A DNA stretch of 64,000 nt from Ochrobactrum sp. Marseille-Q0166. Its GTDB lineage: Bacteria; Pseudomonadota; Alphaproteobacteria; Rhizobiales; Rhizobiaceae. A model generated the notes under the pieces. It searched no databases. It was not told the DNA's origin and saw only the letters and a program-made list of their open reading frames with translations. Shown here piece after piece: positions 1 through 64,000 of this stretch (position 1 is the stretch's first letter; each line of letters starts with the position of its first letter). Both the position numbers and the translations under genes were made by a program. Location of the stretch: NCBI RefSeq assembly GCF_014397025.1, contig NZ_JACJUO010000003.1, positions 186,001-250,000 of the forward strand. Reading direction: 5' to 3'.

Positions 1-1283
1 ACAGAGAAAAAGCAAAAGCTGACTTTGAAAAAGCAAATCCCGGCCGTCTTTATGGTATTGGCGTTGCGCAGGTTCAAAAAGACTACGGGACCGGCGCGGA
101 TACCACCGCTCTCTCGCTCGATTTTGATGCAGACGGCAAACTGACCATGCGCCATTGCGTACAGGAAATCGGCACAGGTGCAACAACAGCACAACAGGTG
201 ATGGTCAGAAATCTGCTTGGCAAAGTGCCGGACGTCGTGGAATTTGGTGTGACTGAATTTCCTGAATTGCCAATGGTCAGCAACTGGTCGCCCTATACGA
301 CCACGCAGCAACAACAGGACGAGTTGCAGAAAGATCCATTTTGGGTGCCTAATGCACTGCCGCCGATGAGCGCATCCAACAGTGCCTATTTTCTGGGTTT
401 CGGAACACAACAAGCAGCTCGTTTCCTTTTGGAAAACACGCTTTGGCCAGCCGCAAAAGCTATCTGGAGTGAAGGCCCGTCAGGCGGACAGATTGCCAGC
501 GGCGTTGTCTCGTTAAGTGATCTGCGGGTGGTTGCAGGTGGTATAGGCGGCGGTGGAATGGAAACGCTGTCTTTTGAGCGCCTCGCGCGCAAAGCCCATG
601 AAATGGGATTGGTAACGGGCGCCTCCATTCATTGTTTCAGCCGCTGGGAATGGGCAACTGCAAAATTCGATATACCCGGAATCGGTATGCGCGATCTTCC
701 GGTTGATCTTCTTGCTGTTCGTTATGGCGATGGTGCTTCTCAAGAATTGAAAAGCCGCATGACAACAGGTGGCTATGATTTCATCAAACGCAGCAGTGTG
801 AACTTTCCGCCGGTGCAGCGCAATAATGCCGGCGTCACAACCTATACGCCTGCGGCCTGTATTGTTGAGCTTAACGTCAATACATTCACGGGTGAAGTCG
901 AGATCATGAAGCACCACAGCATACTTGATCCGGGAACTATCATCGTCGAGGAGCTAGTCTCCGGCCAGCAACAAGGCGGTGTTGCCATGGGAATTGGCCA
1001 TGCTCTTATGGAGGAACTTCCGCTTTATGAGGACGGGCCGGGTAATGGCACATGGAATTTCAATCGTTACACGCTACCGCGGGCGAAGGACGTAGCCGTG
1101 TGGACCCAGACCGCTGAATATCTTGATCCGCTATCCGAAAGCTCCCCACCAAAGGGACTGGCAGAAGTGGTGATGATCCCGATTGTGGCTGCGACAGGAA
1201 ATGCGATTACTCATGCGACAGGCAAACGCTTTTATCGTTTGCCGATGACACCCGATAAGATGAAGCAAGCTTTGGGAGAGTAA
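1..1283 (+). CDS. Molybdopterin-binding subunit of a xanthine dehydrogenase/isoquinoline oxidoreductase-type enzyme (5' end missing)
   Basis: Open in frame from base 3 with no start, so the gene begins before the window; the last about 426 codons are seen. The sequence fits the large, molybdenum-cofactor-binding subunit of the xanthine oxidase family. There is a Gly-rich cofactor stretch (VSGQQQGGVAMGIGHALMEE) and near the C-terminus PPKGLAE, where the Glu corresponds to the family's active-site Glu. Such enzymes hydroxylate N-heterocycles or aldehydes; the substrate cannot be told. The XdhC-like and MobA-like genes that follow are the usual maturation partners, which supports the call. Confidence 0.8.
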   Translation, partial: REKAKADFEKANPGRLYGIGVAQVQKDYGTGADTTALSLDFDADGKLTMRHCVQEIGTGATTAQQVMVRNLLGKVPDVVEFGVTEFPELPMVSNWSPYTTTQQQQDELQKDPFWVPNALPPMSASNSAYFLGFGTQQAARFLLENTLWPAAKAIWSEGPSGGQIASGVVSLSDLRVVAGGIGGGGMETLSFERLARKAHEMGLVTGASIHCFSRWEWATAKFDIPGIGMRDLPVDLLAVRYGDGASQELKSRMTTGGYDFIKRSSVNFPPVQRNNAGVTTYTPAACIVELNVNTFTGEVEIMKHHSILDPGTIIVEELVSGQQQGGVAMGIGHALMEELPLYEDGPGNGTWNFNRYTLPRAKDVAVWTQTAEYLDPLSESSPPKGLAEVVMIPIVAATGNAITHATGKRFYRLPMTPDKMKQALGE

Positions 1284-1320
1284 AAGCATTAATGCCTTTT
1301 GAAATCTATAGTGAACCCGT

Positions 1321-2292
1321 ATGAAACCGACAGAACAGGCAGACTTCGAGGGTGCGAAGATCACCGTGCGCGCGGCGTCGATCAATGAGAATGATTTTCC
1401 ATTGATGCCCGCCTTGTCTGCGGGAAAATGCGCACTCGCAGTGATCGTGGGAGTCGAAGGTCCTTCCTATCGTCGTTGCGGTGCCGCAATGATTGTTGAT
1501 GCATCAGGCCGGAGCTGGGGCAATCTCTCTTCGGGTTGCATTGATAAGAATGTAGCACTGAATGCTAAGTCAGCGATGGAAACTGGCAATTCCATGCAAG
1601 TGCGTTATGGCCGTGGTTCACCTTATTGGGATTTGCCTCTTCCATGCGGCGGTGCGCTCGATATACAGATTTTTCCCTACCCTGATAAGATGGTTCTGAA
1701 CGCTCTCGCAGAAAAGCTGAAAGCTCGAGAGTCAGCCGTCCTCACTCTGGGTGAGGATGGAACATTGTCTCTCAACCCGACCGGCATGGGTTTACACTTG
1801 ACAATTTTGCCTCAAATCCGGGTTCTGGTCTTCGGCACCGGAATGGAGGTCATTTGTTTTACCGAGCTGGCGGTTGCTGCCGGTTGCAGGGTTGAATTGT
1901 TTTCCCCCGATCCAGACGTTCTAACGCATTTTTCTTGGGCAAATCCACTTGTTAAAGATGATTGGCCAGAGGGCGTTGTAATCGACGAACGAACGGCTGT
2001 TGTGACTTTTTTTCATGACCATAACCGTGAACCTTCTATTCTGACAGAAGCACTGAACAGTCATGCCTTCTTTGTCGGGGCTCAAGGCAGCAGAAGAGCC
2101 CATGCAACACGTTGTCAGGAGCTGGTCAACAATGGTTGCCCCGTTGCAGGCATTGATAAGCTGAAATTTCCATTGGGACTTATTCCCTCGACGCGTGATC
2201 CATATACGCTTGGCGTGTCTGTGCTGGCACACATATTGCAGAACGTAAAAGATTCTACAGCACCGCAAATACTTGCAAACGAAATTAAATGA
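1321..2292 (+). CDS. XdhC/CoxI-family molybdenum cofactor insertion chaperone
   Basis: A 323-residue protein of the XdhC/CoxI family, which binds the molybdenum cofactor, promotes its sulfuration and delivers it to xanthine dehydrogenase-type enzymes. Visible family marks are GNLSSGCID and PCGGALDI in the N-terminal half and a Rossmann-like stretch (VLVFGTGMEV) with a late FVGAQGSRR segment in the C-terminal half. It starts 37 bases after the large subunit and overlaps the next gene by 4 bases (ATGA), so the three genes form one operon. No clear ribosome binding site precedes the ATG, so the exact start is uncertain. Confidence 0.8.
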   Translation: MKPTEQADFEGAKITVRAASINENDFPLMPALSAGKCALAVIVGVEGPSYRRCGAAMIVDASGRSWGNLSSGCIDKNVALNAKSAMETGNSMQVRYGRGSPYWDLPLPCGGALDIQIFPYPDKMVLNALAEKLKARESAVLTLGEDGTLSLNPTGMGLHLTILPQIRVLVFGTGMEVICFTELAVAAGCRVELFSPDPDVLTHFSWANPLVKDDWPEGVVIDERTAVVTFFHDHNREPSILTEALNSHAFFVGAQGSRRAHATRCQELVNNGCPVAGIDKLKFPLGLIPSTRDPYTLGVSVLAHILQNVKDSTAPQILANEIK

Positions 2293-2555
2293 GTGGAACG
2301 CCAAAAATCGCTGTCATCGTTTTAGCAGCAGGTAAATCGCGCCGGTTTGGAGCGGCCGATAAACTTCTTTCCTTCTTCAATGGCAAGCCACTGGCCGCTC
2401 ACGTGGCATCATCTCTACGGGGGCTGCCCTATAGCTTTGGTATCGTCGTCGCACGCAATCCATCTGTGGCTAAACTGTTTCGCCAGACGCGCCTGCAACA
2501 CATGTATCCTCAGAGGTTATGTCGCAAATTTATCATGATGTTAAAAGCGGCTTGA
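2289..2555 (+). pseudogene. MobA-like NTP transferase, truncated by an IS6-family element
   Basis: The N-terminus (IAVIVLAAGKSRRFGAADKL) is the nucleotide-binding signature of MobA/MocA molybdenum cofactor nucleotidyltransferases, normally about 190-200 residues. Only about 75 native codons remain. At base 2515 the reading frame runs into the inverted repeat of the IS6-family element and ends at a stop inside it. The missing part does not reappear beyond the right IS end at 3330, so sequence was lost as well as interrupted. The protein is almost certainly inactive. Confidence 0.75.
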
Positions 2556-3330
2556 ACTTCAGACGCAATTATGCTGCCAGCTCCGCAAAGACTTCAAATG
2601 GCGAGCGGTTGTCATTTTCGAACTGCTTCTTACGGATCATATGCGCCACTTCTATGCCCGCGATTGTCGCTGCGGCTGAATGAAACGCCTTGAAGCCCAT
2701 CATCGGTTTGGTGATCCGTTTGATGAACCGATGATCTTGTTCAAGAATGTTGTTCAGATATTTGACCTGCAGGATTTCAATCATCTTGCTGTGACCGGTG
2801 ATCTTCAGGATATTGTTTACTGCCTGCACACCAGCCAAATTAGCTCCGCTTTTGTCGATAACGATCTTGTGCGGAACACCATTACTTGTAATGGCTTTTT
2901 TAAAGAAAGGCCGTGCTGCACCGAGATTCCGGTGTTCAGAGAACATGAAATCAAGTGTTTGGCCCTCTCGGTCAACGGCTCGGTACAGATAGGTCCATTG
3001 ACCACGAACCTTGATATAGGTCTCGTCAACACGCCAGGAACGGGCCGTGGGTCCCTTGTGCAATTGTGCCTGGGCAGCGATCAGCGGCGAGTACCGAACA
3101 ACCCATCGGTTCAAGGTCGCATGGTCCACAGCAATGCCGCGCTCAGCCAGAATTTCCTGAAGGTCACGATAGGAAACCCGGTAGCGCACGTAAAAGAAGA
3201 CTGCATGCAGGATGATATTTTTGGGAAAATGGGTACCCTTGAAAGCCACCGTCATTCGCATTCGCCTCACTCAATTATGCGCACTGACGCTCACATAGCT
3301 CAGCAGAAGTGAAAATTTTGCGACACAGCC
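2515..3330. mobile_element. IS6-family insertion sequence, complete (about 816 bp)
   Basis: One transposase gene is bounded by imperfect inverted repeats. The left end reads GGTTATGTCGCAAATTTATC (2515-2534) and the right end, on the opposite strand, GGCTGTGTCGCAAAATTTTC (3330-3311). The GTCGCAAA core is typical of IS6-family ends. The flanking octamers (TCCTCAGA on the left, TCCGGAAA on the right) do not match, so there is no 8-bp target duplication. That fits a deletion or inversion next to the element rather than a simple insertion. Confidence 0.8.
2569..3270 (-). CDS. IS6-family transposase
   Basis: A 233-residue DDE transposase of the IS26/IS6 type, which usually measures 230-240 residues. 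Family features in order are FKGTHFPKNIILHAVFFYVRY at the N-terminus, RSWRVDETYIKVRGQWTYLYRA with the first Asp, a central VIDKSGAN with the second Asp, and EQDHRFIKRI with the catalytic Glu region. It appears intact. The extreme start is a GTG at 3270, but ATGs at 3261 or 3255 are equally likely. A shortened relative lies near 30.6 kb. Confidence 0.85.
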   Translation of the reverse strand: MRRMRMTVAFKGTHFPKNIILHAVFFYVRYRVSYRDLQEILAERGIAVDHATLNRWVVRYSPLIAAQAQLHKGPTARSWRVDETYIKVRGQWTYLYRAVDREGQTLDFMFSEHRNLGAARPFFKKAITSNGVPHKIVIDKSGANLAGVQAVNNILKITGHSKMIEILQVKYLNNILEQDHRFIKRITKPMMGFKAFHSAAATIAGIEVAHMIRKKQFENDNRSPFEVFAELAA

Positions 3331-3406
3331 TCCGGAAAAGTCGGGGACGGTTTTTGGACAAAAATAAATGTTAAAACGAATAGATAGAGCGAATTTCGCT
3401 CTAAAT

Positions 3407-3439
3407 GGTCGCCCACGTCCCAGTTCAGCGTGAGCGACC
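3407..3439 (-). terminator. Hairpin beyond the alcohol dehydrogenase gene
   Basis: An 11-bp stem with one mismatch (3407-3417 with 3429-3439) and an 11-base loop lies 24 bases beyond the stop of the leftward alcohol dehydrogenase gene. A second, perfect dyad AGAGCGAA/TTCGCTCT follows at 3386-3402. Neither has a long T run in the gene's direction, so a role in termination or mRNA stability is only likely. Confidence 0.4.
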
Positions 3440-3462
3440 GTTTTGTTCGACAGGGCAATCCG

Positions 3463-4500
3463 TCAGGCCGCGAGAATGACCTTCATGGCCTTTTCGCGGG
3501 CTGCATTGCCAAAGACCTCATAGGCGTCGAGGATTTCGTTAAGGCCGAAGCGATGAGTGATCAGCTTGCTCGGATCAAATTTTCCGGCTTCCACCGTCTT
3601 GAGCAGCAAAGGTGTGGTGTTGGTATTCACCAACCCCATGGAGATGCTGATGTTCTTGATCCAGAGTTCTTCAATGTGAAGTTCTACCGGCTTGCCATGG
3701 ACGCCGACATTGGCAATCTTGCCACCCGGCGCGACGATCTTTTGGCATATGTCGAATGTGGCAGGCACGCCAACTGCCTCGATTGCCACGTCAACACCGC
3801 ATCCATTGGTTATTGCCATGACCTGAGCGGCGGCATCTTCCGCACCAACCTGAACCGTATCGGTAGCACCAAACTGCCGGGCAAGCGCCAGACGAGCGGG
3901 ATCCATGTCGATCATCAGGATTTTTCCTGGTGAATAGAACTGTGCCGTCAACAGCGCTGACATGCCAACCGGTCCTGCGCCGACAATGGCGACCGTATCT
4001 CCGGGTTTCACACCACCTGCATGCACACCTATTTCTAATCCGGTCGGAAGGATGTCGGAAAGCATAACAAGTGCTTCTTCGTCCGCGCCAACTGGAATAT
4101 GATACAGAGAGTTGTCACCGTGGCGGATGCGGACATATTCTGCCTGCGTACCATCAATGGTATGGCCGAGCTGCCAGCCGCCGTCGTCACAATGGGAATA
4201 GAGCTGCCGTTTGCAATTTGCGCAAGAACCGCAGGATGTGATGCAGGAAATCAGGACCTGATCACCCTTCTTAAAGTTGCGCACAGCGCTGCCAACATCC
4301 TCGACTACACCGACGCCTTCATGCCCGAGCGTACGCCCTTCGACAACCGCTGGCACGTCGCCCTTCAGAATATGAAGGTCGCTTCCACATATAGTCGTCT
4401 TCGTGATTTTCACGATCACGTCAGTCGGCTCCTGTAGAACCGGTCTGGGTTTATCGACCCAGTCTTTTTTACCCGGTCCGTAATAGACGAGCGCTTTCAT
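3463..4500 (-). CDS. Zinc-dependent alcohol dehydrogenase (MDR family)
   Basis: A 345-residue medium-chain dehydrogenase. Catalytic zinc ligands are seen in TTICGSDLHI and GRTLGHEGVGVV. The structural zinc lobe SCGSCANCKRQLYSHC carries four cysteines, and the NAD(P)-binding motif is VAIVGAGPVG. It oxidises an alcohol or reduces an aldehyde in the cytoplasm; the substrate is not readable. The start at 4500 is chosen because GGGAGG stands 6-7 bases before that ATG and the family's MKALVYYGPG opening follows. An upstream in-frame extension looks non-coding. The AraC-type regulator next to it may control it. Confidence 0.85.
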   Translation of the reverse strand: MKALVYYGPGKKDWVDKPRPVLQEPTDVIVKITKTTICGSDLHILKGDVPAVVEGRTLGHEGVGVVEDVGSAVRNFKKGDQVLISCITSCGSCANCKRQLYSHCDDGGWQLGHTIDGTQAEYVRIRHGDNSLYHIPVGADEEALVMLSDILPTGLEIGVHAGGVKPGDTVAIVGAGPVGMSALLTAQFYSPGKILMIDMDPARLALARQFGATDTVQVGAEDAAAQVMAITNGCGVDVAIEAVGVPATFDICQKIVAPGGKIANVGVHGKPVELHIEELWIKNISISMGLVNTNTTPLLLKTVEAGKFDPSKLITHRFGLNEILDAYEVFGNAAREKAMKVILAA

Positions 4501-4706
4501 GAGGCCCTCCCTTTGGGATATTCCCTTGAGCATAATATTACAAAGATCACACAAACCGACCTCCTGTCCGGATGGTGGAGGTGAACAAACACCCCAAGCC
4601 ATTTTAGCCAAGTCGTGACAGCCAGTGCAGTCCAATCTCTACTCCATTTCGGAAGTTGACAGTCCAAAACGGAGGCAATAGCCAAATTAGGATAAGACGA
4701 ATACAT

Positions 4707-4722
4707 CACGTCACATGACGTG
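4707..4722. promoter_or_regulatory. 16-bp inverted repeat between regulator and alcohol dehydrogenase
   Basis: CACGTCA and TGACGTG form perfect 7-bp arms around CA. The site is about 210 bases upstream of the alcohol dehydrogenase start and about 47 bases past the stop of the AraC-type gene. It has no T tract, so an operator is more likely than a terminator. Which regulator binds is unknown. Confidence 0.35.
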
Positions 4723-4768
4723 TCGGGAAATGACGGCGCAGTCTGGTGTGGGCTGTATCTTTTATTGT

Positions 4769-5827
4769 TTAAGTGCGAGTGCGCAGCGTCTGGGAAGGGC
4801 TTTCACCAAAACGCTTGCGGTAACTGTTGGCCATTGCGGTAAGGTTGAAATAACCACGCGCATGACCAATAGAAGATATTGTTTCCCCGGGAGAAGCCTG
4901 CTCCAGCGCTTTGCGTAGACCATCGAGACGTTTTGCCGACAGATAATCGTGGGGAGTGATGCCTCGAAAGCGACGGAAAGCATCGGAAAGACTGCGAGTG
5001 GAAATGCCTATCGCTTCCGCGATCTCAGCGACTGAGGGGCCTTCATGCGCGCGCTCTTCCATCAGCCGTTCGGCTTCGCGGACATATTTCGGAGCGGCAT
5101 TGCGCGCGCCCGTCTCGAGGTGAAGGCCGGAGCTTAATGCCCAGCCGCGAAGCAATTCCAGGCAGAGGGTTTCCTCGATACGCTTTTCGATCAGTGGGCT
5201 CACGATGCGGTCAATACGCGCATCAACTGAACGCGCCGCATACTCGACCAGAGACAGCCATGCTGAATTCCCTTGACTGAAGACGAGGCGCTTCTTCCAC
5301 AGGTCATCCTCCGGCACGAAACCATACCATCGCTGTGCTGTTTCTTCCATCAAGCTGTGTGGAATGGTGAGATTGAATTGCAGATCATCGCCATCGGCGA
5401 CGTTCCAATAGTCTATTCGGCTGCAATCGACCACATAGCTGTCCCCTGACTGTGTATCAATGCTCACGCCATCGGCGAGCGGGTGGCGAACGCTTCCTCG
5501 CATCGTGTTGACGACGATGATATTGCCGGAGGACGGGTCGAAATCGTCTGCCTTTGTCGGCACGCCGAAGCAGAAGCGGCTGAAGATTATACGGCCGATG
5601 GAAAGGGTCCTTAGCGTGGCATCAGGGTCGGTTCCCTTAACAAGGGGGCGTGCTACGAGCGGCATGTAAACGGCATTGCAAAAAGCGCTGACTTCAGACC
5701 ACTCACGCGAAGAGTTTAGCTTTCCACGCAGAAGTGGCTGACCATGTGCATCATACAACAGCGCATTTTCCAGCATTCCGATACACTCCTTCAGATACCC
5801 ATGTAATTTACCTGGAGGCGAGGACAT
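4769..5827 (-). CDS. AraC-family transcriptional regulator
   Basis: A 352-residue regulator with an N-terminal ligand-binding half resembling the AraC-binding-like domain and a C-terminal double helix-turn-helix. The first helix-turn-helix is in VAEIAEAIGISTRSLSDAFRR and the second leads to the typical FNLTAMANSYRKRFGESPSQ ending. The start at 5827 is chosen for a GAGG placed 6 bases before the ATG; a TTG 30 bases further upstream is possible. It lies in the same direction as the alcohol dehydrogenase, 270 bases away, so control of that gene is plausible but not shown. Confidence 0.8.
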   Translation of the reverse strand: MSSPPGKLHGYLKECIGMLENALLYDAHGQPLLRGKLNSSREWSEVSAFCNAVYMPLVARPLVKGTDPDATLRTLSIGRIIFSRFCFGVPTKADDFDPSSGNIIVVNTMRGSVRHPLADGVSIDTQSGDSYVVDCSRIDYWNVADGDDLQFNLTIPHSLMEETAQRWYGFVPEDDLWKKRLVFSQGNSAWLSLVEYAARSVDARIDRIVSPLIEKRIEETLCLELLRGWALSSGLHLETGARNAAPKYVREAERLMEERAHEGPSVAEIAEAIGISTRSLSDAFRRFRGITPHDYLSAKRLDGLRKALEQASPGETISSIGHARGYFNLTAMANSYRKRFGESPSQTLRTRT

Positions 5828-6023
5828 CACAACCCTCGATGCCAAGCTGATGAGCAAAATTTATGTATTGTTTTGCACTGAATTGTTTGCTGGATAAGCG
5901 GAGCTATTCCAATTACCAAATGCCCACCGCCTGAGCGCTCTTCCGACCGGGCAGACATTATTCTAGGGTAAATTAAATCTGCCCTCAATTGATCCTCTAC
6001 ATTTGAACGGAAAGTTTACTGGA

Positions 6024-6788
6024 TCACTGTTCTGAATTGGTATCGATCACGAATTCCATTCTGTCCGCAGAAAATCGCGTGAGAGAATATTGAATAGGTT
6101 TTCCCCCGGTATCGATATTGATGGCGCGCGCGGTCAGAACGATTGCACCGGGAGACAGTTTGAGGTGCTTGAGATCGTCAGGATCGGCATGGCGTGCCGA
6201 TATCACTGTTGATTTTCTGAAATAATCACTGACGCCTGCCGCTTTGAATGCGGAAGTGATCGAACCGCTCTTCGTATAATCTTCGGTGAAAGTCGGGAAA
6301 GCCTTTGAAATTACCCAGTGGGTGGCAATCGAGATCGGGTGTCCGTCGGCGCTGTGCATGGTCTCAAGCCGTAACGCTTCTGAACCAATATCTATTTCCA
6401 GCGCCTGAGCGATATCGATAGTCGCAGTCTCCAGAGAAGAGCTAAGCAAGAGGCCCTTTGTCTCGCTCACTTGTAGTGCGAGTGCTTGCGAAATACGCGT
6501 GCGTCGCCCGATCTGGTAGGTGAGACGTTTTGCATTGGCGACAAAAGTGCCGCGCCCCTGTTCCGCGCGCAGGACACCTTCCTGCGTAAGAGCCGCAATT
6601 GCGCTGCGCACCGTATGGCGATTGACGCCAAATCGTTCTGCCAGCTCCATTTCGGCCGGCATGCGCGTGCCTGTTGCAAGTTTCCCGGCCATGATGTCGC
6701 CGCGTATCTCATCGGCAATCTGCCGCCAGATAGCCACACCGCTGTTTCTCTCAATCCGTCCGCTCTTTTTCATCGACGCCTTTGTCAT
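6024..6788 (-). CDS. phnF: PhnF-type GntR/UTRA repressor of the phosphonate cluster
   Basis: A 254-residue regulator of the GntR family, HutC/UTRA subfamily. The N-terminal winged helix is seen in WRQIADEIRGDIMAGKL and ELAERFGVNRHTVRSAIAAL followed by GRGTFV. The C-terminal UTRA effector domain ends in PIQYSLTRFSADRMEFVID. It is divergent from phnG, and a dyad operator lies between the two genes, which is the usual PhnF arrangement. The start could be ATG 6788 or ATG 6773; neither has a strong ribosome binding site. Confidence 0.85.
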   Translation of the reverse strand: MTKASMKKSGRIERNSGVAIWRQIADEIRGDIMAGKLATGTRMPAEMELAERFGVNRHTVRSAIAALTQEGVLRAEQGRGTFVANAKRLTYQIGRRTRISQALALQVSETKGLLLSSSLETATIDIAQALEIDIGSEALRLETMHSADGHPISIATHWVISKAFPTFTEDYTKSGSITSAFKAAGVSDYFRKSTVISARHADPDDLKHLKLSPGAIVLTARAINIDTGGKPIQYSLTRFSADRMEFVIDTNSEQ

Positions 6789-6841
6789 CAATTGTCATCG
6801 CCGTGTCATTGGCAGGGTGTATTCATTATGGTATTGTATAG

Positions 6842-6861
6842 TTGTCTATATAAATAGACAA
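6842..6861. promoter_or_regulatory. Candidate PhnF operator
   Basis: Perfect 7-bp arms TTGTCTA and TAGACAA flank a 6-base AT spacer. The site lies in the phnF-phnG intergenic region, 45 bases before the chosen phnG start, and follows AT-rich sequence that could hold a -10 box (TATTGT, around 6831). GntR/UTRA regulators bind such dyads. It fits repression of the phn operon, perhaps with autoregulation. Confidence 0.5.
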
Positions 6862-6905
6862 GTAAGATGATCAAGTCAACCGGTTTAAATAGGGCGGATA
6901 AGCTC

Positions 6906-7433
6906 ATGAACACGACGGGCCATACTACGCAGCACAGCACAGTTGAAAGTGGAGGCTGCACCACCGCTAAAAGCAATTTGGCACCGGATGCAACGCAGGC
7001 AGCACGTCAGGCCAGTATGGCGCTTCTCGCTCGCGCAAGCGGCGAAGAATTGGCAACCTTCTGGCAGAACTGGGCAGACAAGCCTGAATTTGAAGTGTTG
7101 CGTGGTCCGGAAACCGGACTGGTCATGATGCGCGGTCGTATGGGCGGTGGCGGTGCCCCGTTCAATGTTGGCGAGGCAACCGTCACCCGCGCAACTGTTC
7201 GTCTGGCGAACGGCTCGGTTGGGCATTCTTATGCGCTGGGACGTGATCAGGAAAAGGCGAAGTTGGCTGCATTGTTTGATGCGCTTTGGCTCGATGAAGC
7301 CACCCGCGATGCGATTGAAAGCAGCGTGCTCAATGCATTGCGTGGTCGTGTCGATACTGCGGATGCAAAACGGCGCAATGAGACAGCTGCCACGAAAGTC
7401 GATTTCTTCACAATGGTTCGGGGAGACAACTGA
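6906..7433 (+). CDS. phnG: C-P lyase core subunit PhnG
   Basis: A 175-residue protein recognised as PhnG from its place before phnH/I/J and from segments such as FEVLRGPETGLVMMRGRMGGGGAPFNVGEATVTRA. PhnG joins PhnH, I and J in the core complex that loads methylphosphonate-type substrates onto ribose triphosphate. The E. coli protein is about 150 residues; the extra here is a low-conservation N-terminus. An ATG at 6867 would add 13 residues. The ATG at 6906 is preferred but its ribosome binding site (GGGCGGATAAG) is weak. Its stop shares one base with the phnH start (TGATG). Confidence 0.9.
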   Translation: MNTTGHTTQHSTVESGGCTTAKSNLAPDATQAARQASMALLARASGEELATFWQNWADKPEFEVLRGPETGLVMMRGRMGGGGAPFNVGEATVTRATVRLANGSVGHSYALGRDQEKAKLAALFDALWLDEATRDAIESSVLNALRGRVDTADAKRRNETAATKVDFFTMVRGDN

Positions 7434-8104
7434 TGCTCCATTCTTCTTCTGCATTTGAAGGCGGACTGGTTGATCCAGTCAATGAAGCGCAGTCAGCGTT
7501 TCATGCAGTTATGCACGCAATGGCCAATCCTGGTCGTATCCATTCGCTGCCTAGTGCGGCTGCGCCCTCAAAGCCGCTCACGCCTGAGATTGGCCTGATT
7601 GCAGCAACGCTTCTTGATCACGACGCAAGCGTCTGGGTCGATGCTGAAATTGCAGCCAATCAGGACGCAACGGCATGGCTGACATTCCATACCGGTGCAC
7701 CAATCGTCGGCGATCAGTCGAAAGCGCAGTTCGCACTTGTAACGGATGCGCAATCGTTGCCGGCGCTTTCTTCCTTCGCGCAGGGAGACCCTGAATTTCC
7801 GGATCGTTCGACGACTGTTGTTCTAGCCGTTTCGTCTTTGACGAGCGGGCAGGGTTTCAGCCTCAAAGGCCCGGGCATCAAGGATGAAACTGTGCTGACC
7901 GTTGATGGTTTGCCGCAGGATTTTGCTGCGCAATGGCGTGAAAATGGCTCGGTGTTTCCGCTGGGTATCGATCTGGTGCTCGTCGCTGACGGCAAAGTCG
8001 CAGCGCTTCCCCGCACCACGCGTATAGCAAGTTTGGAGCATGATCCCGAAAAGTGGGAACCGGTTTTCGGAAAAGATCATGCTGTCGAAAAGATTGAGGG
8101 CTAA
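7433..8104 (+). CDS. phnH: C-P lyase core subunit PhnH, with a repeat-derived C-terminal tail
   Basis: A 223-residue PhnH (about 194 in E. coli). The N-terminus SAFHAVMHAMANPGRIH is characteristic, and the context is phnG-phnH-phnI. The last about 20 residues, including DPEKWEPVFGKDHA, are encoded by a palindromic repeat (8036-8083) that recurs almost unchanged before the second phnE gene. The normal PhnH end appears to lie just before it, around RTTRIASLE. Four bases separate it from phnI. Confidence 0.9.
   Translation: MLHSSSAFEGGLVDPVNEAQSAFHAVMHAMANPGRIHSLPSAAAPSKPLTPEIGLIAATLLDHDASVWVDAEIAANQDATAWLTFHTGAPIVGDQSKAQFALVTDAQSLPALSSFAQGDPEFPDRSTTVVLAVSSLTSGQGFSLKGPGIKDETVLTVDGLPQDFAAQWRENGSVFPLGIDLVLVADGKVAALPRTTRIASLEHDPEKWEPVFGKDHAVEKIEG
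8036..8083. repeat. Palindromic repeat element, copy 1, inside the phnH reading frame
   Basis: Outer arms are GAGCATGATC and GATCATGCTC, inner arms CCGAAAA and TTTTCGG, about a GTGGGAACCGG core. The 43 bases from 8041 to 8083 match 17055-17097 exactly by eye. This copy is translated as the tail of PhnH. A variant and longer mosaic lies near 16066-16140. Repeats of this type are widespread intergenic elements in Brucella and rhizobia. Confidence 0.75.
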
Positions 8105-8107
8105 TCC

Positions 8108-9247
8108 ATGTATGTTGCTGTAAAGGGCGGTGAAACCGCCATCCGCAATGCCCACCGTCTGCTTGATGATCGTCGTCGTGGTGACCGCTCGGTTCCGGCG
8201 TTGCGTCTTGACCAGATTGCCGAACAGCTGGGTCTCGCCGTTGACCGCGTCATGGCCGAAGGTTCGCTTTATGACCGCGAACTCGCAGCACTTGCCGTGC
8301 GTCAGTCGCGTGGCGATCTGATTGAGGCAATCTTTCTGGTTCGTGCCTACCGAACAACCCTGCCGCGTTTTGGCTATTCGCTGCCACTTGAGACCGCGAA
8401 TATGCTGATCGAACGCCGCATTTCGGCCACCTATAAAGACCTGCCTGGCGGGCAGTTGTTGGGACCGACATTTGACTACACGCATCGTCTGCTTGATCCG
8501 GAGCTGGCGGGTGATGTCAGTGTTCCCGAACCGGAAGTGCGTGCGACTGAACCTGAAGAAACGCCACGCGTGACCGATATTCTCGGCGTCAACGGGATGA
8601 TCGAAGAAGATGGTGCAATGCCGGAAGGGCATGAGCCGGGCGATCTTACCCGCGAACCGTGGACGTTCCCGATGCCGCGCGATCTGCGCTTGCAAGCTTT
8701 GGCGCGCGGTGATGAAGGCTTCCTGCTGGCGCTGGGTTATTCCACGCAACGCGGTTATGGCAACACGCATCCATTTGTCGGTGAAATCCGCATTGGCGAG
8801 GTGGAGGTTGAGTTCGATGTGCCTGAGCTCGGCTTTGCCGTTTCGCTTGGCCGTGTTCAGCTGACCGAATGCCAGATGGTGAGCCAGTTCAAAGGCTCGT
8901 CCAAGCAGGCACCACAGTTCACTCGTGGCTATGGTCTGGTGTTCGGACAAAGCGAGCGCAAAGCCATGTCGATGTCGCTTTGCGACCGGGCGCTGCGTGT
9001 CCGCGAATTCGATGCGGATGTGACAGCACCCGCGCAGGACGAGGAATTCGTCATTTCCCATTCCGATAATGTGCAGTCGACGGGCTTCGTCGAGCATCTG
9101 AAATTGCCCCATTACGTGGACTTTCAGGCCGAGCTCGATCTTATCCGCCGTATGCGTGCGGAATATGAAAAAGCGAACAACGAGACTGAAGTTTTGGCAA
9201 CCGAAGCAGCAGCCAGTATCGGCACAGGCAAGGAAGCAGCAGAATGA
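8108..9247 (+). CDS. phnI: C-P lyase core subunit PhnI (phosphonate nucleosidase)
   Basis: A 379-residue protein beginning MYVAVKGGETAIRNAHRLL, the conserved PhnI opening. PhnI is the nucleosidase component that, with PhnG, H and L, displaces adenine from ATP to make ribose-1-phosphonate 5-triphosphate. E. coli PhnI is about 354 residues, so this one is slightly long, mainly through an Ala/Glu-rich C-terminus. It overlaps phnJ by 4 bases (ATGA), which suggests translational coupling within the core complex. Confidence 0.95.
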   Translation: MYVAVKGGETAIRNAHRLLDDRRRGDRSVPALRLDQIAEQLGLAVDRVMAEGSLYDRELAALAVRQSRGDLIEAIFLVRAYRTTLPRFGYSLPLETANMLIERRISATYKDLPGGQLLGPTFDYTHRLLDPELAGDVSVPEPEVRATEPEETPRVTDILGVNGMIEEDGAMPEGHEPGDLTREPWTFPMPRDLRLQALARGDEGFLLALGYSTQRGYGNTHPFVGEIRIGEVEVEFDVPELGFAVSLGRVQLTECQMVSQFKGSSKQAPQFTRGYGLVFGQSERKAMSMSLCDRALRVREFDADVTAPAQDEEFVISHSDNVQSTGFVEHLKLPHYVDFQAELDLIRRMRAEYEKANNETEVLATEAAASIGTGKEAAE

Positions 9248-10137
9248 GCGATCTAGCCAATTACAATTTCGCCTATCTGGACGAGCAAACAAAGCGGATG
9301 ATCCGCCGCGCTATCCTGAAAGCCATTGCTATTCCGGGTTATCAGGTTCCGTTCGCAAGCCGTGAAATGCCGATGCCTTATGGCTGGGGCACAGGCGGCG
9401 TGCAGGTGACGGCGGCAATTCTCGGTCAGGATGATGTGCTCAAAGTTATCGATCAGGGCGCTGATGATACGACCAACGCCGTTTCCATCCGGGCATTCTT
9501 CCAGAAAACTGCCGATGTTGCCGTAACCACCCATACGGGTGAGGCGACTATCATCCAGACACGTCACCGCATTCCGGAATATCCGCTGACTGAAGGGCAG
9601 GTGATTGTCTATCAGGTGCCAATTCCTGAGCCGTTGCGTTTTCTGGAGCCGCGTGAAACCGAAACGCGCAAGATGCACGCGCTTGCCGAATATGGCCTCA
9701 TGCATGTGAAGCTTTACGAAGATATCGCGCGCCACGGCCATATCGCCAAGACCTATGATTATCCGGTGATGATCGAAGGGCGCTATGTCATGGCACCGTC
9801 GCCGACGCCAAAGTTCGACAATCCAAAGATGCATATGTCGCCAGCTTTGCAGCTGTTTGGGGCCGGTCGTGAAAAGCGCATCTATGCCGTACCGCCTTAT
9901 ACGGATGTCGTGAGCCTCGATTTCGAGGATCATCCATTTGAGGTGCAGAAATTCAAACAGCCTTGCGCATTGTGTGGCGCACGCAGCGTCTATCTCGACG
10001 AAGTCGTGCTTGATGACCAGGGCGGCTCGATGTTTGTCTGCTCCGACACCGATTATTGTGAAGAGCGTCAGGCGAATGGCCACTTTGGTCATCTGGCAGC
10101 GAACAATGAGACCGCAGCCAAGGGAGCCCTGAAATGA
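9244..10137 (+). CDS. phnJ: C-P lyase PhnJ, radical SAM enzyme
   Basis: A 297-residue PhnJ, the radical SAM enzyme that breaks the carbon-phosphorus bond to give alkane and ribose-1,2-cyclic phosphate 5-phosphate. The unusual cluster cysteines are at 241, 244 and 266, and Cys272 of CSDTDYC is the residue assigned to hydrogen abstraction. All four positions match E. coli numbering. The gene overlaps phnI and phnK by 4 bases each. The protein looks intact and functional. Confidence 0.97.
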   Translation: MSDLANYNFAYLDEQTKRMIRRAILKAIAIPGYQVPFASREMPMPYGWGTGGVQVTAAILGQDDVLKVIDQGADDTTNAVSIRAFFQKTADVAVTTHTGEATIIQTRHRIPEYPLTEGQVIVYQVPIPEPLRFLEPRETETRKMHALAEYGLMHVKLYEDIARHGHIAKTYDYPVMIEGRYVMAPSPTPKFDNPKMHMSPALQLFGAGREKRIYAVPPYTDVVSLDFEDHPFEVQKFKQPCALCGARSVYLDEVVLDDQGGSMFVCSDTDYCEERQANGHFGHLAANNETAAKGALK

Positions 10138-10922
10138 GCATTGAAATGGGCGTCGAACCTCTTCTGAAAGTCAGCAATCTCTCGAAGTTTTATGGCAGTC
10201 GTCGCGGTTGTGCGGATATAGATTTCTCGCTGTGGCCGGGCGAAGTGCTGGCCATCGTCGGTGAATCCGGTTCGGGCAAGACGACTTTGCTCAACTGTCT
10301 GGCGACACGTCTGGAACCGACATCGGGCAGCGTGGAATATTGCATGCGTGATGGCGAGTTCCGCGATCTTTACAAGATCGGAGAGGCTGAACGCCGCTTT
10401 CTGATGCGTACTGACTGGGGCTTCGTGCATCAGAATCCTTCGGATGGTCTGCGCATGAGTGTTTCGGCGGGTGCCAATGTCGGTGAACGGCTGATGGCTG
10501 TTGGCGAGCGCCACTATGGCAATATTCGCAACACGGCAACCGAATGGCTCGGACGTGTCGAAATCGCTGCTGATCGCATCGACGACCAGCCCCGCGCTTT
10601 CTCCGGCGGCATGCGTCAGCGTCTGCAGATTGCGCGCAATCTCGTCACGGCGCCGCGCCTTGTTTTCATGGATGAACCGACTGGCGGTCTCGATGTGTCA
10701 GTGCAGGCACGTCTTCTCGATCTGCTGCGCGGTTTGGTGAGCGATCTCGGCCTTTCGGTTGTCATCGTGACTCACGATCTCGCAGTGGCCCGTCTTCTGT
10801 CCCATCGCATCATGGTCATGAAAGACGGCCATATTGTCGAACAGGGCCTGACCGACCGCGTTCTGGATGACCCGCAAGCGCCTTACACGCAGCTTCTCGT
10901 GTCGTCTATTTTGCAGGTCTAG
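10134..10922 (+). CDS. phnK: PhnK, ABC-type ATPase of the C-P lyase complex
   Basis: A 262-residue ABC ATPase with Walker A GESGSGKTT, signature FSGGMRQRLQ and Walker B LVFMDEPTGG. It resembles nickel/peptide transporter ATPases, as PhnK does. PhnK binds the GHIJ core through PhnJ and is not a transport protein. It overlaps phnJ by 4 bases, and 66 bases separate it from phnL. Confidence 0.93.
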   Translation: MSIEMGVEPLLKVSNLSKFYGSRRGCADIDFSLWPGEVLAIVGESGSGKTTLLNCLATRLEPTSGSVEYCMRDGEFRDLYKIGEAERRFLMRTDWGFVHQNPSDGLRMSVSAGANVGERLMAVGERHYGNIRNTATEWLGRVEIAADRIDDQPRAFSGGMRQRLQIARNLVTAPRLVFMDEPTGGLDVSVQARLLDLLRGLVSDLGLSVVIVTHDLAVARLLSHRIMVMKDGHIVEQGLTDRVLDDPQAPYTQLLVSSILQV

Positions 10923-10988
10923 CAAATTAAAACAGATGTTGCAGCGTGTTGTTCGTAAATGAGCGAAACTTCATGCGTGAGGTGAGAA

Positions 10989-11708
10989 ATGACACAAGTT
11001 AGAACATCCTCTCCGCTGGCCGTGTCGGGTCTGGCAAAGACGTTCACGATGCATTTGCAGGGTGGCATTGAGTTGCCAGTCGTAAGTGACGTGAACTTCG
11101 ATCTGAAAGCAGGCGAATGCGCCGTGCTTGGCGGACCTTCCGGTGCCGGTAAAAGCTCCATTCTCAAAATGGTCTATGGCAATTACGCCGTAAATGCAGG
11201 TTCTATCCTCATTCGTCACGAAGATCGCATGGTGGATCTGGCAACAGCCGATCCGCGCGAAGTTCTGGCCGTTCGGCGTGTTACGATTGGTTATGTCAGC
11301 CAGTTTCTGCGCACATTGCCGCGCGTGGCGGCAATCGACATCGTTGCGGAGCCATTGGTGGTTCGTGGTGTTGATCGCGATACTGCTCGCAATCGTGCAA
11401 TCGAGTTGCTGGCGCAGCTCAACCTGCCGGAACGGCTCTGGGTATTGCCACCTGCAACTTTCTCTGGCGGTGAGCAGCAGCGCGTGAATATTGCGCGCGG
11501 TTTCATCACGGATCATCCGGTGTTGCTGCTTGATGAGCCGACCGCTTCGCTTGATGCCAGAAACAGAGTAGTTGTCGTTGATCTCATCAAGGCCAAGAAG
11601 GCGCAGGGCGTCGCAATGCTTGGGATTTTCCATGATGAAGATGTGCGTGAACAGGTTGCTGATCGCATTATCGACGTAACCGCTTTCTCGCCGAGGGCAG
11701 CAGCATGA
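10989..11708 (+). CDS. phnL: PhnL, ABC-type ATPase of the C-P lyase pathway
   Basis: A 239-residue ABC ATPase with Walker [10 protein letters not shown], signature [10 protein letters not shown] and Walker [11 protein letters not shown]. PhnL is needed with PhnG, H and I for the first step of phosphonate breakdown and associates with PhnK. A GAGGTGAG sequence precedes its ATG. The stop overlaps the next gene by 4 bases. Confidence 0.92.
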
Positions 11709-12364
11709 CCAAGCTCTCGGTAGAACCGTTGGTTCATGAAACGGCTGAAGTTAACGGTAGCAGGCTTGGCCGATATATCGAGATCGGCGCGCGCAGCCGT
11801 GTTTCGGAGACTGTGCTGGACGATTATTCCTATCTCGGTATCGATTGCGAAATCTGGTGTGCTGAGATCGGCAAGTTTTCCAATATCGCCAGCCATGTGC
11901 GTATCAACGCTACCAATCATCCGACATGGCGTCCGACGTTGCATCATTTCACCTATCGCGCCGGTGATTACTGGCCGGAAGAAAAGGATGAGACGGAGTT
12001 CTTTGATTGGCGTCGCGGCAATGCCGTGAAAATCGGTCACGACACATGGCTCGGCCATGGCTCCACAATCTTGCCGGGTGTGACGGTTGGCAATGGTGCC
12101 GTTGTCGGTGCCGGAGCTGTCGTGAGCAGGGACGTGGCGCCCTATACGATTGTTGGTGGTGTCCCGGCGCGTCTCATTCGTGAACGCTTCGATGCTGCGA
12201 CCGGCAATCGTCTGGATCGACTGGCCTGGTGGGACTGGAGCCATGATCGTCTGCGTGAGGCGCTCGATGATTTCCGCGCGCTCGATATCGAAGCATTCCT
12301 CTCGAAATATGAAACGGCCGCCAATGCGAATGCGGTCATGAAAGAGCTGTCCAATGGCGAATGA
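11705..12364 (+). CDS. Hexapeptide-repeat acyltransferase of the phosphonate cluster
   Basis: A 219-residue left-handed beta-helix acyltransferase with imperfect hexapeptide repeats (for example [21 protein letters not shown]) and the xenobiotic acetyltransferase-like [32 protein letters not shown] pattern seen here as [10 protein letters not shown] onward. Proteins of this kind occur in many alphaproteobacterial phn operons. It may stand in for PhnO, an aminophosphonate N-acetyltransferase of an unrelated GNAT fold. The role is inferred from position; no substrate evidence is visible. It overlaps phnL by 4 and phnM by 11 bases. Confidence 0.8.
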
Positions 12365-13493
12365 AACCGTTCTGAAAAATGCGCAGATCGTGCTTGCCGA
12401 TGAAATCGTTTCCGGTTCTATCCTGATCCGTGATGGCAAAATTGCCGCCATCAATCAGGGCAATGCCAGTGTCGGCGACGACATGGATGGCGATTATGTC
12501 ATTCCCGGCCTCATCGAGCTGCACACCGATCAGCTGGAAAGCCATTACGCGCCACGTCCAAAGGTGCGCTGGAATGTCGATGCAGCGGTTCAGGCGCATG
12601 ATGCGCAGGTCGCAGCATCGGGCATCACCACAGTTTTCGATGCGATGCGCGTTGGTTCCGATTATGACCGTGAATTCGTGGGTAAAGATATGCGGATGCT
12701 TGCGGACGCCATCGAAAGTGGTGTTCGAGAAAATCGCCTGCGTGCTGACCACTTTCTGCACCTGCGCTGCGAAGTATCCTCAGCAGATTGCCTGGAAACA
12801 TTCGAGCTTTTTGCAGGCGATGACCGGGTTAAACTCGCTTCGCTGATGGATCATGCACCGGGACAGCGTCAATTCGTTGATCTTAATACGTATCGCACTT
12901 ATTACATGCGCAAGATGAAGCTCACGGATGAGGAGTTCCGGGTGCATTGTGAGAAGCGTATGGCGGATTCGGATGCATATTCGGCCAAACATCGTCGCGC
13001 CATTGCCGAACTGGCAGCGGCGCGCAGCATCGTGCTGGCCAGCCATGATGATGCGACCAGCGCGCATGTCGATGAATCAATCGACCATGGTGTGAGGATC
13101 GCCGAGTTTCCGACCACGATGGAAGCAGCCAGTGCCTCGAAAGGCGCAGGCCTTTCCATTCTGATGGGCGCGCCCAATATTGTGCGCGGCTGCTCGCATT
13201 CCGGAAACATCGCTGCACGCGATCTCGTCGATAATGGCAGCCTCGACATTCTGTCCTCGGATTACATTCCGTTCAGCCTCATTCAGTCGGCTTTCGGCCT
13301 TGCTTCTGGCGAGCGTCCAATTGCGCTGCCACAGGCTGTCCGCCTCGTAACCAAGAACCCGGCTGATGCCATGGCGATGGATGATCGCGGCGAAATCGCT
13401 ATCGGCAAGCGTGCCGATCTGGTTCGCGTGCGCCCGAAAGGTGCAATTCCGGTTGTGCGTACTGTCTGGCGCGAAGGCGAGCGGGTGCTTTGA
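12354..13493 (+). CDS. phnM: PhnM, ribose-1-phosphonate 5-triphosphate diphosphatase
   Basis: A 379-residue amidohydrolase-superfamily enzyme with the metal-binding [15 protein letters not shown] motif near residues 48-62 and a closing [21 protein letters not shown]. PhnM removes pyrophosphate from the ribose-1-phosphonate 5-triphosphate made by PhnGHIL, giving the substrate of PhnJ. It overlaps the upstream acyltransferase by 11 and phnN by 4 bases, so it is in the same transcript. Confidence 0.95.
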
Positions 13494-14077
13494 TGCAGAT
13501 GCAATCCGATACGCCGAAAGGCTGCTTCATTGCCGTTGTCGGCCCCAGCGGGGCTGGCAAGGACACGATTATGGATGCAGCGCGTGTGGCTCTTGCGGGC
13601 GACACGCGGTTTCATTTTGTGCGCCGGATCATCACACGTCCGCAAATGCCGGGCACGGAAGATCACGACAGTCTGGATGAAACAGCTTTTACGAAAGCCG
13701 CAGGCGAGGGTGCTTTCGCCCTGCACTGGCAGGCGCATGGCCTGAGCTATGGATTGCCGAAATCGCTTGATGATGAAATCGCCGACGGTATCGTCGTGAT
13801 TGCCAATGTGTCGCGGCGTGTGCTTGGCGATATCCGCAGGCTTTATTCGGAACGCTCCGTGGTTGTCATCTCGGCAAGGCCGGAGGTGCTTGCAGAGCGG
13901 CTTGCATCGCGCGGCCGTGAAAGTCGAGAAGAAATCGCTTTGCGACTTAAGCGCGAAGTGAGCTTCGATGACGGTGCCAATGATGTCATCGTAATAGACA
14001 ATTCGGGTGAAGTCGCTGCTTCAACGGATGCCTTTCTGCGTCACCTGCAAGAAATGAGTACAAAATCCACGCGCTAA
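13490..14077 (+). CDS. phnN: PhnN, ribose 1,5-bisphosphate phosphokinase
   Basis: A 195-residue kinase of the guanylate kinase-like fold with P-loop VGPSGAGKDT near residues 17-26. PhnN phosphorylates ribose 1,5-bisphosphate to PRPP, closing the C-P lyase pathway into nucleotide metabolism. The step before it needs the cyclic phosphodiesterase PhnP, which is not found in this window. The gene ends 102 bases before the chosen phnC start. Confidence 0.93.
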   Translation: MMQMQSDTPKGCFIAVVGPSGAGKDTIMDAARVALAGDTRFHFVRRIITRPQMPGTEDHDSLDETAFTKAAGEGAFALHWQAHGLSYGLPKSLDDEIADGIVVIANVSRRVLGDIRRLYSERSVVVISARPEVLAERLASRGRESREEIALRLKREVSFDDGANDVIVIDNSGEVAASTDAFLRHLQEMSTKSTR

Positions 14078-14179
14078 ATTAAGGGTTTGAGACGGAGAGT
14101 AAGTTTACACAAACGTCATGGTCCGTTCATTGCAGTGTCATTGAACGGATCAATAGTGAGCATGAATGGAGACGAGTTC

Positions 14180-15013
14180 ATGCTTCAACTAAAAAACGTA
14201 ACGCGCCGCTATAATGATAAGGTGGCGGTTTCGAGTGTTGACCTTGAGATCGAGCCGGGCGCGTTTGTCGGAATTATTGGTCGCTCGGGCGCGGGAAAGT
14301 CGACGCTGCTGCGCATGATCAATCGTCTGGTCGAACCGTCCGAGGGAACAATTCACTGGGATGGTCGCGACATTACCGGGCTCAAGGGTTCAGGATTGCG
14401 CGATTGGCGCGCACAATGTGCGATGATTTTCCAGCACTTCAATCTGGTTGATCGTCTTGATGTTCTGACCAATGTTCTCATGGGGCGTCTAAACTATGTT
14501 TCAACGCCTAAGTCGCTTCTGCGCATCTGGAGCGATGAAGAGCGTCTGATCGCTCTGTCCGCCTTGCAGCAGTTCGATATTGGCCATCTTGCAGCGCATC
14601 GCGCTGATGAGCTTTCGGGTGGTCAGCAGCAGCGTGTAGCCATTGCCCGTGCGCTTGTTCAGCAGCCGCGCATCATTCTCGCCGACGAGCCGATTGCATC
14701 GCTCGATCCGCGCAATACCCGCAGCGTCATGGACGCTCTGCGTCGCATCAATCGCGAATATGGCATCACGGTTCTCTGCAATCTGCACTCGCTCGATATC
14801 GCGCGCAGCTATTGCGACCGCCTCGTCGGCATGTCTGCCGGCAAGATCGTATTCCGCGGCACACCGTCGATGCTGACCGATATGGCATCACGCGATCTTT
14901 ACGGCATGGAAGCCGATGACGTCATCGATGCCGATGAACTGACTGAAACACTGCCAATGACAATGCCGGTTCCTCAGTCGGCGGAAGCCGTTCTGCGCCA
15001 GCTTTCCGCCTGA
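14180..15013 (+). CDS. phnC: PhnC, phosphonate ABC transporter ATPase
   Basis: A 277-residue ABC ATPase with Walker [10 protein letters not shown], signature [10 protein letters not shown] and Walker [11 protein letters not shown], matching PhnC. It powers phosphonate uptake with PhnD and the two PhnE permeases. The start at 14180 is chosen because GGAG lies 8 bases upstream and the protein then opens [11 protein letters not shown], as usual for the family. An in-frame extension back to 14087 looks spurious. Confidence 0.93.
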
Positions 15014-15071
15014 GCGCACAAAGCTCTGGAAAAAATTACGCTCCAAAATCAGGGATTAACAGGAGATACCT

Positions 15072-16013
15072 ATGCTTAACCGTAGAAACTTTCTGGTGGC
15101 GGCTGCACTTTCCGCTACGCTGACCATGCCGATTATGGTTTCCACTGCACAGGCTGCAGACTGGAGCAAGGATTATCCAGAAATCGTTCTGGGCGTGATC
15201 CCAGCTGAAAACGCTTCGACCACTTCCGACCGTTATGCACCTCTGGCAGCTTATCTCGGCAAGGAACTCGGCACGAAGGTTACGCTGCGCGTTGCTAACG
15301 ACTATGCGGCTGTTATCGAAGGTCAGCGCGCCGGCAACATTCAGATCGCATTCTATGGCCCGGCTTCCTATGCCCGCGCTGTGATGACCGGTGTTGAAAC
15401 CACTCCGCTCGTCAACCAGCGTCACAACACCGGGGTAAACGGCTATTATTCGGTTGTTTATGTTCGCGCTGACAGCCCATACCAGAAGATGGATGATCTG
15501 AAGGGCAAAGCGATCGCGCTCGTAGATCCTAATTCGACATCGGGCAACAACGCGCCACGCTTCTTCTTGAACCGCGATGGCTATAGCGTCGATACGTTCT
15601 TTGGTAAGAACTTCTTTGCTGGCAGTCACGAAAACGCAGTTCTCGCTCTCGCACAGGGTACCGCAGATGCTGCTGCAAACTCCTGGAATTCTGAAGACGA
15701 TTCCAACCTGACCCGCATGGTCAGCCGTGGCGTTCTGAAGGACGCAAACGGCAAGGCAATGACGAAGGATGATTTCCGCATCATCTTCAAGTCGGACTTC
15801 CTTCCAGAAGGCCCATTTGCGGTTCTCAGCACCCTGCCAGATCAGCTAAAGGCCGATATCAAGCAGGCTTTCCTCGACATGCCAACCAAGGACAAGGCTG
15901 GCTTTGACGCTCTTTCCGACGGCAAGGATAAGGAATTCGTAGCGACCGAAGCCAAGGAATATGAGCCAATCATCGAGATGCTTAAGTTCAACGACAAGGC
16001 TCGCAAGTCTTAA
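15072..16013 (+). CDS. phnD: PhnD, periplasmic phosphonate-binding protein
   Basis: A 313-residue binding protein of the PhnD family. It opens MLNRRNFLVAAALSATLTMP with a cleavage site near AQAA, so it is exported. The paired Arg followed by Asn-Phe-Leu resembles a twin-arginine signal. Family segments include GVIPAENASTTSDRYAPLAAYL and AFYGPASYARA. A strong AGGAG precedes the ATG. An intrinsic terminator follows 17 bases after the stop. Confidence 0.93.
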   Translation: MLNRRNFLVAAALSATLTMPIMVSTAQAADWSKDYPEIVLGVIPAENASTTSDRYAPLAAYLGKELGTKVTLRVANDYAAVIEGQRAGNIQIAFYGPASYARAVMTGVETTPLVNQRHNTGVNGYYSVVYVRADSPYQKMDDLKGKAIALVDPNSTSGNNAPRFFLNRDGYSVDTFFGKNFFAGSHENAVLALAQGTADAAANSWNSEDDSNLTRMVSRGVLKDANGKAMTKDDFRIIFKSDFLPEGPFAVLSTLPDQLKADIKQAFLDMPTKDKAGFDALSDGKDKEFVATEAKEYEPIIEMLKFNDKARKS

Positions 16014-16030
16014 TCCGTAGAACAATTAAG

Positions 16031-16065
16031 ATGCCCGGAACGTAACCCGTTCCGGGCATTTTTTT
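16031..16065 (+). terminator. Intrinsic terminator between phnD and phnE
   Basis: A perfect 12-bp GC-rich stem (16031-16042 with 16048-16059), loop TAACC, is followed by a run of Ts. It sits inside the transport operon, so it should lower permease expression relative to the binding protein rather than end the operon. Confidence 0.85.
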
Positions 16066-16148
16066 AGAGCATGATCACGAAAAGTCGGAACCGCCTTCGG
16101 AGGGAAATCAGTCCACTGGACTGATTTCTGATCCTGCTCCGATCAGAC
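16066..16148. repeat. Mosaic palindromic repeat before phnE
   Basis: It opens with a variant of the palindromic repeat seen at 8036 and 17051 (AGAGCATGATCACGAAAAGT). It continues into a second near-perfect palindrome with 11-bp arms AAATCAGTCCA and TGGACTGATTT around one C (16106-16128), then GATCCTGCTC. It lies directly after the phnD terminator. Confidence 0.6.
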
Positions 16149-16176
16149 AGGTCATACCTGATTAAAGGAAGCTCGC

Positions 16177-17049
16177 ATGACGGTATCCTCACTCGACGGC
16201 AACGGAGCAAAAAGCCTGCTTGCCGATTATCGAAGAGACGTCGGCAAACGGCGTCTCTACGGTATCGCGCTCCTCCTTGCGCTTGTCGTTGTTGCCATTG
16301 CTGCGTCCGTCGTTGCCGATGTTCGGCCGGGCACGCTGGTCGAAAATCTCTTCCGCTTTACAAGCTATCTTGGTCGCATCTTGCCGGAGCTGACGATTGC
16401 CAATTTCCGCGGTGATCTCGCCGCCTGGTACTGGAACCTTGGCGGCTGGCTCAAGATGCTGTTTGAGACGTTACTGATTGCCTATCTGGCAACCTTGATC
16501 GGCGGCATCATCGCTTTTGCGGCGTCATTTGCGGCGTCATCCAACATGGCTCCCAATTCGACAGTGCGTTTCGTCGTTCGTCGCGGGTTGGAGCTGCTGC
16601 GTACGGTTCCTGAAATCGTTTTCGCGCTGCTTTTTGTTATCGCTTTCGGTCTTGGACCGATGGCCGGTGTGCTGGCGCTGATGCTTCATACAACAGGAGC
16701 GCTGGGCAAATTGTTTTCGGAAGTTGTTGAGAACATCGATATGCGTCCGGTGGAGGGCATTCGTGCATCGGGTGGTTCCGGCTTTCAGGTCATCCGCTTT
16801 GCCGTGCTTCCACAAGTGGCGGCAAATTTTGCGTCCTATGGCCTTCTGCGCTTTGAAATCAATCTGCGCGGTGCTTCCGTTATGGGTTTTGTGGGTGCGG
16901 GCGGTATCGGGCAGGAACTACTGACTTCGATCCGCCAGTTCTATTACAGCGATGTTAGCGCCATTCTGCTTTTGATTATCGTGACCATTGTTGCCATCGA
17001 TCTCATTACACAGCGTATTCGCCATTCGCTTCTGGGCCGTATTGGTTGA
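16177..17049 (+). CDS. phnE: PhnE, phosphonate ABC transporter permease (first copy)
   Basis: A 290-residue inner-membrane permease with several hydrophobic segments, the first at about residues 27-50. A permease (EAA-like) loop is seen in EGIRASGGSGFQVIRFAVLPQVAANF, followed by VMGFVGAGGIGQEL. It would form the membrane channel with the second PhnE. An AGGAAG sequence precedes the ATG. A palindromic repeat separates it from the second copy. Confidence 0.92.
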   Translation: MTVSSLDGNGAKSLLADYRRDVGKRRLYGIALLLALVVVAIAASVVADVRPGTLVENLFRFTSYLGRILPELTIANFRGDLAAWYWNLGGWLKMLFETLLIAYLATLIGGIIAFAASFAASSNMAPNSTVRFVVRRGLELLRTVPEIVFALLFVIAFGLGPMAGVLALMLHTTGALGKLFSEVVENIDMRPVEGIRASGGSGFQVIRFAVLPQVAANFASYGLLRFEINLRGASVMGFVGAGGIGQELLTSIRQFYYSDVSAILLLIIVTIVAIDLITQRIRHSLLGRIG

Positions 17050-17050
17050 G

Positions 17051-17098
17051 GAGTGTGATCCCGAAAAGTGGGAACCGGTTTTCGGAAAAGATCATGCT
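17051..17098. repeat. Palindromic repeat element, copy 2, between the two phnE genes
   Basis: Its core at 17055-17097 is identical to the copy in phnH (8041-8083). It fills nearly the whole gap between the two phnE genes. Translated in the frame of the downstream gene it gives the same peptide DPEKWEPVFGKDHA as the PhnH tail, but here it lies before the likely start. Confidence 0.75.
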
Positions 17099-17116
17099 CA
17101 AACAAAAGAGAGAATT

Positions 17117-17989
17117 ATGACCGATATTGCACAAAGTCTCTCCCGTGAGGCGCACGCGCATGAAAAGGAACTTCGGGCAGAGCATGCCGAATTGTTCGGA
17201 AACGCGCGTGCCTGGCGAAATCTGGCGATTTTAACCGGAGCTTTGATTGCTTCCGTCTGGTTCGCTTTCTACTGGCTCGATTTTTCGCTGCTGCGCATTC
17301 TCAATGGCCTCGGTCGCCTCGGCGATTTCACGCTTATGATGATGCCGCCATCGTCCGGTGGGCGTTTCAGCCTTTATGTGTGGTCGATGATGGAAACGCT
17401 GGCAATCGCCTATCTCGGCACATTGCTCGCGGCAATTCTTGCGTTCCCATTCGGCTTTCTGGCTGCCAAGAACATCATCCCGAATGTGTTCCTGCATTTT
17501 GGCATCCGCCGCTTCCTCGATACCATTCGTGGCGTCGATACGCTGATCTGGGCACTGATCTGGGTGTCGGTTGTGGGTCTCGGACCGTTTGCCGGTATTC
17601 TCGCAATTGCCTGCTCGGACTTCGGGGCATTTGGCAAGTTGTTCTCGGAAGCCATAGAAGGCGCTGACAAGAAGCCGGTCGAGGGCGTTGTCTCATCAGG
17701 CGGGAGCAAACTGCACGGCTATCGCTTCGGCGTGTTGCCGCAGGTTCTGCCGCTGATCGGCAGTCAGGTGCTTTACTTCTTTGAGTCAAACACCCGTTCG
17801 GCAACCATCATCGGTATCGTGGGAGCAGGCGGCATCGGCGCGCATCTGGCTGAGCAGATCAAGGTTCTCAATCTTCAGGACGTTTCCTTCCTGATCATTA
17901 TGATCCTGATCGCTGTCGCTGTTATCGACTGGTTCTCGTCGAAGCTCCGTCACGCGATGATTGGCAAGAAAGCAATAAAATCAATGTAG
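17117..17989 (+). CDS. phnE: PhnE, phosphonate ABC transporter permease (second copy)
   Basis: A 290-residue permease, paralogous to the gene before it. The loop motif is EGVVSSGGSKLHGYRFGVLPQVLPL followed by TIIGIVGAGGIGAHLAEQI. Two PhnE proteins in tandem are common in rhizobial phn clusters and probably form a heterodimeric channel. The start at 17117 has AGAGAG upstream. Extending the frame to 16988 would run through the repeat and is rejected. Confidence 0.92.
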   Translation: MTDIAQSLSREAHAHEKELRAEHAELFGNARAWRNLAILTGALIASVWFAFYWLDFSLLRILNGLGRLGDFTLMMMPPSSGGRFSLYVWSMMETLAIAYLGTLLAAILAFPFGFLAAKNIIPNVFLHFGIRRFLDTIRGVDTLIWALIWVSVVGLGPFAGILAIACSDFGAFGKLFSEAIEGADKKPVEGVVSSGGSKLHGYRFGVLPQVLPLIGSQVLYFFESNTRSATIIGIVGAGGIGAHLAEQIKVLNLQDVSFLIIMILIAVAVIDWFSSKLRHAMIGKKAIKSM

Positions 17990-18168
17990 TCGGCCAATGA
18001 TTCGAAGGAGATTCTTCTGTTCAGCAGTTTTGAATTTGAATTCTTGCGCCATTCCCAAACGCCGCCTAGCAGCTGCATTTATATGCCTCAACAAGTCAAA
18101 CCTTCCTAGCGTTATTGCCCTCTTCTGAAGGCACGCAAGAATACGATTATTTACAAAAGACGTATAAA

Positions 18169-18209
18169 GATCGACAAATGTAAAATACGTATATTGACAT
18201 TTGTCGATC
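18169..18209. promoter_or_regulatory. Long inverted repeat, candidate operator of the polyol operon
   Basis: Perfect 13-bp arms GATCGACAAATGT and ACATTTGTCGATC are separated by 15 bases centred on TACGTA. A further half-site TTTGTCG occurs at 18221-18227. It lies 40 bases before the ABC ATPase start and overlaps a TTGACA (18194-18199) that could be a -35 box. Long spaced dyads suit SorC/DeoR-type tetrameric regulators, and such a regulator is encoded in this operon (fused to DhaK). Confidence 0.55.
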
Positions 18210-18248
18210 AATTGATGATTTTTGTCGTGCGTGGTGAAGGAGGATACC

Positions 18249-19727
18249 GTGCAGACGCTATTGAAAGTTGAGAACCTGAAAAAATCGTTCGGCGGTGTTG
18301 CGGCACTTCGCAATGGCCAGCTGGAATTGCGTGCAGGTTCCGTCCACGCGCTCTGTGGCGGCAATGGCGCCGGCAAATCCACATTCCTCTCCATTTTGAT
18401 GGGCATCCAGCAGCGCGACGGCGGCACAATCTGGCTGCGGGGCAAGGAAGTTAAATATTCGACCCCTGCGGAAGCGCTTAAATCCGGCATCGCGATTATA
18501 GAGCAGGAGCTGAGCCCTGTTCCGCATATGAGTGTTGCAGAGAATATCTTTCTCGGTCGCGAACCTTCGACGCGATTTGGCGGTATTGATTTCAAGAAGA
18601 TGAACAGTGAAGCGCAGGCGCTTCTGGATCGTCTGGAGTTTGATATTCGCGCGACTCAGGTGATGAGCCAGTTGTCGGTTGCACAGATGCAGCTCGTGGA
18701 AATCGCCAAGGCGTTCAGTCACAATGCCGATGTGATCTTCATGGATGAGCCGACATCGGCCATCGGTGAAAAGGAAGCGCAACATCTGTTCAAGGCGGTC
18801 GAGCGTCTCAAGGCTGAAGGCAAGGGCATTGTCTATGTCTCGCATCGTCTGTCCGAGATTTTCCAGATTGCAGATTCTTATACGGTTTTCCGCGACGGCG
18901 GTTATGTCGGTTCGGGCGCGTTGAGCGATATCGACCGTCCCGAACTGATCCGTCTCATCGTTGGGCGTGAGCTTGGCGAAGAATTCATCAAGACCAACGA
19001 GCCGACCGATCATATTGGCTTCGAGGTTTCCGATCTCTCCCTTCCTGGCAAGATCGAAGATATTTCCTTCTCGGTCCGCAAGGGTGAAATCTTTGGTATT
19101 TACGGCCTGATGGGTTCGGGTCGTTCCGAAATCTTCAACTGCATCTTCGGTCTCGACAAGGCAAGCAAGGGCGAGATCCGACTTGAGGGCCGTGCGCTCA
19201 AAGTGGGCAAGCCTGCTGATGCAATGGCTGAAGGCATTGCCTTTGTGACCGAAGACCGCAAGCTGACGGGGCTTAATCTCACAGACAGCGTGCGCGCCAA
19301 TATCTGCCTTGCCAGTCTTCCTGAAATGAGCCCCGCATTTGCCATGCGGCAGCGCGAAGAAGCTGAAGCGAGTGCCAAGATGATCGCGCATTTCGGCATC
19401 AAGGCTGCACGCGACACGATGCCGGTTTCCGGTCTTTCGGGCGGCAACCAGCAGAAAGTTGTGCTGGGCAAATGGTTTCTACGCAACCCGCGACTGTTGT
19501 TGCTCGATGAGCCGACACGCGGTGTGGATGTGGGCGCGAAGCGGGAAATCTATCGCATCATCTGCGAATTCACTGCGTCAGGCGGAACCGTCGTGATGAT
19601 TTCATCTGAAATCGACGAGGTTCTGGGCATGTCGGACCGCATCCTCGTGATGCGGCAGGGCAAGTCAGCGGGCGTTTATGACAGGGCCGACACTGACGCA
19701 CAAAAGCTGGTGCATTTGTCCACCTGA
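18249..19727 (+). CDS. Sugar/polyol ABC transporter ATPase (CUT2, two ATPase domains)
   Basis: A 492-residue double ATPase like RbsA/XylG. The first domain has the P-loop GGNGAGKST and QLSVAQMQLVEIAKA in the signature region. The second has the typical altered P-loop GLMGSGRSE and a good signature LSGGNQQKVVLGKW. It energises uptake of a sugar or polyol with the permease and binding protein that follow. The start is the GTG at 18249, because AAGGAGG stands 5 bases upstream; a TTG at 18222 has no such site. Confidence 0.9.
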   Translation: MQTLLKVENLKKSFGGVAALRNGQLELRAGSVHALCGGNGAGKSTFLSILMGIQQRDGGTIWLRGKEVKYSTPAEALKSGIAIIEQELSPVPHMSVAENIFLGREPSTRFGGIDFKKMNSEAQALLDRLEFDIRATQVMSQLSVAQMQLVEIAKAFSHNADVIFMDEPTSAIGEKEAQHLFKAVERLKAEGKGIVYVSHRLSEIFQIADSYTVFRDGGYVGSGALSDIDRPELIRLIVGRELGEEFIKTNEPTDHIGFEVSDLSLPGKIEDISFSVRKGEIFGIYGLMGSGRSEIFNCIFGLDKASKGEIRLEGRALKVGKPADAMAEGIAFVTEDRKLTGLNLTDSVRANICLASLPEMSPAFAMRQREEAEASAKMIAHFGIKAARDTMPVSGLSGGNQQKVVLGKWFLRNPRLLLLDEPTRGVDVGAKREIYRIICEFTASGGTVVMISSEIDEVLGMSDRILVMRQGKSAGVYDRADTDAQKLVHLST

Positions 19728-19799
19728 TAACGGACGTCACTCTGAACGCAAGATCGAGAATTAGGCCTGACACTGGCAGGCTGGGAGAGGCTGGAAAAC

Positions 19800-20804
19800 G
19801 TGAGCAACAACGAAAACACACAATCGACCAGCTGGTTCGCTTCTGAAAAGCGCCGGTTGATCATTCAGGAATACGGCATTTTCCTGGCCTTCCTGCTTCT
19901 GGTCTTCATTCTGTCGGTGTCAAATCCATACTTCCTGACAACGGGTAATATTTCAAACGTTCTCCTTCAGACCTCGATCAACGGTGTCCTGGCAATCGGC
20001 ATGACCTTTGTCATTCTGACGCGCGGCATCGACCTTTCTGTCGGCTCTGTTGCGGCACTTACAGGTATTGTTGCAGCCAGTCTTGCAACCACTTCAGCAA
20101 CGGCTGGTGTTGCGGGGGGGCCTTATCCGGCAATCGTCGCCATAGCTGCCGGGCTTGCAGTTGGTTGTGCCTGCGGCGCACTGGTCGGCTGGATTGTTTC
20201 GCGTTTCTCGGTGCCTGCATTTGTTGCAACGCTCGGCATGCTGTCGGCTGCACGCGGCATGACGCTTATTTATGGTGGTGGTAAGCCTGTGCCTGCACTG
20301 ATCCCGGATTTCCGCTGGATCGGCACCGCCAAAATCATGGGTATTCCAATGCCTGTCCTTATTCTGGCGATTGTCTTCATTGCCGCCTGGTGGGTTCTCA
20401 CCCGCACGCGCTTTGGCCGTTATGTCTATGCTGTTGGCGGCAACCCCCATGCAGCAAAGACATCGGGTATCAATGTCACCCGCGTTCGCTTCTCTGTTTA
20501 TGTCATCTCCGGTGCACTTTCCGGCCTTGCAGGCATGATGCTTGCTGCCCGCACCGGCTCCGCACTGCCACAGGCCGGTATTGCTTACGAACTCGATGCA
20601 ATTGCCGCGGTTGTTATCGGCGGCACCAGTCTTGCAGGTGGTGTCGGTCGCGTAACCGGCACGTTGATTGGCGCGCTCATTATTGGCGTCATGAACAATG
20701 GTCTCGATCTGATGGGTATGGAATCTTACTACCAGCAGGTTCTCAAAGGCGCGTTGATCGTCGGTGCAGTCATGCTTGATCAGAAACGCAACCAGAGCGC
20801 CTGA
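19800..20804 (+). CDS. Sugar/polyol ABC transporter permease (RbsC-like)
   Basis: A 334-residue membrane protein of the RbsC/XylH type with about 8-10 hydrophobic segments. The family stretches GMTFVILTRGIDLSVGSVAALTGIVAA and VVIGGTSLAGGVGRVTGTLIGA are present. It opens with GTG at 19800, preceded by GGGAGAGG and GGAAA. The gap to the ATPase is 72 bases and to the binding protein 83 bases. Confidence 0.9.
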   Translation: MSNNENTQSTSWFASEKRRLIIQEYGIFLAFLLLVFILSVSNPYFLTTGNISNVLLQTSINGVLAIGMTFVILTRGIDLSVGSVAALTGIVAASLATTSATAGVAGGPYPAIVAIAAGLAVGCACGALVGWIVSRFSVPAFVATLGMLSAARGMTLIYGGGKPVPALIPDFRWIGTAKIMGIPMPVLILAIVFIAAWWVLTRTRFGRYVYAVGGNPHAAKTSGINVTRVRFSVYVISGALSGLAGMMLAARTGSALPQAGIAYELDAIAAVVIGGTSLAGGVGRVTGTLIGALIIGVMNNGLDLMGMESYYQQVLKGALIVGAVMLDQKRNQSA

Positions 20805-20887
20805 TAACCAGAATTTCTAATTGCCAGTTCATGGCGCAACCAAAGCCGCACATTCAATCATTGCGGATATTGTGGAGGAGAATACCA

Positions 20888-21874
20888 ATGAAGAAACTGC
20901 TGATTGCCCTAGCATCGGCTACGGCTCTGCTCGCAGGCGCTGCAAATGCTCAGGAAAAGCTGAAGATTGGTGCAGCCCCTTACGGCTTGAATGCTGAATT
21001 CATGCAGATCTGGTCTGAAGCGCTGAAAGAACACCCAGCCGTGAAGAGCGGGGAAGTTTCGCTGACGGTTTTCGACGGTCGTTATGACGCGCTCGTTCAG
21101 CAGGAACAGTTCAATAACATGATCACACAGAAGTTTGACGCAATCATTTTTGCGCCTATCGATGTTGAAGCCGGCGCCACCGCCGTCCAGGCCGCGGTCG
21201 ATGCAAATATTCCGGTTGTTGGTTCCAACACCCGTGTGAACTCCGATCTTCTGGCTGCCTATGTTGGTTCGGACGATGCGGTATCTGGATATATGGAAGC
21301 CAAAGCCGTTCTCGATAAGATTGGCTGCAAGGGTAATGTCGTCATCATCGAAGGCCCGATTGGTCAATCGGCGCAGGTTTCGCGACTCGAAGGCAACAAG
21401 AAAGCGCTTGCTGAATGCCCGGACGTCAAAGTTCTTGAACAGCAGACGGCAAATTGGTCGCGCGCTGAAGCACAGACACTGATGGAAAACTGGCTGACTT
21501 CACATAAGGGTGAAATCAACGGCGTAATCGGCCAGAACGACGAAATGGCTCTTGGCGCAATTGAAGCCATCAAGTCGGCAGGTCTCAAGGTTGATGACTT
21601 TGCTATCGCGGGTATAGACGGTGTGACCGATGCACTTAACGCAGTTAAGGCTGGCACCATGACTTCGATCCTGCAGGATGCACGCGCTCAGGCGCAGGGT
21701 GCAATGGACCTCGCAATCTTCCATGCGAAGAAGGGCGACTACAAGCCAGAATCCGATATCTGGGCGCAGTATCCTGACATGCCGTTCAACGACGGTAAGG
21801 ACAAGGAATACAATGTTCCTTGGACGCCAGTAACAGCCGACAATGTCGACAAGCTGCTCGAAGCACGCAAGTAA
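20888..21874 (+). CDS. Periplasmic sugar/polyol-binding protein
   Basis: A 328-residue periplasmic binding protein of the ribose-binding fold. The signal peptide is MKKLLIALASATALLAGAANA. Family segments include IIFAPIDVEAGATAVQAAVDANIPVVGSN and GVIGQNDEMALGAIEAIKSAG. GGAGGAG lies before the chosen ATG at 20888; an upstream extension to 20831 would bury the signal peptide. The ligand is unknown. The DhaK-type kinases downstream suggest a C4 or similar polyol entering through a ketose. Confidence 0.88.
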   Translation: MKKLLIALASATALLAGAANAQEKLKIGAAPYGLNAEFMQIWSEALKEHPAVKSGEVSLTVFDGRYDALVQQEQFNNMITQKFDAIIFAPIDVEAGATAVQAAVDANIPVVGSNTRVNSDLLAAYVGSDDAVSGYMEAKAVLDKIGCKGNVVIIEGPIGQSAQVSRLEGNKKALAECPDVKVLEQQTANWSRAEAQTLMENWLTSHKGEINGVIGQNDEMALGAIEAIKSAGLKVDDFAIAGIDGVTDALNAVKAGTMTSILQDARAQAQGAMDLAIFHAKKGDYKPESDIWAQYPDMPFNDGKDKEYNVPWTPVTADNVDKLLEARK

Positions 21875-21953
21875 TAGAGAACTGCGGGATGAGCCACCCC
21901 GGCTCATTCCGCAACCCAAACAGTCCGCTACCCTCAACACCGAGGATCAAACC

Positions 21954-22727
21954 ATGTCCGACCAATCCCCTCAAATCGACCTGAACTTCCCGCTTAACGG
22001 TAAAGTTGCTCTGGTAACTGGTGCTGCTTCCGGTATTGGCGCGGCTGTTGCTGAAGCCTTCGCTGCCAAGGGTGCAAAGGTTGCTGTGCTTGATATTAAT
22101 GCTGATCAGGCGCGTGCCAAGGCAGAAGCGCTTGGAGACGGTGCAAAGCCTTTCGTCTGCGACGTATCTGATCCGGCTTCGGTGAAGGCTGCGGTATCCG
22201 GCGTGGTCGAGGCATTCAGACAGATAGATATTGCTGTAAACAGCGCCGGCGTAGTTTTCCTCGCACCCGCCGAAGATCTGACCATTTCCGATTGGGATCG
22301 CACGATTGCAATCAACCTCAAGGGCAGTTTTCTCGTCACACAGGAAGTAGGCCGCGCGATGATCGCAGCAAATAAAGGCGGCAAGATTGTCAATCTCGCT
22401 TCGCAGGCCGGTACCGTGGCGATTGAAGATCATGTTGCTTATTGCGCATCGAAGTTCGGCGTCATCGGCATGTCGAAAACCTTTGCTGCGGAATGGGGTA
22501 AATACGGCATCACCGTCAACACGATCTCGCCAACGATTGTTCTCACGGAACTGGGCAAGAAGGCCTGGAGCGGCGAAAAGGGCGAAGCTGCGAAGAAGCG
22601 CATTCCAACTGGACGCTTCGCATTTCCGGAAGAAATTGCAGCTGCCGCAGTCTTTCTGGCGTCAAGCGGTGCGAACATGATAAATGGTGCCGACCTTCTG
22701 ATTGATGGTGGCTACACAATTCTTTAA
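21954..22727 (+). CDS. Short-chain dehydrogenase, probable polyol dehydrogenase
   Basis: A 257-residue classical SDR with the NAD-binding motif GAASGIGAAVAEAF and the catalytic YCASK (Tyr-x-x-x-Lys) preceded by Ser in NLASQAG. Placed between the uptake system and ketose kinases, it probably oxidises the imported polyol to a ketose. The start at 21954 has GAGG upstream; the longer frame from 21843 overlaps the binding-protein gene and is not used. Confidence 0.85.
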   Translation: MSDQSPQIDLNFPLNGKVALVTGAASGIGAAVAEAFAAKGAKVAVLDINADQARAKAEALGDGAKPFVCDVSDPASVKAAVSGVVEAFRQIDIAVNSAGVVFLAPAEDLTISDWDRTIAINLKGSFLVTQEVGRAMIAANKGGKIVNLASQAGTVAIEDHVAYCASKFGVIGMSKTFAAEWGKYGITVNTISPTIVLTELGKKAWSGEKGEAAKKRIPTGRFAFPEEIAAAAVFLASSGANMINGADLLIDGGYTIL

Positions 22728-22830
22728 CAAAGCGACCAGTTCTGACACGTCCTGACGATTGTTCGGGGCCGAAAATACGGCTTTAAAAATATAGAGCGGG
22801 AACTCATCTCTCGCCTTCGATAGGTGCAAA

Positions 22831-23826
22831 ATGCAAAGATTTATCAATAACCCGGATGAAGTGGTCGAAGATACCGTCAAGGGTTTTATTAAGGCGCATA
22901 AAGATCTGGTTCGGCTTTCTACGGAAAACCCTCGCGTTGTTGTCGCTAAAGATGCACCTATCGAGGGGAAAGTTGGCGTTATTACCGGTGGTGGCTCGGG
23001 TCACGAGCCTGCCTTCATCGGCTATACCGGCAAGAACCTGCTTGATGCTGTTGCCGTTGGGGAACTGTTCTCCTCGCCGACTGCCAAGAGCTTCTACGAT
23101 GCTGCGCGTGAAGCCAATGGTGGCAAGGGTGTCGTCTGCCTTTATGGCAACTATGCCGGTGACAACATGAACGTCAAAATGGCGATCAAGCTTGCTGCCA
23201 AGGCCGGTATTGAAGTTCTGACCGTCGTTGCCAACGATGATGTCTGTTCCGCTCCTGCGGATGAGCGCGAAAAGCGTCGCGGCGTTGCCGGCGAAATCTT
23301 CATGTGGAAGGTTGGCGGTGCAAAAGCTGCATCGGGTGCAAGCCTTCAGGAAGTACAGGCAACAGCACAGAAAGCCATCGACAATTGCCGTTCGATCGGC
23401 GTCGGCCTTGGCCCGTGTACGCTGCCAGCTGTTGGCCATCCGAACTTTGAGATCGAGCCGGGCACAATGGAAGTTGGCATCGGCCATCATGGCGAGCCGG
23501 GCGTTCGCGTCGAGCCGTTGAAGCGTGCTGACGAGGTTGCCAGGGACATGAGCAAGATTGTGCTCGACGATCACAATCTTCCTGAAGGCACTGAAGTTGC
23601 GGTTCTGGTTTCCGGACTTGGCGCGACACCGATCAATGAGCTTTATATCCTTAACGATACCATCGAGCAGGAAATAGCTGCACGCGGCCTCAAGATTTAT
23701 CGCACCTATGTCGGCAACTACTTCACATCGCTCGAAATGGTCGGCGCAACCCTGACAGTTATGGCTTTGGATGATGAGCTGAAAGCTCTGCTGGACGTAG
23801 AAGCCCGCTGCACTGCGGTTTTGTAA
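22831..23826 (+). CDS. Dihydroxyacetone kinase-like DhaK subunit
   Basis: A 331-residue DhaK-family ketose-binding kinase subunit. Conserved residues are visible: His58 in GGGSGHEPAF, Asp in NYAGDNMN, and the covalently binding His in GIGHHGEPG. With DhaL (next gene) it phosphorylates dihydroxyacetone or, in related polyol operons, erythrulose or a similar ketose. No DhaM or PTS gene is seen, so whether ATP or a PTS protein is the donor is not decided here. Confidence 0.88.
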   Translation: MQRFINNPDEVVEDTVKGFIKAHKDLVRLSTENPRVVVAKDAPIEGKVGVITGGGSGHEPAFIGYTGKNLLDAVAVGELFSSPTAKSFYDAAREANGGKGVVCLYGNYAGDNMNVKMAIKLAAKAGIEVLTVVANDDVCSAPADEREKRRGVAGEIFMWKVGGAKAASGASLQEVQATAQKAIDNCRSIGVGLGPCTLPAVGHPNFEIEPGTMEVGIGHHGEPGVRVEPLKRADEVARDMSKIVLDDHNLPEGTEVAVLVSGLGATPINELYILNDTIEQEIAARGLKIYRTYVGNYFTSLEMVGATLTVMALDDELKALLDVEARCTAVL

Positions 23827-23840
23827 GAAAGAAGCATATC

Positions 23841-24482
23841 ATGCAGACATTCAAAAATGCCGGATCGGGTGAGATCGTTCTTTCGCTTGCAGACCGGATT
23901 ATCGAAAATAAAGCTTACTTAAGCGAAATCGATGGCAAGATCGGCGATGGCGACCACGGTGTGAACATGGCCAAGGGTTTCGGCCTTGCAGCCGAACGAC
24001 TGCGCGGCAAGGACGTAACCCTTACTGAAGGTCTTGATACGCTCGGAACCGTTCTGTTGACCGAAATTGGTGGCTCGATGGGGCCGCTTTATGGTGTGAT
24101 GTTCAACGAATTCGCAGAAAAGCTGGAAGGCGTTGACGATATTGACGCGAGCGCTTTCAGCGCCATGCTTCATGCAGGACTAGAAGGCATTCAGTCGATC
24201 GGTTCGGCAAAGCTTGGTGACAAGACGCTGCTCGACACGCTGATCCCTGCAATCAACGCTTTTGACGAAGCAAACGGCAAGGGGCAGTCTTTTGCTGAAA
24301 GTCTGGACGCTTTGTCGGTGGCCGCTGAAGCCGGTCGCGACTCCACACTTAATCTCGTGGCGAAGATCGGTCGCGCAAGCCGTCTCGGTGAGCGTTCGCT
24401 GGGCGTCCTTGATGCAGGTGCAACATCGTGCGCACTGATTCTGACTGACCTTGCAGCACAGGCAAAGAGCCGTTTGAAGTAA
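23841..24482 (+). CDS. DhaL nucleotide-binding subunit
   Basis: A 213-residue DhaL protein carrying the nucleotide-binding motif DGKIGDGDHGVNMAKGF, whose Asp residues bind ADP-Mg. A second conserved patch is IGGSMGPLYG. It begins 14 bases after dhaK and completes the first kinase. A second DhaL lies at 26.8 kb. Confidence 0.88.
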   Translation: MQTFKNAGSGEIVLSLADRIIENKAYLSEIDGKIGDGDHGVNMAKGFGLAAERLRGKDVTLTEGLDTLGTVLLTEIGGSMGPLYGVMFNEFAEKLEGVDDIDASAFSAMLHAGLEGIQSIGSAKLGDKTLLDTLIPAINAFDEANGKGQSFAESLDALSVAAEAGRDSTLNLVAKIGRASRLGERSLGVLDAGATSCALILTDLAAQAKSRLK

Positions 24483-24624
24483 GGCTTACTGTCTGGATTT
24501 TGAGTTTGGCGTCTGAAAACTGTGTGGGTTCACATGTTCAGGCGCCAAATTCGTTTCATTATGTTGCAATTGCGTTTGAACGCTTTCATGTTTGCTGCGC
24601 AGGAGAGAGGCAACAGAAAATCGC

Positions 24625-26712
24625 ATGACGCTCAAGCCCAACACAACGCGCAAGGTCGGCAAGCCAAAGGCCGTTGCAAGCGAGAATTCGATCACGATTC
24701 CCATGCGTTATGGCGATGATCCCTATGTCTGGGCCTGCTGGCTTTATTACGAAGACGGCCTGACGCAGAGCGAGATTGCCGATGTGATGGGCATTTCGCG
24801 CGCAACCGTGAACAGCTATTTGGCCGAAGCACGCGATAAGGGTATCGTCAATATCTCTCTCGAGGCTGGACGACTGGAATCCCTGTCTGTGGCTCAGGAG
24901 TTGAAGCGTCATTTCGGCCTGACCGACTGCTTTATCATTCCGCATGATGACAATGCCCGTCCGCTGATTGATCGGCTCGGCGTTGCGGGCGCACATGCGC
25001 TTAACAAGATTCTCAAATCCGGCGATACGCTTGCGGTTGCCTGGGGACGGACGGTGCTGTCGGTCGGCGAGCAGACCGCCATCGGTTCCTTGCAAGACAT
25101 GACTGTCGTGCAGGCGACGGGCGGCACCACGGCGTCGTTCCCCTATACGCCTGAACGTTGTGCAGCAGCGCTTGCAGAAGCTGTCTCGGCACGCTGCGTG
25201 AACATTGTGGCGCCTGCCGTGGTGCGTTCGCAGCAGACGCGGGATGTGTTGCTCGAAGAGCCTTTGCTTCAGGAACAGTTTGCCACCCTTGAAAATGCCA
25301 ATCGCATTCTTTTCGGTGTTTCGTCGCTGCGGTCCAATTCCACCATTCACACCAGCGGTTTTTTTGAATCGGTTTCCCTGCAGCAATATCTAGCAGCCGG
25401 TGCTGTCGGAGTTGTGGCAGGCCGTTTCATAGATGAGCGTGGGAAGCCGGTCGCAGGCCCTCTTGATGAGCGGACAATTGGCATTTCGCTCGATAAGTTG
25501 CGGCAGATTCATACCCGCATTGCGGTCGCAGGCGGTTTCGACAAGGTGCCAGCACTTCTGGCAGCGCTGCGCGGTGGTTTCATCAATGTGCTGGTGACGG
25601 ATGCTGCGACCGGGCTCGGTATTTTGCGCGCCGATGGTGTCATTGATCTTGACGCGCGTCTTTCGCAGAAGCCCAAGACCAATCAGATGCCAGCAGCCTT
25701 TCGCGTGCGGGTAAAAAAGCTCCTCAACAATCCCAACGAAGTAGTTGAGGAAATGCTGGATGGTATTGTTCGGGCTCATGGTAAATTCCTGCAGCCAATT
25801 GGTGGATCCAACCGGACCTTGGTTGCACGCGATGGTCCGCGCGCCGGCAAGGTTGGGCTGGTCATTGGCGGCGGTGCCGGTCATGAGCCATGCTTTGTGG
25901 GCTATGTGGGCAAGGGACTGGCAGACGCTGTTGCTGTCGGCAATGTCTTCTCATCACCTCCACCCGATCCGATTGTGCAATGCGCGCTTGCGGCCTCCAG
26001 CGGCGAGGGCGTTCTTTTCGTCTACGGCAATTATGCCGGCGACGTCATGAACTTCGAGATGGCGGCTGAAATGGCCGAGGAAAAGGGCGTCAGGATCAAG
26101 ACCGTTCTGACCACCGACGATATCGCCTCATCGCCAATCGACGACAAGGACGGACGCCGCGGCGTTGCAGGCAATTTCTTTGTCTTTAAAGTAGCAGGGG
26201 CTGCCTGCGACAAGGGGTTGTCGCTTGATGCCTGCGAGATCGTTACTCGCAAGGCCAATTCGCGGACTTATACAATCGGTGTAGCCCTTGAGCCGGGCTC
26301 ATTGCCGCAAACCGGTCGGCATAATTTTGAAATTGGTCCCGAGGACATGGAAATCGGTGTTGGCATTCACGGTGAGCCGGGTGTATCGCGTGATCGCATT
26401 CGTCAGGCCGATGAAATCGTTGATGGTATCATGGACCGGATTTTCAACGAAATGAAGACCGTGCCGGGTGATCGCGTGGCTGTGCTGGTGAATTCATTCG
26501 GAGCGACACCGCTGATGGAACTTTATGTGCTCTATCGGCGTGTGGCGCAGCGACTAGCAGCCAAGAATATTCACATTGAGGCCAACTGGATCGGACATTA
26601 TTGCACGTCCCTGGATATGGTTGGAGCGTCGATATCGGTCATGCATCTTGATCACGAGCTGTCGGACCTGTTGCTGCATCCGTGTGAAACAGCGAGCCTC
26701 AAAATCAGCTAA
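24625..26712 (+). CDS. SorC-family regulator fused to a DhaK kinase subunit
   Basis: A 695-residue fusion. The N-terminal helix-turn-helix (about 46-70, LTQSEIADVMGISRATVNSY) and a SorC/DeoR-type sugar-binding domain (about 85-345, with GDTLAVAWGRTVLSV) form a normal regulator. It is joined by a short linker to a full-length DhaK (about 360-695). The kinase part keeps its key residues: GGGAGHEPCF (His about 420), NYAGDVMN and GIHGEPG. It could therefore act as enzyme, sensor or both. The start at 24625 follows AGGAGAGAGG by 14 bases; a TTG at 24592 is less likely. The reading frame is unbroken across the junction. Confidence 0.88.
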   Translation: MTLKPNTTRKVGKPKAVASENSITIPMRYGDDPYVWACWLYYEDGLTQSEIADVMGISRATVNSYLAEARDKGIVNISLEAGRLESLSVAQELKRHFGLTDCFIIPHDDNARPLIDRLGVAGAHALNKILKSGDTLAVAWGRTVLSVGEQTAIGSLQDMTVVQATGGTTASFPYTPERCAAALAEAVSARCVNIVAPAVVRSQQTRDVLLEEPLLQEQFATLENANRILFGVSSLRSNSTIHTSGFFESVSLQQYLAAGAVGVVAGRFIDERGKPVAGPLDERTIGISLDKLRQIHTRIAVAGGFDKVPALLAALRGGFINVLVTDAATGLGILRADGVIDLDARLSQKPKTNQMPAAFRVRVKKLLNNPNEVVEEMLDGIVRAHGKFLQPIGGSNRTLVARDGPRAGKVGLVIGGGAGHEPCFVGYVGKGLADAVAVGNVFSSPPPDPIVQCALAASSGEGVLFVYGNYAGDVMNFEMAAEMAEEKGVRIKTVLTTDDIASSPIDDKDGRRGVAGNFFVFKVAGAACDKGLSLDACEIVTRKANSRTYTIGVALEPGSLPQTGRHNFEIGPEDMEIGVGIHGEPGVSRDRIRQADEIVDGIMDRIFNEMKTVPGDRVAVLVNSFGATPLMELYVLYRRVAQRLAAKNIHIEANWIGHYCTSLDMVGASISVMHLDHELSDLLLHPCETASLKIS

Positions 26713-26817
26713 AGCCTGTGTTTGAGTCCTATCGTTTCACTGTGCCTGAAAGTAAATTAGCATACTCTTTATGACGAGCGACGCCCGTTGCAGTTATAAG
26801 GCTTGAGGAGGAAATCC

Positions 26818-27477
26818 ATGTCGGAAACCGCGGCTCGTCGTCTAGCCCATATGTTTGATGCTGTTTCTGCATCGCTTGAACTGGAAAGTGACCGACTGTC
26901 CGAACTCGACGGCGCAATCGGCGACGGCGATCATGGAACGACAATGGCTCTGGGCTTTCAGGCTGTGCGCAGCGAATTGTCGAAGCTCAATCTCGATGAA
27001 GCCGATATTTCGACGGTTCTCAATACCGCGGCAACCGCATTCATTAATGCGGTCGGTGCATCGACCGGGCCGCTCTATGCCACCGGTTTCCGTCGCGCGG
27101 CGCAGGCAACCGCAGGACTTAACGATCTCGATCTCAGCACTTGCGCGATCATCATTGAGGCCATTGGTGTTGGCATTGGTGAGCGAGGCCGTGGACAGCG
27201 TGGCGACAAGACTATGCTTGATGCCTGGCTGCCTGCTGCCGAAGCCGCGCATCTGGCGGCGAATGAAAATCAAAGCGCGGGCGAATTCTGGGAAAAGGTT
27301 GTGTCAGCCGCCACAGCCGGTGCCAACACGACCCGATCCATGATAGCAACCAAGGGGCGTGCCGCGCGTCTTCGTGAACGCTCGCTTGGCCACATCGATC
27401 CGGGGGCTGCATCGGCGATCATCATTTTGCAGGCAATGACGGTTCTTTCGCGAAGTGATCAAACGAGTATCTCATAG
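26818..27477 (+). CDS. Second DhaL nucleotide-binding subunit
   Basis: A 219-residue DhaL with the intact motif DGAIGDGDHGTTMALGF and a GASTGPLYATGF patch. It follows the regulator-DhaK fusion by 105 bases and would be its kinase partner. GAGGAGG stands 6 bases before the ATG at 26818. In E. coli DhaL also signals to the regulator DhaR, so a regulatory role here is possible. Confidence 0.87.
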   Translation: MSETAARRLAHMFDAVSASLELESDRLSELDGAIGDGDHGTTMALGFQAVRSELSKLNLDEADISTVLNTAATAFINAVGASTGPLYATGFRRAAQATAGLNDLDLSTCAIIIEAIGVGIGERGRGQRGDKTMLDAWLPAAEAAHLAANENQSAGEFWEKVVSAATAGANTTRSMIATKGRAARLRERSLGHIDPGAASAIIILQAMTVLSRSDQTSIS

Positions 27478-27524
27478 TAATATGCTCTGTTGGCATTGAT
27501 AATCACCCACGTATCGACATCGAG

Positions 27525-28115
27525 TTATTGCTTTCTACATGTGCATGGTTCATAGCCGCCAGTAAATAAACGGCCAGGCCTCATGCCGATATGAGCTGGC
27601 ATATCGAGTATATTTTGAACACACAACGAACGGGCCATCGCAATTGTTGCTTCTGCGCAAATTGCAGCATCTTGCGCAGCGTTGTGATGTTTGAAACTCA
27701 AACCAAGATGATTAGCCAACACATTTAATTTATGTGAAGGCAGGTTTGGCCAAATCTTTTGAGCGATTTTGACGGAGCAGAGATACTGAAATTCAGGGTA
27801 GTTTTCGCCATACTGATCGAGAGACGCACGCCAGACACTGAAATCAAACGAAGCATTATGCGCAATCATTGTTGCGCCTTGAAAATCATTTGCGAATTCA
27901 CTCATGACTTCCGGAAATTCAGCCGCACCTTCAACATGTTCAGGACGAATGCCGTGAATAGCAATGTTAAAAGAAGAAAAGCGCATCTCTTTGGGACGGA
28001 TTAATCGCTCGGCTACGCGAGTTACATGGCCATTCTCAATCCATGCGAATCCAACCGAACAGGCGCTCCCCCGCTGTTCATTTGCGGTTTCAAAGTCAAC
28101 TGCAATGATTTTCAA
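27525..28115 (-). CDS. DEDDh 3'-5' exonuclease (DnaQ-like)
   Basis: A 196-residue exonuclease-domain protein like the DNA polymerase III epsilon subunit. The acidic motifs are VDFETA near residue 6, HNASFD near 85-90 and HHNAAQDA near 142-149. It acts on DNA or RNA 3' ends; the cellular role is not known. It is convergent with the polyol operon, ending 47 bases away, and marks the left edge of the IS-rich zone. Confidence 0.82.
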   Translation of the reverse strand: MKIIAVDFETANEQRGSACSVGFAWIENGHVTRVAERLIRPKEMRFSSFNIAIHGIRPEHVEGAAEFPEVMSEFANDFQGATMIAHNASFDFSVWRASLDQYGENYPEFQYLCSVKIAQKIWPNLPSHKLNVLANHLGLSFKHHNAAQDAAICAEATIAMARSLCVQNILDMPAHIGMRPGRLFTGGYEPCTCRKQ

Positions 28116-28224
28116 AACTTGCTCCAGCTATTGACTTTGTTCTTTAACGCCACGTTCTAAAATTGGCAAATGGCGTGTGGAAAAGTTACCCCAAGTGCAT
28201 CATGCCGTTGATGAGGTTATCTGA

Positions 28225-28463
28225 TTAAGCAGTTCCCTGTAAAAGTGTAGCAAAAACTTCGGTTGGCGTCTTAAATCCTAGATACTTCCGCGGCGTTGCA
28301 TTGAGATTGTGGGCGAGGGCGGTCAACTGAGCATGGCTAACCCGCGCCAGATTCATATTACTGGGTAAATAGCGCCGGATCCGCTTATCGGTGTTATTAA
28401 TCGCACCTTTTTGCCATGGTGGGTTTGGATCACAAAACCAGCTCCTTGCCCCATTCCACCCTC
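28225..28463 (-). pseudogene. IS30-family transposase C-terminal fragment
   Basis: Read leftward this gives SWFCDPNPPWQKGAINNTDK and then NATPRKYLGFKTPTEVFATL up to a stop at 28225. It is the C-terminal about 75 residues of an IS30-type transposase, related to but clearly different from the intact copy next door (WFCDPQSPWQKGTVENSNRR). The rest is missing. It is an older insertion of a different IS30 relative. Confidence 0.75.
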
Positions 28464-28531
28464 TATGGCTAACTTCATGAATTCATTGGCATGTTATGCT
28501 TAAAAGTAGAATGTACCCCCTGTGAGGTCAG

Positions 28532-29626
28532 GCTGAAGCGCGACTTTTCGGTTTGAGTTTACGCAAAACGATGTCTGTTTGCGAAGAGTTTCTGCCGAAA
28601 GACTTCTGCAGGTGTTTTGTACCCCAAACATTTGCGCGGTGTATTGTTGAGGCGATGACAGATGAATGCGAGGTCGCGATCACTGAGGGTGAGCGGATTA
28701 AAGTCTCGGGGAAGCCAGCGTCTTGTGCGCCTATTGGAGTTCTCAACAGTGCCTTTCTGCCAGGGTGACTGCGGATCACAGAACCATGTTTGAGACCCTA
28801 TCCCATTCTGCAGATAGGACCATTCTGTAAACTCGGTACCACGATCAAAAGTTATCGATCGGCGGGCCATTTGGGGCAGGGGCTGGAGTACCCTAATCAC
28901 CCCATCCATAACCGGCCTTGACTGACGATCATTGTTGCGTAGCAACACCGTAAAGCGGCTCACCCGCTCAACCAGAGACGTCACATTGGCCTTGCCAAAC
29001 CTCTTGCGAAACTGGATTAGGTCGCATTCCCAGTGTCCGAACTGCTTGCGTCTGGCGACCATGTCTGGACGATAAAGAATGCTCAATTCCGGTGGAAAGC
29101 GGCGTCCTTGATGACGTCGGGCATGACGTGGGCGTCGTTTGGCACGGCGTTCGGGCAGATATTTCCAAAGCTCTTTTTTTCGACCGTCGGTGGAATACAC
29201 AAACTGATAGATCGTTTCATGACTGACAGAAACGGGATGCCGCTCCAACCGCATTCTCCCGGCAATCTGTTGCGGTGACCACCCATCGCTGATGTGCTGG
29301 ATCACGGACTGCCGGAGCTGATCATAACGAATAAGTTTTCGTTGCTTCGAGCGACGCTCACGGCATTTCTGGTCAGCAATCGTACAATAATAGCCGTTTA
29401 AATCCTTGATCTCGTCATCGTTAAACTGATTGCGTTTCAGTTCACGAAAAATCGTCGAGCGATGCCTTCCAAGCTTCTCAGCAATAACGTCAACGGAAAG
29501 CTTTGCAGTGCGCCAGCGTGCTATTCTGCGACGTTCATCCAAATCAATATGCGAATAGGTACGGTCCATGACAGGTTCCTTGCATTGGATAACTCTTTGT
29601 TATCATTTGCAAGTCGCACTTCAAGT
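28532..29626. mobile_element. IS30-family insertion sequence, apparently complete
   Basis: About 1.1 kb with one transposase gene. Matching ends carry TGAAGCGCGACTT (28534-28546) and, on the opposite strand, TGAAGTGCGACTT (29623-29611), one mismatch in 13. The exact tips and any short target duplication could not be fixed by eye. Confidence 0.7.
28559..29569 (-). CDS. IS30-family transposase
   Basis: A 336-residue IS30-type transposase, full length for the family. It has an N-terminal helix-turn-helix (ERRRIARWRTAKLSVDVIAEKLGRHRSTIFREL) and a DDE core with GHWECDLI, ITFDRGTEFTEW and PQSPWQKGTVENSNR. It ends TPRKCLGYKTPAEVF, the common IS30 tail. No frameshift was seen. Confidence 0.88.
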   Translation of the reverse strand: MDRTYSHIDLDERRRIARWRTAKLSVDVIAEKLGRHRSTIFRELKRNQFNDDEIKDLNGYYCTIADQKCRERRSKQRKLIRYDQLRQSVIQHISDGWSPQQIAGRMRLERHPVSVSHETIYQFVYSTDGRKKELWKYLPERRAKRRPRHARRHQGRRFPPELSILYRPDMVARRKQFGHWECDLIQFRKRFGKANVTSLVERVSRFTVLLRNNDRQSRPVMDGVIRVLQPLPQMARRSITFDRGTEFTEWSYLQNGIGSQTWFCDPQSPWQKGTVENSNRRTRRWLPRDFNPLTLSDRDLAFICHRLNNTPRKCLGYKTPAEVFRQKLFANRHRFA

Positions 29627-29851
29627 TAGAACCCACCCCCGTTATAGGAATTAATCGCATAAGATGGATTATGGAACATTATATGAATAAACCCGTATCG
29701 ATCATACTTAAAATTCAGGCAGGACTACCAAACCTTCGTAGACTTGAAGAATGGAGTCCTCCCCATGTTTTGTAATGAAGGTAATAAAACTCCCATTACC
29801 GCTGAAAATGTGATTGGAATACATTTATTGCGTCAGCCAAATTCCACTTTC
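29627..29851. other. Non-coding AT-rich stretch right of the IS30 element
   Basis: No gene, hairpin or repeat could be supported here. It joins the IS30 right end to the repC-like remnant. Confidence 0.4.
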
Positions 29852-30160
29852 TTAGCAGAGATGCAGCATTGTCATCGTCCCAGCTCGCACCAGGTATGAC
29901 TGTGTTTTGCTTCCGATCATTGGCGCTCGCATTCTTTCATCTAATTTCTCAGACAACAGAGCAATAACATCCTCCCTAAGGAAGGACAGCAGAGAATTCA
30001 GAACAGTCAGGCAGCTGTCATTCAAGCCGTAGTCAGACTTTGCGATACCCAGATGCTCATACAATCCCCATTTCCTAATGCCCTCACCTGTCGGTTGAGA
30101 CCAGGCACACTTCAGCATTCGTTTGCTCAACGCAGATGTGATACTCCCTAGAATTTGCAT
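29852..30160 (-). pseudogene. repC-like plasmid replication gene, N-terminal remnant
   Basis: A 102-codon frame opening MQILGSITS. The part KWGLYEHLGIAKSDYGLNDS followed by CLTVLNSLLSF resembles the N-terminal region of RepC of repABC plasmids (Lys-Trp, then LG-x-x-D-x-x-L-x-VLNALL-x-F). RepC is about 400 residues, so only about the first fifth could remain, and after LLSF the likeness fades. Upstream sequence resembles the repB-repC intergenic control region, which supports the reading. This is recognition by eye and is not certain. Confidence 0.5.
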
Positions 30161-30219
30161 TTACTCTTGCCTTACTAAAGGCAAAAGAAATCAGCCCAGC
30201 AAATTGAACGCAACGACCC

Positions 30220-30306
30220 TTGACGCCGATTCTGAGAAATGCGATTCGTATCTTGCTACAGAAAAACGAAATAGCCTTCGCAGACTGATGTTTGTGGGGG
30301 CTTTTT
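30220..30306 (+). ncRNA. Candidate repABC antisense RNA (ctRNA) region with terminator
   Basis: On the strand opposite the repC remnant there is a TTGACG (-35-like, 30220-30225) and, after about 50 bases, a 13-bp stem with several G-U pairs (30273-30285 with 30290-30302), loop TGAT, then TTTTTC. In repABC plasmids a small antisense RNA ending in such a hairpin is encoded just upstream of repC and controls its expression. Position and orientation agree with that here. Confidence 0.45.
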
Positions 30307-30413
30307 CTTTTGCAACTTACTCTCCATGTTTGGGTCTTCTAACGTCTGATAATGGTTATGTAGACGATAAAGGTGCCCAGATATCCTTGTCCTTTGTTTT
30401 ATATTGAAAGGAG

Positions 30414-30429
30414 TTAGTGCATGCACTAA
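30414..30429. promoter_or_regulatory. Perfect 16-bp palindrome, parS-like
   Basis: TTAGTGCATGCACTAA is perfectly symmetrical and lies about 250 bases upstream of the repC-like remnant. repABC centromere sites (parS) are 16-bp palindromes, but this one does not match the GTT-N4-GC-N4-AAC form I recall, so the assignment is tentative. Confidence 0.4.
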
Positions 30430-30606
30430 TGCCCTATCATAAGACACCTATCCAAACTCTAAATTAGGCTGTAAAAACGAAAGTCACACTAATAACGCGT
30501 CTGCGAAAAACTAGCTTTTCTGTTTGCAATCATTTTTCGCTACAAGATACGGAAATCTTTGAACAACAGCAGATTATGCTGAATGACTAGTACCCGACGT
30601 TCTAGC

Positions 30607-30835
30607 GGCGCTGTCGCAAAAAATTAATGGGTTAGAAGTAGTCTTATCTCTGGACACGCTTATGTTGCGAGTTGGGCAAACATTTCGAATGGCGAGCGAT
30701 TGTCATATGCGAATTGCTTCTTGGGATCATCTGAGCCACTTCGATGCCTGCATTTGTTGCTGATGCGTGAAATGATTTTAAGGCTAATGTGTGTTTGGTA
30801 ATCCTTTTAATGAAACGATGATCCTGCGAATGATT
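30607..30835 (-). pseudogene. IS6-family transposase, C-terminal remnant with one IS end
   Basis: Read leftward it encodes SQDHRFIKRITKHTLALKSF followed by NAGIEVAQMI, matching the C-terminus of the intact IS6 transposase at 2.6 kb (EQDHRFIKRITKPMMGFKAF). It then decays. The end GGCGCTGTCGCAAA (30607-30620) is an IS6 inverted repeat. The 5' two thirds of the gene and the other IS end are absent. Confidence 0.8.
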
Positions 30836-31270
30836 GGTGGAAGCACCACTTGGTTCCAGAGCCGTCAATATAGGTGATGGCGCCAACCAGAATGTCCCCT
30901 GGGCAAACAGGCAGATAGGCTCCATGAAAATAGCCACCTACATACGCCCAATTAGCAATTTGATAAGCAAGTGTACCATTGCCCCATTGAAGAACCGGTT
31001 GCATACCGCCGCCATCGGCAGCATTCCATATAAAGAATGTTTTGTTGACTTTGACCGTTGGCAACCAGAAACAACCCATGTGGTCTTGAAAGATTGAAGC
31101 CGACTGACGTCAGCTGAAGCATAATAAGCCGGATCGTGAACATCTAAGTGTTTCGCTGCTATTCCATGGCTTAAGAAATGCTCGCGACACGATCGCATAG
31201 CACCTTGAGTTTTATCAATCAGGAAGTCACCTATTGTGTCGCCATTAATGTAATAAATTGTTACCATCAT
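30836..31270 (-). pseudogene. Unrecognised gene fragment, frameshifted and cut by the IS6 remnant
   Basis: Two adjoining frames look coding: MMVTIYYINGDTIGDFLIDK onward to about base 31083, and from there another frame with MGCFWLPTVKVNKTFFIWNA and LPVCPGDILVGAITYIDGSG up to the IS6 remnant. A single frameshift would join them. I do not recognise the family. The Trp/Gly-rich second half looks like a folded beta-rich protein rather than noise. Confidence 0.4.
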
Positions 31271-31959
31271 ACGTTATCAATCAGCAGATGGAGAAGATAC
31301 AATAAGGGAAAAATAATGATAAATATAATATAAATTATACTGTAATATCATGCACTTTTAATTCGTAAATGTAATTTTAAATTTGGATGATAGTTTACTT
31401 TAACTCAGATGCAATCGGACTTTAACATGCACTGTTACTCTTACGGGGACTTCACGTCTGCGATTTCGCGTCGCATGTCTGTTGCGGTTTGGAGTAGCTC
31501 ACTGTGATCGGATGAGGTGAGTAAATTGCATGGAAAGTGGTGAGGATTGTAAATGGGATTATATATGGATGTGAACCTTTGCAAGTGTCGTGCCGATTGA
31601 ATGGGCTTCATGATGTGCCCTCACCTCTGGATTGGCTGATGCGGATTCTCAGCCGGAGTGTTCACCCCCCCCTATGCTGCGAGGGTGTTGAACTGGTGTT
31701 AGATGGAAAGGTTCGTCGTTGAAGTGAAGGCCCGGCGTTGGTGCATCGACACCCATTCGGGTTTCCTGTACTTACAGGGCAATCTTTACCAGTTGAATTT
31801 CCGTGTGTTGAATTACGCTCATGCTTTTCAAATACAAGGCTGCTCACTATTACCGGATACCGCGATAGAATTTCACGATTGAGAACTGGCCTGATTATTA
31901 AGCCGGTTTGGGTCAGCGTGGCAGCTTACTTTCTAGATCAGCGAAGCTGCGATTGCAGG
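31271..31959. other. Degraded intergenic stretch
   Basis: AT-rich at first, with no supportable gene. From about 31440 the composition changes and short coding-like scraps appear in several frames, broken by stops and a run of seven Cs near 31666. It is probably decayed mobile DNA. Confidence 0.35.
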
Positions 31960-32720
31960 ATGTTTGGCTCCGCGACGTATGACAGGAGGTGGTCAGCCGC
32001 GCTGTTCTAATCTGGCGATTGAAACATCTTTGATGTGGGGGGGGGCATCAACCCTTACGTCAGACAGAAGGCTTGATGACGTCACTGCTACAGTTGATGG
32101 GCCTTGACCTCACTGTCCCTGATCATACTACATTGATCAGGCCCTGTGTCAGCTTGTCACTTTCGAATGCTTTGGTTCGTCACAAGACAGCCGAACCTGA
32201 TGAACCCATTCACTTTCTTATCAATAGTACAGGATTGAAGATTTATCGTGCAGGCCAGTGGTTTGCATACAAACATGGCAGAAAATCCCTCAGAGAATGC
32301 CGCGAACTGCACCTTGCGATGGACGCTGATACGTCTGAAATCATCGCTGAAGTCCTGTCGATCAGAACAGCAGTGCCATCAGACAGCTTACAGATTTGCT
32401 TGAACATATTGACCTACCTATCGCCGTCTTCACAGACGATGGAGGTTACGATAGTGGTGAAACTTGTAGATCCCTTCGCCATCACAATATGGGTGTCACC
32501 ATTATTCTTCCACCACGCGCACGGCAGTTACCAGAAAACATTTATGGTCCACTGGATCAGATTGACTAGCATGGCCACACAATCGCTGATCATGGCTGAA
32601 TGAAGTCGCAGATCATGACCAACTATGGGAGACGTTCCAAAGTGGAAACGACAATCCGAAATCATACTCGGATGTCGTATTCCCAATCGAATGCTGGCAT
32701 AGGCACGTCCGAATTCCGGC
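31960..32720 (+). pseudogene. IS5-family transposase, degenerate
   Basis: Pieces of an IS5-type DDE transposase are seen across frames: MTGGGQPR, SNLAIETSLM, then MTSLLQLMGLDLTVPDHTTL, HFLINSTGLKIYRAGQWFAY KHGRKS and LHLAMDAD. A run of nine Gs near 32037 marks a frameshift, and further breaks occur after about 32390. The order and spacing are those of one transposase, now inactive. Confidence 0.7.
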
Positions 32721-32780
32721 TGCGTGAAAGCTGAAGGCATGTAAACAAACATCAAATACCGGAATCTGCCAAGGCTTGCC

Positions 32781-32899
32781 GGATCTGTCGCAAAATTTCC
32801 CCAAAGAAACAGCCTCGTAGTTAACTAATATCCAGCCTTAAGTTGCATTGGTTGATCTAGTAGTAAATTATATTAGCCACCAAAAATTTGCGACAAAAC
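32781..32899. repeat. Short segment bounded by IS6-type inverted repeats
   Basis: GGATCTGTCGCAAAATTTC (32781-32799) faces the complement of GTTTTGTCGCAAATTTTTG (32899-32881). Both carry the GTCGCAAA core of the IS6 ends in this window. The about 80 bases between hold no gene. It could be an internally deleted IS6 element or two leftover ends. It abuts the end of the siderophore island. Confidence 0.45.
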
Positions 32900-32913
32900 T
32901 AGTGTGAGTGCTC

Positions 32914-35748
32914 CTAAATCATTATTTCTGATAACTGCTCATTCATCATATCATTAATAACCGCCGTCTTCAGAATCCGGCTTAGCGTATCACAGACATT
33001 CTGTACCTGCGCACGGTTGAAACGATCACTGCGATAAGTCACAATCAGCCTGATCTCGCGCTTATCACCCACATTTTCTTCCATAATTTCAAATTGCATG
33101 CCTAGCATGGCTTCATCTTTATCTGGATCGACCTGACGGTAGCGAATGGCGCCACCACGCCCGTCCGGCAAAGCACCGTTGAGCTTGTTTTGCGCATGAA
33201 TTTGCACATAGACCTCAAAGAAACGATCCCGCCCCGGAACAATCCCTAAAGATTCTTCGATAATATCAATCGGAATATCCGTATAAGGCATGGAACCAAC
33301 CACAATATCGCGGCAGGTTTCAATCAGTTCCGCCACGGTCATATCCGCATCAAACGGCACACGATGTGCGACCATAGTGGTAAAATAACCGACCGTGTCA
33401 TAGAAATGCGCATCTGTACGCCCGTCTGCCGAGGTACCGATAACAAGATCGGAGAGATTGCCGATTTTATGCAGGCTCAACGCAATCATGGCGTAGATCA
33501 CATTGAACAACGAAGCATTATTGGCGCGCGCCAGACTATACAGCCCTTCGGCAGTTTCCTGATCAATGGCGCAGTCCAGCCAGTCCACGTCACCGCTCTT
33601 TATTTCGGCATCGCTCGCTTCAGCAATTTGTGGCAGTTTCAGCCCATGCGTAGCCGTGCTCAGCATATTTTTCCAGTAATCAATATGGCGATGATCCAGC
33701 CCTTGTTCATATTGACGCCGGGCAAAGGCAGCCATTGACGGCGCAGCCTGCTCCCAGTGCGGTGCTTTGCCCTCAAGTCGCGCCTGGTAGGCTGTGCCAA
33801 GCTCATCCATCATCAGGTTCAGCGACCATTCATCGAGTGCAATATGATGGAATAGGAAAGACAGTATCTGCCGTCCGGTCTGCTCATCGCGCATGAAGCG
33901 CAGTCGTAATGGCAACTCCCGTGACAGATCAAACAAGTAGCCGACCTCCTCATGAAGCCTGACACCAATACTCTCGCGGCTGGTCCAGAACCACTGATAA
34001 TTATCCAGATCCTCCGCGGGCACAACGCGCTGATACACACTGTCACCGGAACGGTAGAAATGGCTGCGCAAACCGGCATGGCGCACCAGAATATCCTCGA
34101 AGGCACGGGCAAAAATCTGCTCATCAACCTCATCAAGGAAATCCAATGCAAATGGCAGGTTGAAAACCGCACCATAATCAAACACTTCATAACCGCGCCA
34201 CATCGACATTTGTGCAAAGGACAAAGGCACAAGTGTTTCTGAATGACCGGCACCGGCCTGATCCTGTACCTGTGCATCTGCCGGGCCGACCGGCACAATA
34301 CGGGATGCAAGACTTTCAGCCGTAGAATATTTAAAGAAATCGTTGAACTGCACTTCCAGCCCATGCTCGGTCAACAAGCGGCCGATCACCCTTGTTGCCA
34401 GCATGGAATGACCTCCGCAGTCAAAAAAGTCATCACCGGCCTGTATATCCGGATCACCAAGCGCACGGCGAAACTCCGACAAGATAATATCCGTATATGA
34501 ACTGCTTTCCTGTGCTGTCTCCGCCTGCCAAGCACTGCTTGGAGCAGCTGCCCACGCTTCGCCTTGCAGGGCAGCACTCAGCCGATCCAGCAAAAATTCA
34601 CCAGCCATACCCAGCAGTTTCGACCCCGTGCGCAATGTCAGCAAAAGCCGCTGATCATCTTTACGGCTGATATCCAGCGCAATATCGGCGGTCACCTCAT
34701 GGGATGGCAGCAGGAGCTTTTCCACCACCGGATAACCAGCCTGAAACGCCGTATCACTCTCACCGCTCAAAGAAAGATCAATTAAGGGCAGTGTCCTGTC
34801 GCCTCCCTGTCGCCTGCCCGCCGCTCCGCTCTTTTGCAAGACCTTACGAACCTGATCGGCCAGATGACCCGGAGAATCATGACGGGCAAACACAAAACTG
34901 CTCAGACTACCCGCATGATTAAGCCGCAGAACCAATCGCTCATGCGCACCGAAACGACTGATCAGCCGGGCAAATTGCTCGGCAATAAAACCACTGATCT
35001 GACTGGCATCCTGCAACACTGGTTTTTCTGAGCGCAGCGCATCTTGATGCAGCAATATCTGCCATGCCTGACCGACACCGGATTTAAACACCTCACCGGC
35101 GGTTGAAATCATACCCGCTTTTGTGCTGCGCTCCAACAATGGCAGCACAGCATCACCGCTCTGTGCAGACACAAAAACAGCTTTATATGTCTGTACCGGC
35201 AGAGATGGCTTTTCCCCGCGGCTCACTGCCGCAATCTTTTGCAGCAAAATACCGGCATCAATATTTTCGTCCAGAATATGATGAAGAATAAAGGCAATCT
35301 GCTTTTGCCCGCCTGCATTGGTCAGCAGCACCTGATAGGGTGCCTGATCCTCAAGATCGAACGGTGCTGCCTGCCGCACCAGCAACAGCTCGCTCACATG
35401 CTGCGCCGAGAGCAGCTGAATATTTTCCACACAAGGTACAGCATTATGTGCACGCGCCTTAACCAGTTCGAAATCATCATTAAACTGAAAGCGCATATTC
35501 AAGGCAGGCTCACTCTGCACCACGCGGCGCACAGCCCGTTCCAGCTGCGCCATATCCGCATCATCCGCCAGCCGCCACGCTGAAATCCGATTCAGCACCT
35601 GATGGGGTTGTTGCTGTTGCACCAACCAAATCTGCTGCTCATAATCAGACACGGTCGGTGCCGCCCGCTCTTCATCAGAATAATCCGCAGCACCTGAGAA
35701 CGGATCAATCCCGCCATTAATATGGGACAGGCTCGTGTCTTTTTCCAT
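32914..35748 (-). CDS. Siderophore NRPS, C*-PCP-C (VibF C-terminal half-like)
   Basis: A 944-residue NRPS without an adenylation domain. C1 (about 35-410) is short and its active motif reads HHILDEN (156-162) instead of HHxxxDG, so it may be inactive. The carrier domain has an intact DDFFDCGGHS with Ser448. C2 (about 505-944) has HHIALDEWS (634-642), with the catalytic His and Asp kept. This is the order of the last three domains of VibF. The carrier should hold the amino acid activated by the partner NRPS, and C2 should release the product onto a free amine; there is no thioesterase. AAGGGTGG precedes the ATG. Confidence 0.88.
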   Translation of the reverse strand: MEKDTSLSHINGGIDPFSGAADYSDEERAAPTVSDYEQQIWLVQQQQPHQVLNRISAWRLADDADMAQLERAVRRVVQSEPALNMRFQFNDDFELVKARAHNAVPCVENIQLLSAQHVSELLLVRQAAPFDLEDQAPYQVLLTNAGGQKQIAFILHHILDENIDAGILLQKIAAVSRGEKPSLPVQTYKAVFVSAQSGDAVLPLLERSTKAGMISTAGEVFKSGVGQAWQILLHQDALRSEKPVLQDASQISGFIAEQFARLISRFGAHERLVLRLNHAGSLSSFVFARHDSPGHLADQVRKVLQKSGAAGRRQGGDRTLPLIDLSLSGESDTAFQAGYPVVEKLLLPSHEVTADIALDISRKDDQRLLLTLRTGSKLLGMAGEFLLDRLSAALQGEAWAAAPSSAWQAETAQESSSYTDIILSEFRRALGDPDIQAGDDFFDCGGHSMLATRVIGRLLTEHGLEVQFNDFFKYSTAESLASRIVPVGPADAQVQDQAGAGHSETLVPLSFAQMSMWRGYEVFDYGAVFNLPFALDFLDEVDEQIFARAFEDILVRHAGLRSHFYRSGDSVYQRVVPAEDLDNYQWFWTSRESIGVRLHEEVGYLFDLSRELPLRLRFMRDEQTGRQILSFLFHHIALDEWSLNLMMDELGTAYQARLEGKAPHWEQAAPSMAAFARRQYEQGLDHRHIDYWKNMLSTATHGLKLPQIAEASDAEIKSGDVDWLDCAIDQETAEGLYSLARANNASLFNVIYAMIALSLHKIGNLSDLVIGTSADGRTDAHFYDTVGYFTTMVAHRVPFDADMTVAELIETCRDIVVGSMPYTDIPIDIIEESLGIVPGRDRFFEVYVQIHAQNKLNGALPDGRGGAIRYRQVDPDKDEAMLGMQFEIMEENVGDKREIRLIVTYRSDRFNRAQVQNVCDTLSRILKTAVINDMMNEQLSEIMI

Positions 35749-36108
35749 CTGACCACCCTTATGAAAGACCGGCTAAAGGATGCTGACCGGCTTTAAGATA
35801 TGCTACGGATTTTGCCTTCCGCGCCTCATTGCATTTGCGTAAAATTCTGAAATTCAAAGCGCAATATGCACGGATTAACACCACATTACGGTGGTGCATA
35901 AATTTAATATGACAATTTTCATCAGGTTTTATTAGGCAAGTCAAGTCCAGAAAATATAGACGTTGCTTAAATGCCAGATTAGCGGATTCCGCCTTGGCAC
36001 AAAACAGACACTGCGCTCGCCGGCAGTACATATTTCTTGCAGGAATGGTAGAGCAAGCGGCGGTTCTTCAACCGCCATTTGCTGTGATCAGCCCGGTATT
36101 TCCGGCTT
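35749..36108. other. Promoter-bearing gap before the C-PCP-C NRPS gene
   Basis: It holds an iron box (35910-35924), a hairpin CACCAC/GTGGTG (35879-35896) and a 7-bp stem with CTTC loop (36059-36076) just past the exporter gene. The last has no T run. The gap suggests that the NRPS gene has its own promoter. Confidence 0.5.
35910..35924. promoter_or_regulatory. Iron box (TGA-N9-TCA), candidate RirA site
   Basis: TGA, nine bases CAATTTTCA, TCA. It fits the iron-responsive operator consensus known for RirA in rhizobia and lies 162 bases upstream of the NRPS start. A 15-base pattern can occur by chance, but similar sites precede the other island operons. Confidence 0.5.
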
Positions 36109-37884
36109 TCAGTTGGTTGCGTGCCAGCTTTGCGTCTGCTGCTGGATCTGCCACATTTTGGCAAAACGACCACCGGATTTCAGCAACTCCGGCTGCGTGC
36201 CCTGCTCGGCAAGCTGACCGTCCTCAATCACCAGAATATGGTCTGCCGCAGCGATAGTTGAAAGCCGGTGCGCAATCACAATCACCGTGCGTTCGCGCAC
36301 CAGCGCATCAATTGCCGCCTGCACCGCCACCTCACTTTCCGTATCGAGGGCAGCGGTCGGCTCGTCCAGAATAACAATCGGTGCATCTTTGAGCATAGCG
36401 CGAGCAATGCTGATACGCTGACGCTCGCCGCCGGATAAACGTCCGCCGAGATCACCGATGCGGGTCTGATAGCCTTCCGGCAATCGGCTGATAAAGTCAT
36501 GGCAATGCGCCGCCCGTGCGGCGGATTCCACCTCTTCATCCGTGGCGGAGGGCCTGGCCATACGGATATTGTTCATCACCGTGTCGTCGAACAGATACAC
36601 ATCCTGAAATACCACGGAAACCAGACTATTGAGCACATCCGGCGCAATGGAGCGAATATCCTTACCCCCTATCCGCACCACACCTTGCTGCGGATCGGCA
36701 TGGCGCAGGATCAGCCGCGTTATTGTAGTTTTGCCTGAGCCCGAAGGTCCGACCAGTGCCGTCAGGCTGCGTTCCGTCAGAGTGGCACTTATGGTTTTGA
36801 GCGCCGCCTTTTCCGGCGCTCTGGCATAATGGAAACTCACATTATCAAAGCTCACATCAAAGGCTTCTGGCTTTTCCTCCGGCACTTGCTGCGGCAGCGG
36901 TTTAATCTCCAGCAGAATCTGGATTTTCTGCAATGCAGCTTCCATCAGATCAATAATTAGCGTCATCAGAATAACACTGCTCAAGGGCTCACTGAAGCGC
37001 ACAATGATCACCACCACAGCAGCCAGAACTGCGACTTCGAGTGAACCCTGAAAGACCAGAACAGCGCCGATGAGCACCACCAGTAAGAGCCCCAGCTCCA
37101 TAACCGATGCAATCATCAGATTGGGTTTTGCGCCTTTGCGCTGGCCAATCGCCTGTATTTTTTCCAGATGGTCGATACTGTGTTGCAGACGCACGGATTT
37201 TTTACCAGCACAACCGGCGGCACGCAGCACAGCCAGCCCTTGCGTATATTCCAGCATTTCAGCACTGGCTTGTGCATTAGCTTCGGCAAGCGCGCGCATA
37301 CCACGCCCGAAAGCAGGCCGTCTCCAGCGATAAAATGGCAGCAATACAGGAAAGATCAGCAGCAAGAGCAGTCCGATGCGCCAATCAATAAACAGTGTCA
37401 CCACAGCCACTGTCAAAGGCGTAATCACTGCATTGGCGATCAGATTGGCAATGGTCAGCACATAGGTCAGGTTTTCATCCACATTACCAAGCAGCGTGGC
37501 ATTGATTTCACCAGAATGTTTATCCTGCAACTCTTCCAGCGGAATACGACGCAATTGCTGCCCGAGTTCCGTGCGCAATTCATGGGTGTTGAGCACCATA
37601 TCACCGGCATAGTCGAAATTCTGCGCCATCCAGCGCACGACAGTGCTGGCAATCATAAAAGCAGTCATCAGACCTGCCCATGGAAGAGCTGTCGCCCACT
37701 GACCATCATGCATAATTGCACGAAACACTGGAATGATACATACCAGCGCCAGACCTTGAAGAACAGCCGCAAGACCGAGACCGATCATACTTGCACGCAG
37801 GCGCGGTGCACGATGACGGGCTGTCAGCATTAATTGCCGCCATGTATCCTTAAGCGGCGTAATTTTGGGTGTTATCCTGCTCAT
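36109..37884 (-). CDS. Half-size ABC exporter-fold transporter (YbtQ/BarB-like)
   Basis: A 591-residue protein with an N-terminal six-helix membrane domain and a C-terminal ATPase: Walker A GPSGSGKTT, signature LSGGERQRISIARA, Walker B IVILDEPTAALD. It overlaps its partner gene by 4 bases, so the two probably form a heterodimer in the inner membrane. Relatives in siderophore clusters export the siderophore (acinetobactin BarAB) or import it despite the exporter fold (yersiniabactin YbtPQ). The sequence alone does not decide. Confidence 0.85.
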   Translation of the reverse strand: MSRITPKITPLKDTWRQLMLTARHRAPRLRASMIGLGLAAVLQGLALVCIIPVFRAIMHDGQWATALPWAGLMTAFMIASTVVRWMAQNFDYAGDMVLNTHELRTELGQQLRRIPLEELQDKHSGEINATLLGNVDENLTYVLTIANLIANAVITPLTVAVVTLFIDWRIGLLLLLIFPVLLPFYRWRRPAFGRGMRALAEANAQASAEMLEYTQGLAVLRAAGCAGKKSVRLQHSIDHLEKIQAIGQRKGAKPNLMIASVMELGLLLVVLIGAVLVFQGSLEVAVLAAVVVIIVRFSEPLSSVILMTLIIDLMEAALQKIQILLEIKPLPQQVPEEKPEAFDVSFDNVSFHYARAPEKAALKTISATLTERSLTALVGPSGSGKTTITRLILRHADPQQGVVRIGGKDIRSIAPDVLNSLVSVVFQDVYLFDDTVMNNIRMARPSATDEEVESAARAAHCHDFISRLPEGYQTRIGDLGGRLSGGERQRISIARAMLKDAPIVILDEPTAALDTESEVAVQAAIDALVRERTVIVIAHRLSTIAAADHILVIEDGQLAEQGTQPELLKSGGRFAKMWQIQQQTQSWHATN

Positions 37885-39653
37885 TTGCGGTCTCCCATCA
37901 GAGCCCAGCCCTGGGCTTTTTCATAATGCCCCCACAAACGGGCATAGACAGCGCCATTGGCAACCAGCTGATCATGACGGCCTTTTTCACTCAAACGCCC
38001 ATGATCAAAGACCAGTATCTGATCAGCATCGCGGATGGTTGAAAGCCGGTGCGCAATCATCAATACCGTCTTGCCGCGCATCAGATGCGACAGCGCTGCC
38101 AGCAATGCCGCCTCATTTTCCGGGTCAGCAAAAGCCGTTGCCTCATCAAGGACAAGGATCGGACGGTTTTGCAAAATCGCACGGGCAATCGTAATCCGCT
38201 GGCGTTGTCCGCCAGAGAGAAACACACCACGCTCCCCTGTCAGCGTGTTATAACCGGAAGGCAGTTCCATGATGAATTCGTGCGCCTGCGCGGCTTTTGC
38301 CGCAGCGATCACATCCTCATCGGTGGCATCAGGCAGGCCTAAACGAATATTGGCCGCAATCGTATCGGCAAACAGAAAAGTATCCTGAAACACAAAAGCA
38401 ACCTGCTGCATCAGCACATCGGTTCTGATCTTACGGATATCCGCACCGCCAACAAAAATTGTTCCTTCACTCACATCCCAGAAACGCGGTATCAGCCGCG
38501 CGACTGTAGTTTTACCCGCACCAGACGGTCCGACAAGTGCAGTGATTGTGCCCGGCGCAGCCGTGAAACTGATATCCTGAAGGACCATTGCTCCATCAGC
38601 TGTATAGCGAAAACCGACTTGCTCAAAGCGCACGCTGGCATCAACGGGAATTTGCGCCGCATCAGCATCTGCTTCCGGCAGAGCCGGCTGGCTCATCACC
38701 TCATTAATACGGTGAACACTAATTTCTGTGCGGGCAATGAGATGTTTCAACGACATCAGCGGTAGCAGAGATTCCGCCATGCCGGTGCATATCAACAGCA
38801 CAGCCACCCATGTGGAAACAGCCAGTGCGTCATGCGTTACCAGCCAGCCGCCAAGCCAGACCATCACCGCTACTGTTGGCATGGGATTGAGAATAACCTG
38901 AGAAAAACGGGCAGGAAAACCGGCCATGCGATACCAGTTCAGCACAATATCCAGATAGACCTGCAAAGCACGCTGATAGCGCCCGAAAGTCGCCGTGCCG
39001 CTGTCGAAAGTACGTACCACCGGCATTGCTTGCACATATTCAACCACCGAGACACTGACCTGCTCACGGGCAAGGTTAAATTCATGCATTACCTCGCCGC
39101 TATTACGCATGGTGCGGGCAATGATCCCCAGCCCCACAACCAGCACAGCCGTGGCAGCGAGCGCCAGCCGCCAGTCGAGAATAAACAGCGCGATAAATGT
39201 CAGCACGGGCGATACATAGGCGCGGGCATAAAGGGGTGTACTGTCGGCAACAAAAGCATGCAGGTTTTTCACATCATCCATCATCACCTTGGCAAGCCCG
39301 GCCGCACCATTTTGCTGCACATAACCGAGCGGCACCTGTGCAAGATGATCGGACAAGTCTTTACGCAGCACGGTTTCCAGCCGGAAAGCTGCATAATGCG
39401 ATTGATTGAAAGCCAGCAATCGCAACACATAGGCTAAAGCGGTAAAAACGGCAGCAGCGGCAAGCGGCTGCCACGGAAAAGCCTGCCGACTGCCCAGCAG
39501 CAAATGCACCTCCCATGCCAGCGCAATAAGGGCAAGTACTGTGGCCAGCGATGCCAGTGCAGATAAAACCATGGCATAATAGATTTTACCGCGCACAGGA
39601 TTCATGATCTGCCATATACTTGGCACAGCTTGTGTTTTTTGAGGATCACTCAT
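37881..39653 (-). CDS. Half-size ABC exporter-fold transporter (YbtP/BarA-like)
   Basis: A 590-residue partner of the preceding entry. Membrane helices fill roughly residues 20-300. The ATPase domain shows GPSGAGKTT (about 375-383), LSGGQRQRITIARA and ILVLDEATAFADPENE. It lies 61 bases downstream of the binding-protein gene in the same direction, so it may be transcribed with the uptake genes. Confidence 0.85.
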   Translation of the reverse strand: MSDPQKTQAVPSIWQIMNPVRGKIYYAMVLSALASLATVLALIALAWEVHLLLGSRQAFPWQPLAAAAVFTALAYVLRLLAFNQSHYAAFRLETVLRKDLSDHLAQVPLGYVQQNGAAGLAKVMMDDVKNLHAFVADSTPLYARAYVSPVLTFIALFILDWRLALAATAVLVVGLGIIARTMRNSGEVMHEFNLAREQVSVSVVEYVQAMPVVRTFDSGTATFGRYQRALQVYLDIVLNWYRMAGFPARFSQVILNPMPTVAVMVWLGGWLVTHDALAVSTWVAVLLICTGMAESLLPLMSLKHLIARTEISVHRINEVMSQPALPEADADAAQIPVDASVRFEQVGFRYTADGAMVLQDISFTAAPGTITALVGPSGAGKTTVARLIPRFWDVSEGTIFVGGADIRKIRTDVLMQQVAFVFQDTFLFADTIAANIRLGLPDATDEDVIAAAKAAQAHEFIMELPSGYNTLTGERGVFLSGGQRQRITIARAILQNRPILVLDEATAFADPENEAALLAALSHLMRGKTVLMIAHRLSTIRDADQILVFDHGRLSEKGRHDQLVANGAVYARLWGHYEKAQGWALMGDRK

Positions 39654-39714
39654 ACCGCTTTTCCAACCTTGACATTTGGATAAGATGCTTGAAAAAAGTG
39701 CTGATTAGCAGCGT

Positions 39715-40668
39715 TTATTTCGCTTTTTGCCATGCATCGAGCGCATCCAGCGTGTGTTTAGCGCTGGCAAAGCTCGGAGTGAAAACTTTGGAAGAATCCA
39801 AGTAGAGAACGCGCCCTTCTTTGGCCGGCTGTACAAATTGCTCCCAGCCCGGCACCACTTTTTCAACGGCTTTTTTGATCGTTGCCTCATCATGCTCGGT
39901 CTGTGCCCAGCTACTGATAATCACCAGCAAATCGGGATTGAGCGTACCGAAGCGCTCAGGACTGAGCTTCATCATCAAAGTCGGCTGGGCATTGGCCGCA
40001 GCACTTTCATCGACAGTGAATTTCTTGAACCCGGCATCTTCCAGCGCCTGTGTGGCACCGGAACCGCTGCCGATGACGCTCAGCTGATCAGCCACCAGAA
40101 TGAGCAGATAGGTCTTGCCTTTATGAGAATCTGCAGCCAGCGCTTTTGTTTCTCCTACCCGTTTCTGATAATCCGCCAACAGAGTTTCAAAAGTATTTTC
40201 GCGACCAGTTATGCGCGCCAGCTCTTGCTCGATAGCAAAATTGCTCAGGTCACCGCTGGCAAATTTCTGCAGATAAACCGGTGCAATACCGGAAAGCTGA
40301 CCAACTTTATCAAGGTCAAATTCAGTACCGACAATCACGTCAGGTTTTAGTGCTGTCAGCCGTTCCAGATCAATCTGACCGTTCAGACCAAAGCCTTTCG
40401 GTTTTGTTCTTCCTTTGCCAAGCACGGAGTCGATAAAATCCGCGCCGAACTGGTAAGAACCGTCATCATTGCGTCCGAGGCTGGCAACCGGATCCAGCCC
40501 AAGCTCAATCAGCGGCACTGTGGCCACAGGCTCATTCAGTACCACAATCCGTTTCGGCTCCAGCGGCAGACTAACTTCGCGGCCCGTGGCATCGGTCAGC
40601 GTGCGACTGTCTGCCATTGCAAGACTGCTCATGCCCAGAAGAAGTACCATTGTCAAAACTCTGATCAC
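39715..40668 (-). CDS. Periplasmic ferric-siderophore-binding protein (FecB/FhuD-type)
   Basis: A 317-residue class III binding protein. A signal peptide (MIRVLTMVLLLGMSSLAMA) is followed by TDATGREVSLPLEPKRIVVL, the typical opening of iron-siderophore binding proteins, and later LKPDVIVGTEFD. It has no lipobox Cys, so it should be soluble in the periplasm. It hands ferric siderophore to the two permeases encoded just upstream; 12 bases separate them. Confidence 0.9.
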   Translation of the reverse strand: MIRVLTMVLLLGMSSLAMADSRTLTDATGREVSLPLEPKRIVVLNEPVATVPLIELGLDPVASLGRNDDGSYQFGADFIDSVLGKGRTKPKGFGLNGQIDLERLTALKPDVIVGTEFDLDKVGQLSGIAPVYLQKFASGDLSNFAIEQELARITGRENTFETLLADYQKRVGETKALAADSHKGKTYLLILVADQLSVIGSGSGATQALEDAGFKKFTVDESAAANAQPTLMMKLSPERFGTLNPDLLVIISSWAQTEHDEATIKKAVEKVVPGWEQFVQPAKEGRVLYLDSSKVFTPSFASAKHTLDALDAWQKAK

Positions 40669-40680
40669 TGGAAGTTCCTT

Positions 40681-41748
40681 TCATTGCTGCCGTTTCCGGT
40701 AAAAAGACCGGAGGCGTAAAATTGCGAGAAACAGAGGCACGCCGATCAGGACAAAGCTCAGGCCGAGCGGAAGAGAAACCCTGCCCCCGAATGACAGACG
40801 TGTTAGAATATCGGCAGCAATCACCAAATTGCCGCCCATGAGTGCTGCGAGAAACAAACGCGCCCTGCCTGTAGCGCCAGTGAGAAAACCGGTAAGTTGC
40901 GGCGCGAGGACGCCAAGAAAAGACAACGGCCCTACGGCTGTAACCGATGAAGCGCTGAGCAGAACAGCAAAAAACAAAATCACCGGTCGAGAGAAATGCA
41001 CAGGCTCTCCCAGTGCCATGGCAAGATGATTGCCCAGCTCATAGCAATTCAGCGCTGCGCCAAAAATCATGATACCGATAAGGCTTAAAGCCATTAATGG
41101 CAGGAAAAACACGATCGTTTCCCAATTCGCCTGAAACAGCGAGCCTGCCATCCAGCTTGCCAGATTATAGGAGAGCTCTGCAGGCAAATAGAGCAACAGG
41201 AATGAATCCACCGATGCGAGAACGGTGCCCACAGCAATCCCCATCAGTAGGATTGCCAGCCCGTCAACATGGCCGCGGCCAACCAGCAACAGCAACACAC
41301 AGGTGACCGCGAGACCGCCGCCGAGTGCGGCCAGCACTACATAGGCTTTGGGCACGGCAGGCGCAAACGCGAGAAGAATAAGGATCATCGTCATGGAACC
41401 GGCACTGATGCCGAATAATCCCGGCTCGGCCAGCGGATTGCGCGCAACCGATTGCAGAACTGCGCCGGCCAGTGCCGCACTCCATCCGGCCAGAAAACCC
41501 AGAATGATATGTGGCAGCCGTACGGTGAGAATGGCATAATTCTGATCATGATCTTCGGCCCGCCCGAAAATCACCGGCAGAATATCTGTCAGGCCAACAT
41601 GAATATCACCGACACTAAGCGACAGTATGATCAGCGCCAGCATGATAAGAAACAGCGCCACACCAGCCAGCAAATCACGCTGCCGCAGTGCCAGTCCATT
41701 GTGCAGGCGAATGATTTTGCGTCCGTCTATTCCCACATCCCGGATCAT
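40681..41748 (-). CDS. Ferric-siderophore ABC permease (FecCD family), second
   Basis: A 355-residue permease with about ten hydrophobic segments. Family patches include VARNPLAEPGLFGISAGSM and GPLSFLGVLAPQLTGFLTG. The start is placed at 41748 (MIRDVGIDGRK), which overlaps the upstream permease stop by 4 bases; the open frame extends further but only across the neighbouring gene. Confidence 0.88.
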   Translation of the reverse strand: MIRDVGIDGRKIIRLHNGLALRQRDLLAGVALFLIMLALIILSLSVGDIHVGLTDILPVIFGRAEDHDQNYAILTVRLPHIILGFLAGWSAALAGAVLQSVARNPLAEPGLFGISAGSMTMILILLAFAPAVPKAYVVLAALGGGLAVTCVLLLLVGRGHVDGLAILLMGIAVGTVLASVDSFLLLYLPAELSYNLASWMAGSLFQANWETIVFFLPLMALSLIGIMIFGAALNCYELGNHLAMALGEPVHFSRPVILFFAVLLSASSVTAVGPLSFLGVLAPQLTGFLTGATGRARLFLAALMGGNLVIAADILTRLSFGGRVSLPLGLSFVLIGVPLFLAILRLRSFYRKRQQ

Positions 41749-42758
41749 GAGAGCCTCGCAGCCGATACGGACAGGTAATAGCGCCGTATCACCCAGATAA
41801 AGGCGAGACCGCCCAGCAGATCCATGATCACGCCGGTATGCACCACATAAGGCAGAAAGGCGATGCGCGCACCAATATCGGCTATCAGGGTAATAACCGC
41901 GCCGGTCATCGCGCAGGCAGGCAGCGCATAGATGAAATGCTGGCCGGTAAAGGGGCGCACAATATGCGGCACAACAAGACCGACAAAGCCAATCGGCCCG
42001 CAAATGGCAACCGCAGAACTTGCACCGATAATAGCACAAACCAGCCCGATACGAGACACAACTAGCGCATTCACACCGGCCGAACGCGCTTTATCCTCTC
42101 CGAGTAGGATTAGCGTTAAAGGACGCGCCAATGCCAGCAGCACCATTAAAACTGCAATACCGATCCAGCCATAGCTATATAGTCTCTCACTATAGGCATG
42201 ATTGATATTGCCGGTCAGCCAGGGCAGATAATCCATGCGCAAGGTCGGATGTCCGAGCAGCACCGCATTACTGATACCGGAAAACAACATGGCAATCAGC
42301 GTACCGGATAAAATCAGCATCAGACCACGCGGCGCGTCGCTGCCCCCTGCCAGACGCGAAACTGTGAGGCACGCTGCAAAACCGGTGAACCCGCCCAGCA
42401 ATGCAGCAAGCCCTTGCTGCTCAAGTGTAAGCTTGAAATAGATTGCACCGACAACCACAAACATCGTGGCACCAGCATTGACACCCATTGTGGAAGAACT
42501 TGCCAGCGGGTTGCGGATCAATCCCTGAAAGACCAGCCCGCTGCAGGCCATCACCGCCCCGACATAGAGAGCAATCAGGCTGCGCGGCAATCGCTGATGC
42601 ACAATAACCGCCTCTTCATAATTTGCCGGCGCATCCTGTTTCAATGCAGCGAATATTTCCTGCGGCGCGGCATATTTATCTCCCGTTGCCAGTGCCGCAT
42701 AAAAACTCAGCAACAAAGCAACCAAGGAGAGAAGCAGAAACAGGTGCCGCCGCATCAT
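41745..42758 (-). CDS. Ferric-siderophore ABC permease (FecCD family), first
   Basis: A 337-residue inner-membrane permease with family motifs GLIRNPLASSSTMGVNAGAT and CGPIGFVGLVVPHIVRPFTG. It overlaps the ATPase gene before it and the second permease after it by 4 bases each. With them it forms the import channel for the ferric siderophore. Confidence 0.9.
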   Translation of the reverse strand: MMRRHLFLLLSLVALLLSFYAALATGDKYAAPQEIFAALKQDAPANYEEAVIVHQRLPRSLIALYVGAVMACSGLVFQGLIRNPLASSSTMGVNAGATMFVVVGAIYFKLTLEQQGLAALLGGFTGFAACLTVSRLAGGSDAPRGLMLILSGTLIAMLFSGISNAVLLGHPTLRMDYLPWLTGNINHAYSERLYSYGWIGIAVLMVLLALARPLTLILLGEDKARSAGVNALVVSRIGLVCAIIGASSAVAICGPIGFVGLVVPHIVRPFTGQHFIYALPACAMTGAVITLIADIGARIAFLPYVVHTGVIMDLLGGLAFIWVIRRYYLSVSAARLS

Positions 42759-43561
42759 CGCACCTGCCCGTCATCTTCAACCGGGAAAGGCTGGCAGATC
42801 ATACGGCCTTTGCGGGTAAACACATCCGCCGAAATGTCAAAAACCATCTCAATATTGGCGGCATTAATCACGTCTTCAACACAGCCTGCCGCCCTTATCT
42901 GTCCGTCTTTGAGCATCACCACATCATCGGCAAACGTTGCGGTGAGATTGATGTCATGGAGTACCACCAGAACCGTCTTGCCATATTGCTGCGAGAGTTT
43001 GCGCACCAGATCCAGCACTGCATATTGATATTTGACATCCAGATGATTGACCGGCTCATCCATCAGAATGATGTCGGTATTCTGCGCCAGCACCATGGCT
43101 ACCCATGCGCGTTGCCGCTGCCCGCCGGACAGCGAACTGACAGGACGGGACGCCTCAGCAGACAGGCCGACGATCTCAAGAACATCACGATATAATCTGC
43201 GGTCTTCATCCGATGGCCCGCCCAGCAGCGAGCGAAGCGCATAGCCACCCATCTCAACCAATTCACCCAGCGTCACGTAATCAGGACAATGCGCTTCCTG
43301 CGGCAGATAGGATAAACGGCGCGCCAGTGCCCGTCTGCCAATGTCACTGACAGACTCGTCATTCAGCAAAATCCTGCCGTCTGAAACTGGCACAAAACCC
43401 ATGATCGCTTTCAGTAACGTGGATTTACCGCAGCCATTAGGTCCTGCAAGCGCAGTCACGCGCCCCGCTGCAAACTGCACCGAAAGATCAGTCAGGACCG
43501 GTCTACCGCCATATCCGGCAGAAATATTGTGAATGCTGAGAACCAAATTAGCCTCCGGCAT
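42755..43561 (-). CDS. Ferric-siderophore ABC transporter ATPase (FecE/FepC-type)
   Basis: A 268-residue ATPase with Walker A GPNGCGKST, signature LSGGQRQRAWVAMVLA and Walker B IILMDEPVNHLD, typical of iron-siderophore importers. The start at 43561 (MPEANLVLSIHN) gives the usual length; a GTG at 43618 would add 19 residues. Neither has a clear ribosome binding site, which together with the hairpin upstream hints at controlled expression after the receptor. Confidence 0.88.
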   Translation of the reverse strand: MPEANLVLSIHNISAGYGGRPVLTDLSVQFAAGRVTALAGPNGCGKSTLLKAIMGFVPVSDGRILLNDESVSDIGRRALARRLSYLPQEAHCPDYVTLGELVEMGGYALRSLLGGPSDEDRRLYRDVLEIVGLSAEASRPVSSLSGGQRQRAWVAMVLAQNTDIILMDEPVNHLDVKYQYAVLDLVRKLSQQYGKTVLVVLHDINLTATFADDVVMLKDGQIRAAGCVEDVINAANIEMVFDISADVFTRKGRMICQPFPVEDDGQVR

Positions 43562-43644
43562 TATCGCCAACGGAGAAATTTTTATATAAATTCCAAACTG
43601 CCACATTTGATAGTTCACATATCAAACAGACAATCGTGACAAGC

Positions 43645-43677
43645 GGCGCATTGCACGGCGGTCCTGTGCGATGCGCC
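43645..43677 (-). other. Stable hairpin between receptor and ATPase genes
   Basis: A 13-bp stem (43645-43657 with 43665-43677) with two G-U pairs and a 7-base loop lies 33 bases past the receptor stop. No T run follows in the direction of transcription. It may protect the receptor mRNA or dampen expression of the uptake genes. Confidence 0.5.
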
Positions 43678-43710
43678 ACTGGTTCGGTAAATTTCCGGCT
43701 GTTATAAGGG

Positions 43711-46164
43711 TCAGAAATCAACCGATGCAGACAGCAGGAATGTTCTCGGTTTACCCAGACCGCCGCTCAGGCTGCTCCATCCCCAATAGGATTCATTGGT
43801 CACATTGAGCACACTTGCGCGCAATGTCAGAGGCTTGTCAGCCACTTTGGTCAGATAACGCAAACCGAGATCGAGCGTGGTGTAGGAAGGTACCGAAAGC
43901 GTATTAGTATTATTCACATAACGCTTGCCGACATGATTGATGTTACCGGTAACAGTCAGACCCTGAATAGACGCCACATCATATTCAAGCCCCATCTTGG
44001 CCATGAAGGACGGCGTACCTAGAGCCTTATTGCCCCTTTCAGCAATATTGGCAGTATCTCTCAGCTTGGCATCAATATAGGAAATACCACCGAGCATACG
44101 CAGGCCGGAAGCCAGCTCACCATAGACGGAGAGTTCCACACCACGGTTGCGCTGTTCACCATTGGCGCCGAACAGATTTGTTACCGGATCAACATACGCA
44201 TTCGGCTTGCTGATCTGGAACATGCTGAGCGTGGTGGTTACCGTGCCAATATCCCATTTCACACCGGCTTCATATTGCTCGGTTTTATATGGTTTAAGCA
44301 TAGTGCCAAAATTGTCTGCCCCCACAGGTGCAGCCTCCCCTTGGCTCAATCCCTGAATATAATTGGCATAAACAGAGATATTATCTGTTGCCTTATACAG
44401 CACACCAACAGCAGGCGTCACACGGCTTTCATCATAGTCCACGGCCATCATATGGCTTGGTAACAGATATTGCTGGTTTTCAACCCTCTGATATCGCGCA
44501 CCTGCAGTCACCAGCAACCGCTCATCAAACAGGCTCATTGTATCGGAAAATGCGACACCGGTGAGCTTTTGTTCAATCCCGGCATATGGACCCATATTTG
44601 CAAAAGCGCTAACATCAGGAGCGGGACCAAAATCAATATTATAATAATTGGTCAGTGCCAAATTAGGCAGCGACAATGTGGTGAAAGTGTTTTTTGATGT
44701 AAAGCGTGTTGCTGACAGGTTCCATTCATGGTCGATACTGCCGGTCGCAAGCTCACCACGCAAGCCGATTTCACCGGAATATTGCGTACCATCAGACACC
44801 TGACGATTGCCTGAAATAGCCATAGTTCCATTATCATCCATAAGAACATTACGGGTGATCAGGGAATCGTAACCACCGCTGCGCCGCCCCCATGAAGCAT
44901 AGGCAGTAATGGCATCCGTAATATCATATTCGCCCTTCAGCACCACGGTATCCGTGTCATTTTTATTGAATGACCACGGGGCTGCCAACGAGTGCTTGCC
45001 ATTGAGCGGCCGAGGCAATCTCGTAACACCTGGGGCAATGGACAAACCGAAATAATTCACGCCATCCATATCTTCCCGCTGCTTGTAATAATCAACCGAG
45101 AAGCGCGCCCGCTCACCGCGCCAGTCCAGCGCCACAGAGCCGATTTTCATGCTGTGTTTTTCATTTTCAATGGCAGTATTGCCGTCACGCAGCACACCAT
45201 TAAAACGGATACCCCATTCATTATTCGCGCCAAAGCGTCTGCCAAAATCAGCATGCACGCCCCACTGGCTGTCGGAAGCATAGGTGGTTGTAAGACGCGT
45301 AATAGGATCGTCCTGCGCACGTTTCGGCACAATATTCACACTGCCGCCGACACTGCCGCCCGGAGGCATGCCATTCAGAAATGCTGAAGGGCCTTTGAGC
45401 ACTTCAATACGCTCGGCAAATTCTGTTGAGCCGCGCATATTCGGCGCCATGCCAATCAGCCCGTTATAGCTCACATCATCGGCAGCGCCCGCAAATCCGC
45501 GAATATAAAATGTTTCATATATATTGGATGTATTGGAAACATAAATTGACGGATCAGTTGCGCCAATCACTGAGCCAATATCCTTGGCCTGCCGGTTTTC
45601 CATATAGTCTCTGGTATAGGAAACTGTGCTGAACGGCGTGGAGAGCACATCCTTATTGCCCAGTAAACCAACGCGGCTGCCAGTGGCAACCTGCCCGCCA
45701 GCATAAGCCGGCGGAACATTCCCTTTACTACCGCCTGTATTAATCAGAATTGGGGCAAGTACTAACGAGCCATCAGCAGCAATACCGCCACCCGCATTAA
45801 CATCACCGATTACAGCCTGACCGTTTTGAGTAACGCGTACCGGAATACCGGTGCCCGCCAGCATTATCTGTAAAGCCTGCGCGGAAGAGAGATTTCCCTT
45901 GACAGGCCTTGACCGGAGAGAGCGCGCAACATCCGGCGCAATCGTAACAGACAAACCTGACTGACCGGCAAAAACATCCAGCGCTGAGGACAAAGATTGC
46001 GCCGGAATATCAAAACTCTTTGTGCCCTGAGTCGTTTGGGCAAATGCGGTCATCGTATGGGGGCTGAGCACCACCAAACCGGCAAGCGCGCTGGACAACA
46101 TAAGTTGGGAAAATGTGGCAACGCTCACAGATGAGACTGACCGGATATTCACAGGAAAAACCAT
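43711..46164 (-). CDS. TonB-dependent siderophore receptor with STN domain
   Basis: An 817-residue outer-membrane receptor. After a long signal peptide ending near AFA, residues about 48-125 form a secretin/TonB N-terminal (STN) domain (FDIPAQSLSSALDVFAGQSG and LMLAGTGIPVRVTQNG region). A plug follows (PSIYVSN, MRGSTEFAERIEVLKGPSAFL) and a barrel ends in a terminal Phe (LSASVDF). It imports the ferric siderophore. STN receptors usually signal through a FecR/FecI pair, but no such genes are in the window. It heads the uptake operon. Confidence 0.92.
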   Translation of the reverse strand: MVFPVNIRSVSSVSVATFSQLMLSSALAGLVVLSPHTMTAFAQTTQGTKSFDIPAQSLSSALDVFAGQSGLSVTIAPDVARSLRSRPVKGNLSSAQALQIMLAGTGIPVRVTQNGQAVIGDVNAGGGIAADGSLVLAPILINTGGSKGNVPPAYAGGQVATGSRVGLLGNKDVLSTPFSTVSYTRDYMENRQAKDIGSVIGATDPSIYVSNTSNIYETFYIRGFAGAADDVSYNGLIGMAPNMRGSTEFAERIEVLKGPSAFLNGMPPGGSVGGSVNIVPKRAQDDPITRLTTTYASDSQWGVHADFGRRFGANNEWGIRFNGVLRDGNTAIENEKHSMKIGSVALDWRGERARFSVDYYKQREDMDGVNYFGLSIAPGVTRLPRPLNGKHSLAAPWSFNKNDTDTVVLKGEYDITDAITAYASWGRRSGGYDSLITRNVLMDDNGTMAISGNRQVSDGTQYSGEIGLRGELATGSIDHEWNLSATRFTSKNTFTTLSLPNLALTNYYNIDFGPAPDVSAFANMGPYAGIEQKLTGVAFSDTMSLFDERLLVTAGARYQRVENQQYLLPSHMMAVDYDESRVTPAVGVLYKATDNISVYANYIQGLSQGEAAPVGADNFGTMLKPYKTEQYEAGVKWDIGTVTTTLSMFQISKPNAYVDPVTNLFGANGEQRNRGVELSVYGELASGLRMLGGISYIDAKLRDTANIAERGNKALGTPSFMAKMGLEYDVASIQGLTVTGNINHVGKRYVNNTNTLSVPSYTTLDLGLRYLTKVADKPLTLRASVLNVTNESYWGWSSLSGGLGKPRTFLLSASVDF

Positions 46165-46180
46165 AAACTTGACCTCGGCA

Positions 46181-46213
46181 GTAAATTATTATCATACCCC
46201 TAAAATAATTTAC
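46181..46213. promoter_or_regulatory. Spaced inverted repeat before the receptor gene
   Basis: GTAAATTATT (46181-46190) and AATAATTTAC (46204-46213) are perfect 10-bp arms around 13 bases, only 17 bases from the receptor start. It may be a regulator site overlapping the promoter. It does not contain TGA-N9-TCA, so a regulator other than RirA is possible. Confidence 0.45.
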
Positions 46214-46683
46214 ATGTTTAGTCAACAATACGGGATCAAGGCAAATCCACATTAAAAATATAATAATTACAGTTACTTAAATGGTAGACCCAAAATCATG
46301 AACTAAAAAATCAAGATTTAGGCAATCCAGCGGAAAACGCGCAAGCAATTATTGAAATAGCACCACTGAATTTTCTATAATATAGTTGATTTTTTAATTC
46401 ATATTTTCTTAAAATTGCCTGCTTTTTGCCATATTGTATTACTTTTTTTAAACAAGCTTTCTTCATATATCAGACTAAAGTTTTATAGGAAGACAAAGAA
46501 AACCGGGCATCGAATAAGCCGGAAAATATAAAATATACGCCCATTGGCAGCTATTTTCTGCCGAACAATGACGACTACTCAGCAATTTTTGCCGACTTGA
46601 TTCGCGGCTGGTGCGCAGCATCACAAGACAATAATCGATGCAGGTGTTTCTCATAATTAACCACCTCTCTACCACGCGAACTA

Positions 46684-46702
46684 AGTGAAATCTCTTTTCA
46701 CT
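46684..46702. promoter_or_regulatory. Iron box 1 upstream of the diamine operon
   Basis: AGTGAAA and TTTCACT form 7-bp arms around TCTCT, containing TGA-N9-TCA at 46686-46700. It fits the RirA iron-responsive operator pattern. It lies about 255 bases before the aminotransferase start, with box 2 just downstream. Confidence 0.55.
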
Positions 46703-46731
46703 AAAATTCAACTGTTGACGATTCTATTTAA

Positions 46732-46750
46732 CTTGATAAATTGACTCATG
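46732..46750. promoter_or_regulatory. Iron box 2 upstream of the diamine operon
   Basis: TGA (46734-46736), nine bases, TCA (46746-46748), with the left flank AACTTGAT (from 46730) identical to that of the box at 56251. Two boxes in tandem suggest firm iron repression of the diamine/hydroxamate genes. Confidence 0.55.
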
Positions 46751-46851
46751 ATTTAAATCTTCGTTTTCAGTAGAGCTTTCACCGCTCTGCTGATGCGATT
46801 CTGCTGGGTGAGAACCCGCAATTTCTATTCGCGTTTACATTAGGAAACGAT

Positions 46852-46874
46852 GCCTTGTGCCTCTGGCGCAAGGC
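46852..46874 (+). promoter_or_regulatory. Leader hairpin before the aminotransferase gene
   Basis: GCCTTGTGCC and GGCGCAAGGC pair over 10 bp (one G-U) around TCT. It lies in the presumed 5' leader, 82 bases before the start codon, with no T run after it. It could affect mRNA stability or act in a riboregulatory fold. Confidence 0.4.
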
Positions 46875-46956
46875 CTGCGGATTAAAGCGAAAACACTTCT
46901 TTGTCGCCTGAAAATCATGCTTTTCCAAGAGCATGTTATTGACCGGAGTATGTCCA

Positions 46957-48312
46957 ATGGATGCAATTTCTATTCGAGATAACAGCTACTACCTGCAAAG
47001 GCAGGCGCTGCGGGAATCGAATGCCCGCAGCTATCCGCACCGTTTCCCGATCGCCGTTCAGTCCGCCAGCGGCTGTACCCTGACCGATAGTGACGGCAAA
47101 ACCTATATCGATTGTCTGGCCGGTGCAGGCACGCTCGCTATCGGGCATAATCATCCTGAAGTACTGGACACATTACGCAATGTGCTGAATTCTGGACTGC
47201 CGCTGCACACACTTGATCTGGCAACATCAGTCAAAGACAATTTCATCACCGATCTTATGGATACGCTGCCTGTCGGTTTAAACGGTGAGGCAAAAATCCA
47301 GTTCTGCTCGCCCAGCGGTTCCGATGCCATTGAGGCCGCGATCAAACTGGCAAAAACCGTTACCGGCCGCAGTGATATTATCAGCTTCCGTGGAGCCTAT
47401 CACGGAATGTCGCAAGGCTCGCTGTCGCTAATGGGCTCACTCACGCCCAAAGCTGCAATCGGCGCCTTGCTCCCCGGTTCGCATTTCTTTCCCTATCCCT
47501 ATTCCTACCGCTGTCCGTTCGGTCGTGGCGGTGCGGAAACCACTCGGCTTGCGATTGAATATCTGGAACGCGCACTGCGTGATCCCGAAGGCGGCATCAA
47601 CCGCCCCGCTGCTATTATTCTGGAGGTCATACAAGGCGAAGGCGGTGTAATTGAAGCGCCCGCAGAATGGTTGCAGGCCGTGCGCCGCCTCACTACGGAA
47701 CTTGGCATCTTGCTGATCATTGACGAGGTACAGACCGGCGCGGGCAGAACCGGAACTTTCTATGCTTTTGAAAAATCAGGAATTATTCCCGATATCATCG
47801 CTCTGTCGAAAGCTATTGGCGGAGGCTTACCTCTTGCGGTGATCATCTATCATGAAAAATTTGATCTGTGGCAGCCTGGAGCCCATGCGGGCACCTTCCG
47901 CGGCAATCAGTTGGCTATGGCAGCCGGTTCCAAAACTCTGGAAATCATCGAGCGCGACCGCCTCGCCAGCCATGCAGCTATTATCGGCGCTGAACTCAAA
48001 GCCGCATTGCAGCATATTGCAACCCAAACGCCCTATATCGGTGATGTGCGCGGGCGTGGCCTTATGCTGGGGCTGGAAATTATTGATCCGCATGGTGCTG
48101 CTGACCAGCTCGGCCATCATCCGCACGGCCCCGAATTTGCATCGCTCGTGCAGCGTGAAGCTTTTTATCGCGGATTGATTGTTGAAACCGGCGGACGCCA
48201 CGGAAGCGTGCTGCGCCTCTTGCCACCGCTTACAATGACACGGGAAGAAGCGACACGCGTAGCCACAATCTTCTCCGATATTTTCGCTTCACTGGAACGA
48301 CAGGTCGCATGA
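46957..48312 (+). CDS. L-2,4-diaminobutyrate:2-oxoglutarate aminotransferase (RhbA/Dat-like)
   Basis: A 451-residue class III PLP aminotransferase. The conserved Asp is in IIDEVQTGAGRTG and the PLP Lys in ALSKAIGGGLPLAV. It should convert aspartate semialdehyde to L-2,4-diaminobutyrate, as RhbA does for rhizobactin 1021. The decarboxylase gene overlaps its stop by 4 bases, a pairing known from 1,3-diaminopropane synthesis. The start at 46957 is chosen for GGAG 8 bases upstream; an earlier ATG at 46933 is less likely. Confidence 0.9.
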   Translation: MDAISIRDNSYYLQRQALRESNARSYPHRFPIAVQSASGCTLTDSDGKTYIDCLAGAGTLAIGHNHPEVLDTLRNVLNSGLPLHTLDLATSVKDNFITDLMDTLPVGLNGEAKIQFCSPSGSDAIEAAIKLAKTVTGRSDIISFRGAYHGMSQGSLSLMGSLTPKAAIGALLPGSHFFPYPYSYRCPFGRGGAETTRLAIEYLERALRDPEGGINRPAAIILEVIQGEGGVIEAPAEWLQAVRRLTTELGILLIIDEVQTGAGRTGTFYAFEKSGIIPDIIALSKAIGGGLPLAVIIYHEKFDLWQPGAHAGTFRGNQLAMAAGSKTLEIIERDRLASHAAIIGAELKAALQHIATQTPYIGDVRGRGLMLGLEIIDPHGAADQLGHHPHGPEFASLVQREAFYRGLIVETGGRHGSVLRLLPPLTMTREEATRVATIFSDIFASLERQVA

Positions 48313-49826
48313 TGTTTGATACAAAACCCACCGATAGCCGTCGCTGCAGCGCCCACCGCTGCGACGGCAATTACCTCGATTACGTGTTTTCCTCCGACAT
48401 TAAATCGAGCGTCTTTTACAAGAGCATCATGCATTATGCGATTGATCTGCTTCAAACCTGCAATAATGACGACAAAATCTATTCCGGCGCGACTATTGCC
48501 GATATTCGCAAGCTTTTGCAGGATATTGAAATGCTGCCGAAAAACGGCACCGGTGTGATCAAGGCACTCAGAGAGCTTGGCAGACCGTCAGTGGAACATG
48601 CGCTGAAAGTGAGTTCAGCCGCAGCGGTGGCGCATCTGCATTGCCCCGTGGCAATCCCTGCGCTTGCTGCTGAAACTCTGATCAGCGCCACCAATCAGTC
48701 GCTGGATTCATGGGATCAGGCACCTTTTGCAACTTTGCTTGAGGAACGTGTTATCCAATGGCTGCTTGAGCTGACCGGCGCATCACATCAGGCCAGCGGT
48801 TGCTTCAACAGCGGTGGCAGTCAATCCAATATGACGGCGCTTTATCTCGCCATCGAACAGATGCCGGAAATTGAACGCAAAAATTTCGTCATCTTTACCT
48901 CCGAAAATGCTCATTTCAGCATCCTCAAAGGTGCACGTATTCTCGGCCTTGCCGCCGATGCGGTTATTCCGGTGCCAATAGACGAAAACGGCCGTATGTC
49001 TGCCGCGCAACTGCATCCAGCCATTATCAAAAGCAGGCAGGATCATAAAGTGCCGCTTGCAATTGTTGCCACCGCAGGCACCACCGATCTGGGTGCGATT
49101 GATCCTCTGTCCGAAATTGCCGATATAGCGGAATTGCATAATCTCTGGCTTCATGTCGATGCAGCCTATGGCGGCGGACTGCTTTTCACCCCACACCGCG
49201 ACCAGCTTAAAGGCATCGAACGCGCGCATTCTGTGACGATTGATTTCCATAAAATGCTATTTCAGCCAATCAGTTGCGGTGTTTTGTTAGTAAAGAATAA
49301 GACATTCTTTTCGCCACTCGCTTCAAAAGCTAATTATCTTAACCCTGAAGAGGAAGTCTTTGCCGATGCGCCCAATCTTGTGGAACGCTCCCTGCAAACC
49401 ACAAGGCGCGGCGATGCGCTGAAAGTGGCCATAACCATGCGCTCCGTGGGGCGTGACGGGATCAGCGAAATGGTGTGCAAGACGCTGGAAAATGCCAAGG
49501 CTGCGGCAATAGCCATCAGAGCACGCGACCAGCTAGAACTGATACAAAATCCGCAGCTTTCCACTGTTATGTTCCGCTATGTGCCGCGTGACAGCAGCCA
49601 ATGTGGCAACCGCATTGCGCTCAAAATACGCGAACAGCTTTTCAATGAAGGCACAGCCGCCATTGCTACCACGGTGTATCAGGGACGTGTCTGCTTCAAG
49701 CTCACAATGCTGAACCCGTATTCCGATGCGGATATAGTCAACCGCATCCTCAACCGCATAGTGGCAATGGCTGAAGAGCTGGAACAAGCCCCAGACCTTG
49801 TGCAGTCGCAGCAGGCTTCCGCCTGA
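48309..49826 (+). CDS. L-2,4-diaminobutyrate decarboxylase (RhbB/Ddc-like)
   Basis: A 505-residue group II PLP decarboxylase. The PLP-binding Lys lies in [17 protein letters not shown], preceded by [13 protein letters not shown]. It should release CO2 from diaminobutyrate to give 1,3-diaminopropane, the likely backbone of the siderophore. It forms a translationally coupled pair with the aminotransferase. Relatives also act on other amino acids, so the substrate call depends on this pairing. Confidence 0.9.
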
Positions 49827-49867
49827 ATGCTCTGCCTCACAACAATCTCTGCACGGAGAAGATATCC

Positions 49868-50458
49868 ATGGATATTTTTCAACCCGAAACCTCGGAATTT
49901 GCCTATTCCCGCTTTGATCCTCTGATCAGCAGAACTGTCAGTTTTCGTTTATTGGATAAGAACAAAGACACAGAACTGCTCTGGCGCTGGATGAATATGC
50001 CTCACGTCATCACCCAGTGGAAAATGAATGTACCGGTTGAGGAGATTGCGGCCTATATCGACAAGAACCTCGCCGATCCGCATCAGGACCCGTATATTGG
50101 TTTCATCGACGGCATAGCGATGAGCTATTGGGAAGCCTATTGGGCGAAAGATGATATTCTCGGACGTTATTATGATGCGCTGGAGAATGATCGTGGCTGG
50201 CATATGCTGGTGGGCGAAAAGGCCTATTTTGGCCGCGACACCGCCCGTGCTGTGATTACCGGTTTCACTCGTTTTCTGTTTCTGGAAAATCCTGCAACGG
50301 AAAAAATCGTTGGCGAGCCCAGCGTGCGTGCGCGCAGTCTGCTTCGCTATGCAGCAGATTGCGCCTTTGAAGAACAAGGCGAAATCGACCTGCCCGACAA
50401 ACGCGCCAAGCTGATGTTCTGCCACCGCAAAAACTTTACCGCGAAATGTGGGCTATAA
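49868..50458 (+). CDS. GNAT-type N-hydroxydiamine acetyltransferase (IucB/RhbD-like)
   Basis: A 196-residue acetyltransferase resembling IucB/Rhb[21 protein letters not shown] near the start, [17 protein letters not shown] in the middle, and a C-terminal [20 protein letters not shown]. It should acetylate the hydroxylamine made by the next enzyme, forming a hydroxamate. GGAGAAG lies 8 bases before the ATG. It is followed after 3 bases by the monooxygenase gene. Confidence 0.87.
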
Positions 50459-50461
50459 AAG

Positions 50462-51766
50462 ATGACAGCCTCTAATCTCCTCGGCATCGGCCTCGGGCCG
50501 TTTAATCTCGGTCTGGCGGCACTGCTATCCTCCCATGACAGTCTCAGCAGCGTCTTTCTTGAGCGTAAACCGGAATTTCGCTGGCATGACGGCCTGCTCA
50601 TGGAAGGCACCACATTGCAGGTACCTTTTCTGGCAGACCTCGTCACAATGACTGACCCGACCCATCCGCTCAGTTATCTTAATTATCTGCGCCGGCATCA
50701 CCGGCTCTATAATTTCTATTTCTATGAGCGTTTTTTAATTCCGCGTCTGGAATATGATGACTATTGCCGCTGGGCATCGCAGCAGCTTGCCTTCTGCCGT
50801 TTTGGCGAGACGGTGGAGAATGTGTCTTATGACGACAGACAGAACCTGTTCAGAACCGAAACTGTGCGGACGGATGGCAGCAGCCGTTCCTATCTTGCGC
50901 ATAATCTTGCGCTCGGCATCGGCACAGTGCCTTATTATCCGGCATGGGCGCAATCAAATTCCGGCCTGATACTGCACAGCTCGCAATTCAACCATTACCG
51001 CGAACAATTGCAAAAATGCAAAACCGTCACTGTCATCGGCTCAGGCCAGAGTGCGGCTGAATGTGTTCTGGCGCTTTATAGCGCTTTGACACCGAATATG
51101 ATCAGCAATGGCGCTTCCATTCAGTGGATATCGCGCTCTGCCGGTTTTTTCCCGATGGAATATTCCAAACTCGGGCTGGAATATTTTTCGCCGGATTATA
51201 TGCAGTATTTCCACACAGTGCCGCGCGAAAAACGCCGCGACATTACCCGAAAACAGGGTCTGCTTTATAAAGGCATCAGTATCTCCACCATCGCGGAAAT
51301 CTTTGATCTACTTTATGAACGCTCTGTCGGCGGTGCCACAACCGGCCTGACACTGATCGCCAATTGCAATGTCAACAATGCTGAATACACCCCGCAAAAC
51401 GGCGTGTTCCGTCTGTCTGTCAATAATCCGGAAAGCGGTGCCACAGGCATTTATGAAACCGATGCTGTCATTCTTGGCACCGGCTATCATCATGTCTGGC
51501 CCGAATGGTTCACCCGTTTGAAAGACACAGTGCTGGCAACGGATGAAGACGACAACATTCTTGTGGATGAAAATTTCTGCGCCAAACGCTGCGATGGCGG
51601 CACAGGAAAAATCTTCATCCAGAATGCCGAAACATTCCACCACGGTGTAGGTGCGCCGGATCTCGGCCTTGGTGCCTATCGTAATGCCACCATTATCAAC
51701 CAGCTTTTAGGGCATATTCATTATCCGGTGCCGGTAAATTCATCATTTCAGCAATTCGGCCTTTGA
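50462..51766 (+). CDS. Siderophore amine N-monooxygenase (IucD/RhbE-like)
   Basis: A 434-residue flavin-dependent N-hydroxylase. It shows the FAD motif GIGLGPFNLGLAALL, the NADPH motif VIGSGQSAAECVLAL and the late LGTGYHHVWPEW. Substrates of the family are lysine, ornithine or diamines; here the neighbours point to 1,3-diaminopropane. It ends the rightward diamine operon and faces the NRPS gene across a shared terminator. Confidence 0.9.
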   Translation: MTASNLLGIGLGPFNLGLAALLSSHDSLSSVFLERKPEFRWHDGLLMEGTTLQVPFLADLVTMTDPTHPLSYLNYLRRHHRLYNFYFYERFLIPRLEYDDYCRWASQQLAFCRFGETVENVSYDDRQNLFRTETVRTDGSSRSYLAHNLALGIGTVPYYPAWAQSNSGLILHSSQFNHYREQLQKCKTVTVIGSGQSAAECVLALYSALTPNMISNGASIQWISRSAGFFPMEYSKLGLEYFSPDYMQYFHTVPREKRRDITRKQGLLYKGISISTIAEIFDLLYERSVGGATTGLTLIANCNVNNAEYTPQNGVFRLSVNNPESGATGIYETDAVILGTGYHHVWPEWFTRLKDTVLATDEDDNILVDENFCAKRCDGGTGKIFIQNAETFHHGVGAPDLGLGAYRNATIINQLLGHIHYPVPVNSSFQQFGL

Positions 51767-51789
51767 TAATGCAGTAATTTCAGAGCTCA

Positions 51790-51823
51790 AAAACAGCGCC
51801 GCATTTTTATGCGGCGCTGTTTT
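51790..51823. terminator. Bidirectional intrinsic terminator
   Basis: Perfect 15-bp arms (51790-51804 and 51809-51823) flank TTTT. The stem core CAGCGCCGCAT has A and T tails that serve as U tracts in both directions. It lies between the convergent monooxygenase and NRPS genes, 24 and 9 bases from their stops. Confidence 0.88.
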
Positions 51824-51831
51824 AATAATTA

Positions 51832-54800
51832 TCAGGCGTTCAGCAAGGCTAACACATCCTGCGCATTGCGGCAGCGCATCAATTGTGCAGGCGACAGAGA
51901 CACAGAGAAACTCTCACTCAACCGTGCCGCAATCAGTTTCAGATGCTGCGGGCGCAATCCCAGCCCGATAAAATCTGCAGTCGCACAAACCGGTTGAGCC
52001 ACTGCCGGTTTCAGCACATCCAGATAAGTCTCGAGCACCTTGCGCTGTGCTGGCGATATTTCAGGCACAGCCGGTTTTGTCTTCTCTGCGGTTTTCACCG
52101 CTTCCAGAATTTTACGAGCAGTGCCACGGTCCGGCTTGCCATTACGCGAAAAAGGCAATTCATCAAGTTGCATAAAATGGGATGGCACATGAGATTGCGG
52201 CAGGCGTTCACGGGCAAAATCCCGCAAGTCGACTGACGATAATTGCGCCCCGCTCTCCACCACATAAACTGCGCCCAGCACTGCCTCGCCCTGTTTTTGA
52301 TCACCTATATCAACCACCATAATCTGCCGAAGCTGCGGATGTGTGATCAGCTCATTCTCCACATCTGGCAGCGACACGCGCACACCGCGTATCTTCACAT
52401 AGCCATTGACGCGGCTGTCAAAAACAATCACGCCGTCATGGCGGTAGCGCCCGCGATCTCCGGTTTTAAAGGCCCGCAACTCTGTGCCCTTTTCATCGAG
52501 AATCGTCACAAAATCCGTCTGGATAATTTCGCCGCTTTCCAGATAGCCCAACGCCACATTCACACCGGCCGTATGGATCCGCCCGGCAACACCGGCAGGG
52601 CAATGTTCGCCCTGTTCATCCAATACGAAATAGCTGTTTTCTGGCAGCGGAATACCATAAGGAATAATGCGTACATCCTCCGCTCTAATCTCATGCCAGA
52701 TGCTCCAGATCGTCGTTTCCGTCGGCCCGCCAAGCGATACCAGCCGCGCTTGCGGCAGCAATTCACGTAACTCGGCAATAATTACCGGCTTGATATAATC
52801 CCCGCCCTGTGAAATCAGCCTCAGGCTTGTTAATTCATCCCCGCGCCTGCAAGCCAGCAGCATTTCCAAAATTGCCGGCACGGAACACCATAACGTTACC
52901 CGATGTTCGGCAATCAGCTGGTTCCAACGGATGGCATTCTTCTCCTCACCGGCTTCCGGTAACACCAGTGTGGCACCGACCGTCAATGCGCCCAGAACAT
53001 CAAAGACCGACATATCATGATGCAGCGGCGTAACAGAAATAAACACATCGCGCTCTGTCGCCTGCCAGTTTTCCAGCGTACAGGTGATTACATTATTGGT
53101 GGAGCGGTTGGTCAGCACCACGCATTTCGGCTTGCCAGTGGTACCCGATGTATAAAGATAATAGGCAGGACTTTCACTGAGCGAAAGCGTGGCAGGGCTA
53201 AGAGGAGAACTTGCCACAGGCTCTGCCGTCATCAAAACCTCAAACGTGACCACGGGGTGCGCCGTGGTCACATCTTCTGTACCAACCACTAGATCAGGGC
53301 AACAATTTTGCAGAAGATAATCCAACCGCTCCTGTGGTGATGCGGCATCAATCGGTACCCAGATTATACCCGATAATGCACAGGCAAGGACGATGGCCGT
53401 GTGTTCGGGACTGCGCGGCAGGCAAACAGCAACCACACTGCCCTGCGCCAGTCCCCGCGCCTGCAGACTGCCCGTGATGCGGCGCACTATGCCGCCAAGC
53501 TCTGCATAGCTGATACGCTGTTGTCCATAAATCAGCGCAACCTTACTGTTATCGGCAGCAAAAATATGATCAGCAATACGCCGCAGAAAAGGTGCATCCT
53601 GCGCTGTCATTGGCATATTGTTGAAACAATAATGACTGAGATCAGTTATCGCCCGAATGCTCACTGCAAATTCACCGCTGGCGGCAATCTTATGCGCAGC
53701 TTTGCTCAGCGCCTGCAAAATATCCTGCACCATTGCCTGATCCAGCGCTTCACGCGCATAATCAATATCAAATACCAGATCACCGGCAGCATTGACTGAG
53801 AAGCGGATATCCATCGCCACCTGCGGCGTTTGCGTCTGTCCGCTATGCAAGTATGCCGAACTATCTTGCCCCAAAACGGGCCAAGATAAACCATTGGTAA
53901 TCACGACCGGCAAAACCGGCAGACTTCCGGTATTTTCAAACAATAAACGTGCGATATCTACACCCGAAAATGCGGGATGGCTGAGCCCTTCTAGCACATC
54001 CTGCTGTAAAACTGCCGCACGGGTGGCAAAATCGCCCTCTTGTTTCTGCCAGTTTACAGCAATAAAACTCGAATTATTGGCAAGTGTGGCGGATATTTGC
54101 GGCGCCACAGGAATGCCGACACACAGACTGTTTTCCTCTGTGCGGCAGGACAAAACTTCAAGCACAAGCGCCGTCAGTACCGAGTTTTTAAACAGGCCTT
54201 TACGTGCACCGACACGACTCAAGGCGCTGAAAACTGCAGCCGGAATGACGATGCTTTCCCGCCCGTAGCGCGACTGCATGATCTGGTCAAGCGGCTTACT
54301 CCAAGGCAGGCGCAGCGGCGCTTCAACAGCTTGCAATTTGTCCTTCCAGTAATCGGCATCAGCCTTGAGCTGCACATCATCATAATGCGCGACCGCCGTT
54401 TCTTCATCCTGATCAACTCCGCTTCCGCCTTCAAATAATTCACGCATCAGTTGCGCAATTGACCGGCCATCAGCGATCATGGCATCAAACCGCGCGAAGA
54501 GAATGTAATCTTCAGCCTCGCTCTCAAGTTTCGGCAGACGGAACAGCTTAATCTTCCATGGAGCACGCTCCGCCCCCATAATCTCGTGGGCATAAGCTTC
54601 CCTTTGCTGCTCAATCAGACAGATCGCTTCCGCACGGCCCAGACCACGATAATCAATCTCCTCCCAGTTGACCTGCACATCAGCCCGTATAGATTGCATG
54701 AATACTTCTGGCTCAATCCACGTGCGCAGACAGGCATGGCGCTGTACCATCTCTTGCAGGCGGCATTTCAGAACTGCTGGATCGAAGATGCCGCGATATT

Positions 54801-56229
54801 CACGAAACTCCTGCATTGCCACGCCGCCAAGCGGTACACTTTCACCCCGCCCCGCCAGATAAGCACGCTGCAATACAGTCAAAGGCTGGTTCTTCTTTGT
54901 CGGAGCCACAATCTGCACCTCGTCCAGATAATCAGGCACATCGGCCGCCTTCTTCAGACAGACGATAAAATCATCAAACAAATCGCTTACCCATTGCGCA
55001 GGCAAAGCGTCCAGCCGAATATCCCAATTAACCAGAAGACCGCCTTGATAAGCGGCCATCTGCGCATCCAGCGCCACTTGTGAGCCTTGCGAAACTGCCC
55101 AATCCATCACTCCGAAGACCTTCCGCACCATATCGGAAAACAGTGCTCCACCGTCCAGATCAAGGGCTGCGGTAAACACCACCGGCGCCAGTTGCGGCCT
55201 GCCGTTATGGCGGGAAAGATCGCGCATCACATTGACACCGGAATAGGCGGAATGTTCCATCTGGCTGATCAGTTTGGCATGCAGCTGTCGGCATAAATCC
55301 GCAAGTGTGGGCGCGGCATCCAGATCGATCTCTGCAATGAGAATATTGGCAAATTCTCCGGCAATATTGCCGACATCCTCCACCAGCGGTAAGCGCCAGA
55401 ACGTTGGCACATTCAGACGGAATTGCCGGTCACCGGTTTTGCGCCCCAAGGTCGTGGCGAACAGGCCAAGCATCATTGCTGCAGCGGTTATCCGATATCT
55501 GCGCGCCAGTTTTTGCAATGCCTTCCATTGTACAGCATCGATTTGCCGTGCAAGCCTGTGACTCTGCGGCTGCGCCATATCAGTGCGTAAGGGCAAAGTC
55601 GGTGCAGGTGGAATGTCCGTAAGCCTGGCACGCCACCATTTTTTATCACGCTCACGCGTCTTTTTCAGCGCACTATCCGAACGATACCGGTCGAGCCAGT
55701 CAAAATATGTTGCGGCCGGCTGACAGACAGTTTCCGGTGCCTGATAAAGTGCCGCCAGGTCATGCATCAGTAGACGGAAAGAAGACGGATCAATAGCAAT
55801 CATATCCGTATCAGCATGAAAGCGAAACTGCCCGTCGTCCAACAAGGTCAGAGAGAATCGCACTGCCCGCCCCGAGCACAAATCAAGCTTCTGATGTGTC
55901 CAGACCTGCCGCTTTTGTTCCAAAAAATCTTGCTTTTCGGATAAGGGCTTGCCGCGCAGATCATCAATTTCAAGCACCGGAAGTTGCGGCGTGTCCGCGA
56001 TTGTTTGCTGCCCGTCATCTGTTACGCGAAGTGCCATCATCGGATGCAGTTTTGCAAGCCGCTCAAGCGCCTGTTGCAGTCTGTCAGCATCAATGCCGCA
56101 TCCGTTAAACTCGGTATAAAGATGGGAGGCGACACCACCGAGCGGCGTCTGCTTATCACGGCCGACAAAACAAGCGGCCTGCATGGAATTTAACTCTCTG
56201 AACATCGTACCGTCTGCTGGATGGGTCAT
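51832..56229 (-). CDS. Siderophore NRPS, Cy-Cy-A-PCP* (VibF N-terminal half-like)
   Basis: A 1465-residue NRPS. Cyclization domain 1 has DMIAIDPSS (142-150) and domain 2 DAMIADGRS (582-590); both keep DxxxxDxxS. The adenylation domain (about 870-1377) shows YTSGTTGKPK and the late NGKPDRG with Lys1365. My hand-read pocket code is D-M-F-C-S-G-L-I-W-K. It is closest to Cys-type codes, but Ser or Thr cannot be excluded. The final carrier domain reads DFIGLGLRPQHL: Pro1427 stands where Ser should carry phosphopantetheine, so it cannot be loaded. The carrier in the C-PCP-C protein must serve instead. The ATG at 56229 follows AGGCGAG by 10 bases; a GTG at 56238 is possible. Confidence 0.9.
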   Translation of the reverse strand: MTHPADGTMFRELNSMQAACFVGRDKQTPLGGVASHLYTEFNGCGIDADRLQQALERLAKLHPMMALRVTDDGQQTIADTPQLPVLEIDDLRGKPLSEKQDFLEQKRQVWTHQKLDLCSGRAVRFSLTLLDDGQFRFHADTDMIAIDPSSFRLLMHDLAALYQAPETVCQPAATYFDWLDRYRSDSALKKTRERDKKWWRARLTDIPPAPTLPLRTDMAQPQSHRLARQIDAVQWKALQKLARRYRITAAAMMLGLFATTLGRKTGDRQFRLNVPTFWRLPLVEDVGNIAGEFANILIAEIDLDAAPTLADLCRQLHAKLISQMEHSAYSGVNVMRDLSRHNGRPQLAPVVFTAALDLDGGALFSDMVRKVFGVMDWAVSQGSQVALDAQMAAYQGGLLVNWDIRLDALPAQWVSDLFDDFIVCLKKAADVPDYLDEVQIVAPTKKNQPLTVLQRAYLAGRGESVPLGGVAMQEFREYRGIFDPAVLKCRLQEMVQRHACLRTWIEPEVFMQSIRADVQVNWEEIDYRGLGRAEAICLIEQQREAYAHEIMGAERAPWKIKLFRLPKLESEAEDYILFARFDAMIADGRSIAQLMRELFEGGSGVDQDEETAVAHYDDVQLKADADYWKDKLQAVEAPLRLPWSKPLDQIMQSRYGRESIVIPAAVFSALSRVGARKGLFKNSVLTALVLEVLSCRTEENSLCVGIPVAPQISATLANNSSFIAVNWQKQEGDFATRAAVLQQDVLEGLSHPAFSGVDIARLLFENTGSLPVLPVVITNGLSWPVLGQDSSAYLHSGQTQTPQVAMDIRFSVNAAGDLVFDIDYAREALDQAMVQDILQALSKAAHKIAASGEFAVSIRAITDLSHYCFNNMPMTAQDAPFLRRIADHIFAADNSKVALIYGQQRISYAELGGIVRRITGSLQARGLAQGSVVAVCLPRSPEHTAIVLACALSGIIWVPIDAASPQERLDYLLQNCCPDLVVGTEDVTTAHPVVTFEVLMTAEPVASSPLSPATLSLSESPAYYLYTSGTTGKPKCVVLTNRSTNNVITCTLENWQATERDVFISVTPLHHDMSVFDVLGALTVGATLVLPEAGEEKNAIRWNQLIAEHRVTLWCSVPAILEMLLACRRGDELTSLRLISQGGDYIKPVIIAELRELLPQARLVSLGGPTETTIWSIWHEIRAEDVRIIPYGIPLPENSYFVLDEQGEHCPAGVAGRIHTAGVNVALGYLESGEIIQTDFVTILDEKGTELRAFKTGDRGRYRHDGVIVFDSRVNGYVKIRGVRVSLPDVENELITHPQLRQIMVVDIGDQKQGEAVLGAVYVVESGAQLSSVDLRDFARERLPQSHVPSHFMQLDELPFSRNGKPDRGTARKILEAVKTAEKTKPAVPEISPAQRKVLETYLDVLKPAVAQPVCATADFIGLGLRPQHLKLIAARLSESFSVSLSPAQLMRCRNAQDVLALLNA

Positions 56230-56571
56230 GATAATCACACTCGCCTAAAAAACTTGATTGCTTTATTCAAGTTATGAATATATGATAAAAACATTCAAGT
56301 TTTAATTTGGCCTGTGTGCAGAACAAAACTGAATGGTATCGCCGGTACATAGCCTCTTCCAGCTGGAGATTTCCCAATACCGGACATGGGCAGGAGGTGC
56401 ATATCAGCGAAACGAAAATCGCTTATCCGCAAATTCTCAAACCAAAGAACCCGATTGTTTAGCGAATAAATTGTGAGGGCGTTTCATTCCGATCTGAAAT
56501 TTCTGCCCGATGCCGCAGCCGATCCCCTCTGCGCTGCAGGTATTTTCCCTTACATCCGTCACAGGAGTGTA
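56230..56571. other. Divergent promoter region of the NRPS and DHB operons
   Basis: It contains the dyad iron box at 56251-56273 near the NRPS start and a partial repeat of its half-site (TTCAAGTTTTAA, about 56293). No gene is supported; the frame running from 56473 into entC is taken as leader because a good start lies at 56572. Confidence 0.5.
56251..56273. promoter_or_regulatory. Dyad iron box between NRPS and DHB genes
   Basis: AACTTGA (56251-56257) and TCAAGTT (56267-56273) are perfect arms around nine bases, giving TGA-N9-TCA. This is the best RirA-type site in the window. It lies 22 bases before the NRPS start and about 300 before entC, so it may control both. Confidence 0.65.
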
Positions 56572-57753
56572 ATGAGCATGAAAGCAAGTCACCTCAGAAC
56601 CGATGTGTCTGAAGAACAATCTGATGTTAATGGCGAAAGGTTTTTCTCGTTTACGTCCGGAAATAAAGAACTGCGCACCCGCGGTCTGCACCGCGAAATT
56701 AACACTCCTGCAGAAAACGGCAGCGATACCAATAGTGTTTTTCAACGCACTATAAAAGCTGCATTGAGAGAAGCGCAAAAAAACGGACAGGATAATCCGG
56801 TCATTGTCGGCGCTATTCCCTTCAACCCTGCAGAACCATCCTGTCTTTTCGTCCCGCAATCTTATGAATGGCACGATCTTGCACCTGCCGTTTCTTTCGC
56901 CGCCCCTGCTGTTTTAAAACCCGCCGCACAGAAAAGCCTCCCCGATGAAGCCGGTTTCAAACGTGCGGTGGAACAGGCAATTGCCAATTTCCGCCTCAGC
57001 GATGTACGCAAGGCCGTGCTTTCAGTGATGCGTGAGATCACGTTCGAACAGGATGTCGATACGCAGCAAATGCTCGCCAATCTGCGCGCGCAAAACCGCG
57101 AGGGCTATCAGTTCAGCTTGTTATTGGATGATGGCGCGGTGCTTGTCGGTGTCAGCCCTGAACTTATAATCCGTAAAAGCGGCAGCAATATCATTTCCAA
57201 TCCGCTGGCAGGTTCGGCAAAACGCATGAGCGATCCGCTTGCCGATCAGCACAATGCACAGCAACTCAACCACTCTGAAAAAGACCTTTATGAACACCGG
57301 TTGGTGATTGAGGACATTGCCGCCCATTTGCAACCTGTTTGCGATAGGCTGGATGTGCCGCACCGGCCTTCGCTGATCAGCACAGCCGCGCTCTGGCATC
57401 TTTCAACGCGCATTCACGGCACCATTGCCGATCAGTCGCTGACGGCCTTGCAGCTTGCCTGTCTGCTGCATCCGACACCGGCGGTTTGCGGCTATCCGAC
57501 CGAACGCGCCAGACGGCTGATCCATTTTATCGAACCTTTCGAGCGGCGCTTTTTCACCGGCATGGTTGGCTGGTCAGATGCGCAGGGCAACGGGGAATGG
57601 GTGGTGACCATCCGCTGCGGCAGCGTGCGGCGCAATATTGTGCAGCTTTTTGCCGGTGCAGGCATTGTTGAGGCCTCCGACCCCGCCTCGGAATGGAACG
57701 AGGTGCAAACCAAACTCGGCACGATGCTGCGCGCTTGTGGCCTGAATAATTAG
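56572..57753 (+). CDS. Isochorismate synthase (EntC-like)
   Basis: A 393-residue chorismate-utilising enzyme, close to EntC length. Visible marks are [59 protein letters not shown] and [18 protein letters not shown]. It makes isochorismate, the first step to 2,3-dihydroxybenzoate. AGGAG stands 4 bases before the ATG at 56572 and fixes the start; the frame extends 33 codons upstream without a site. It heads the DHB operon. Confidence 0.93.
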
Positions 57754-57836
57754 AGCACAATGCACCCTATCGAGCGCGCAAACTCTCTCTGACGCTTTAA
57801 AAGCATAGCATAATTTCACCTTAGACTGGTAGAATA

Positions 57837-59474
57837 ATGACAATTGAATTCACACGCTGGCCGCAGGAAAGAGCCGATCTCTATCGCCGCAAAGGTTACT
57901 GGATTGATCAGCCACTCACTCGAATTCTCCTGAACCAGAGCCTTACACGACCGGATGCCCCGGCCATTCTCTGCGGTGAGCGCTGCATCAGCTATGCCAT
58001 GCTCGATCAGCTCTCCGGCAACCTGGCGACCCGCCTTCGACTTGCCGGTATCAGTCAAAGCGATACTGCCCTGGTACAACTGCCCAATATTGCGGAATTT
58101 TACATCGTATTTTTCGCATTGCTTAAAGCGGGCATTGTGCCGGTTAATGCGATTTACTCCCATCGCAGACTTGAGCTCACCGCCTATGCCCGCCAGATCA
58201 AGCCAAAACTGATCATAGCTACCAAACAGCATGAGCTGTTTAAGGATAACCGCTTTCTGGAGGAACTGGATGCGGAAGGTCTGCGCCCACAACTCACACT
58301 GCTTGCCGGTGATGACAGCGATGCGCATGAAGCCAACGAACTCGGTAACTGGCTGCAAGAACCGGATGGCAGCATCATTGCCCCGACGCTGGCACCGACA
58401 CCGGCGGATGAAGTTGCCTTTTTCCAGCTTTCCGGCGGCAGTACCGGCACACCCAAACTCATCCCCCGCACCCATAATGATTATGATTACAGCGTACGTG
58501 CCAGTGCGGATATCTGCGAATTAACACCGCAGACGCGGTTTCTCTGCGCGCTGCCCGCAGCCCATAATTATGCCCTCAGCTCTCCCGGCGCACTTGGCGT
58601 CTTTCATGCCGGCGGCTGCGTTATTCTTGCGCCAAATCCTGAACCGCTTGGCTGTTTCACCCTGATTGAGCGTCACCGCATTGATATGGCTGCCCTTGTA
58701 CCGCCAGCCGTAGCGCTTTGGTTGCAGGCTGCCCCCGAACATCAGGAAAAGCTGCATTCGCTCAGGCTGATTCAGGTGGGCGGCGCCAGTTTTGCCGAGG
58801 TTCTGGCACGCAAAGTTCCAGAAATTCTGCACTGCCGTTTGCAGCAGGTTTTCGGCATGGCGGAAGGTCTGGTGAATTATACCAGAGCGGGAGATGATGA
58901 AGAATTTGTCTTCACCACACAAGGCAGACCGATCAGTCCCGATGATGAAATCCGCATTACTGATGAAAACGGCAATGAGCTGCCTGATGGTGAGGCCGGT
59001 ATGCTTGCCACACGCGGGCCCTATACATTTTGCGGCTATTATAACAGCCCTGAGCATAATGCCCGTATCTTCGACAAGGAAGGTTTCTATTATTCGGGTG
59101 ATATTGTTGAACGCAATGCGCAGGGCTATCTGCGTGTTGTCGGCCGAGTGAAAGATCAGATCAATCGCGGCGGTGAGAAAGTCGCCTCGGAAGAAATCGA
59201 AAATCTGATCGTTCTGCATGATGATGTGACCCATGCTGCCCTTGTGGCGATGGATGATGAGCTGCTGGGCGAGAAGAGCTGCGCCTTTGTCGTCTCCCGC
59301 AACCCGCAACTGAAAGCACCTACCCTGCGCCGTCATCTCGCAGCACTGGGTATCGCCGAATATAAATTGCCGGATCGCATTCAGTTCATCGAACATATGC
59401 CACTCACACCTGTCGGCAAAATCGACAAGAAACATCTGCGTTCGCTTCTCGCACAAAATGCCAGCGCGCTCTGA
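57837..59474 (+). CDS. 2,3-dihydroxybenzoate-AMP ligase (EntE-like)
   Basis: A 545-residue adenylating enzyme with FFQLSGGSTGTPKLIPRTHNDY (P-loop), YYSGDIVERNAQGYLRVVGRVKDQINRGGEK and a C-terminal PVGKIDKK with the catalytic Lys. It activates DHB and loads it onto the aryl carrier domain of the isochorismatase protein. The length and order match EntE. It begins 83 bases after entC. Confidence 0.93.
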   Translation: MTIEFTRWPQERADLYRRKGYWIDQPLTRILLNQSLTRPDAPAILCGERCISYAMLDQLSGNLATRLRLAGISQSDTALVQLPNIAEFYIVFFALLKAGIVPVNAIYSHRRLELTAYARQIKPKLIIATKQHELFKDNRFLEELDAEGLRPQLTLLAGDDSDAHEANELGNWLQEPDGSIIAPTLAPTPADEVAFFQLSGGSTGTPKLIPRTHNDYDYSVRASADICELTPQTRFLCALPAAHNYALSSPGALGVFHAGGCVILAPNPEPLGCFTLIERHRIDMAALVPPAVALWLQAAPEHQEKLHSLRLIQVGGASFAEVLARKVPEILHCRLQQVFGMAEGLVNYTRAGDDEEFVFTTQGRPISPDDEIRITDENGNELPDGEAGMLATRGPYTFCGYYNSPEHNARIFDKEGFYYSGDIVERNAQGYLRVVGRVKDQINRGGEKVASEEIENLIVLHDDVTHAALVAMDDELLGEKSCAFVVSRNPQLKAPTLRRHLAALGIAEYKLPDRIQFIEHMPLTPVGKIDKKHLRSLLAQNASAL

Positions 59475-59541
59475 GCGCTAAGCGGGAAAGCAGCTTAGCA
59501 CTAAACTTAAATCTTCCCATTTCATTATCAGAAAGCCAGCT

Positions 59542-60411
59542 ATGACAATTCCTAAAATTGCTGATTATGCAATTCCGCAGCCTGCGACCTATCCTGCCAA
59601 TAAAACTGCATGGACCATCAATTCATCCCGCGCTGTTTTGCTGATCCATGATATGCAGCGCTATTTCCTGCGTTTCTATAATGCGGAAGGCACATTGATG
59701 CAGACTTTGGTGCACAATCTGGTGCGCCTGCGCCAATGGGCAAAAAGCCATAACATCCCCGTCATTTATACCGCCCAGCCCCATAATCAGTCCGCTGAAG
59801 ACCGCGCTTTGCTGAACGATATGTGGGGGCCCGGTCTAACCGTGGCAGACCCGGAAGCGCAGCAGATTATTGATGAGTTGGCACCGGACAGCAGTGATCT
59901 GGTGCTGACCAAATGGCGTTACAGCGCTTTTCAGCGCTCCCCCCTGAAACAGCAAATGAAAGAATGGAACCGCGACCAGCTGATTATCGGCGGGGTCTAT
60001 GCCCATATCGGCTGCATGATCACGGCGGTTGAAGCTTTTATGAGCGATATACAGCCATTTTTGGTGGGCGATGCGATAGCAGATTTTTCCGAGGATGAGC
60101 ACCGGCTCGCGCTAAAATATGTTGCTACACGCTGCGGTTGCGTGTTCGGGACCGATAATCTGGTGCAGGAGCCTGCCACAGGCACCACCCGCAGCTGGCT
60201 GCAGCAGCGTGTACTGCAACTAGTTGAGGACGCCAGTGAGTTTGATGCCGATGAAAACCTGATTTTTTACGGGCTGGACTCGCTTAAAGTCATGAAATTT
60301 TCTGCAGAGCTGAAAGAGCGCGGGCTGGACATCAGCTTTGAGGAACTGGCACTTGACCCCACCCTGACAGCATGGTGGGCACTAATTGAAAAGCAGCAAC
60401 AGGCAGCCTGA
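59542..60411 (+). CDS. Isochorismatase with aryl carrier domain (EntB-like)
   Basis: A 289-residue bifunctional protein. Residues 1-210 are the isochorismatase (LLIHDMQRYFLRFY, VLTKWRYSAF, GVYAHIGCMITAVEAF). Residues about 215-285 are an aryl carrier domain with FYGLDSLKVM, whose Ser247 is the phosphopantetheine site, so this carrier is intact. It hydrolyses isochorismate and carries DHB to the cyclization domains. Confidence 0.93.
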   Translation: MTIPKIADYAIPQPATYPANKTAWTINSSRAVLLIHDMQRYFLRFYNAEGTLMQTLVHNLVRLRQWAKSHNIPVIYTAQPHNQSAEDRALLNDMWGPGLTVADPEAQQIIDELAPDSSDLVLTKWRYSAFQRSPLKQQMKEWNRDQLIIGGVYAHIGCMITAVEAFMSDIQPFLVGDAIADFSEDEHRLALKYVATRCGCVFGTDNLVQEPATGTTRSWLQQRVLQLVEDASEFDADENLIFYGLDSLKVMKFSAELKERGLDISFEELALDPTLTAWWALIEKQQQAA

Positions 60412-60413
60412 AA

Positions 60414-61193
60414 ATGAGCCTTCTGGATATCAATAAATACGCCTCTTTTGCTGGTAAGCGTGTCATCATCACCGGTGCTGCACAAGGCATCGGGCGCTGT
60501 ATTGCCGAGCAATTCATACGTCAGGGTGCCCGTGTCACCGGCATTGACTGCAAAGCTGCGGATCAGAGCAGCGGCTGCAGTTTCCAGTTGCTGCAAGCCG
60601 ATATTGCCGATGCAGCAGCAGTGAGAAAACTCTGCGATCATTTGAAAGCGGAAGATAATACGCTGGATATATTGGTCAATGTTGCAGGCGTTTTGAAACC
60701 CGGCACCACGGAGAGCCTTTCCGCCGATGACTGGCAAACCTGCATTGACGTGAATGCCAGCGGCGCATTTTACATGCTGCATAACTGGGCGCCGGTCTTT
60801 CGCAAACAAAGACACGGGGCGATTGTCAATGTTGCCTCCAATGCCGCCCATGTGCCGCGCATCAATATGGCGGCCTATTGCGCCTCTAAAGCGGCAATGA
60901 CCAGCCTCAGCCATTGCGTAGCACTGGAGCTTGCACCTTATGGTGTTCGCTGCAATGTGGTTTCCCCCGGATCAACCCGCACGCCCATGCTGGCAGACAT
61001 GTTGCAGAACAACTCCGGTGAACAGCAGCTGATTGACGGCCTGCCGGCGCAGTTCAAACTTGGCATACCGCTCGGCAAAATTGCGGTACCGGATGACATT
61101 GCCAACGTTGTGCTGTTTCTGGCCTCTGATCTGGCAGGGCACGTGACCATGCAGGATATTGTTGTAGACGGAGGAGCAACTCTTGGCTGCTGA
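60414..61193 (+). CDS. 2,3-dihydro-2,3-dihydroxybenzoate dehydrogenase (EntA-like)
   Basis: A 259-residue short-chain dehydrogenase with GAAQGIGRCIAEQF (NAD site), NVASNAAHVPR and catalytic YCASKAA. It oxidises the dihydrodiol to DHB. It starts 2 bases after the isochorismatase stop and overlaps the next gene by 11 bases. Confidence 0.92.
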   Translation: MSLLDINKYASFAGKRVIITGAAQGIGRCIAEQFIRQGARVTGIDCKAADQSSGCSFQLLQADIADAAAVRKLCDHLKAEDNTLDILVNVAGVLKPGTTESLSADDWQTCIDVNASGAFYMLHNWAPVFRKQRHGAIVNVASNAAHVPRINMAAYCASKAAMTSLSHCVALELAPYGVRCNVVSPGSTRTPMLADMLQNNSGEQQLIDGLPAQFKLGIPLGKIAVPDDIANVVLFLASDLAGHVTMQDIVVDGGATLGC

Positions 61194-61917
61194 AGGACAT
61201 TCCCCTGCTCGACCGGACATGCAACCGTTTAGACTTGCACCATGGCCGGAGCTGGCCGGAGATACCAGCCTGTTTATGTGCCGCTATCCCTGCAGTGATC
61301 TGCCCCTGAACCCGGATTTTCGTGATATGGAAGCGGTGACTTTGCCGGATACATTTAAGTCTTTTGCCCCGCGCCGCAAAGCAGAATTTATTGCAGGACA
61401 GCGCTGCGCTCGTGAAGCACTGCGTACAATAACCGGTATGGTTGCCGCCCCTCACCGCACGGCCAATCATGTGCCGGTGTGGCCGCTGGGCACGACAGGC
61501 TCCATATCCCATTGTAACGGCTATGCCCTCGCCATTGCTGCAGAAAATGTCCGCTATTGCGCTGTAGGCATTGATATTGAAACGCTCCAAACTAAAGACG
61601 AGGCAGAAAAAATTGCTGCTCTGGTTTTAACCCGGGATGAAATGCAACGCCTGCCACAGCAGTGCAAAGGCCTTGCCGTCACCACAGCCTTTTCAGCCAA
61701 AGAGAGTCTTTATAAAGCGCTCTACCCGCAGATAGGCCGTTTCTACGGATTTTATGCAGCAGAAATGACAGTGGACTTCAGCAAACGCGCAGGCCGGTTA
61801 AGGCTCACAAAAGATTGGTCGCAACACTGGCGACGTGGTCAGGAAATCGCTGTACACTTACATTTCATGCAAAATTTTGTGCTGACATGCGTAGCTCTGC
61901 CTGCTGGTTCTATATAA
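61183..61917 (+). CDS. 4'-phosphopantetheinyl transferase (EntD-like), TTG start
   Basis: A 244-residue Sfp/EntD-type transferase. The magnesium/CoA motifs are AVGIDIETL and FSAKESLYKALYP. It adds phosphopantetheine to the aryl carrier domain and the working PCP. The start is a TTG at 61183, supported by GGAGGAG ending 6 bases upstream within entA; the first ATG (61219) lacks such a site. The 11-base overlap with entA suggests coupled translation. Confidence 0.88.
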   Translation: MAAEGHSPARPDMQPFRLAPWPELAGDTSLFMCRYPCSDLPLNPDFRDMEAVTLPDTFKSFAPRRKAEFIAGQRCAREALRTITGMVAAPHRTANHVPVWPLGTTGSISHCNGYALAIAAENVRYCAVGIDIETLQTKDEAEKIAALVLTRDEMQRLPQQCKGLAVTTAFSAKESLYKALYPQIGRFYGFYAAEMTVDFSKRAGRLRLTKDWSQHWRRGQEIAVHLHFMQNFVLTCVALPAGSI

Positions 61918-62086
61918 CTTATTAAAATATTTAAAACATGTATAATCCGGTAGCGTGTTTTTATGACAGTCATTTTTGTGGGCTGTAATTCATTTCGCAC
62001 AAAACTGGTATATAAGTTTATTCGAATATCAGGATGACGCAGCCCGTGTTACCGTCATTTGCCCGTTCTGAGAAACTAGAGAATAT
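61918..62086. other. Promoter region of the TetR-type gene
   Basis: AT-rich, with a small palindrome ATGACAGTCAT and a TATTCGAATA near 62022. Either could bind the regulator that follows. No clear terminator of the DHB operon was seen. Confidence 0.3.
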
Positions 62087-62677
62087 ATGATGAGTGCCAT
62101 AAAATCAGCCCGTGGCCGGCCACGGCGGGAAATCACGCGGACGCAAATTGCAGATGCCGGAATTGCTATGGGACTGCCAAAGATTTCTATCGTCGGTGTT
62201 GCAGCAGCACTTAGCCTCAGTCATATGACGCTTTACACGTATGTATCCTCTTTAGATGAGCTCAAGCAGTTAGTTGCGAGCGAAATTTTCCTACGCTGGC
62301 AGCTTCCTGCCCCACATGACGAGCCATTGGAAGAATACATGGAAACTTTCGGTGCTAGTATGTGGCACTTTGTGGAAAAACATCCGGGCATCGCACCGTA
62401 TTTGCTACGTGAAGATTTGATTACACCGGATATGATTACAAAAATTCATAACCACCAAAAATTATTAGTGCAATCCTATAATCTTACAAATGAGCAAGCT
62501 CATTGGCTTTTTCAAACTGTCGCGCATGTGTGTGTTGCTGTTGCTGATACCCTTATTCCCAAAGAAGAAACAAGCCAAAACAGTGGCCATAGAGGAAACT
62601 GCGAAATTAAAAATAAATATATGCTTGGTGTCAAAGCTTTAATTATTGGTTCTTTATCTATGATATCTGAAAATTAA
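62087..62677 (+). CDS. TetR-family transcriptional regulator
   Basis: A 196-residue regulator with an N-terminal helix-turn-helix (ITRTQIADAGIAMGLPKISI, then AAALSLSHMTLYTYVSSLDEL). Its C-terminal ligand domain is not assigned. It lies 169 bases past the phosphopantetheinyl transferase gene. Codon use looks more AT-rich than in the DHB operon. A role in the siderophore island or in the next gene is not shown. Confidence 0.78.
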   Translation: MMSAIKSARGRPRREITRTQIADAGIAMGLPKISIVGVAAALSLSHMTLYTYVSSLDELKQLVASEIFLRWQLPAPHDEPLEEYMETFGASMWHFVEKHPGIAPYLLREDLITPDMITKIHNHQKLLVQSYNLTNEQAHWLFQTVAHVCVAVADTLIPKEETSQNSGHRGNCEIKNKYMLGVKALIIGSLSMISEN

Positions 62678-63128
62678 TGCACTCTTATTCGGCATCAGCA
62701 GCTTTGAAACAAACGTAGCTTATTTCGGCTTATTATAGCTTGCTCAACAGAAGCGGGAATGGGACAAAAAGCGAGATGCAGACACCGACGACCAAAAGCT
62801 TCGATCATAGGGTGTCACTAGCACTGCCAAGCCGAGATTTTACCGCTTAAATGATCATTTCCTAAGCTACGGCGTCAAAAGGCAGGCAAATCCAATCTTC
62901 CAAAGCCCAAATGTCTCAGATAATTGGACGACACATCCTGCATTCTATAAATTCGGCATTTTACAGATTGTCATCCAATAAAGGTGTCAGTCGCCATCGG
63001 TTTGTCGCTATAAGCACTAAAACTAAAATATATGAATAGACCGCTTCACAGCAAGCGGACTATTTGCAAATACTTCATGCAACGAACCGCTGCTGAAACA
63101 ACGGTTCATTACAAGATTCTTTTTGAGA
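62678..63128. other. Intergenic stretch between the TetR gene and the amidohydrolase
   Basis: No gene is supported. Two hairpins lie toward its right end: CCGCTT/AAGCGG (about 63042-63058) and GAACCG/CGGTTC (about 63083-63106). They could end the leftward amidohydrolase transcript, but neither has a strong U tract. Confidence 0.4.
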
Positions 63129-64000
63129 TCAGCCCAATTCGGCTTTGATCAGCGCAACCCAATAGCCAATACCAAAAAGCAATGCTTGGTCATTAAAATC
63201 AAAATGCGGTGTATGCACATGATGAAAATGTCCGTTTTCATCCACACCATTGCCCATCAGCATGAATGCGCCCGGCTTGTTCTGCAACATATAGGCGAAA
63301 TCCTCCCCCGCTGTGATCGGCGGAAAATCGCTGTCCACATTTGCTTCACCCGTCACACAGACAGCCGCCTTTGCAGCAATGGCAGTCTCTTCAACACTAT
63401 TAACAAGAGCCGGATAACCTCTCTTATAAAGCACAGAGGCACTGCATCCGTAAGCTGCTGCCAGATTTTGCCCCAGTTCAGACAAGCGGTTTTCCAAGAT
63501 GTCCCGCACTGCCGGATCATATGACCGTGCCGTGCCATGAACTGTAATTTCAGAAGGAATAACATTACCGGAATCAGGATGACCGCCGGCAATATATCCG
63601 ACACTGATCACCGCCGTTTCTCGCGCCGGTACACTGCGCCCGACAATGCTCTGCAGGCCGGTCAGAAAATGTCCGAGCGGCACGCTCGGATCAGTTGCAC
63701 GGTGCGGTACGGCACCATGACCGCCGGTTCCTTTGAAAACCACCGTCCATGTATCAACATTGGCCAGCATCGGGCCAGAACGGATACCGAATTTACCCAA
63801 GGCCAGCCCTGGTTCATTGTGCAACCCGTAAACGGCATCACAAGGAAAGCGCTGAAACAGGCCGTCCTCGATCATGCACAGACCGCCGCCGCCCTTTTCC
63901 TCTGCCGGCTGGAAGATGAAATGAACCGTACCGGCAAAGTCGCGATGTTCCGATAAATAACGTGCGGCCCCCAGCAACATGGTTGTATGGCCGTCATGAC
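63129..64000 (-). CDS. M20-family amidohydrolase (hippurate hydrolase/IAA-amino acid hydrolase-like), 5' end outside
   Basis: The window shows the last about 290 codons. The metal-binding HDGHTTMLLGAA begins at the edge. FQPAEEKGGGG carries the catalytic Glu pair, and GTGGHGAVPHRATDP and GEDFAYMLQNKPGAF follow. Enzymes of subfamily M20D hydrolyse N-acyl amino acids in the cytoplasm. Whether it belongs to the siderophore island is unknown; it is convergent with the TetR gene. Confidence 0.88.
   Translation of the reverse strand, partial: HDGHTTMLLGAARYLSEHRDFAGTVHFIFQPAEEKGGGGLCMIEDGLFQRFPCDAVYGLHNEPGLALGKFGIRSGPMLANVDTWTVVFKGTGGHGAVPHRATDPSVPLGHFLTGLQSIVGRSVPARETAVISVGYIAGGHPDSGNVIPSEITVHGTARSYDPAVRDILENRLSELGQNLAAAYGCSASVLYKRGYPALVNSVEETAIAAKAAVCVTGEANVDSDFPPITAGEDFAYMLQNKPGAFMLMGNGVDENGHFHHVHTPHFDFNDQALLFGIGYWVALIKAELG

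What the first reader, a model, noticed from the sequence alone, without database searches (positions are those of the whole stretch)
32914..61917. Siderophore island predicting a DHB-azoline-hydroxydiaminopropane siderophore
Seen: complete DHB genes (EntC, E, B-carrier, A, PPTase), a rhizobactin-like four-gene set for N-acetyl-N-hydroxy-1,3-diaminopropane, and two NRPS genes with Cy-Cy-A-PCP* and C*-PCP-C. Known: VibF (Cy-Cy-A-C-PCP-C) makes a DHB-oxazoline and its last C domain releases it onto an amine; RhbA/B/E/D make the hydroxamate arm of rhizobactin 1021. Inferred: the product is DHB, one Ser/Thr/Cys-derived ring and a C3 diamine hydroxamate, comparable with fimsbactin (putrescine) and pre-acinetobactin (N-hydroxyhistamine). 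I know of no described siderophore with exactly this combination.
Basis: partly seen in the sequence, partly recalled or inferred. Interest (0 to 1): 0.88.

Follow-up and report, generated by a model that had tools for sequence, protein, structure and literature searches.

The report
Predicted new mixed-ligand iron-scavenger gene island
A plasmid-sized replicon carries one gene island that should make an unusual iron-gathering molecule by joining the front half of one known pathway (catechol plus a threonine-made ring) to the side arm of another (an N-hydroxy three-carbon diamine), a pairing we did not find described.

Summary
In detail: 32914-61917 has a full 2,3-dihydroxybenzoate set, a RhbA/RhbB/RhbD/RhbE set and two NRPS genes, Cy-Cy-A-PCP* and C*-PCP-C, plus exporter, importer and receptor genes. 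The A-domain code (DMFCSGLIW) is one residue from that of 74 of 84 relatives (DMFCAGLIW), so the ring is most likely a threonine-derived methyl-oxazoline. The arm genes are 57-71% identical to S. meliloti 1021 rhbABDE; the monooxygenase, like RhbE, lies outside a 40-member histamine clade, despite a 'histamine monooxygenase' label. The genome has no IucA/IucC synthetase, no histidine-decarboxylase-like gene but RhbB, and no condensation domain found outside these two genes. Of 80 related loci, 38 carry histidine decarboxylase plus monooxygenase, 40 a VibH-like amide synthase, 2 neither, 0 RhbA or RhbD. The releasing C domain falls outside both groups. Best reading: a third nucleophile class, product DHB-methyloxazoline-CO-NH-(CH2)3-N(OH)Ac, C16H21N3O6, [M+H]+ 352.150. 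Which nitrogen is acylated is unproven; some evidence favours the isomer. No product has been seen, and the island was found in no other genome. I judge it a new variant of a known kind.

The parts
32914..35748 (-). NRPS 2, C*-PCP-C: inactive first C, carrier that holds the DHB-Thr/oxazoline thioester, releasing C domain
   Evidence: Condensation and PP-binding Pfam hits; CGGHSML and HHIALDE motifs, no HHxxxD in C*; 39% identical over 964 aligned positions to the G118 homologue
36109..37884 (-). ABC exporter half 1 (MsbA-type), likely siderophore export
   Evidence: ABC_membrane + ABC_tran; function inferred from position
37881..39653 (-). ABC exporter half 2
   Evidence: ABC_membrane + ABC_tran
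39715..40668 (-). Periplasmic ferric-siderophore-binding protein
   Evidence: Peripla_BP_2
40681..41748 (-). FecCD permease 2 (start probably ATG at 41748)
   Evidence: FecCD; start read from sequence
41745..42758 (-). FecCD permease 1
   Evidence: FecCD
42755..43618 (-). Ferric-siderophore importer ATPase
   Evidence: ABC_tran, best NCBIfam FecE-like
43711..46164 (-). TonB-dependent receptor with N-terminal STN domain
   Evidence: TIGR01783 above cut-off; STN under its Pfam cut-off; nearest solved relatives FemA 591 bits and BauA 554 bits, next kind 125
46165..46932 (.). Divergent promoter region with four TGA-N9-TCA (RirA-box-like) sites at 46299, 46387, 46686, 46734
   Evidence: 4 sites against 0.22 expected, 0 of 2000 dinucleotide shuffles as high; none is the longer TTGA-N9-TCAA
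46933..48312 (+). RhbA-type diaminobutyrate--2-oxoglutarate transaminase
   Evidence: PRK06938 712 bits, cut-off 671; 70% to S. meliloti RhbA
48309..49826 (+). RhbB-type 2,4-diaminobutyrate decarboxylase, gives 1,3-diaminopropane
   Evidence: Best NCBIfam model is RhbB, 710 bits but under its cut-off of 900; 57% to S. meliloti RhbB
49868..50458 (+). RhbD-type acetyltransferase
   Evidence: Acetyltransf_8; 71% to S. meliloti RhbD
50462..51766 (+). RhbE-type flavin N-monooxygenase for 1,3-diaminopropane
   Evidence: 61% to RhbE; outside the 40-member histamine clade
51832..56238 (-). NRPS 1, Cy-Cy-A-PCP*: activates Thr, condenses with DHB, cyclises
   Evidence: Pfam; code DMFCSGLIWK; DxxxxD in both Cy, Pro in place of carrier Ser
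56239..56472 (.). Divergent promoter region with a perfect palindrome AACTTGA-N9-TCAAGTT (56251-56273) and a second TGA-N9-TCA at 56283
   Evidence: 2 sites against 0.07 expected, 5 of 2000 shuffles as high
56473..57753 (+). EntC, isochorismate synthase
   Evidence: TIGR00543 above cut-off
57837..59474 (+). EntE, 2,3-dihydroxybenzoate-AMP ligase
   Evidence: Both NCBIfam equivalogs above cut-off
59542..60411 (+). EntB, isochorismatase with aryl carrier (GLDSLKV)
   Evidence: Isochorismatase + PP-binding; carrier Ser present
60414..61193 (+). EntA, 2,3-dihydro-DHB dehydrogenase
   Evidence: Two NCBIfam equivalogs above cut-off
61183..61917 (+). Phosphopantetheinyl transferase (EntD-like)
   Evidence: 4PPT_N + ACPS; EntD model is best in NCBIfam but under its cut-off

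Best explanation
One pathway makes one mixed catechol-oxazoline-hydroxamate siderophore. EntC, EntB and EntA make 2,3-dihydroxybenzoate; EntE loads it on the EntB carrier. The A domain of NRPS 1 activates L-Thr and loads it in trans on the only live PCP, in NRPS 2. The Cy pair makes DHB-Thr and cyclises it to a 5-methyl-oxazoline, with Cy2 and Cy1 sharing the two steps as proposed for VibF and BasD. In parallel RhbA and RhbB make 1,3-diaminopropane, RhbE hydroxylates one nitrogen and RhbD acetylates that nitrogen. The last C domain of NRPS 2 releases the oxazoline acyl group onto the free amine of N-acetyl-N-hydroxy-1,3-diaminopropane. Predicted product: C16H21N3O6, [M+H]+ 352.150, one-to-one ferric complex near m/z 405.06. 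The ABC pair exports it; the receptor, binding protein and FecCD system import the iron complex; RirA-type boxes repress under iron. Shown here: gene content, motifs, tree positions, absence of alternative partners in the genome. Inferred: substrates, acylated nitrogen, product, export, regulation.
For: Complete, intact gene set. A code one residue from that of 74 of 84 relatives, among them A. tumefaciens B6, V. furnissii and Pseudomonas loci; Thr loading by the homologous BasA is stated in PMC12005286 (passages read). Arm genes 57-71% to S. meliloti rhbABDE, whose NMO substrate is listed as 1,3-diaminopropane in PMC7347517 (passages read). Monooxygenase outside the histamine clade, 97/95 support. 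No IucA/IucC in the genome, so the arm has no rhizobactin-type partner; the only hit to a histidine decarboxylase query is RhbB itself; the only Condensation matches are four, all in these two genes. In 80 relatives the release partner is HDC plus monooxygenase (38) or VibH (40), never both, neither in 2; the window has neither. Releasing C domain outside both groups. Receptor nearest to FemA and BauA; BauA takes up preacinetobactin (title and start of abstract of PMC6300358 in a listing), FemA is named ferric-mycobactin receptor (mycobactin chemistry recalled).
Against: No product has been observed. The cluster is a singleton: 0 of 80 kept loci (of 153 relatives found; the other 73 were not seen) carry RhbA or RhbD, so linkage is not backed by conservation. 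TIGR04439 'histamine N-monooxygenase' scores 698 bits on the monooxygenase, 2 below its cut-off, and the protein is about as close to enzymes of histidine-decarboxylase loci (up to 61%) as to RhbE (61%). In the tree RhbE branches nearer to the histamine clade (90/82) than the window protein does, so the two form no clade. The Cy2-A part joins the histamine-type lineage (98 local support, FastTree with long-branch warnings), and at 18 columns that part the two C-domain groups the window matches the histamine type at 11, the VibH type at 5, neither at 2; that lineage acylates N-hydroxyhistamine. Position 299 of the code is Ser here, Ala in 81 and Asn in 3 of 84 relatives. RhbB is under its NCBIfam cut-off.
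Confidence: 0.62

Rival explanations
1. Same building blocks, other linkage: the C domain acylates the hydroxylamine nitrogen of N-hydroxy-diaminopropane, as in the acinetobactin lineage with N-hydroxyhistamine, and the acetyl group sits on the far amine. The product is an isomer of the same mass, pre-acinetobactin-like, and could rearrange to an isoxazolidinone.
For: Cy2-A lineage joins the histamine types; 11 of 18 group-defining C-domain columns are histamine-like; the BasB C domain transfers to N-hydroxyhistamine (PMC12005286 passages).
Against: The acetyltransferase is 71% identical to RhbD, whose pathway gives an N-hydroxy-N-acetyl group, as in schizokinen (PMC6562677 passages). The releasing C domain falls outside the histamine group, and a clade of the window with the six Xenorhabdus/Photorhabdus histamine-type rows is mildly rejected, p-AU 0.024.
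Confidence: 0.17
2. Branched or iterative product, fimsbactin-like: two DHB-Thr units, one as oxazoline and one as ester or amide, on the same diaminopropane hydroxamate.
For: A paper on peptide branching by iterative non-linear NRPSs is cited for fimsbactin (title in the reference list of PMC12005286; not read); one A domain and one PCP do not exclude it.
Against: No thioesterase, second live carrier or second A domain was found in the two NRPS genes. The acinetobactin NRPSs of like architecture add one Thr.
Confidence: 0.08
3. Ser or mixed Ser/Thr oxazoline instead of Thr alone.
For: Position 299 differs from all 84 relatives; VibF takes some Ser in vivo (PMC5635690 passages).
Against: The other eight of nine compared positions match the commonest code of the relatives, some of which are Thr users.
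Confidence: 0.08
4. Two separate products: a plain DHB-Thr oxazoline or its amide, and a hydroxamate made by other enzymes.
For: Arm genes and NRPS genes are separate modules on the DNA.
Against: No IucA/IucC synthetase found in the genome, no VibH-like C domain; the arm genes sit between the two NRPS genes.
Confidence: 0.04
5. Acinetobactin/pseudomonine-type product with N-hydroxyhistamine.
For: NCBIfam label TIGR04439.
Against: No histidine-decarboxylase-like gene in the genome except the RhbB-like gene itself; monooxygenase outside the histamine clade; one annotated S. meliloti RhbE carries the same label.
Confidence: 0.01

Closest known systems
Acinetobactin (bas) and pseudomonine-type NRPS clusters
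   Same: Tandem Cy, Thr-type A domain, separate C*-PCP-C with a releasing C domain, N-monooxygenase nearby; receptor related to BauA. Product names of the Pseudomonas loci are recalled
   Different: No histidine decarboxylase; arm is diaminopropane with an acetyltransferase; monooxygenase and C domain outside their groups
Agrobactin, fluvibactin, vibriobactin and other VibH-bearing clusters
   Same: Same NRPS 1 architecture in many of them, A code one residue away, DHB genes up to 72% identical. Agrobactin for A. tumefaciens B6 is recalled
   Different: No VibH-like amide synthase, so no sign of a spermidine or norspermidine backbone
Rhizobactin 1021 / schizokinen (rhbABCDEF)
   Same: RhbA, B, D and E homologues, D and E adjacent in the same order
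   Different: IucA/IucC synthetases (RhbC, RhbF) not found in the genome; citrate backbone replaced by the DHB-oxazoline acyl group (inferred)
Fimsbactin (fbs), Acinetobacter
   Same: Mixed catechol-hydroxamate siderophore (PMC7595644 passages); N-acetyl-N-hydroxy-diamine arm on an aryl-oxazoline (recalled)
   Different: Putrescine arm and Ser ring there (recalled); the putrescine hydroxylase 7us3 scores 311 bits by phmmer, against 535 for RhbE and 508 for BasC by tblastn (scores of different programs)

Membership tests
Tandem-Cy aryl-oxazoline NRPS (VibF/BasABD/agrobactin kind) | Two Cy domains, each with DxxxxD | tested here: met
   DMIAID and DAMIAD; 84 of 84 relatives likewise
Tandem-Cy aryl-oxazoline NRPS (VibF/BasABD/agrobactin kind) | A domain with the code of this family | tested here: met
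   DMFCSGLIW against DMFCAGLIW in 74 of 84; one position differs from all 84
Tandem-Cy aryl-oxazoline NRPS (VibF/BasABD/agrobactin kind) | Inactive C, live PCP, active releasing C | tested here: met
   Motifs: C* lacks HHxxxD here and in 48 of 51 relatives; PCP Ser in 69 of 69; C HHxxxD in 65 of 68
Acinetobactin/pseudomonine cluster | Histidine decarboxylase | tested here: not met
   Only the RhbB-like gene found in own genome
Acinetobactin/pseudomonine cluster | Monooxygenase in the histamine clade | tested here: not met
   40 histamine-type rows on one side, 97/95, window outside
Agrobactin/vibriobactin cluster | VibH-like stand-alone amide synthase | tested here: not met
   All four Condensation matches in the genome lie in the two NRPS genes
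Rhizobactin 1021/schizokinen cluster | RhbA, B, D, E homologues | tested here: met
   57-71% identity
Rhizobactin 1021/schizokinen cluster | IucA/IucC-type synthetases RhbC and RhbF | tested here: not met
   0 matches to PF04183 in own genome; 2 of 14 control genomes rang
Fimsbactin cluster | Putrescine-specific hydroxylase and Ser A domain | tested here: inconclusive
   Window enzymes fit RhbE and Thr better; fbs NRPSs were not aligned
Any of these siderophores | Chemical structure of the product | not testable with these tools
   Needs LC-MS/NMR

The most novel reading that the evidence does not exclude
A third release class of the aryl-oxazoline siderophore NRPS family: next to hydroxyhistamine and polyamine/VibH, a whole precursor cassette from the citrate-based rhizobactin pathway has been captured, so that an NRPS condensation domain replaces the IucA/IucC synthetase as the acceptor of N-acetyl-N-hydroxy-1,3-diaminopropane, giving an undescribed siderophore.
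Probability: 0.65. Interest if true: 0.6.

Novelty: new variant of a known kind. Interest (0 to 1): 0.52.

Why it matters
If true, it shows a natural swap between the two great siderophore logics (NRPS and IucA/IucC) at one point, the releasing nucleophile, and gives a simple rule for reading this family's clusters: the amine genes beside the NRPS name the end group. It also predicts one exact mass to look for, and a natural condensation domain that takes an N-hydroxy-N-acetyl diamine, of use in NRPS engineering. It also flags an annotation habit: a 'histamine N-monooxygenase' label on an S. meliloti RhbE.

Tried and rejected
Histamine as nucleophile (NCBIfam label): rejected by the missing histidine decarboxylase and the tree. 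Polyamine/VibH type: rejected, no such domain found. Rhizobactin-type end product: rejected, no IucA/IucC. Cys-derived thiazoline: rejected by the code (Cys codes recalled and read from the PchE and BmdB alignments). Chance RirA boxes: shuffles make them unlikely in both divergent promoters, but whether the genome has RirA was not tested. Host by 16S: no match in own genome, left open. Host by DNA similarity of a C1 stretch and of the window's left part: mainly rhizobial plasmid records at low identity, save the phn match; a C2 stretch was fetched but only its GC taken. Look for the same combination in other genomes: NRPS 1 in 1 of 35 of the genus (own genome), 4 of 150 relatives (own; G118; two with a generic A domain at about 30%), 1 of 398 of the phylum sample (own); NRPS 2 in 6 of 397 of the order and 1 of 385 of the class, own genome counted. 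Of the five other order genomes with NRPS 2, four have a VibH-like gene in the stretches read; the fifth (G238) lies on a 14.7-kb contig without one; none showed the arm genes above 120 bits. Structure prediction and fold search were not used: they would not decide the acylated nitrogen.


Full report
WHAT IS THERE. The window is bases 186001-250000 of contig C3 of a three-contig genome (C1 2.31 Mb and C2 1.56 Mb; C3 by difference about 0.57 Mb). The reported stretch, 32914-61917, starts and ends exactly on ORF boundaries. Order from the left: NRPS 2 (C*-PCP-C), two ABC exporter halves, binding protein, two FecCD permeases, importer ATPase, TonB-dependent receptor (all minus strand), then RhbA, RhbB, RhbD, RhbE (plus), NRPS 1 (Cy-Cy-A-PCP*, minus), EntC, EntE, EntB, EntA and a phosphopantetheinyl transferase (plus). 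An ORF with a weak regulator hit follows at 62087-62677 (no Pfam hit).

CATALYTIC PARTS. Both Cy domains keep DxxxxD, as do 84 of 84 relatives. The tail of NRPS 1 resembles a carrier but has Pro at residue 1430, where the phosphopantetheine Ser is expected; 83 of 84 relatives have Pro there too, so this is an old feature of the family, not decay in this genome. The first C domain of NRPS 2 lacks HHxxxD here and in 48 of 51 relatives whose alignment covers the place; the PCP motif GGxS is present here and in 69 of 69, the HHxxxD of the last C domain here and in 65 of 68. The aryl carrier of EntB has its Ser (GLDSLKV). One live PCP therefore serves the pathway.

RELATIVES OF THE NRPS. A scan of GTDB species genomes gave 153 relatives, of which the tool kept the best 80. 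Scored with the A. baumannii histidine decarboxylase (over 250 bits), the G118 VibH-like protein (over 150 bits) and the window's own genes, 38 loci have histidine decarboxylase and the same 38 have the monooxygenase; 40 have a VibH-like gene; 2 (Photorhabdus, L085 and L087, on short stretches) have neither; none has both; none has RhbA or RhbD. Loci reach 10 kb to each side at most and some are shorter, so a distant arm cassette would be missed. The window has neither partner but the four rhb genes instead.

RING AMINO ACID. Positions 235-331 of the PheA numbering (mapping by eye on the alignments; numbering recalled) give DMFCSGLIW in the window. Of 84 relatives with a comparable A domain (80 plus L010, L093, L094, L095), 74 have DMFCAGLIW, 5 DMFVAGLIW, 3 DMYSNGIIW, 1 DMSCAGLIW and 1 (A. 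baumannii BasA) DMFSAGLIW. The 74 include A. tumefaciens B6, Vibrio furnissii, Paracoccus and Pseudomonas loci. BasA loads L-Thr on BasB (PMC12005286, passages); fluvibactin has one Thr-derived oxazoline (PMC13180887, passages); VibF slightly prefers Thr but accepts Ser (PMC5635690, passages). Thr is the best call; the Ser at position 299 is unique in this comparison.

THE ARM. Identity to S. meliloti 1021 pSymA: RhbA 70%, RhbB 57%, RhbD 71%, RhbE 61%. RhbD and RhbE are neighbours in both. One annotated S. meliloti plasmid calls its RhbE 'putative histamine N-monooxygenase' and the window protein scores 698 against the same model's cut-off of 700, so the label does not discriminate. In a 45-row tree (39 relatives, RhbE and the window, plus AngU, two cyanobacterial and one haloarchaeal enzyme from IucA/IucC-type clusters; diaminobutyrate genes are visible beside one cyanobacterial enzyme by name and two transaminase-family genes beside the other, none beside the haloarchaeal one) the 40 histamine-type rows, so named from the histidine decarboxylase in their loci or from AngU's annotation, form one side of a branch (97/95); window and RhbE fall on the other side. 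They are not sisters: RhbE branches nearer to the histamine clade (90/82) than the window. RhbE's substrate is listed as 1,3-diaminopropane in PMC7347517 (passages); schizokinen's arm as 1-amino-3-(N-hydroxy-N-acetyl)-aminopropane in PMC6562677 (passages).

NO OTHER PARTNER. The genome search shows no IucA/IucC domain (0 of 1; 2 of 14 control genomes, E. coli and Haloferax, ring), no histidine-decarboxylase-like gene except RhbB itself, and four Condensation matches, all in the two NRPS genes. The arm and the DHB-oxazoline thus seem to have only each other.

THE RELEASING DOMAIN. A 68-row PCP-C tree puts 36 histamine-type rows on one side of a branch and 31 VibH-type rows on one side of another (both 100/100); the window sits on a long branch outside both, 44-52% and 44-55% identical to them. 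That fits a different nucleophile. Against a simple reading: at 18 columns that separate the groups the window is histamine-like at 11, VibH-like at 5, neither at 2, and the Cy2-A region joins the Xenorhabdus/Photorhabdus histamine-type rows (98 local support; FastTree with long-branch warnings). Forcing that same clade on the C domain lowers the log-likelihood by 33, p-AU 0.024, a mild rejection of a group chosen after seeing the other tree. The NRPS core thus probably came from the histamine side and its release end diverged. Whether it still acylates a hydroxylamine nitrogen (rival) or the free amine (preferred, because the RhbD pathway puts the acetyl on the hydroxylated nitrogen) is open; both give C16H21N3O6, 351.143 (the ferric value printed there, 405.063, is corrected here to 405.062 for electron masses).

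UPTAKE AND CONTROL. The receptor's nearest solved relatives are FemA, named ferric-mycobactin receptor (591 bits), and BauA (554 bits; 555 for a chain named ligand-gated channel protein); the next kind is at 125 bits. BauA serves preacinetobactin (title and start of abstract of PMC6300358 in a listing); that mycobactin has an aryl-oxazoline and hydroxamates is recalled. Both divergent promoters carry TGA-N9-TCA sites in excess: four in 46165-46932 (0 of 2000 shuffles as high; none in the longer form TTGA-N9-TCAA) and two in 56239-56472 (5 of 2000), of 45 in the whole window. This is the palindrome predicted for RirA targets and found in 5 of 10 RirA peaks in S. fredii (PMC8822346, passages). 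RirA control is inferred.

DISTRIBUTION. In its genus only this genome has NRPS 1 (1 of 35). Phn genes at 6040-14231 are 93% identical to a Haematobacter plasmid, transposase genes lie at 28559-29569 and 32073-32603, and GC dips to 44% at 30-32 kb: a patchwork replicon, and the island was probably gained by transfer (inference).

LITERATURE. Searches of the open-licence library (listings, of which some were cut: 25 of 45 papers, 20 of 73, 10 of 18; passages of the papers named above; no paper read whole) showed no siderophore that combines DHB-oxazoline with an N-hydroxy-diaminopropane arm. Paywalled papers and MIBiG were not searched, so novelty is provisional.

VERDICT. It is a new combination within known enzyme families rather than a new kind of system.

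Noticed in passing
window 6040-14231: C-P lyase (phn) operon 93% identical to a plasmid of Haematobacter massiliensis, probably a recent transfer between distant alphaproteobacteria.
   Followed up: no
window 28559-32603: A transposase gene with HTH_38 and rve domains and a short IS5-family transposase ORF in a low-GC stretch just left of the island.
   Followed up: partly
window 24592-26712: One ORF joins an HTH and Sugar-bind regulator to a Dak1 kinase domain, with Dak2 next to it; a regulator-kinase fusion.
   Followed up: no
L094 (E. coli plasmid NZ_AP022088.1): An IncFIB/IncI plasmid carries a Cy-Cy-A NRPS, two further condensation-domain genes (one VibH-like) and uptake genes but no DHB genes annotated in the 32 kb read, perhaps borrowing DHB from host enterobactin synthesis.
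   Followed up: partly
L010 3014-4060: The G118 relative has an O-methyltransferase inside its VibH-type cluster and its two Cy domains on separate genes.
   Followed up: no
NCBIfam TIGR04439: The 'histamine N-monooxygenase' label is applied to an S. meliloti RhbE, listed elsewhere as a diaminopropane enzyme.
   Followed up: yes
own genome: No 16S rRNA match was found in a genome rated 99.76% complete; perhaps withheld or missing.
   Followed up: no
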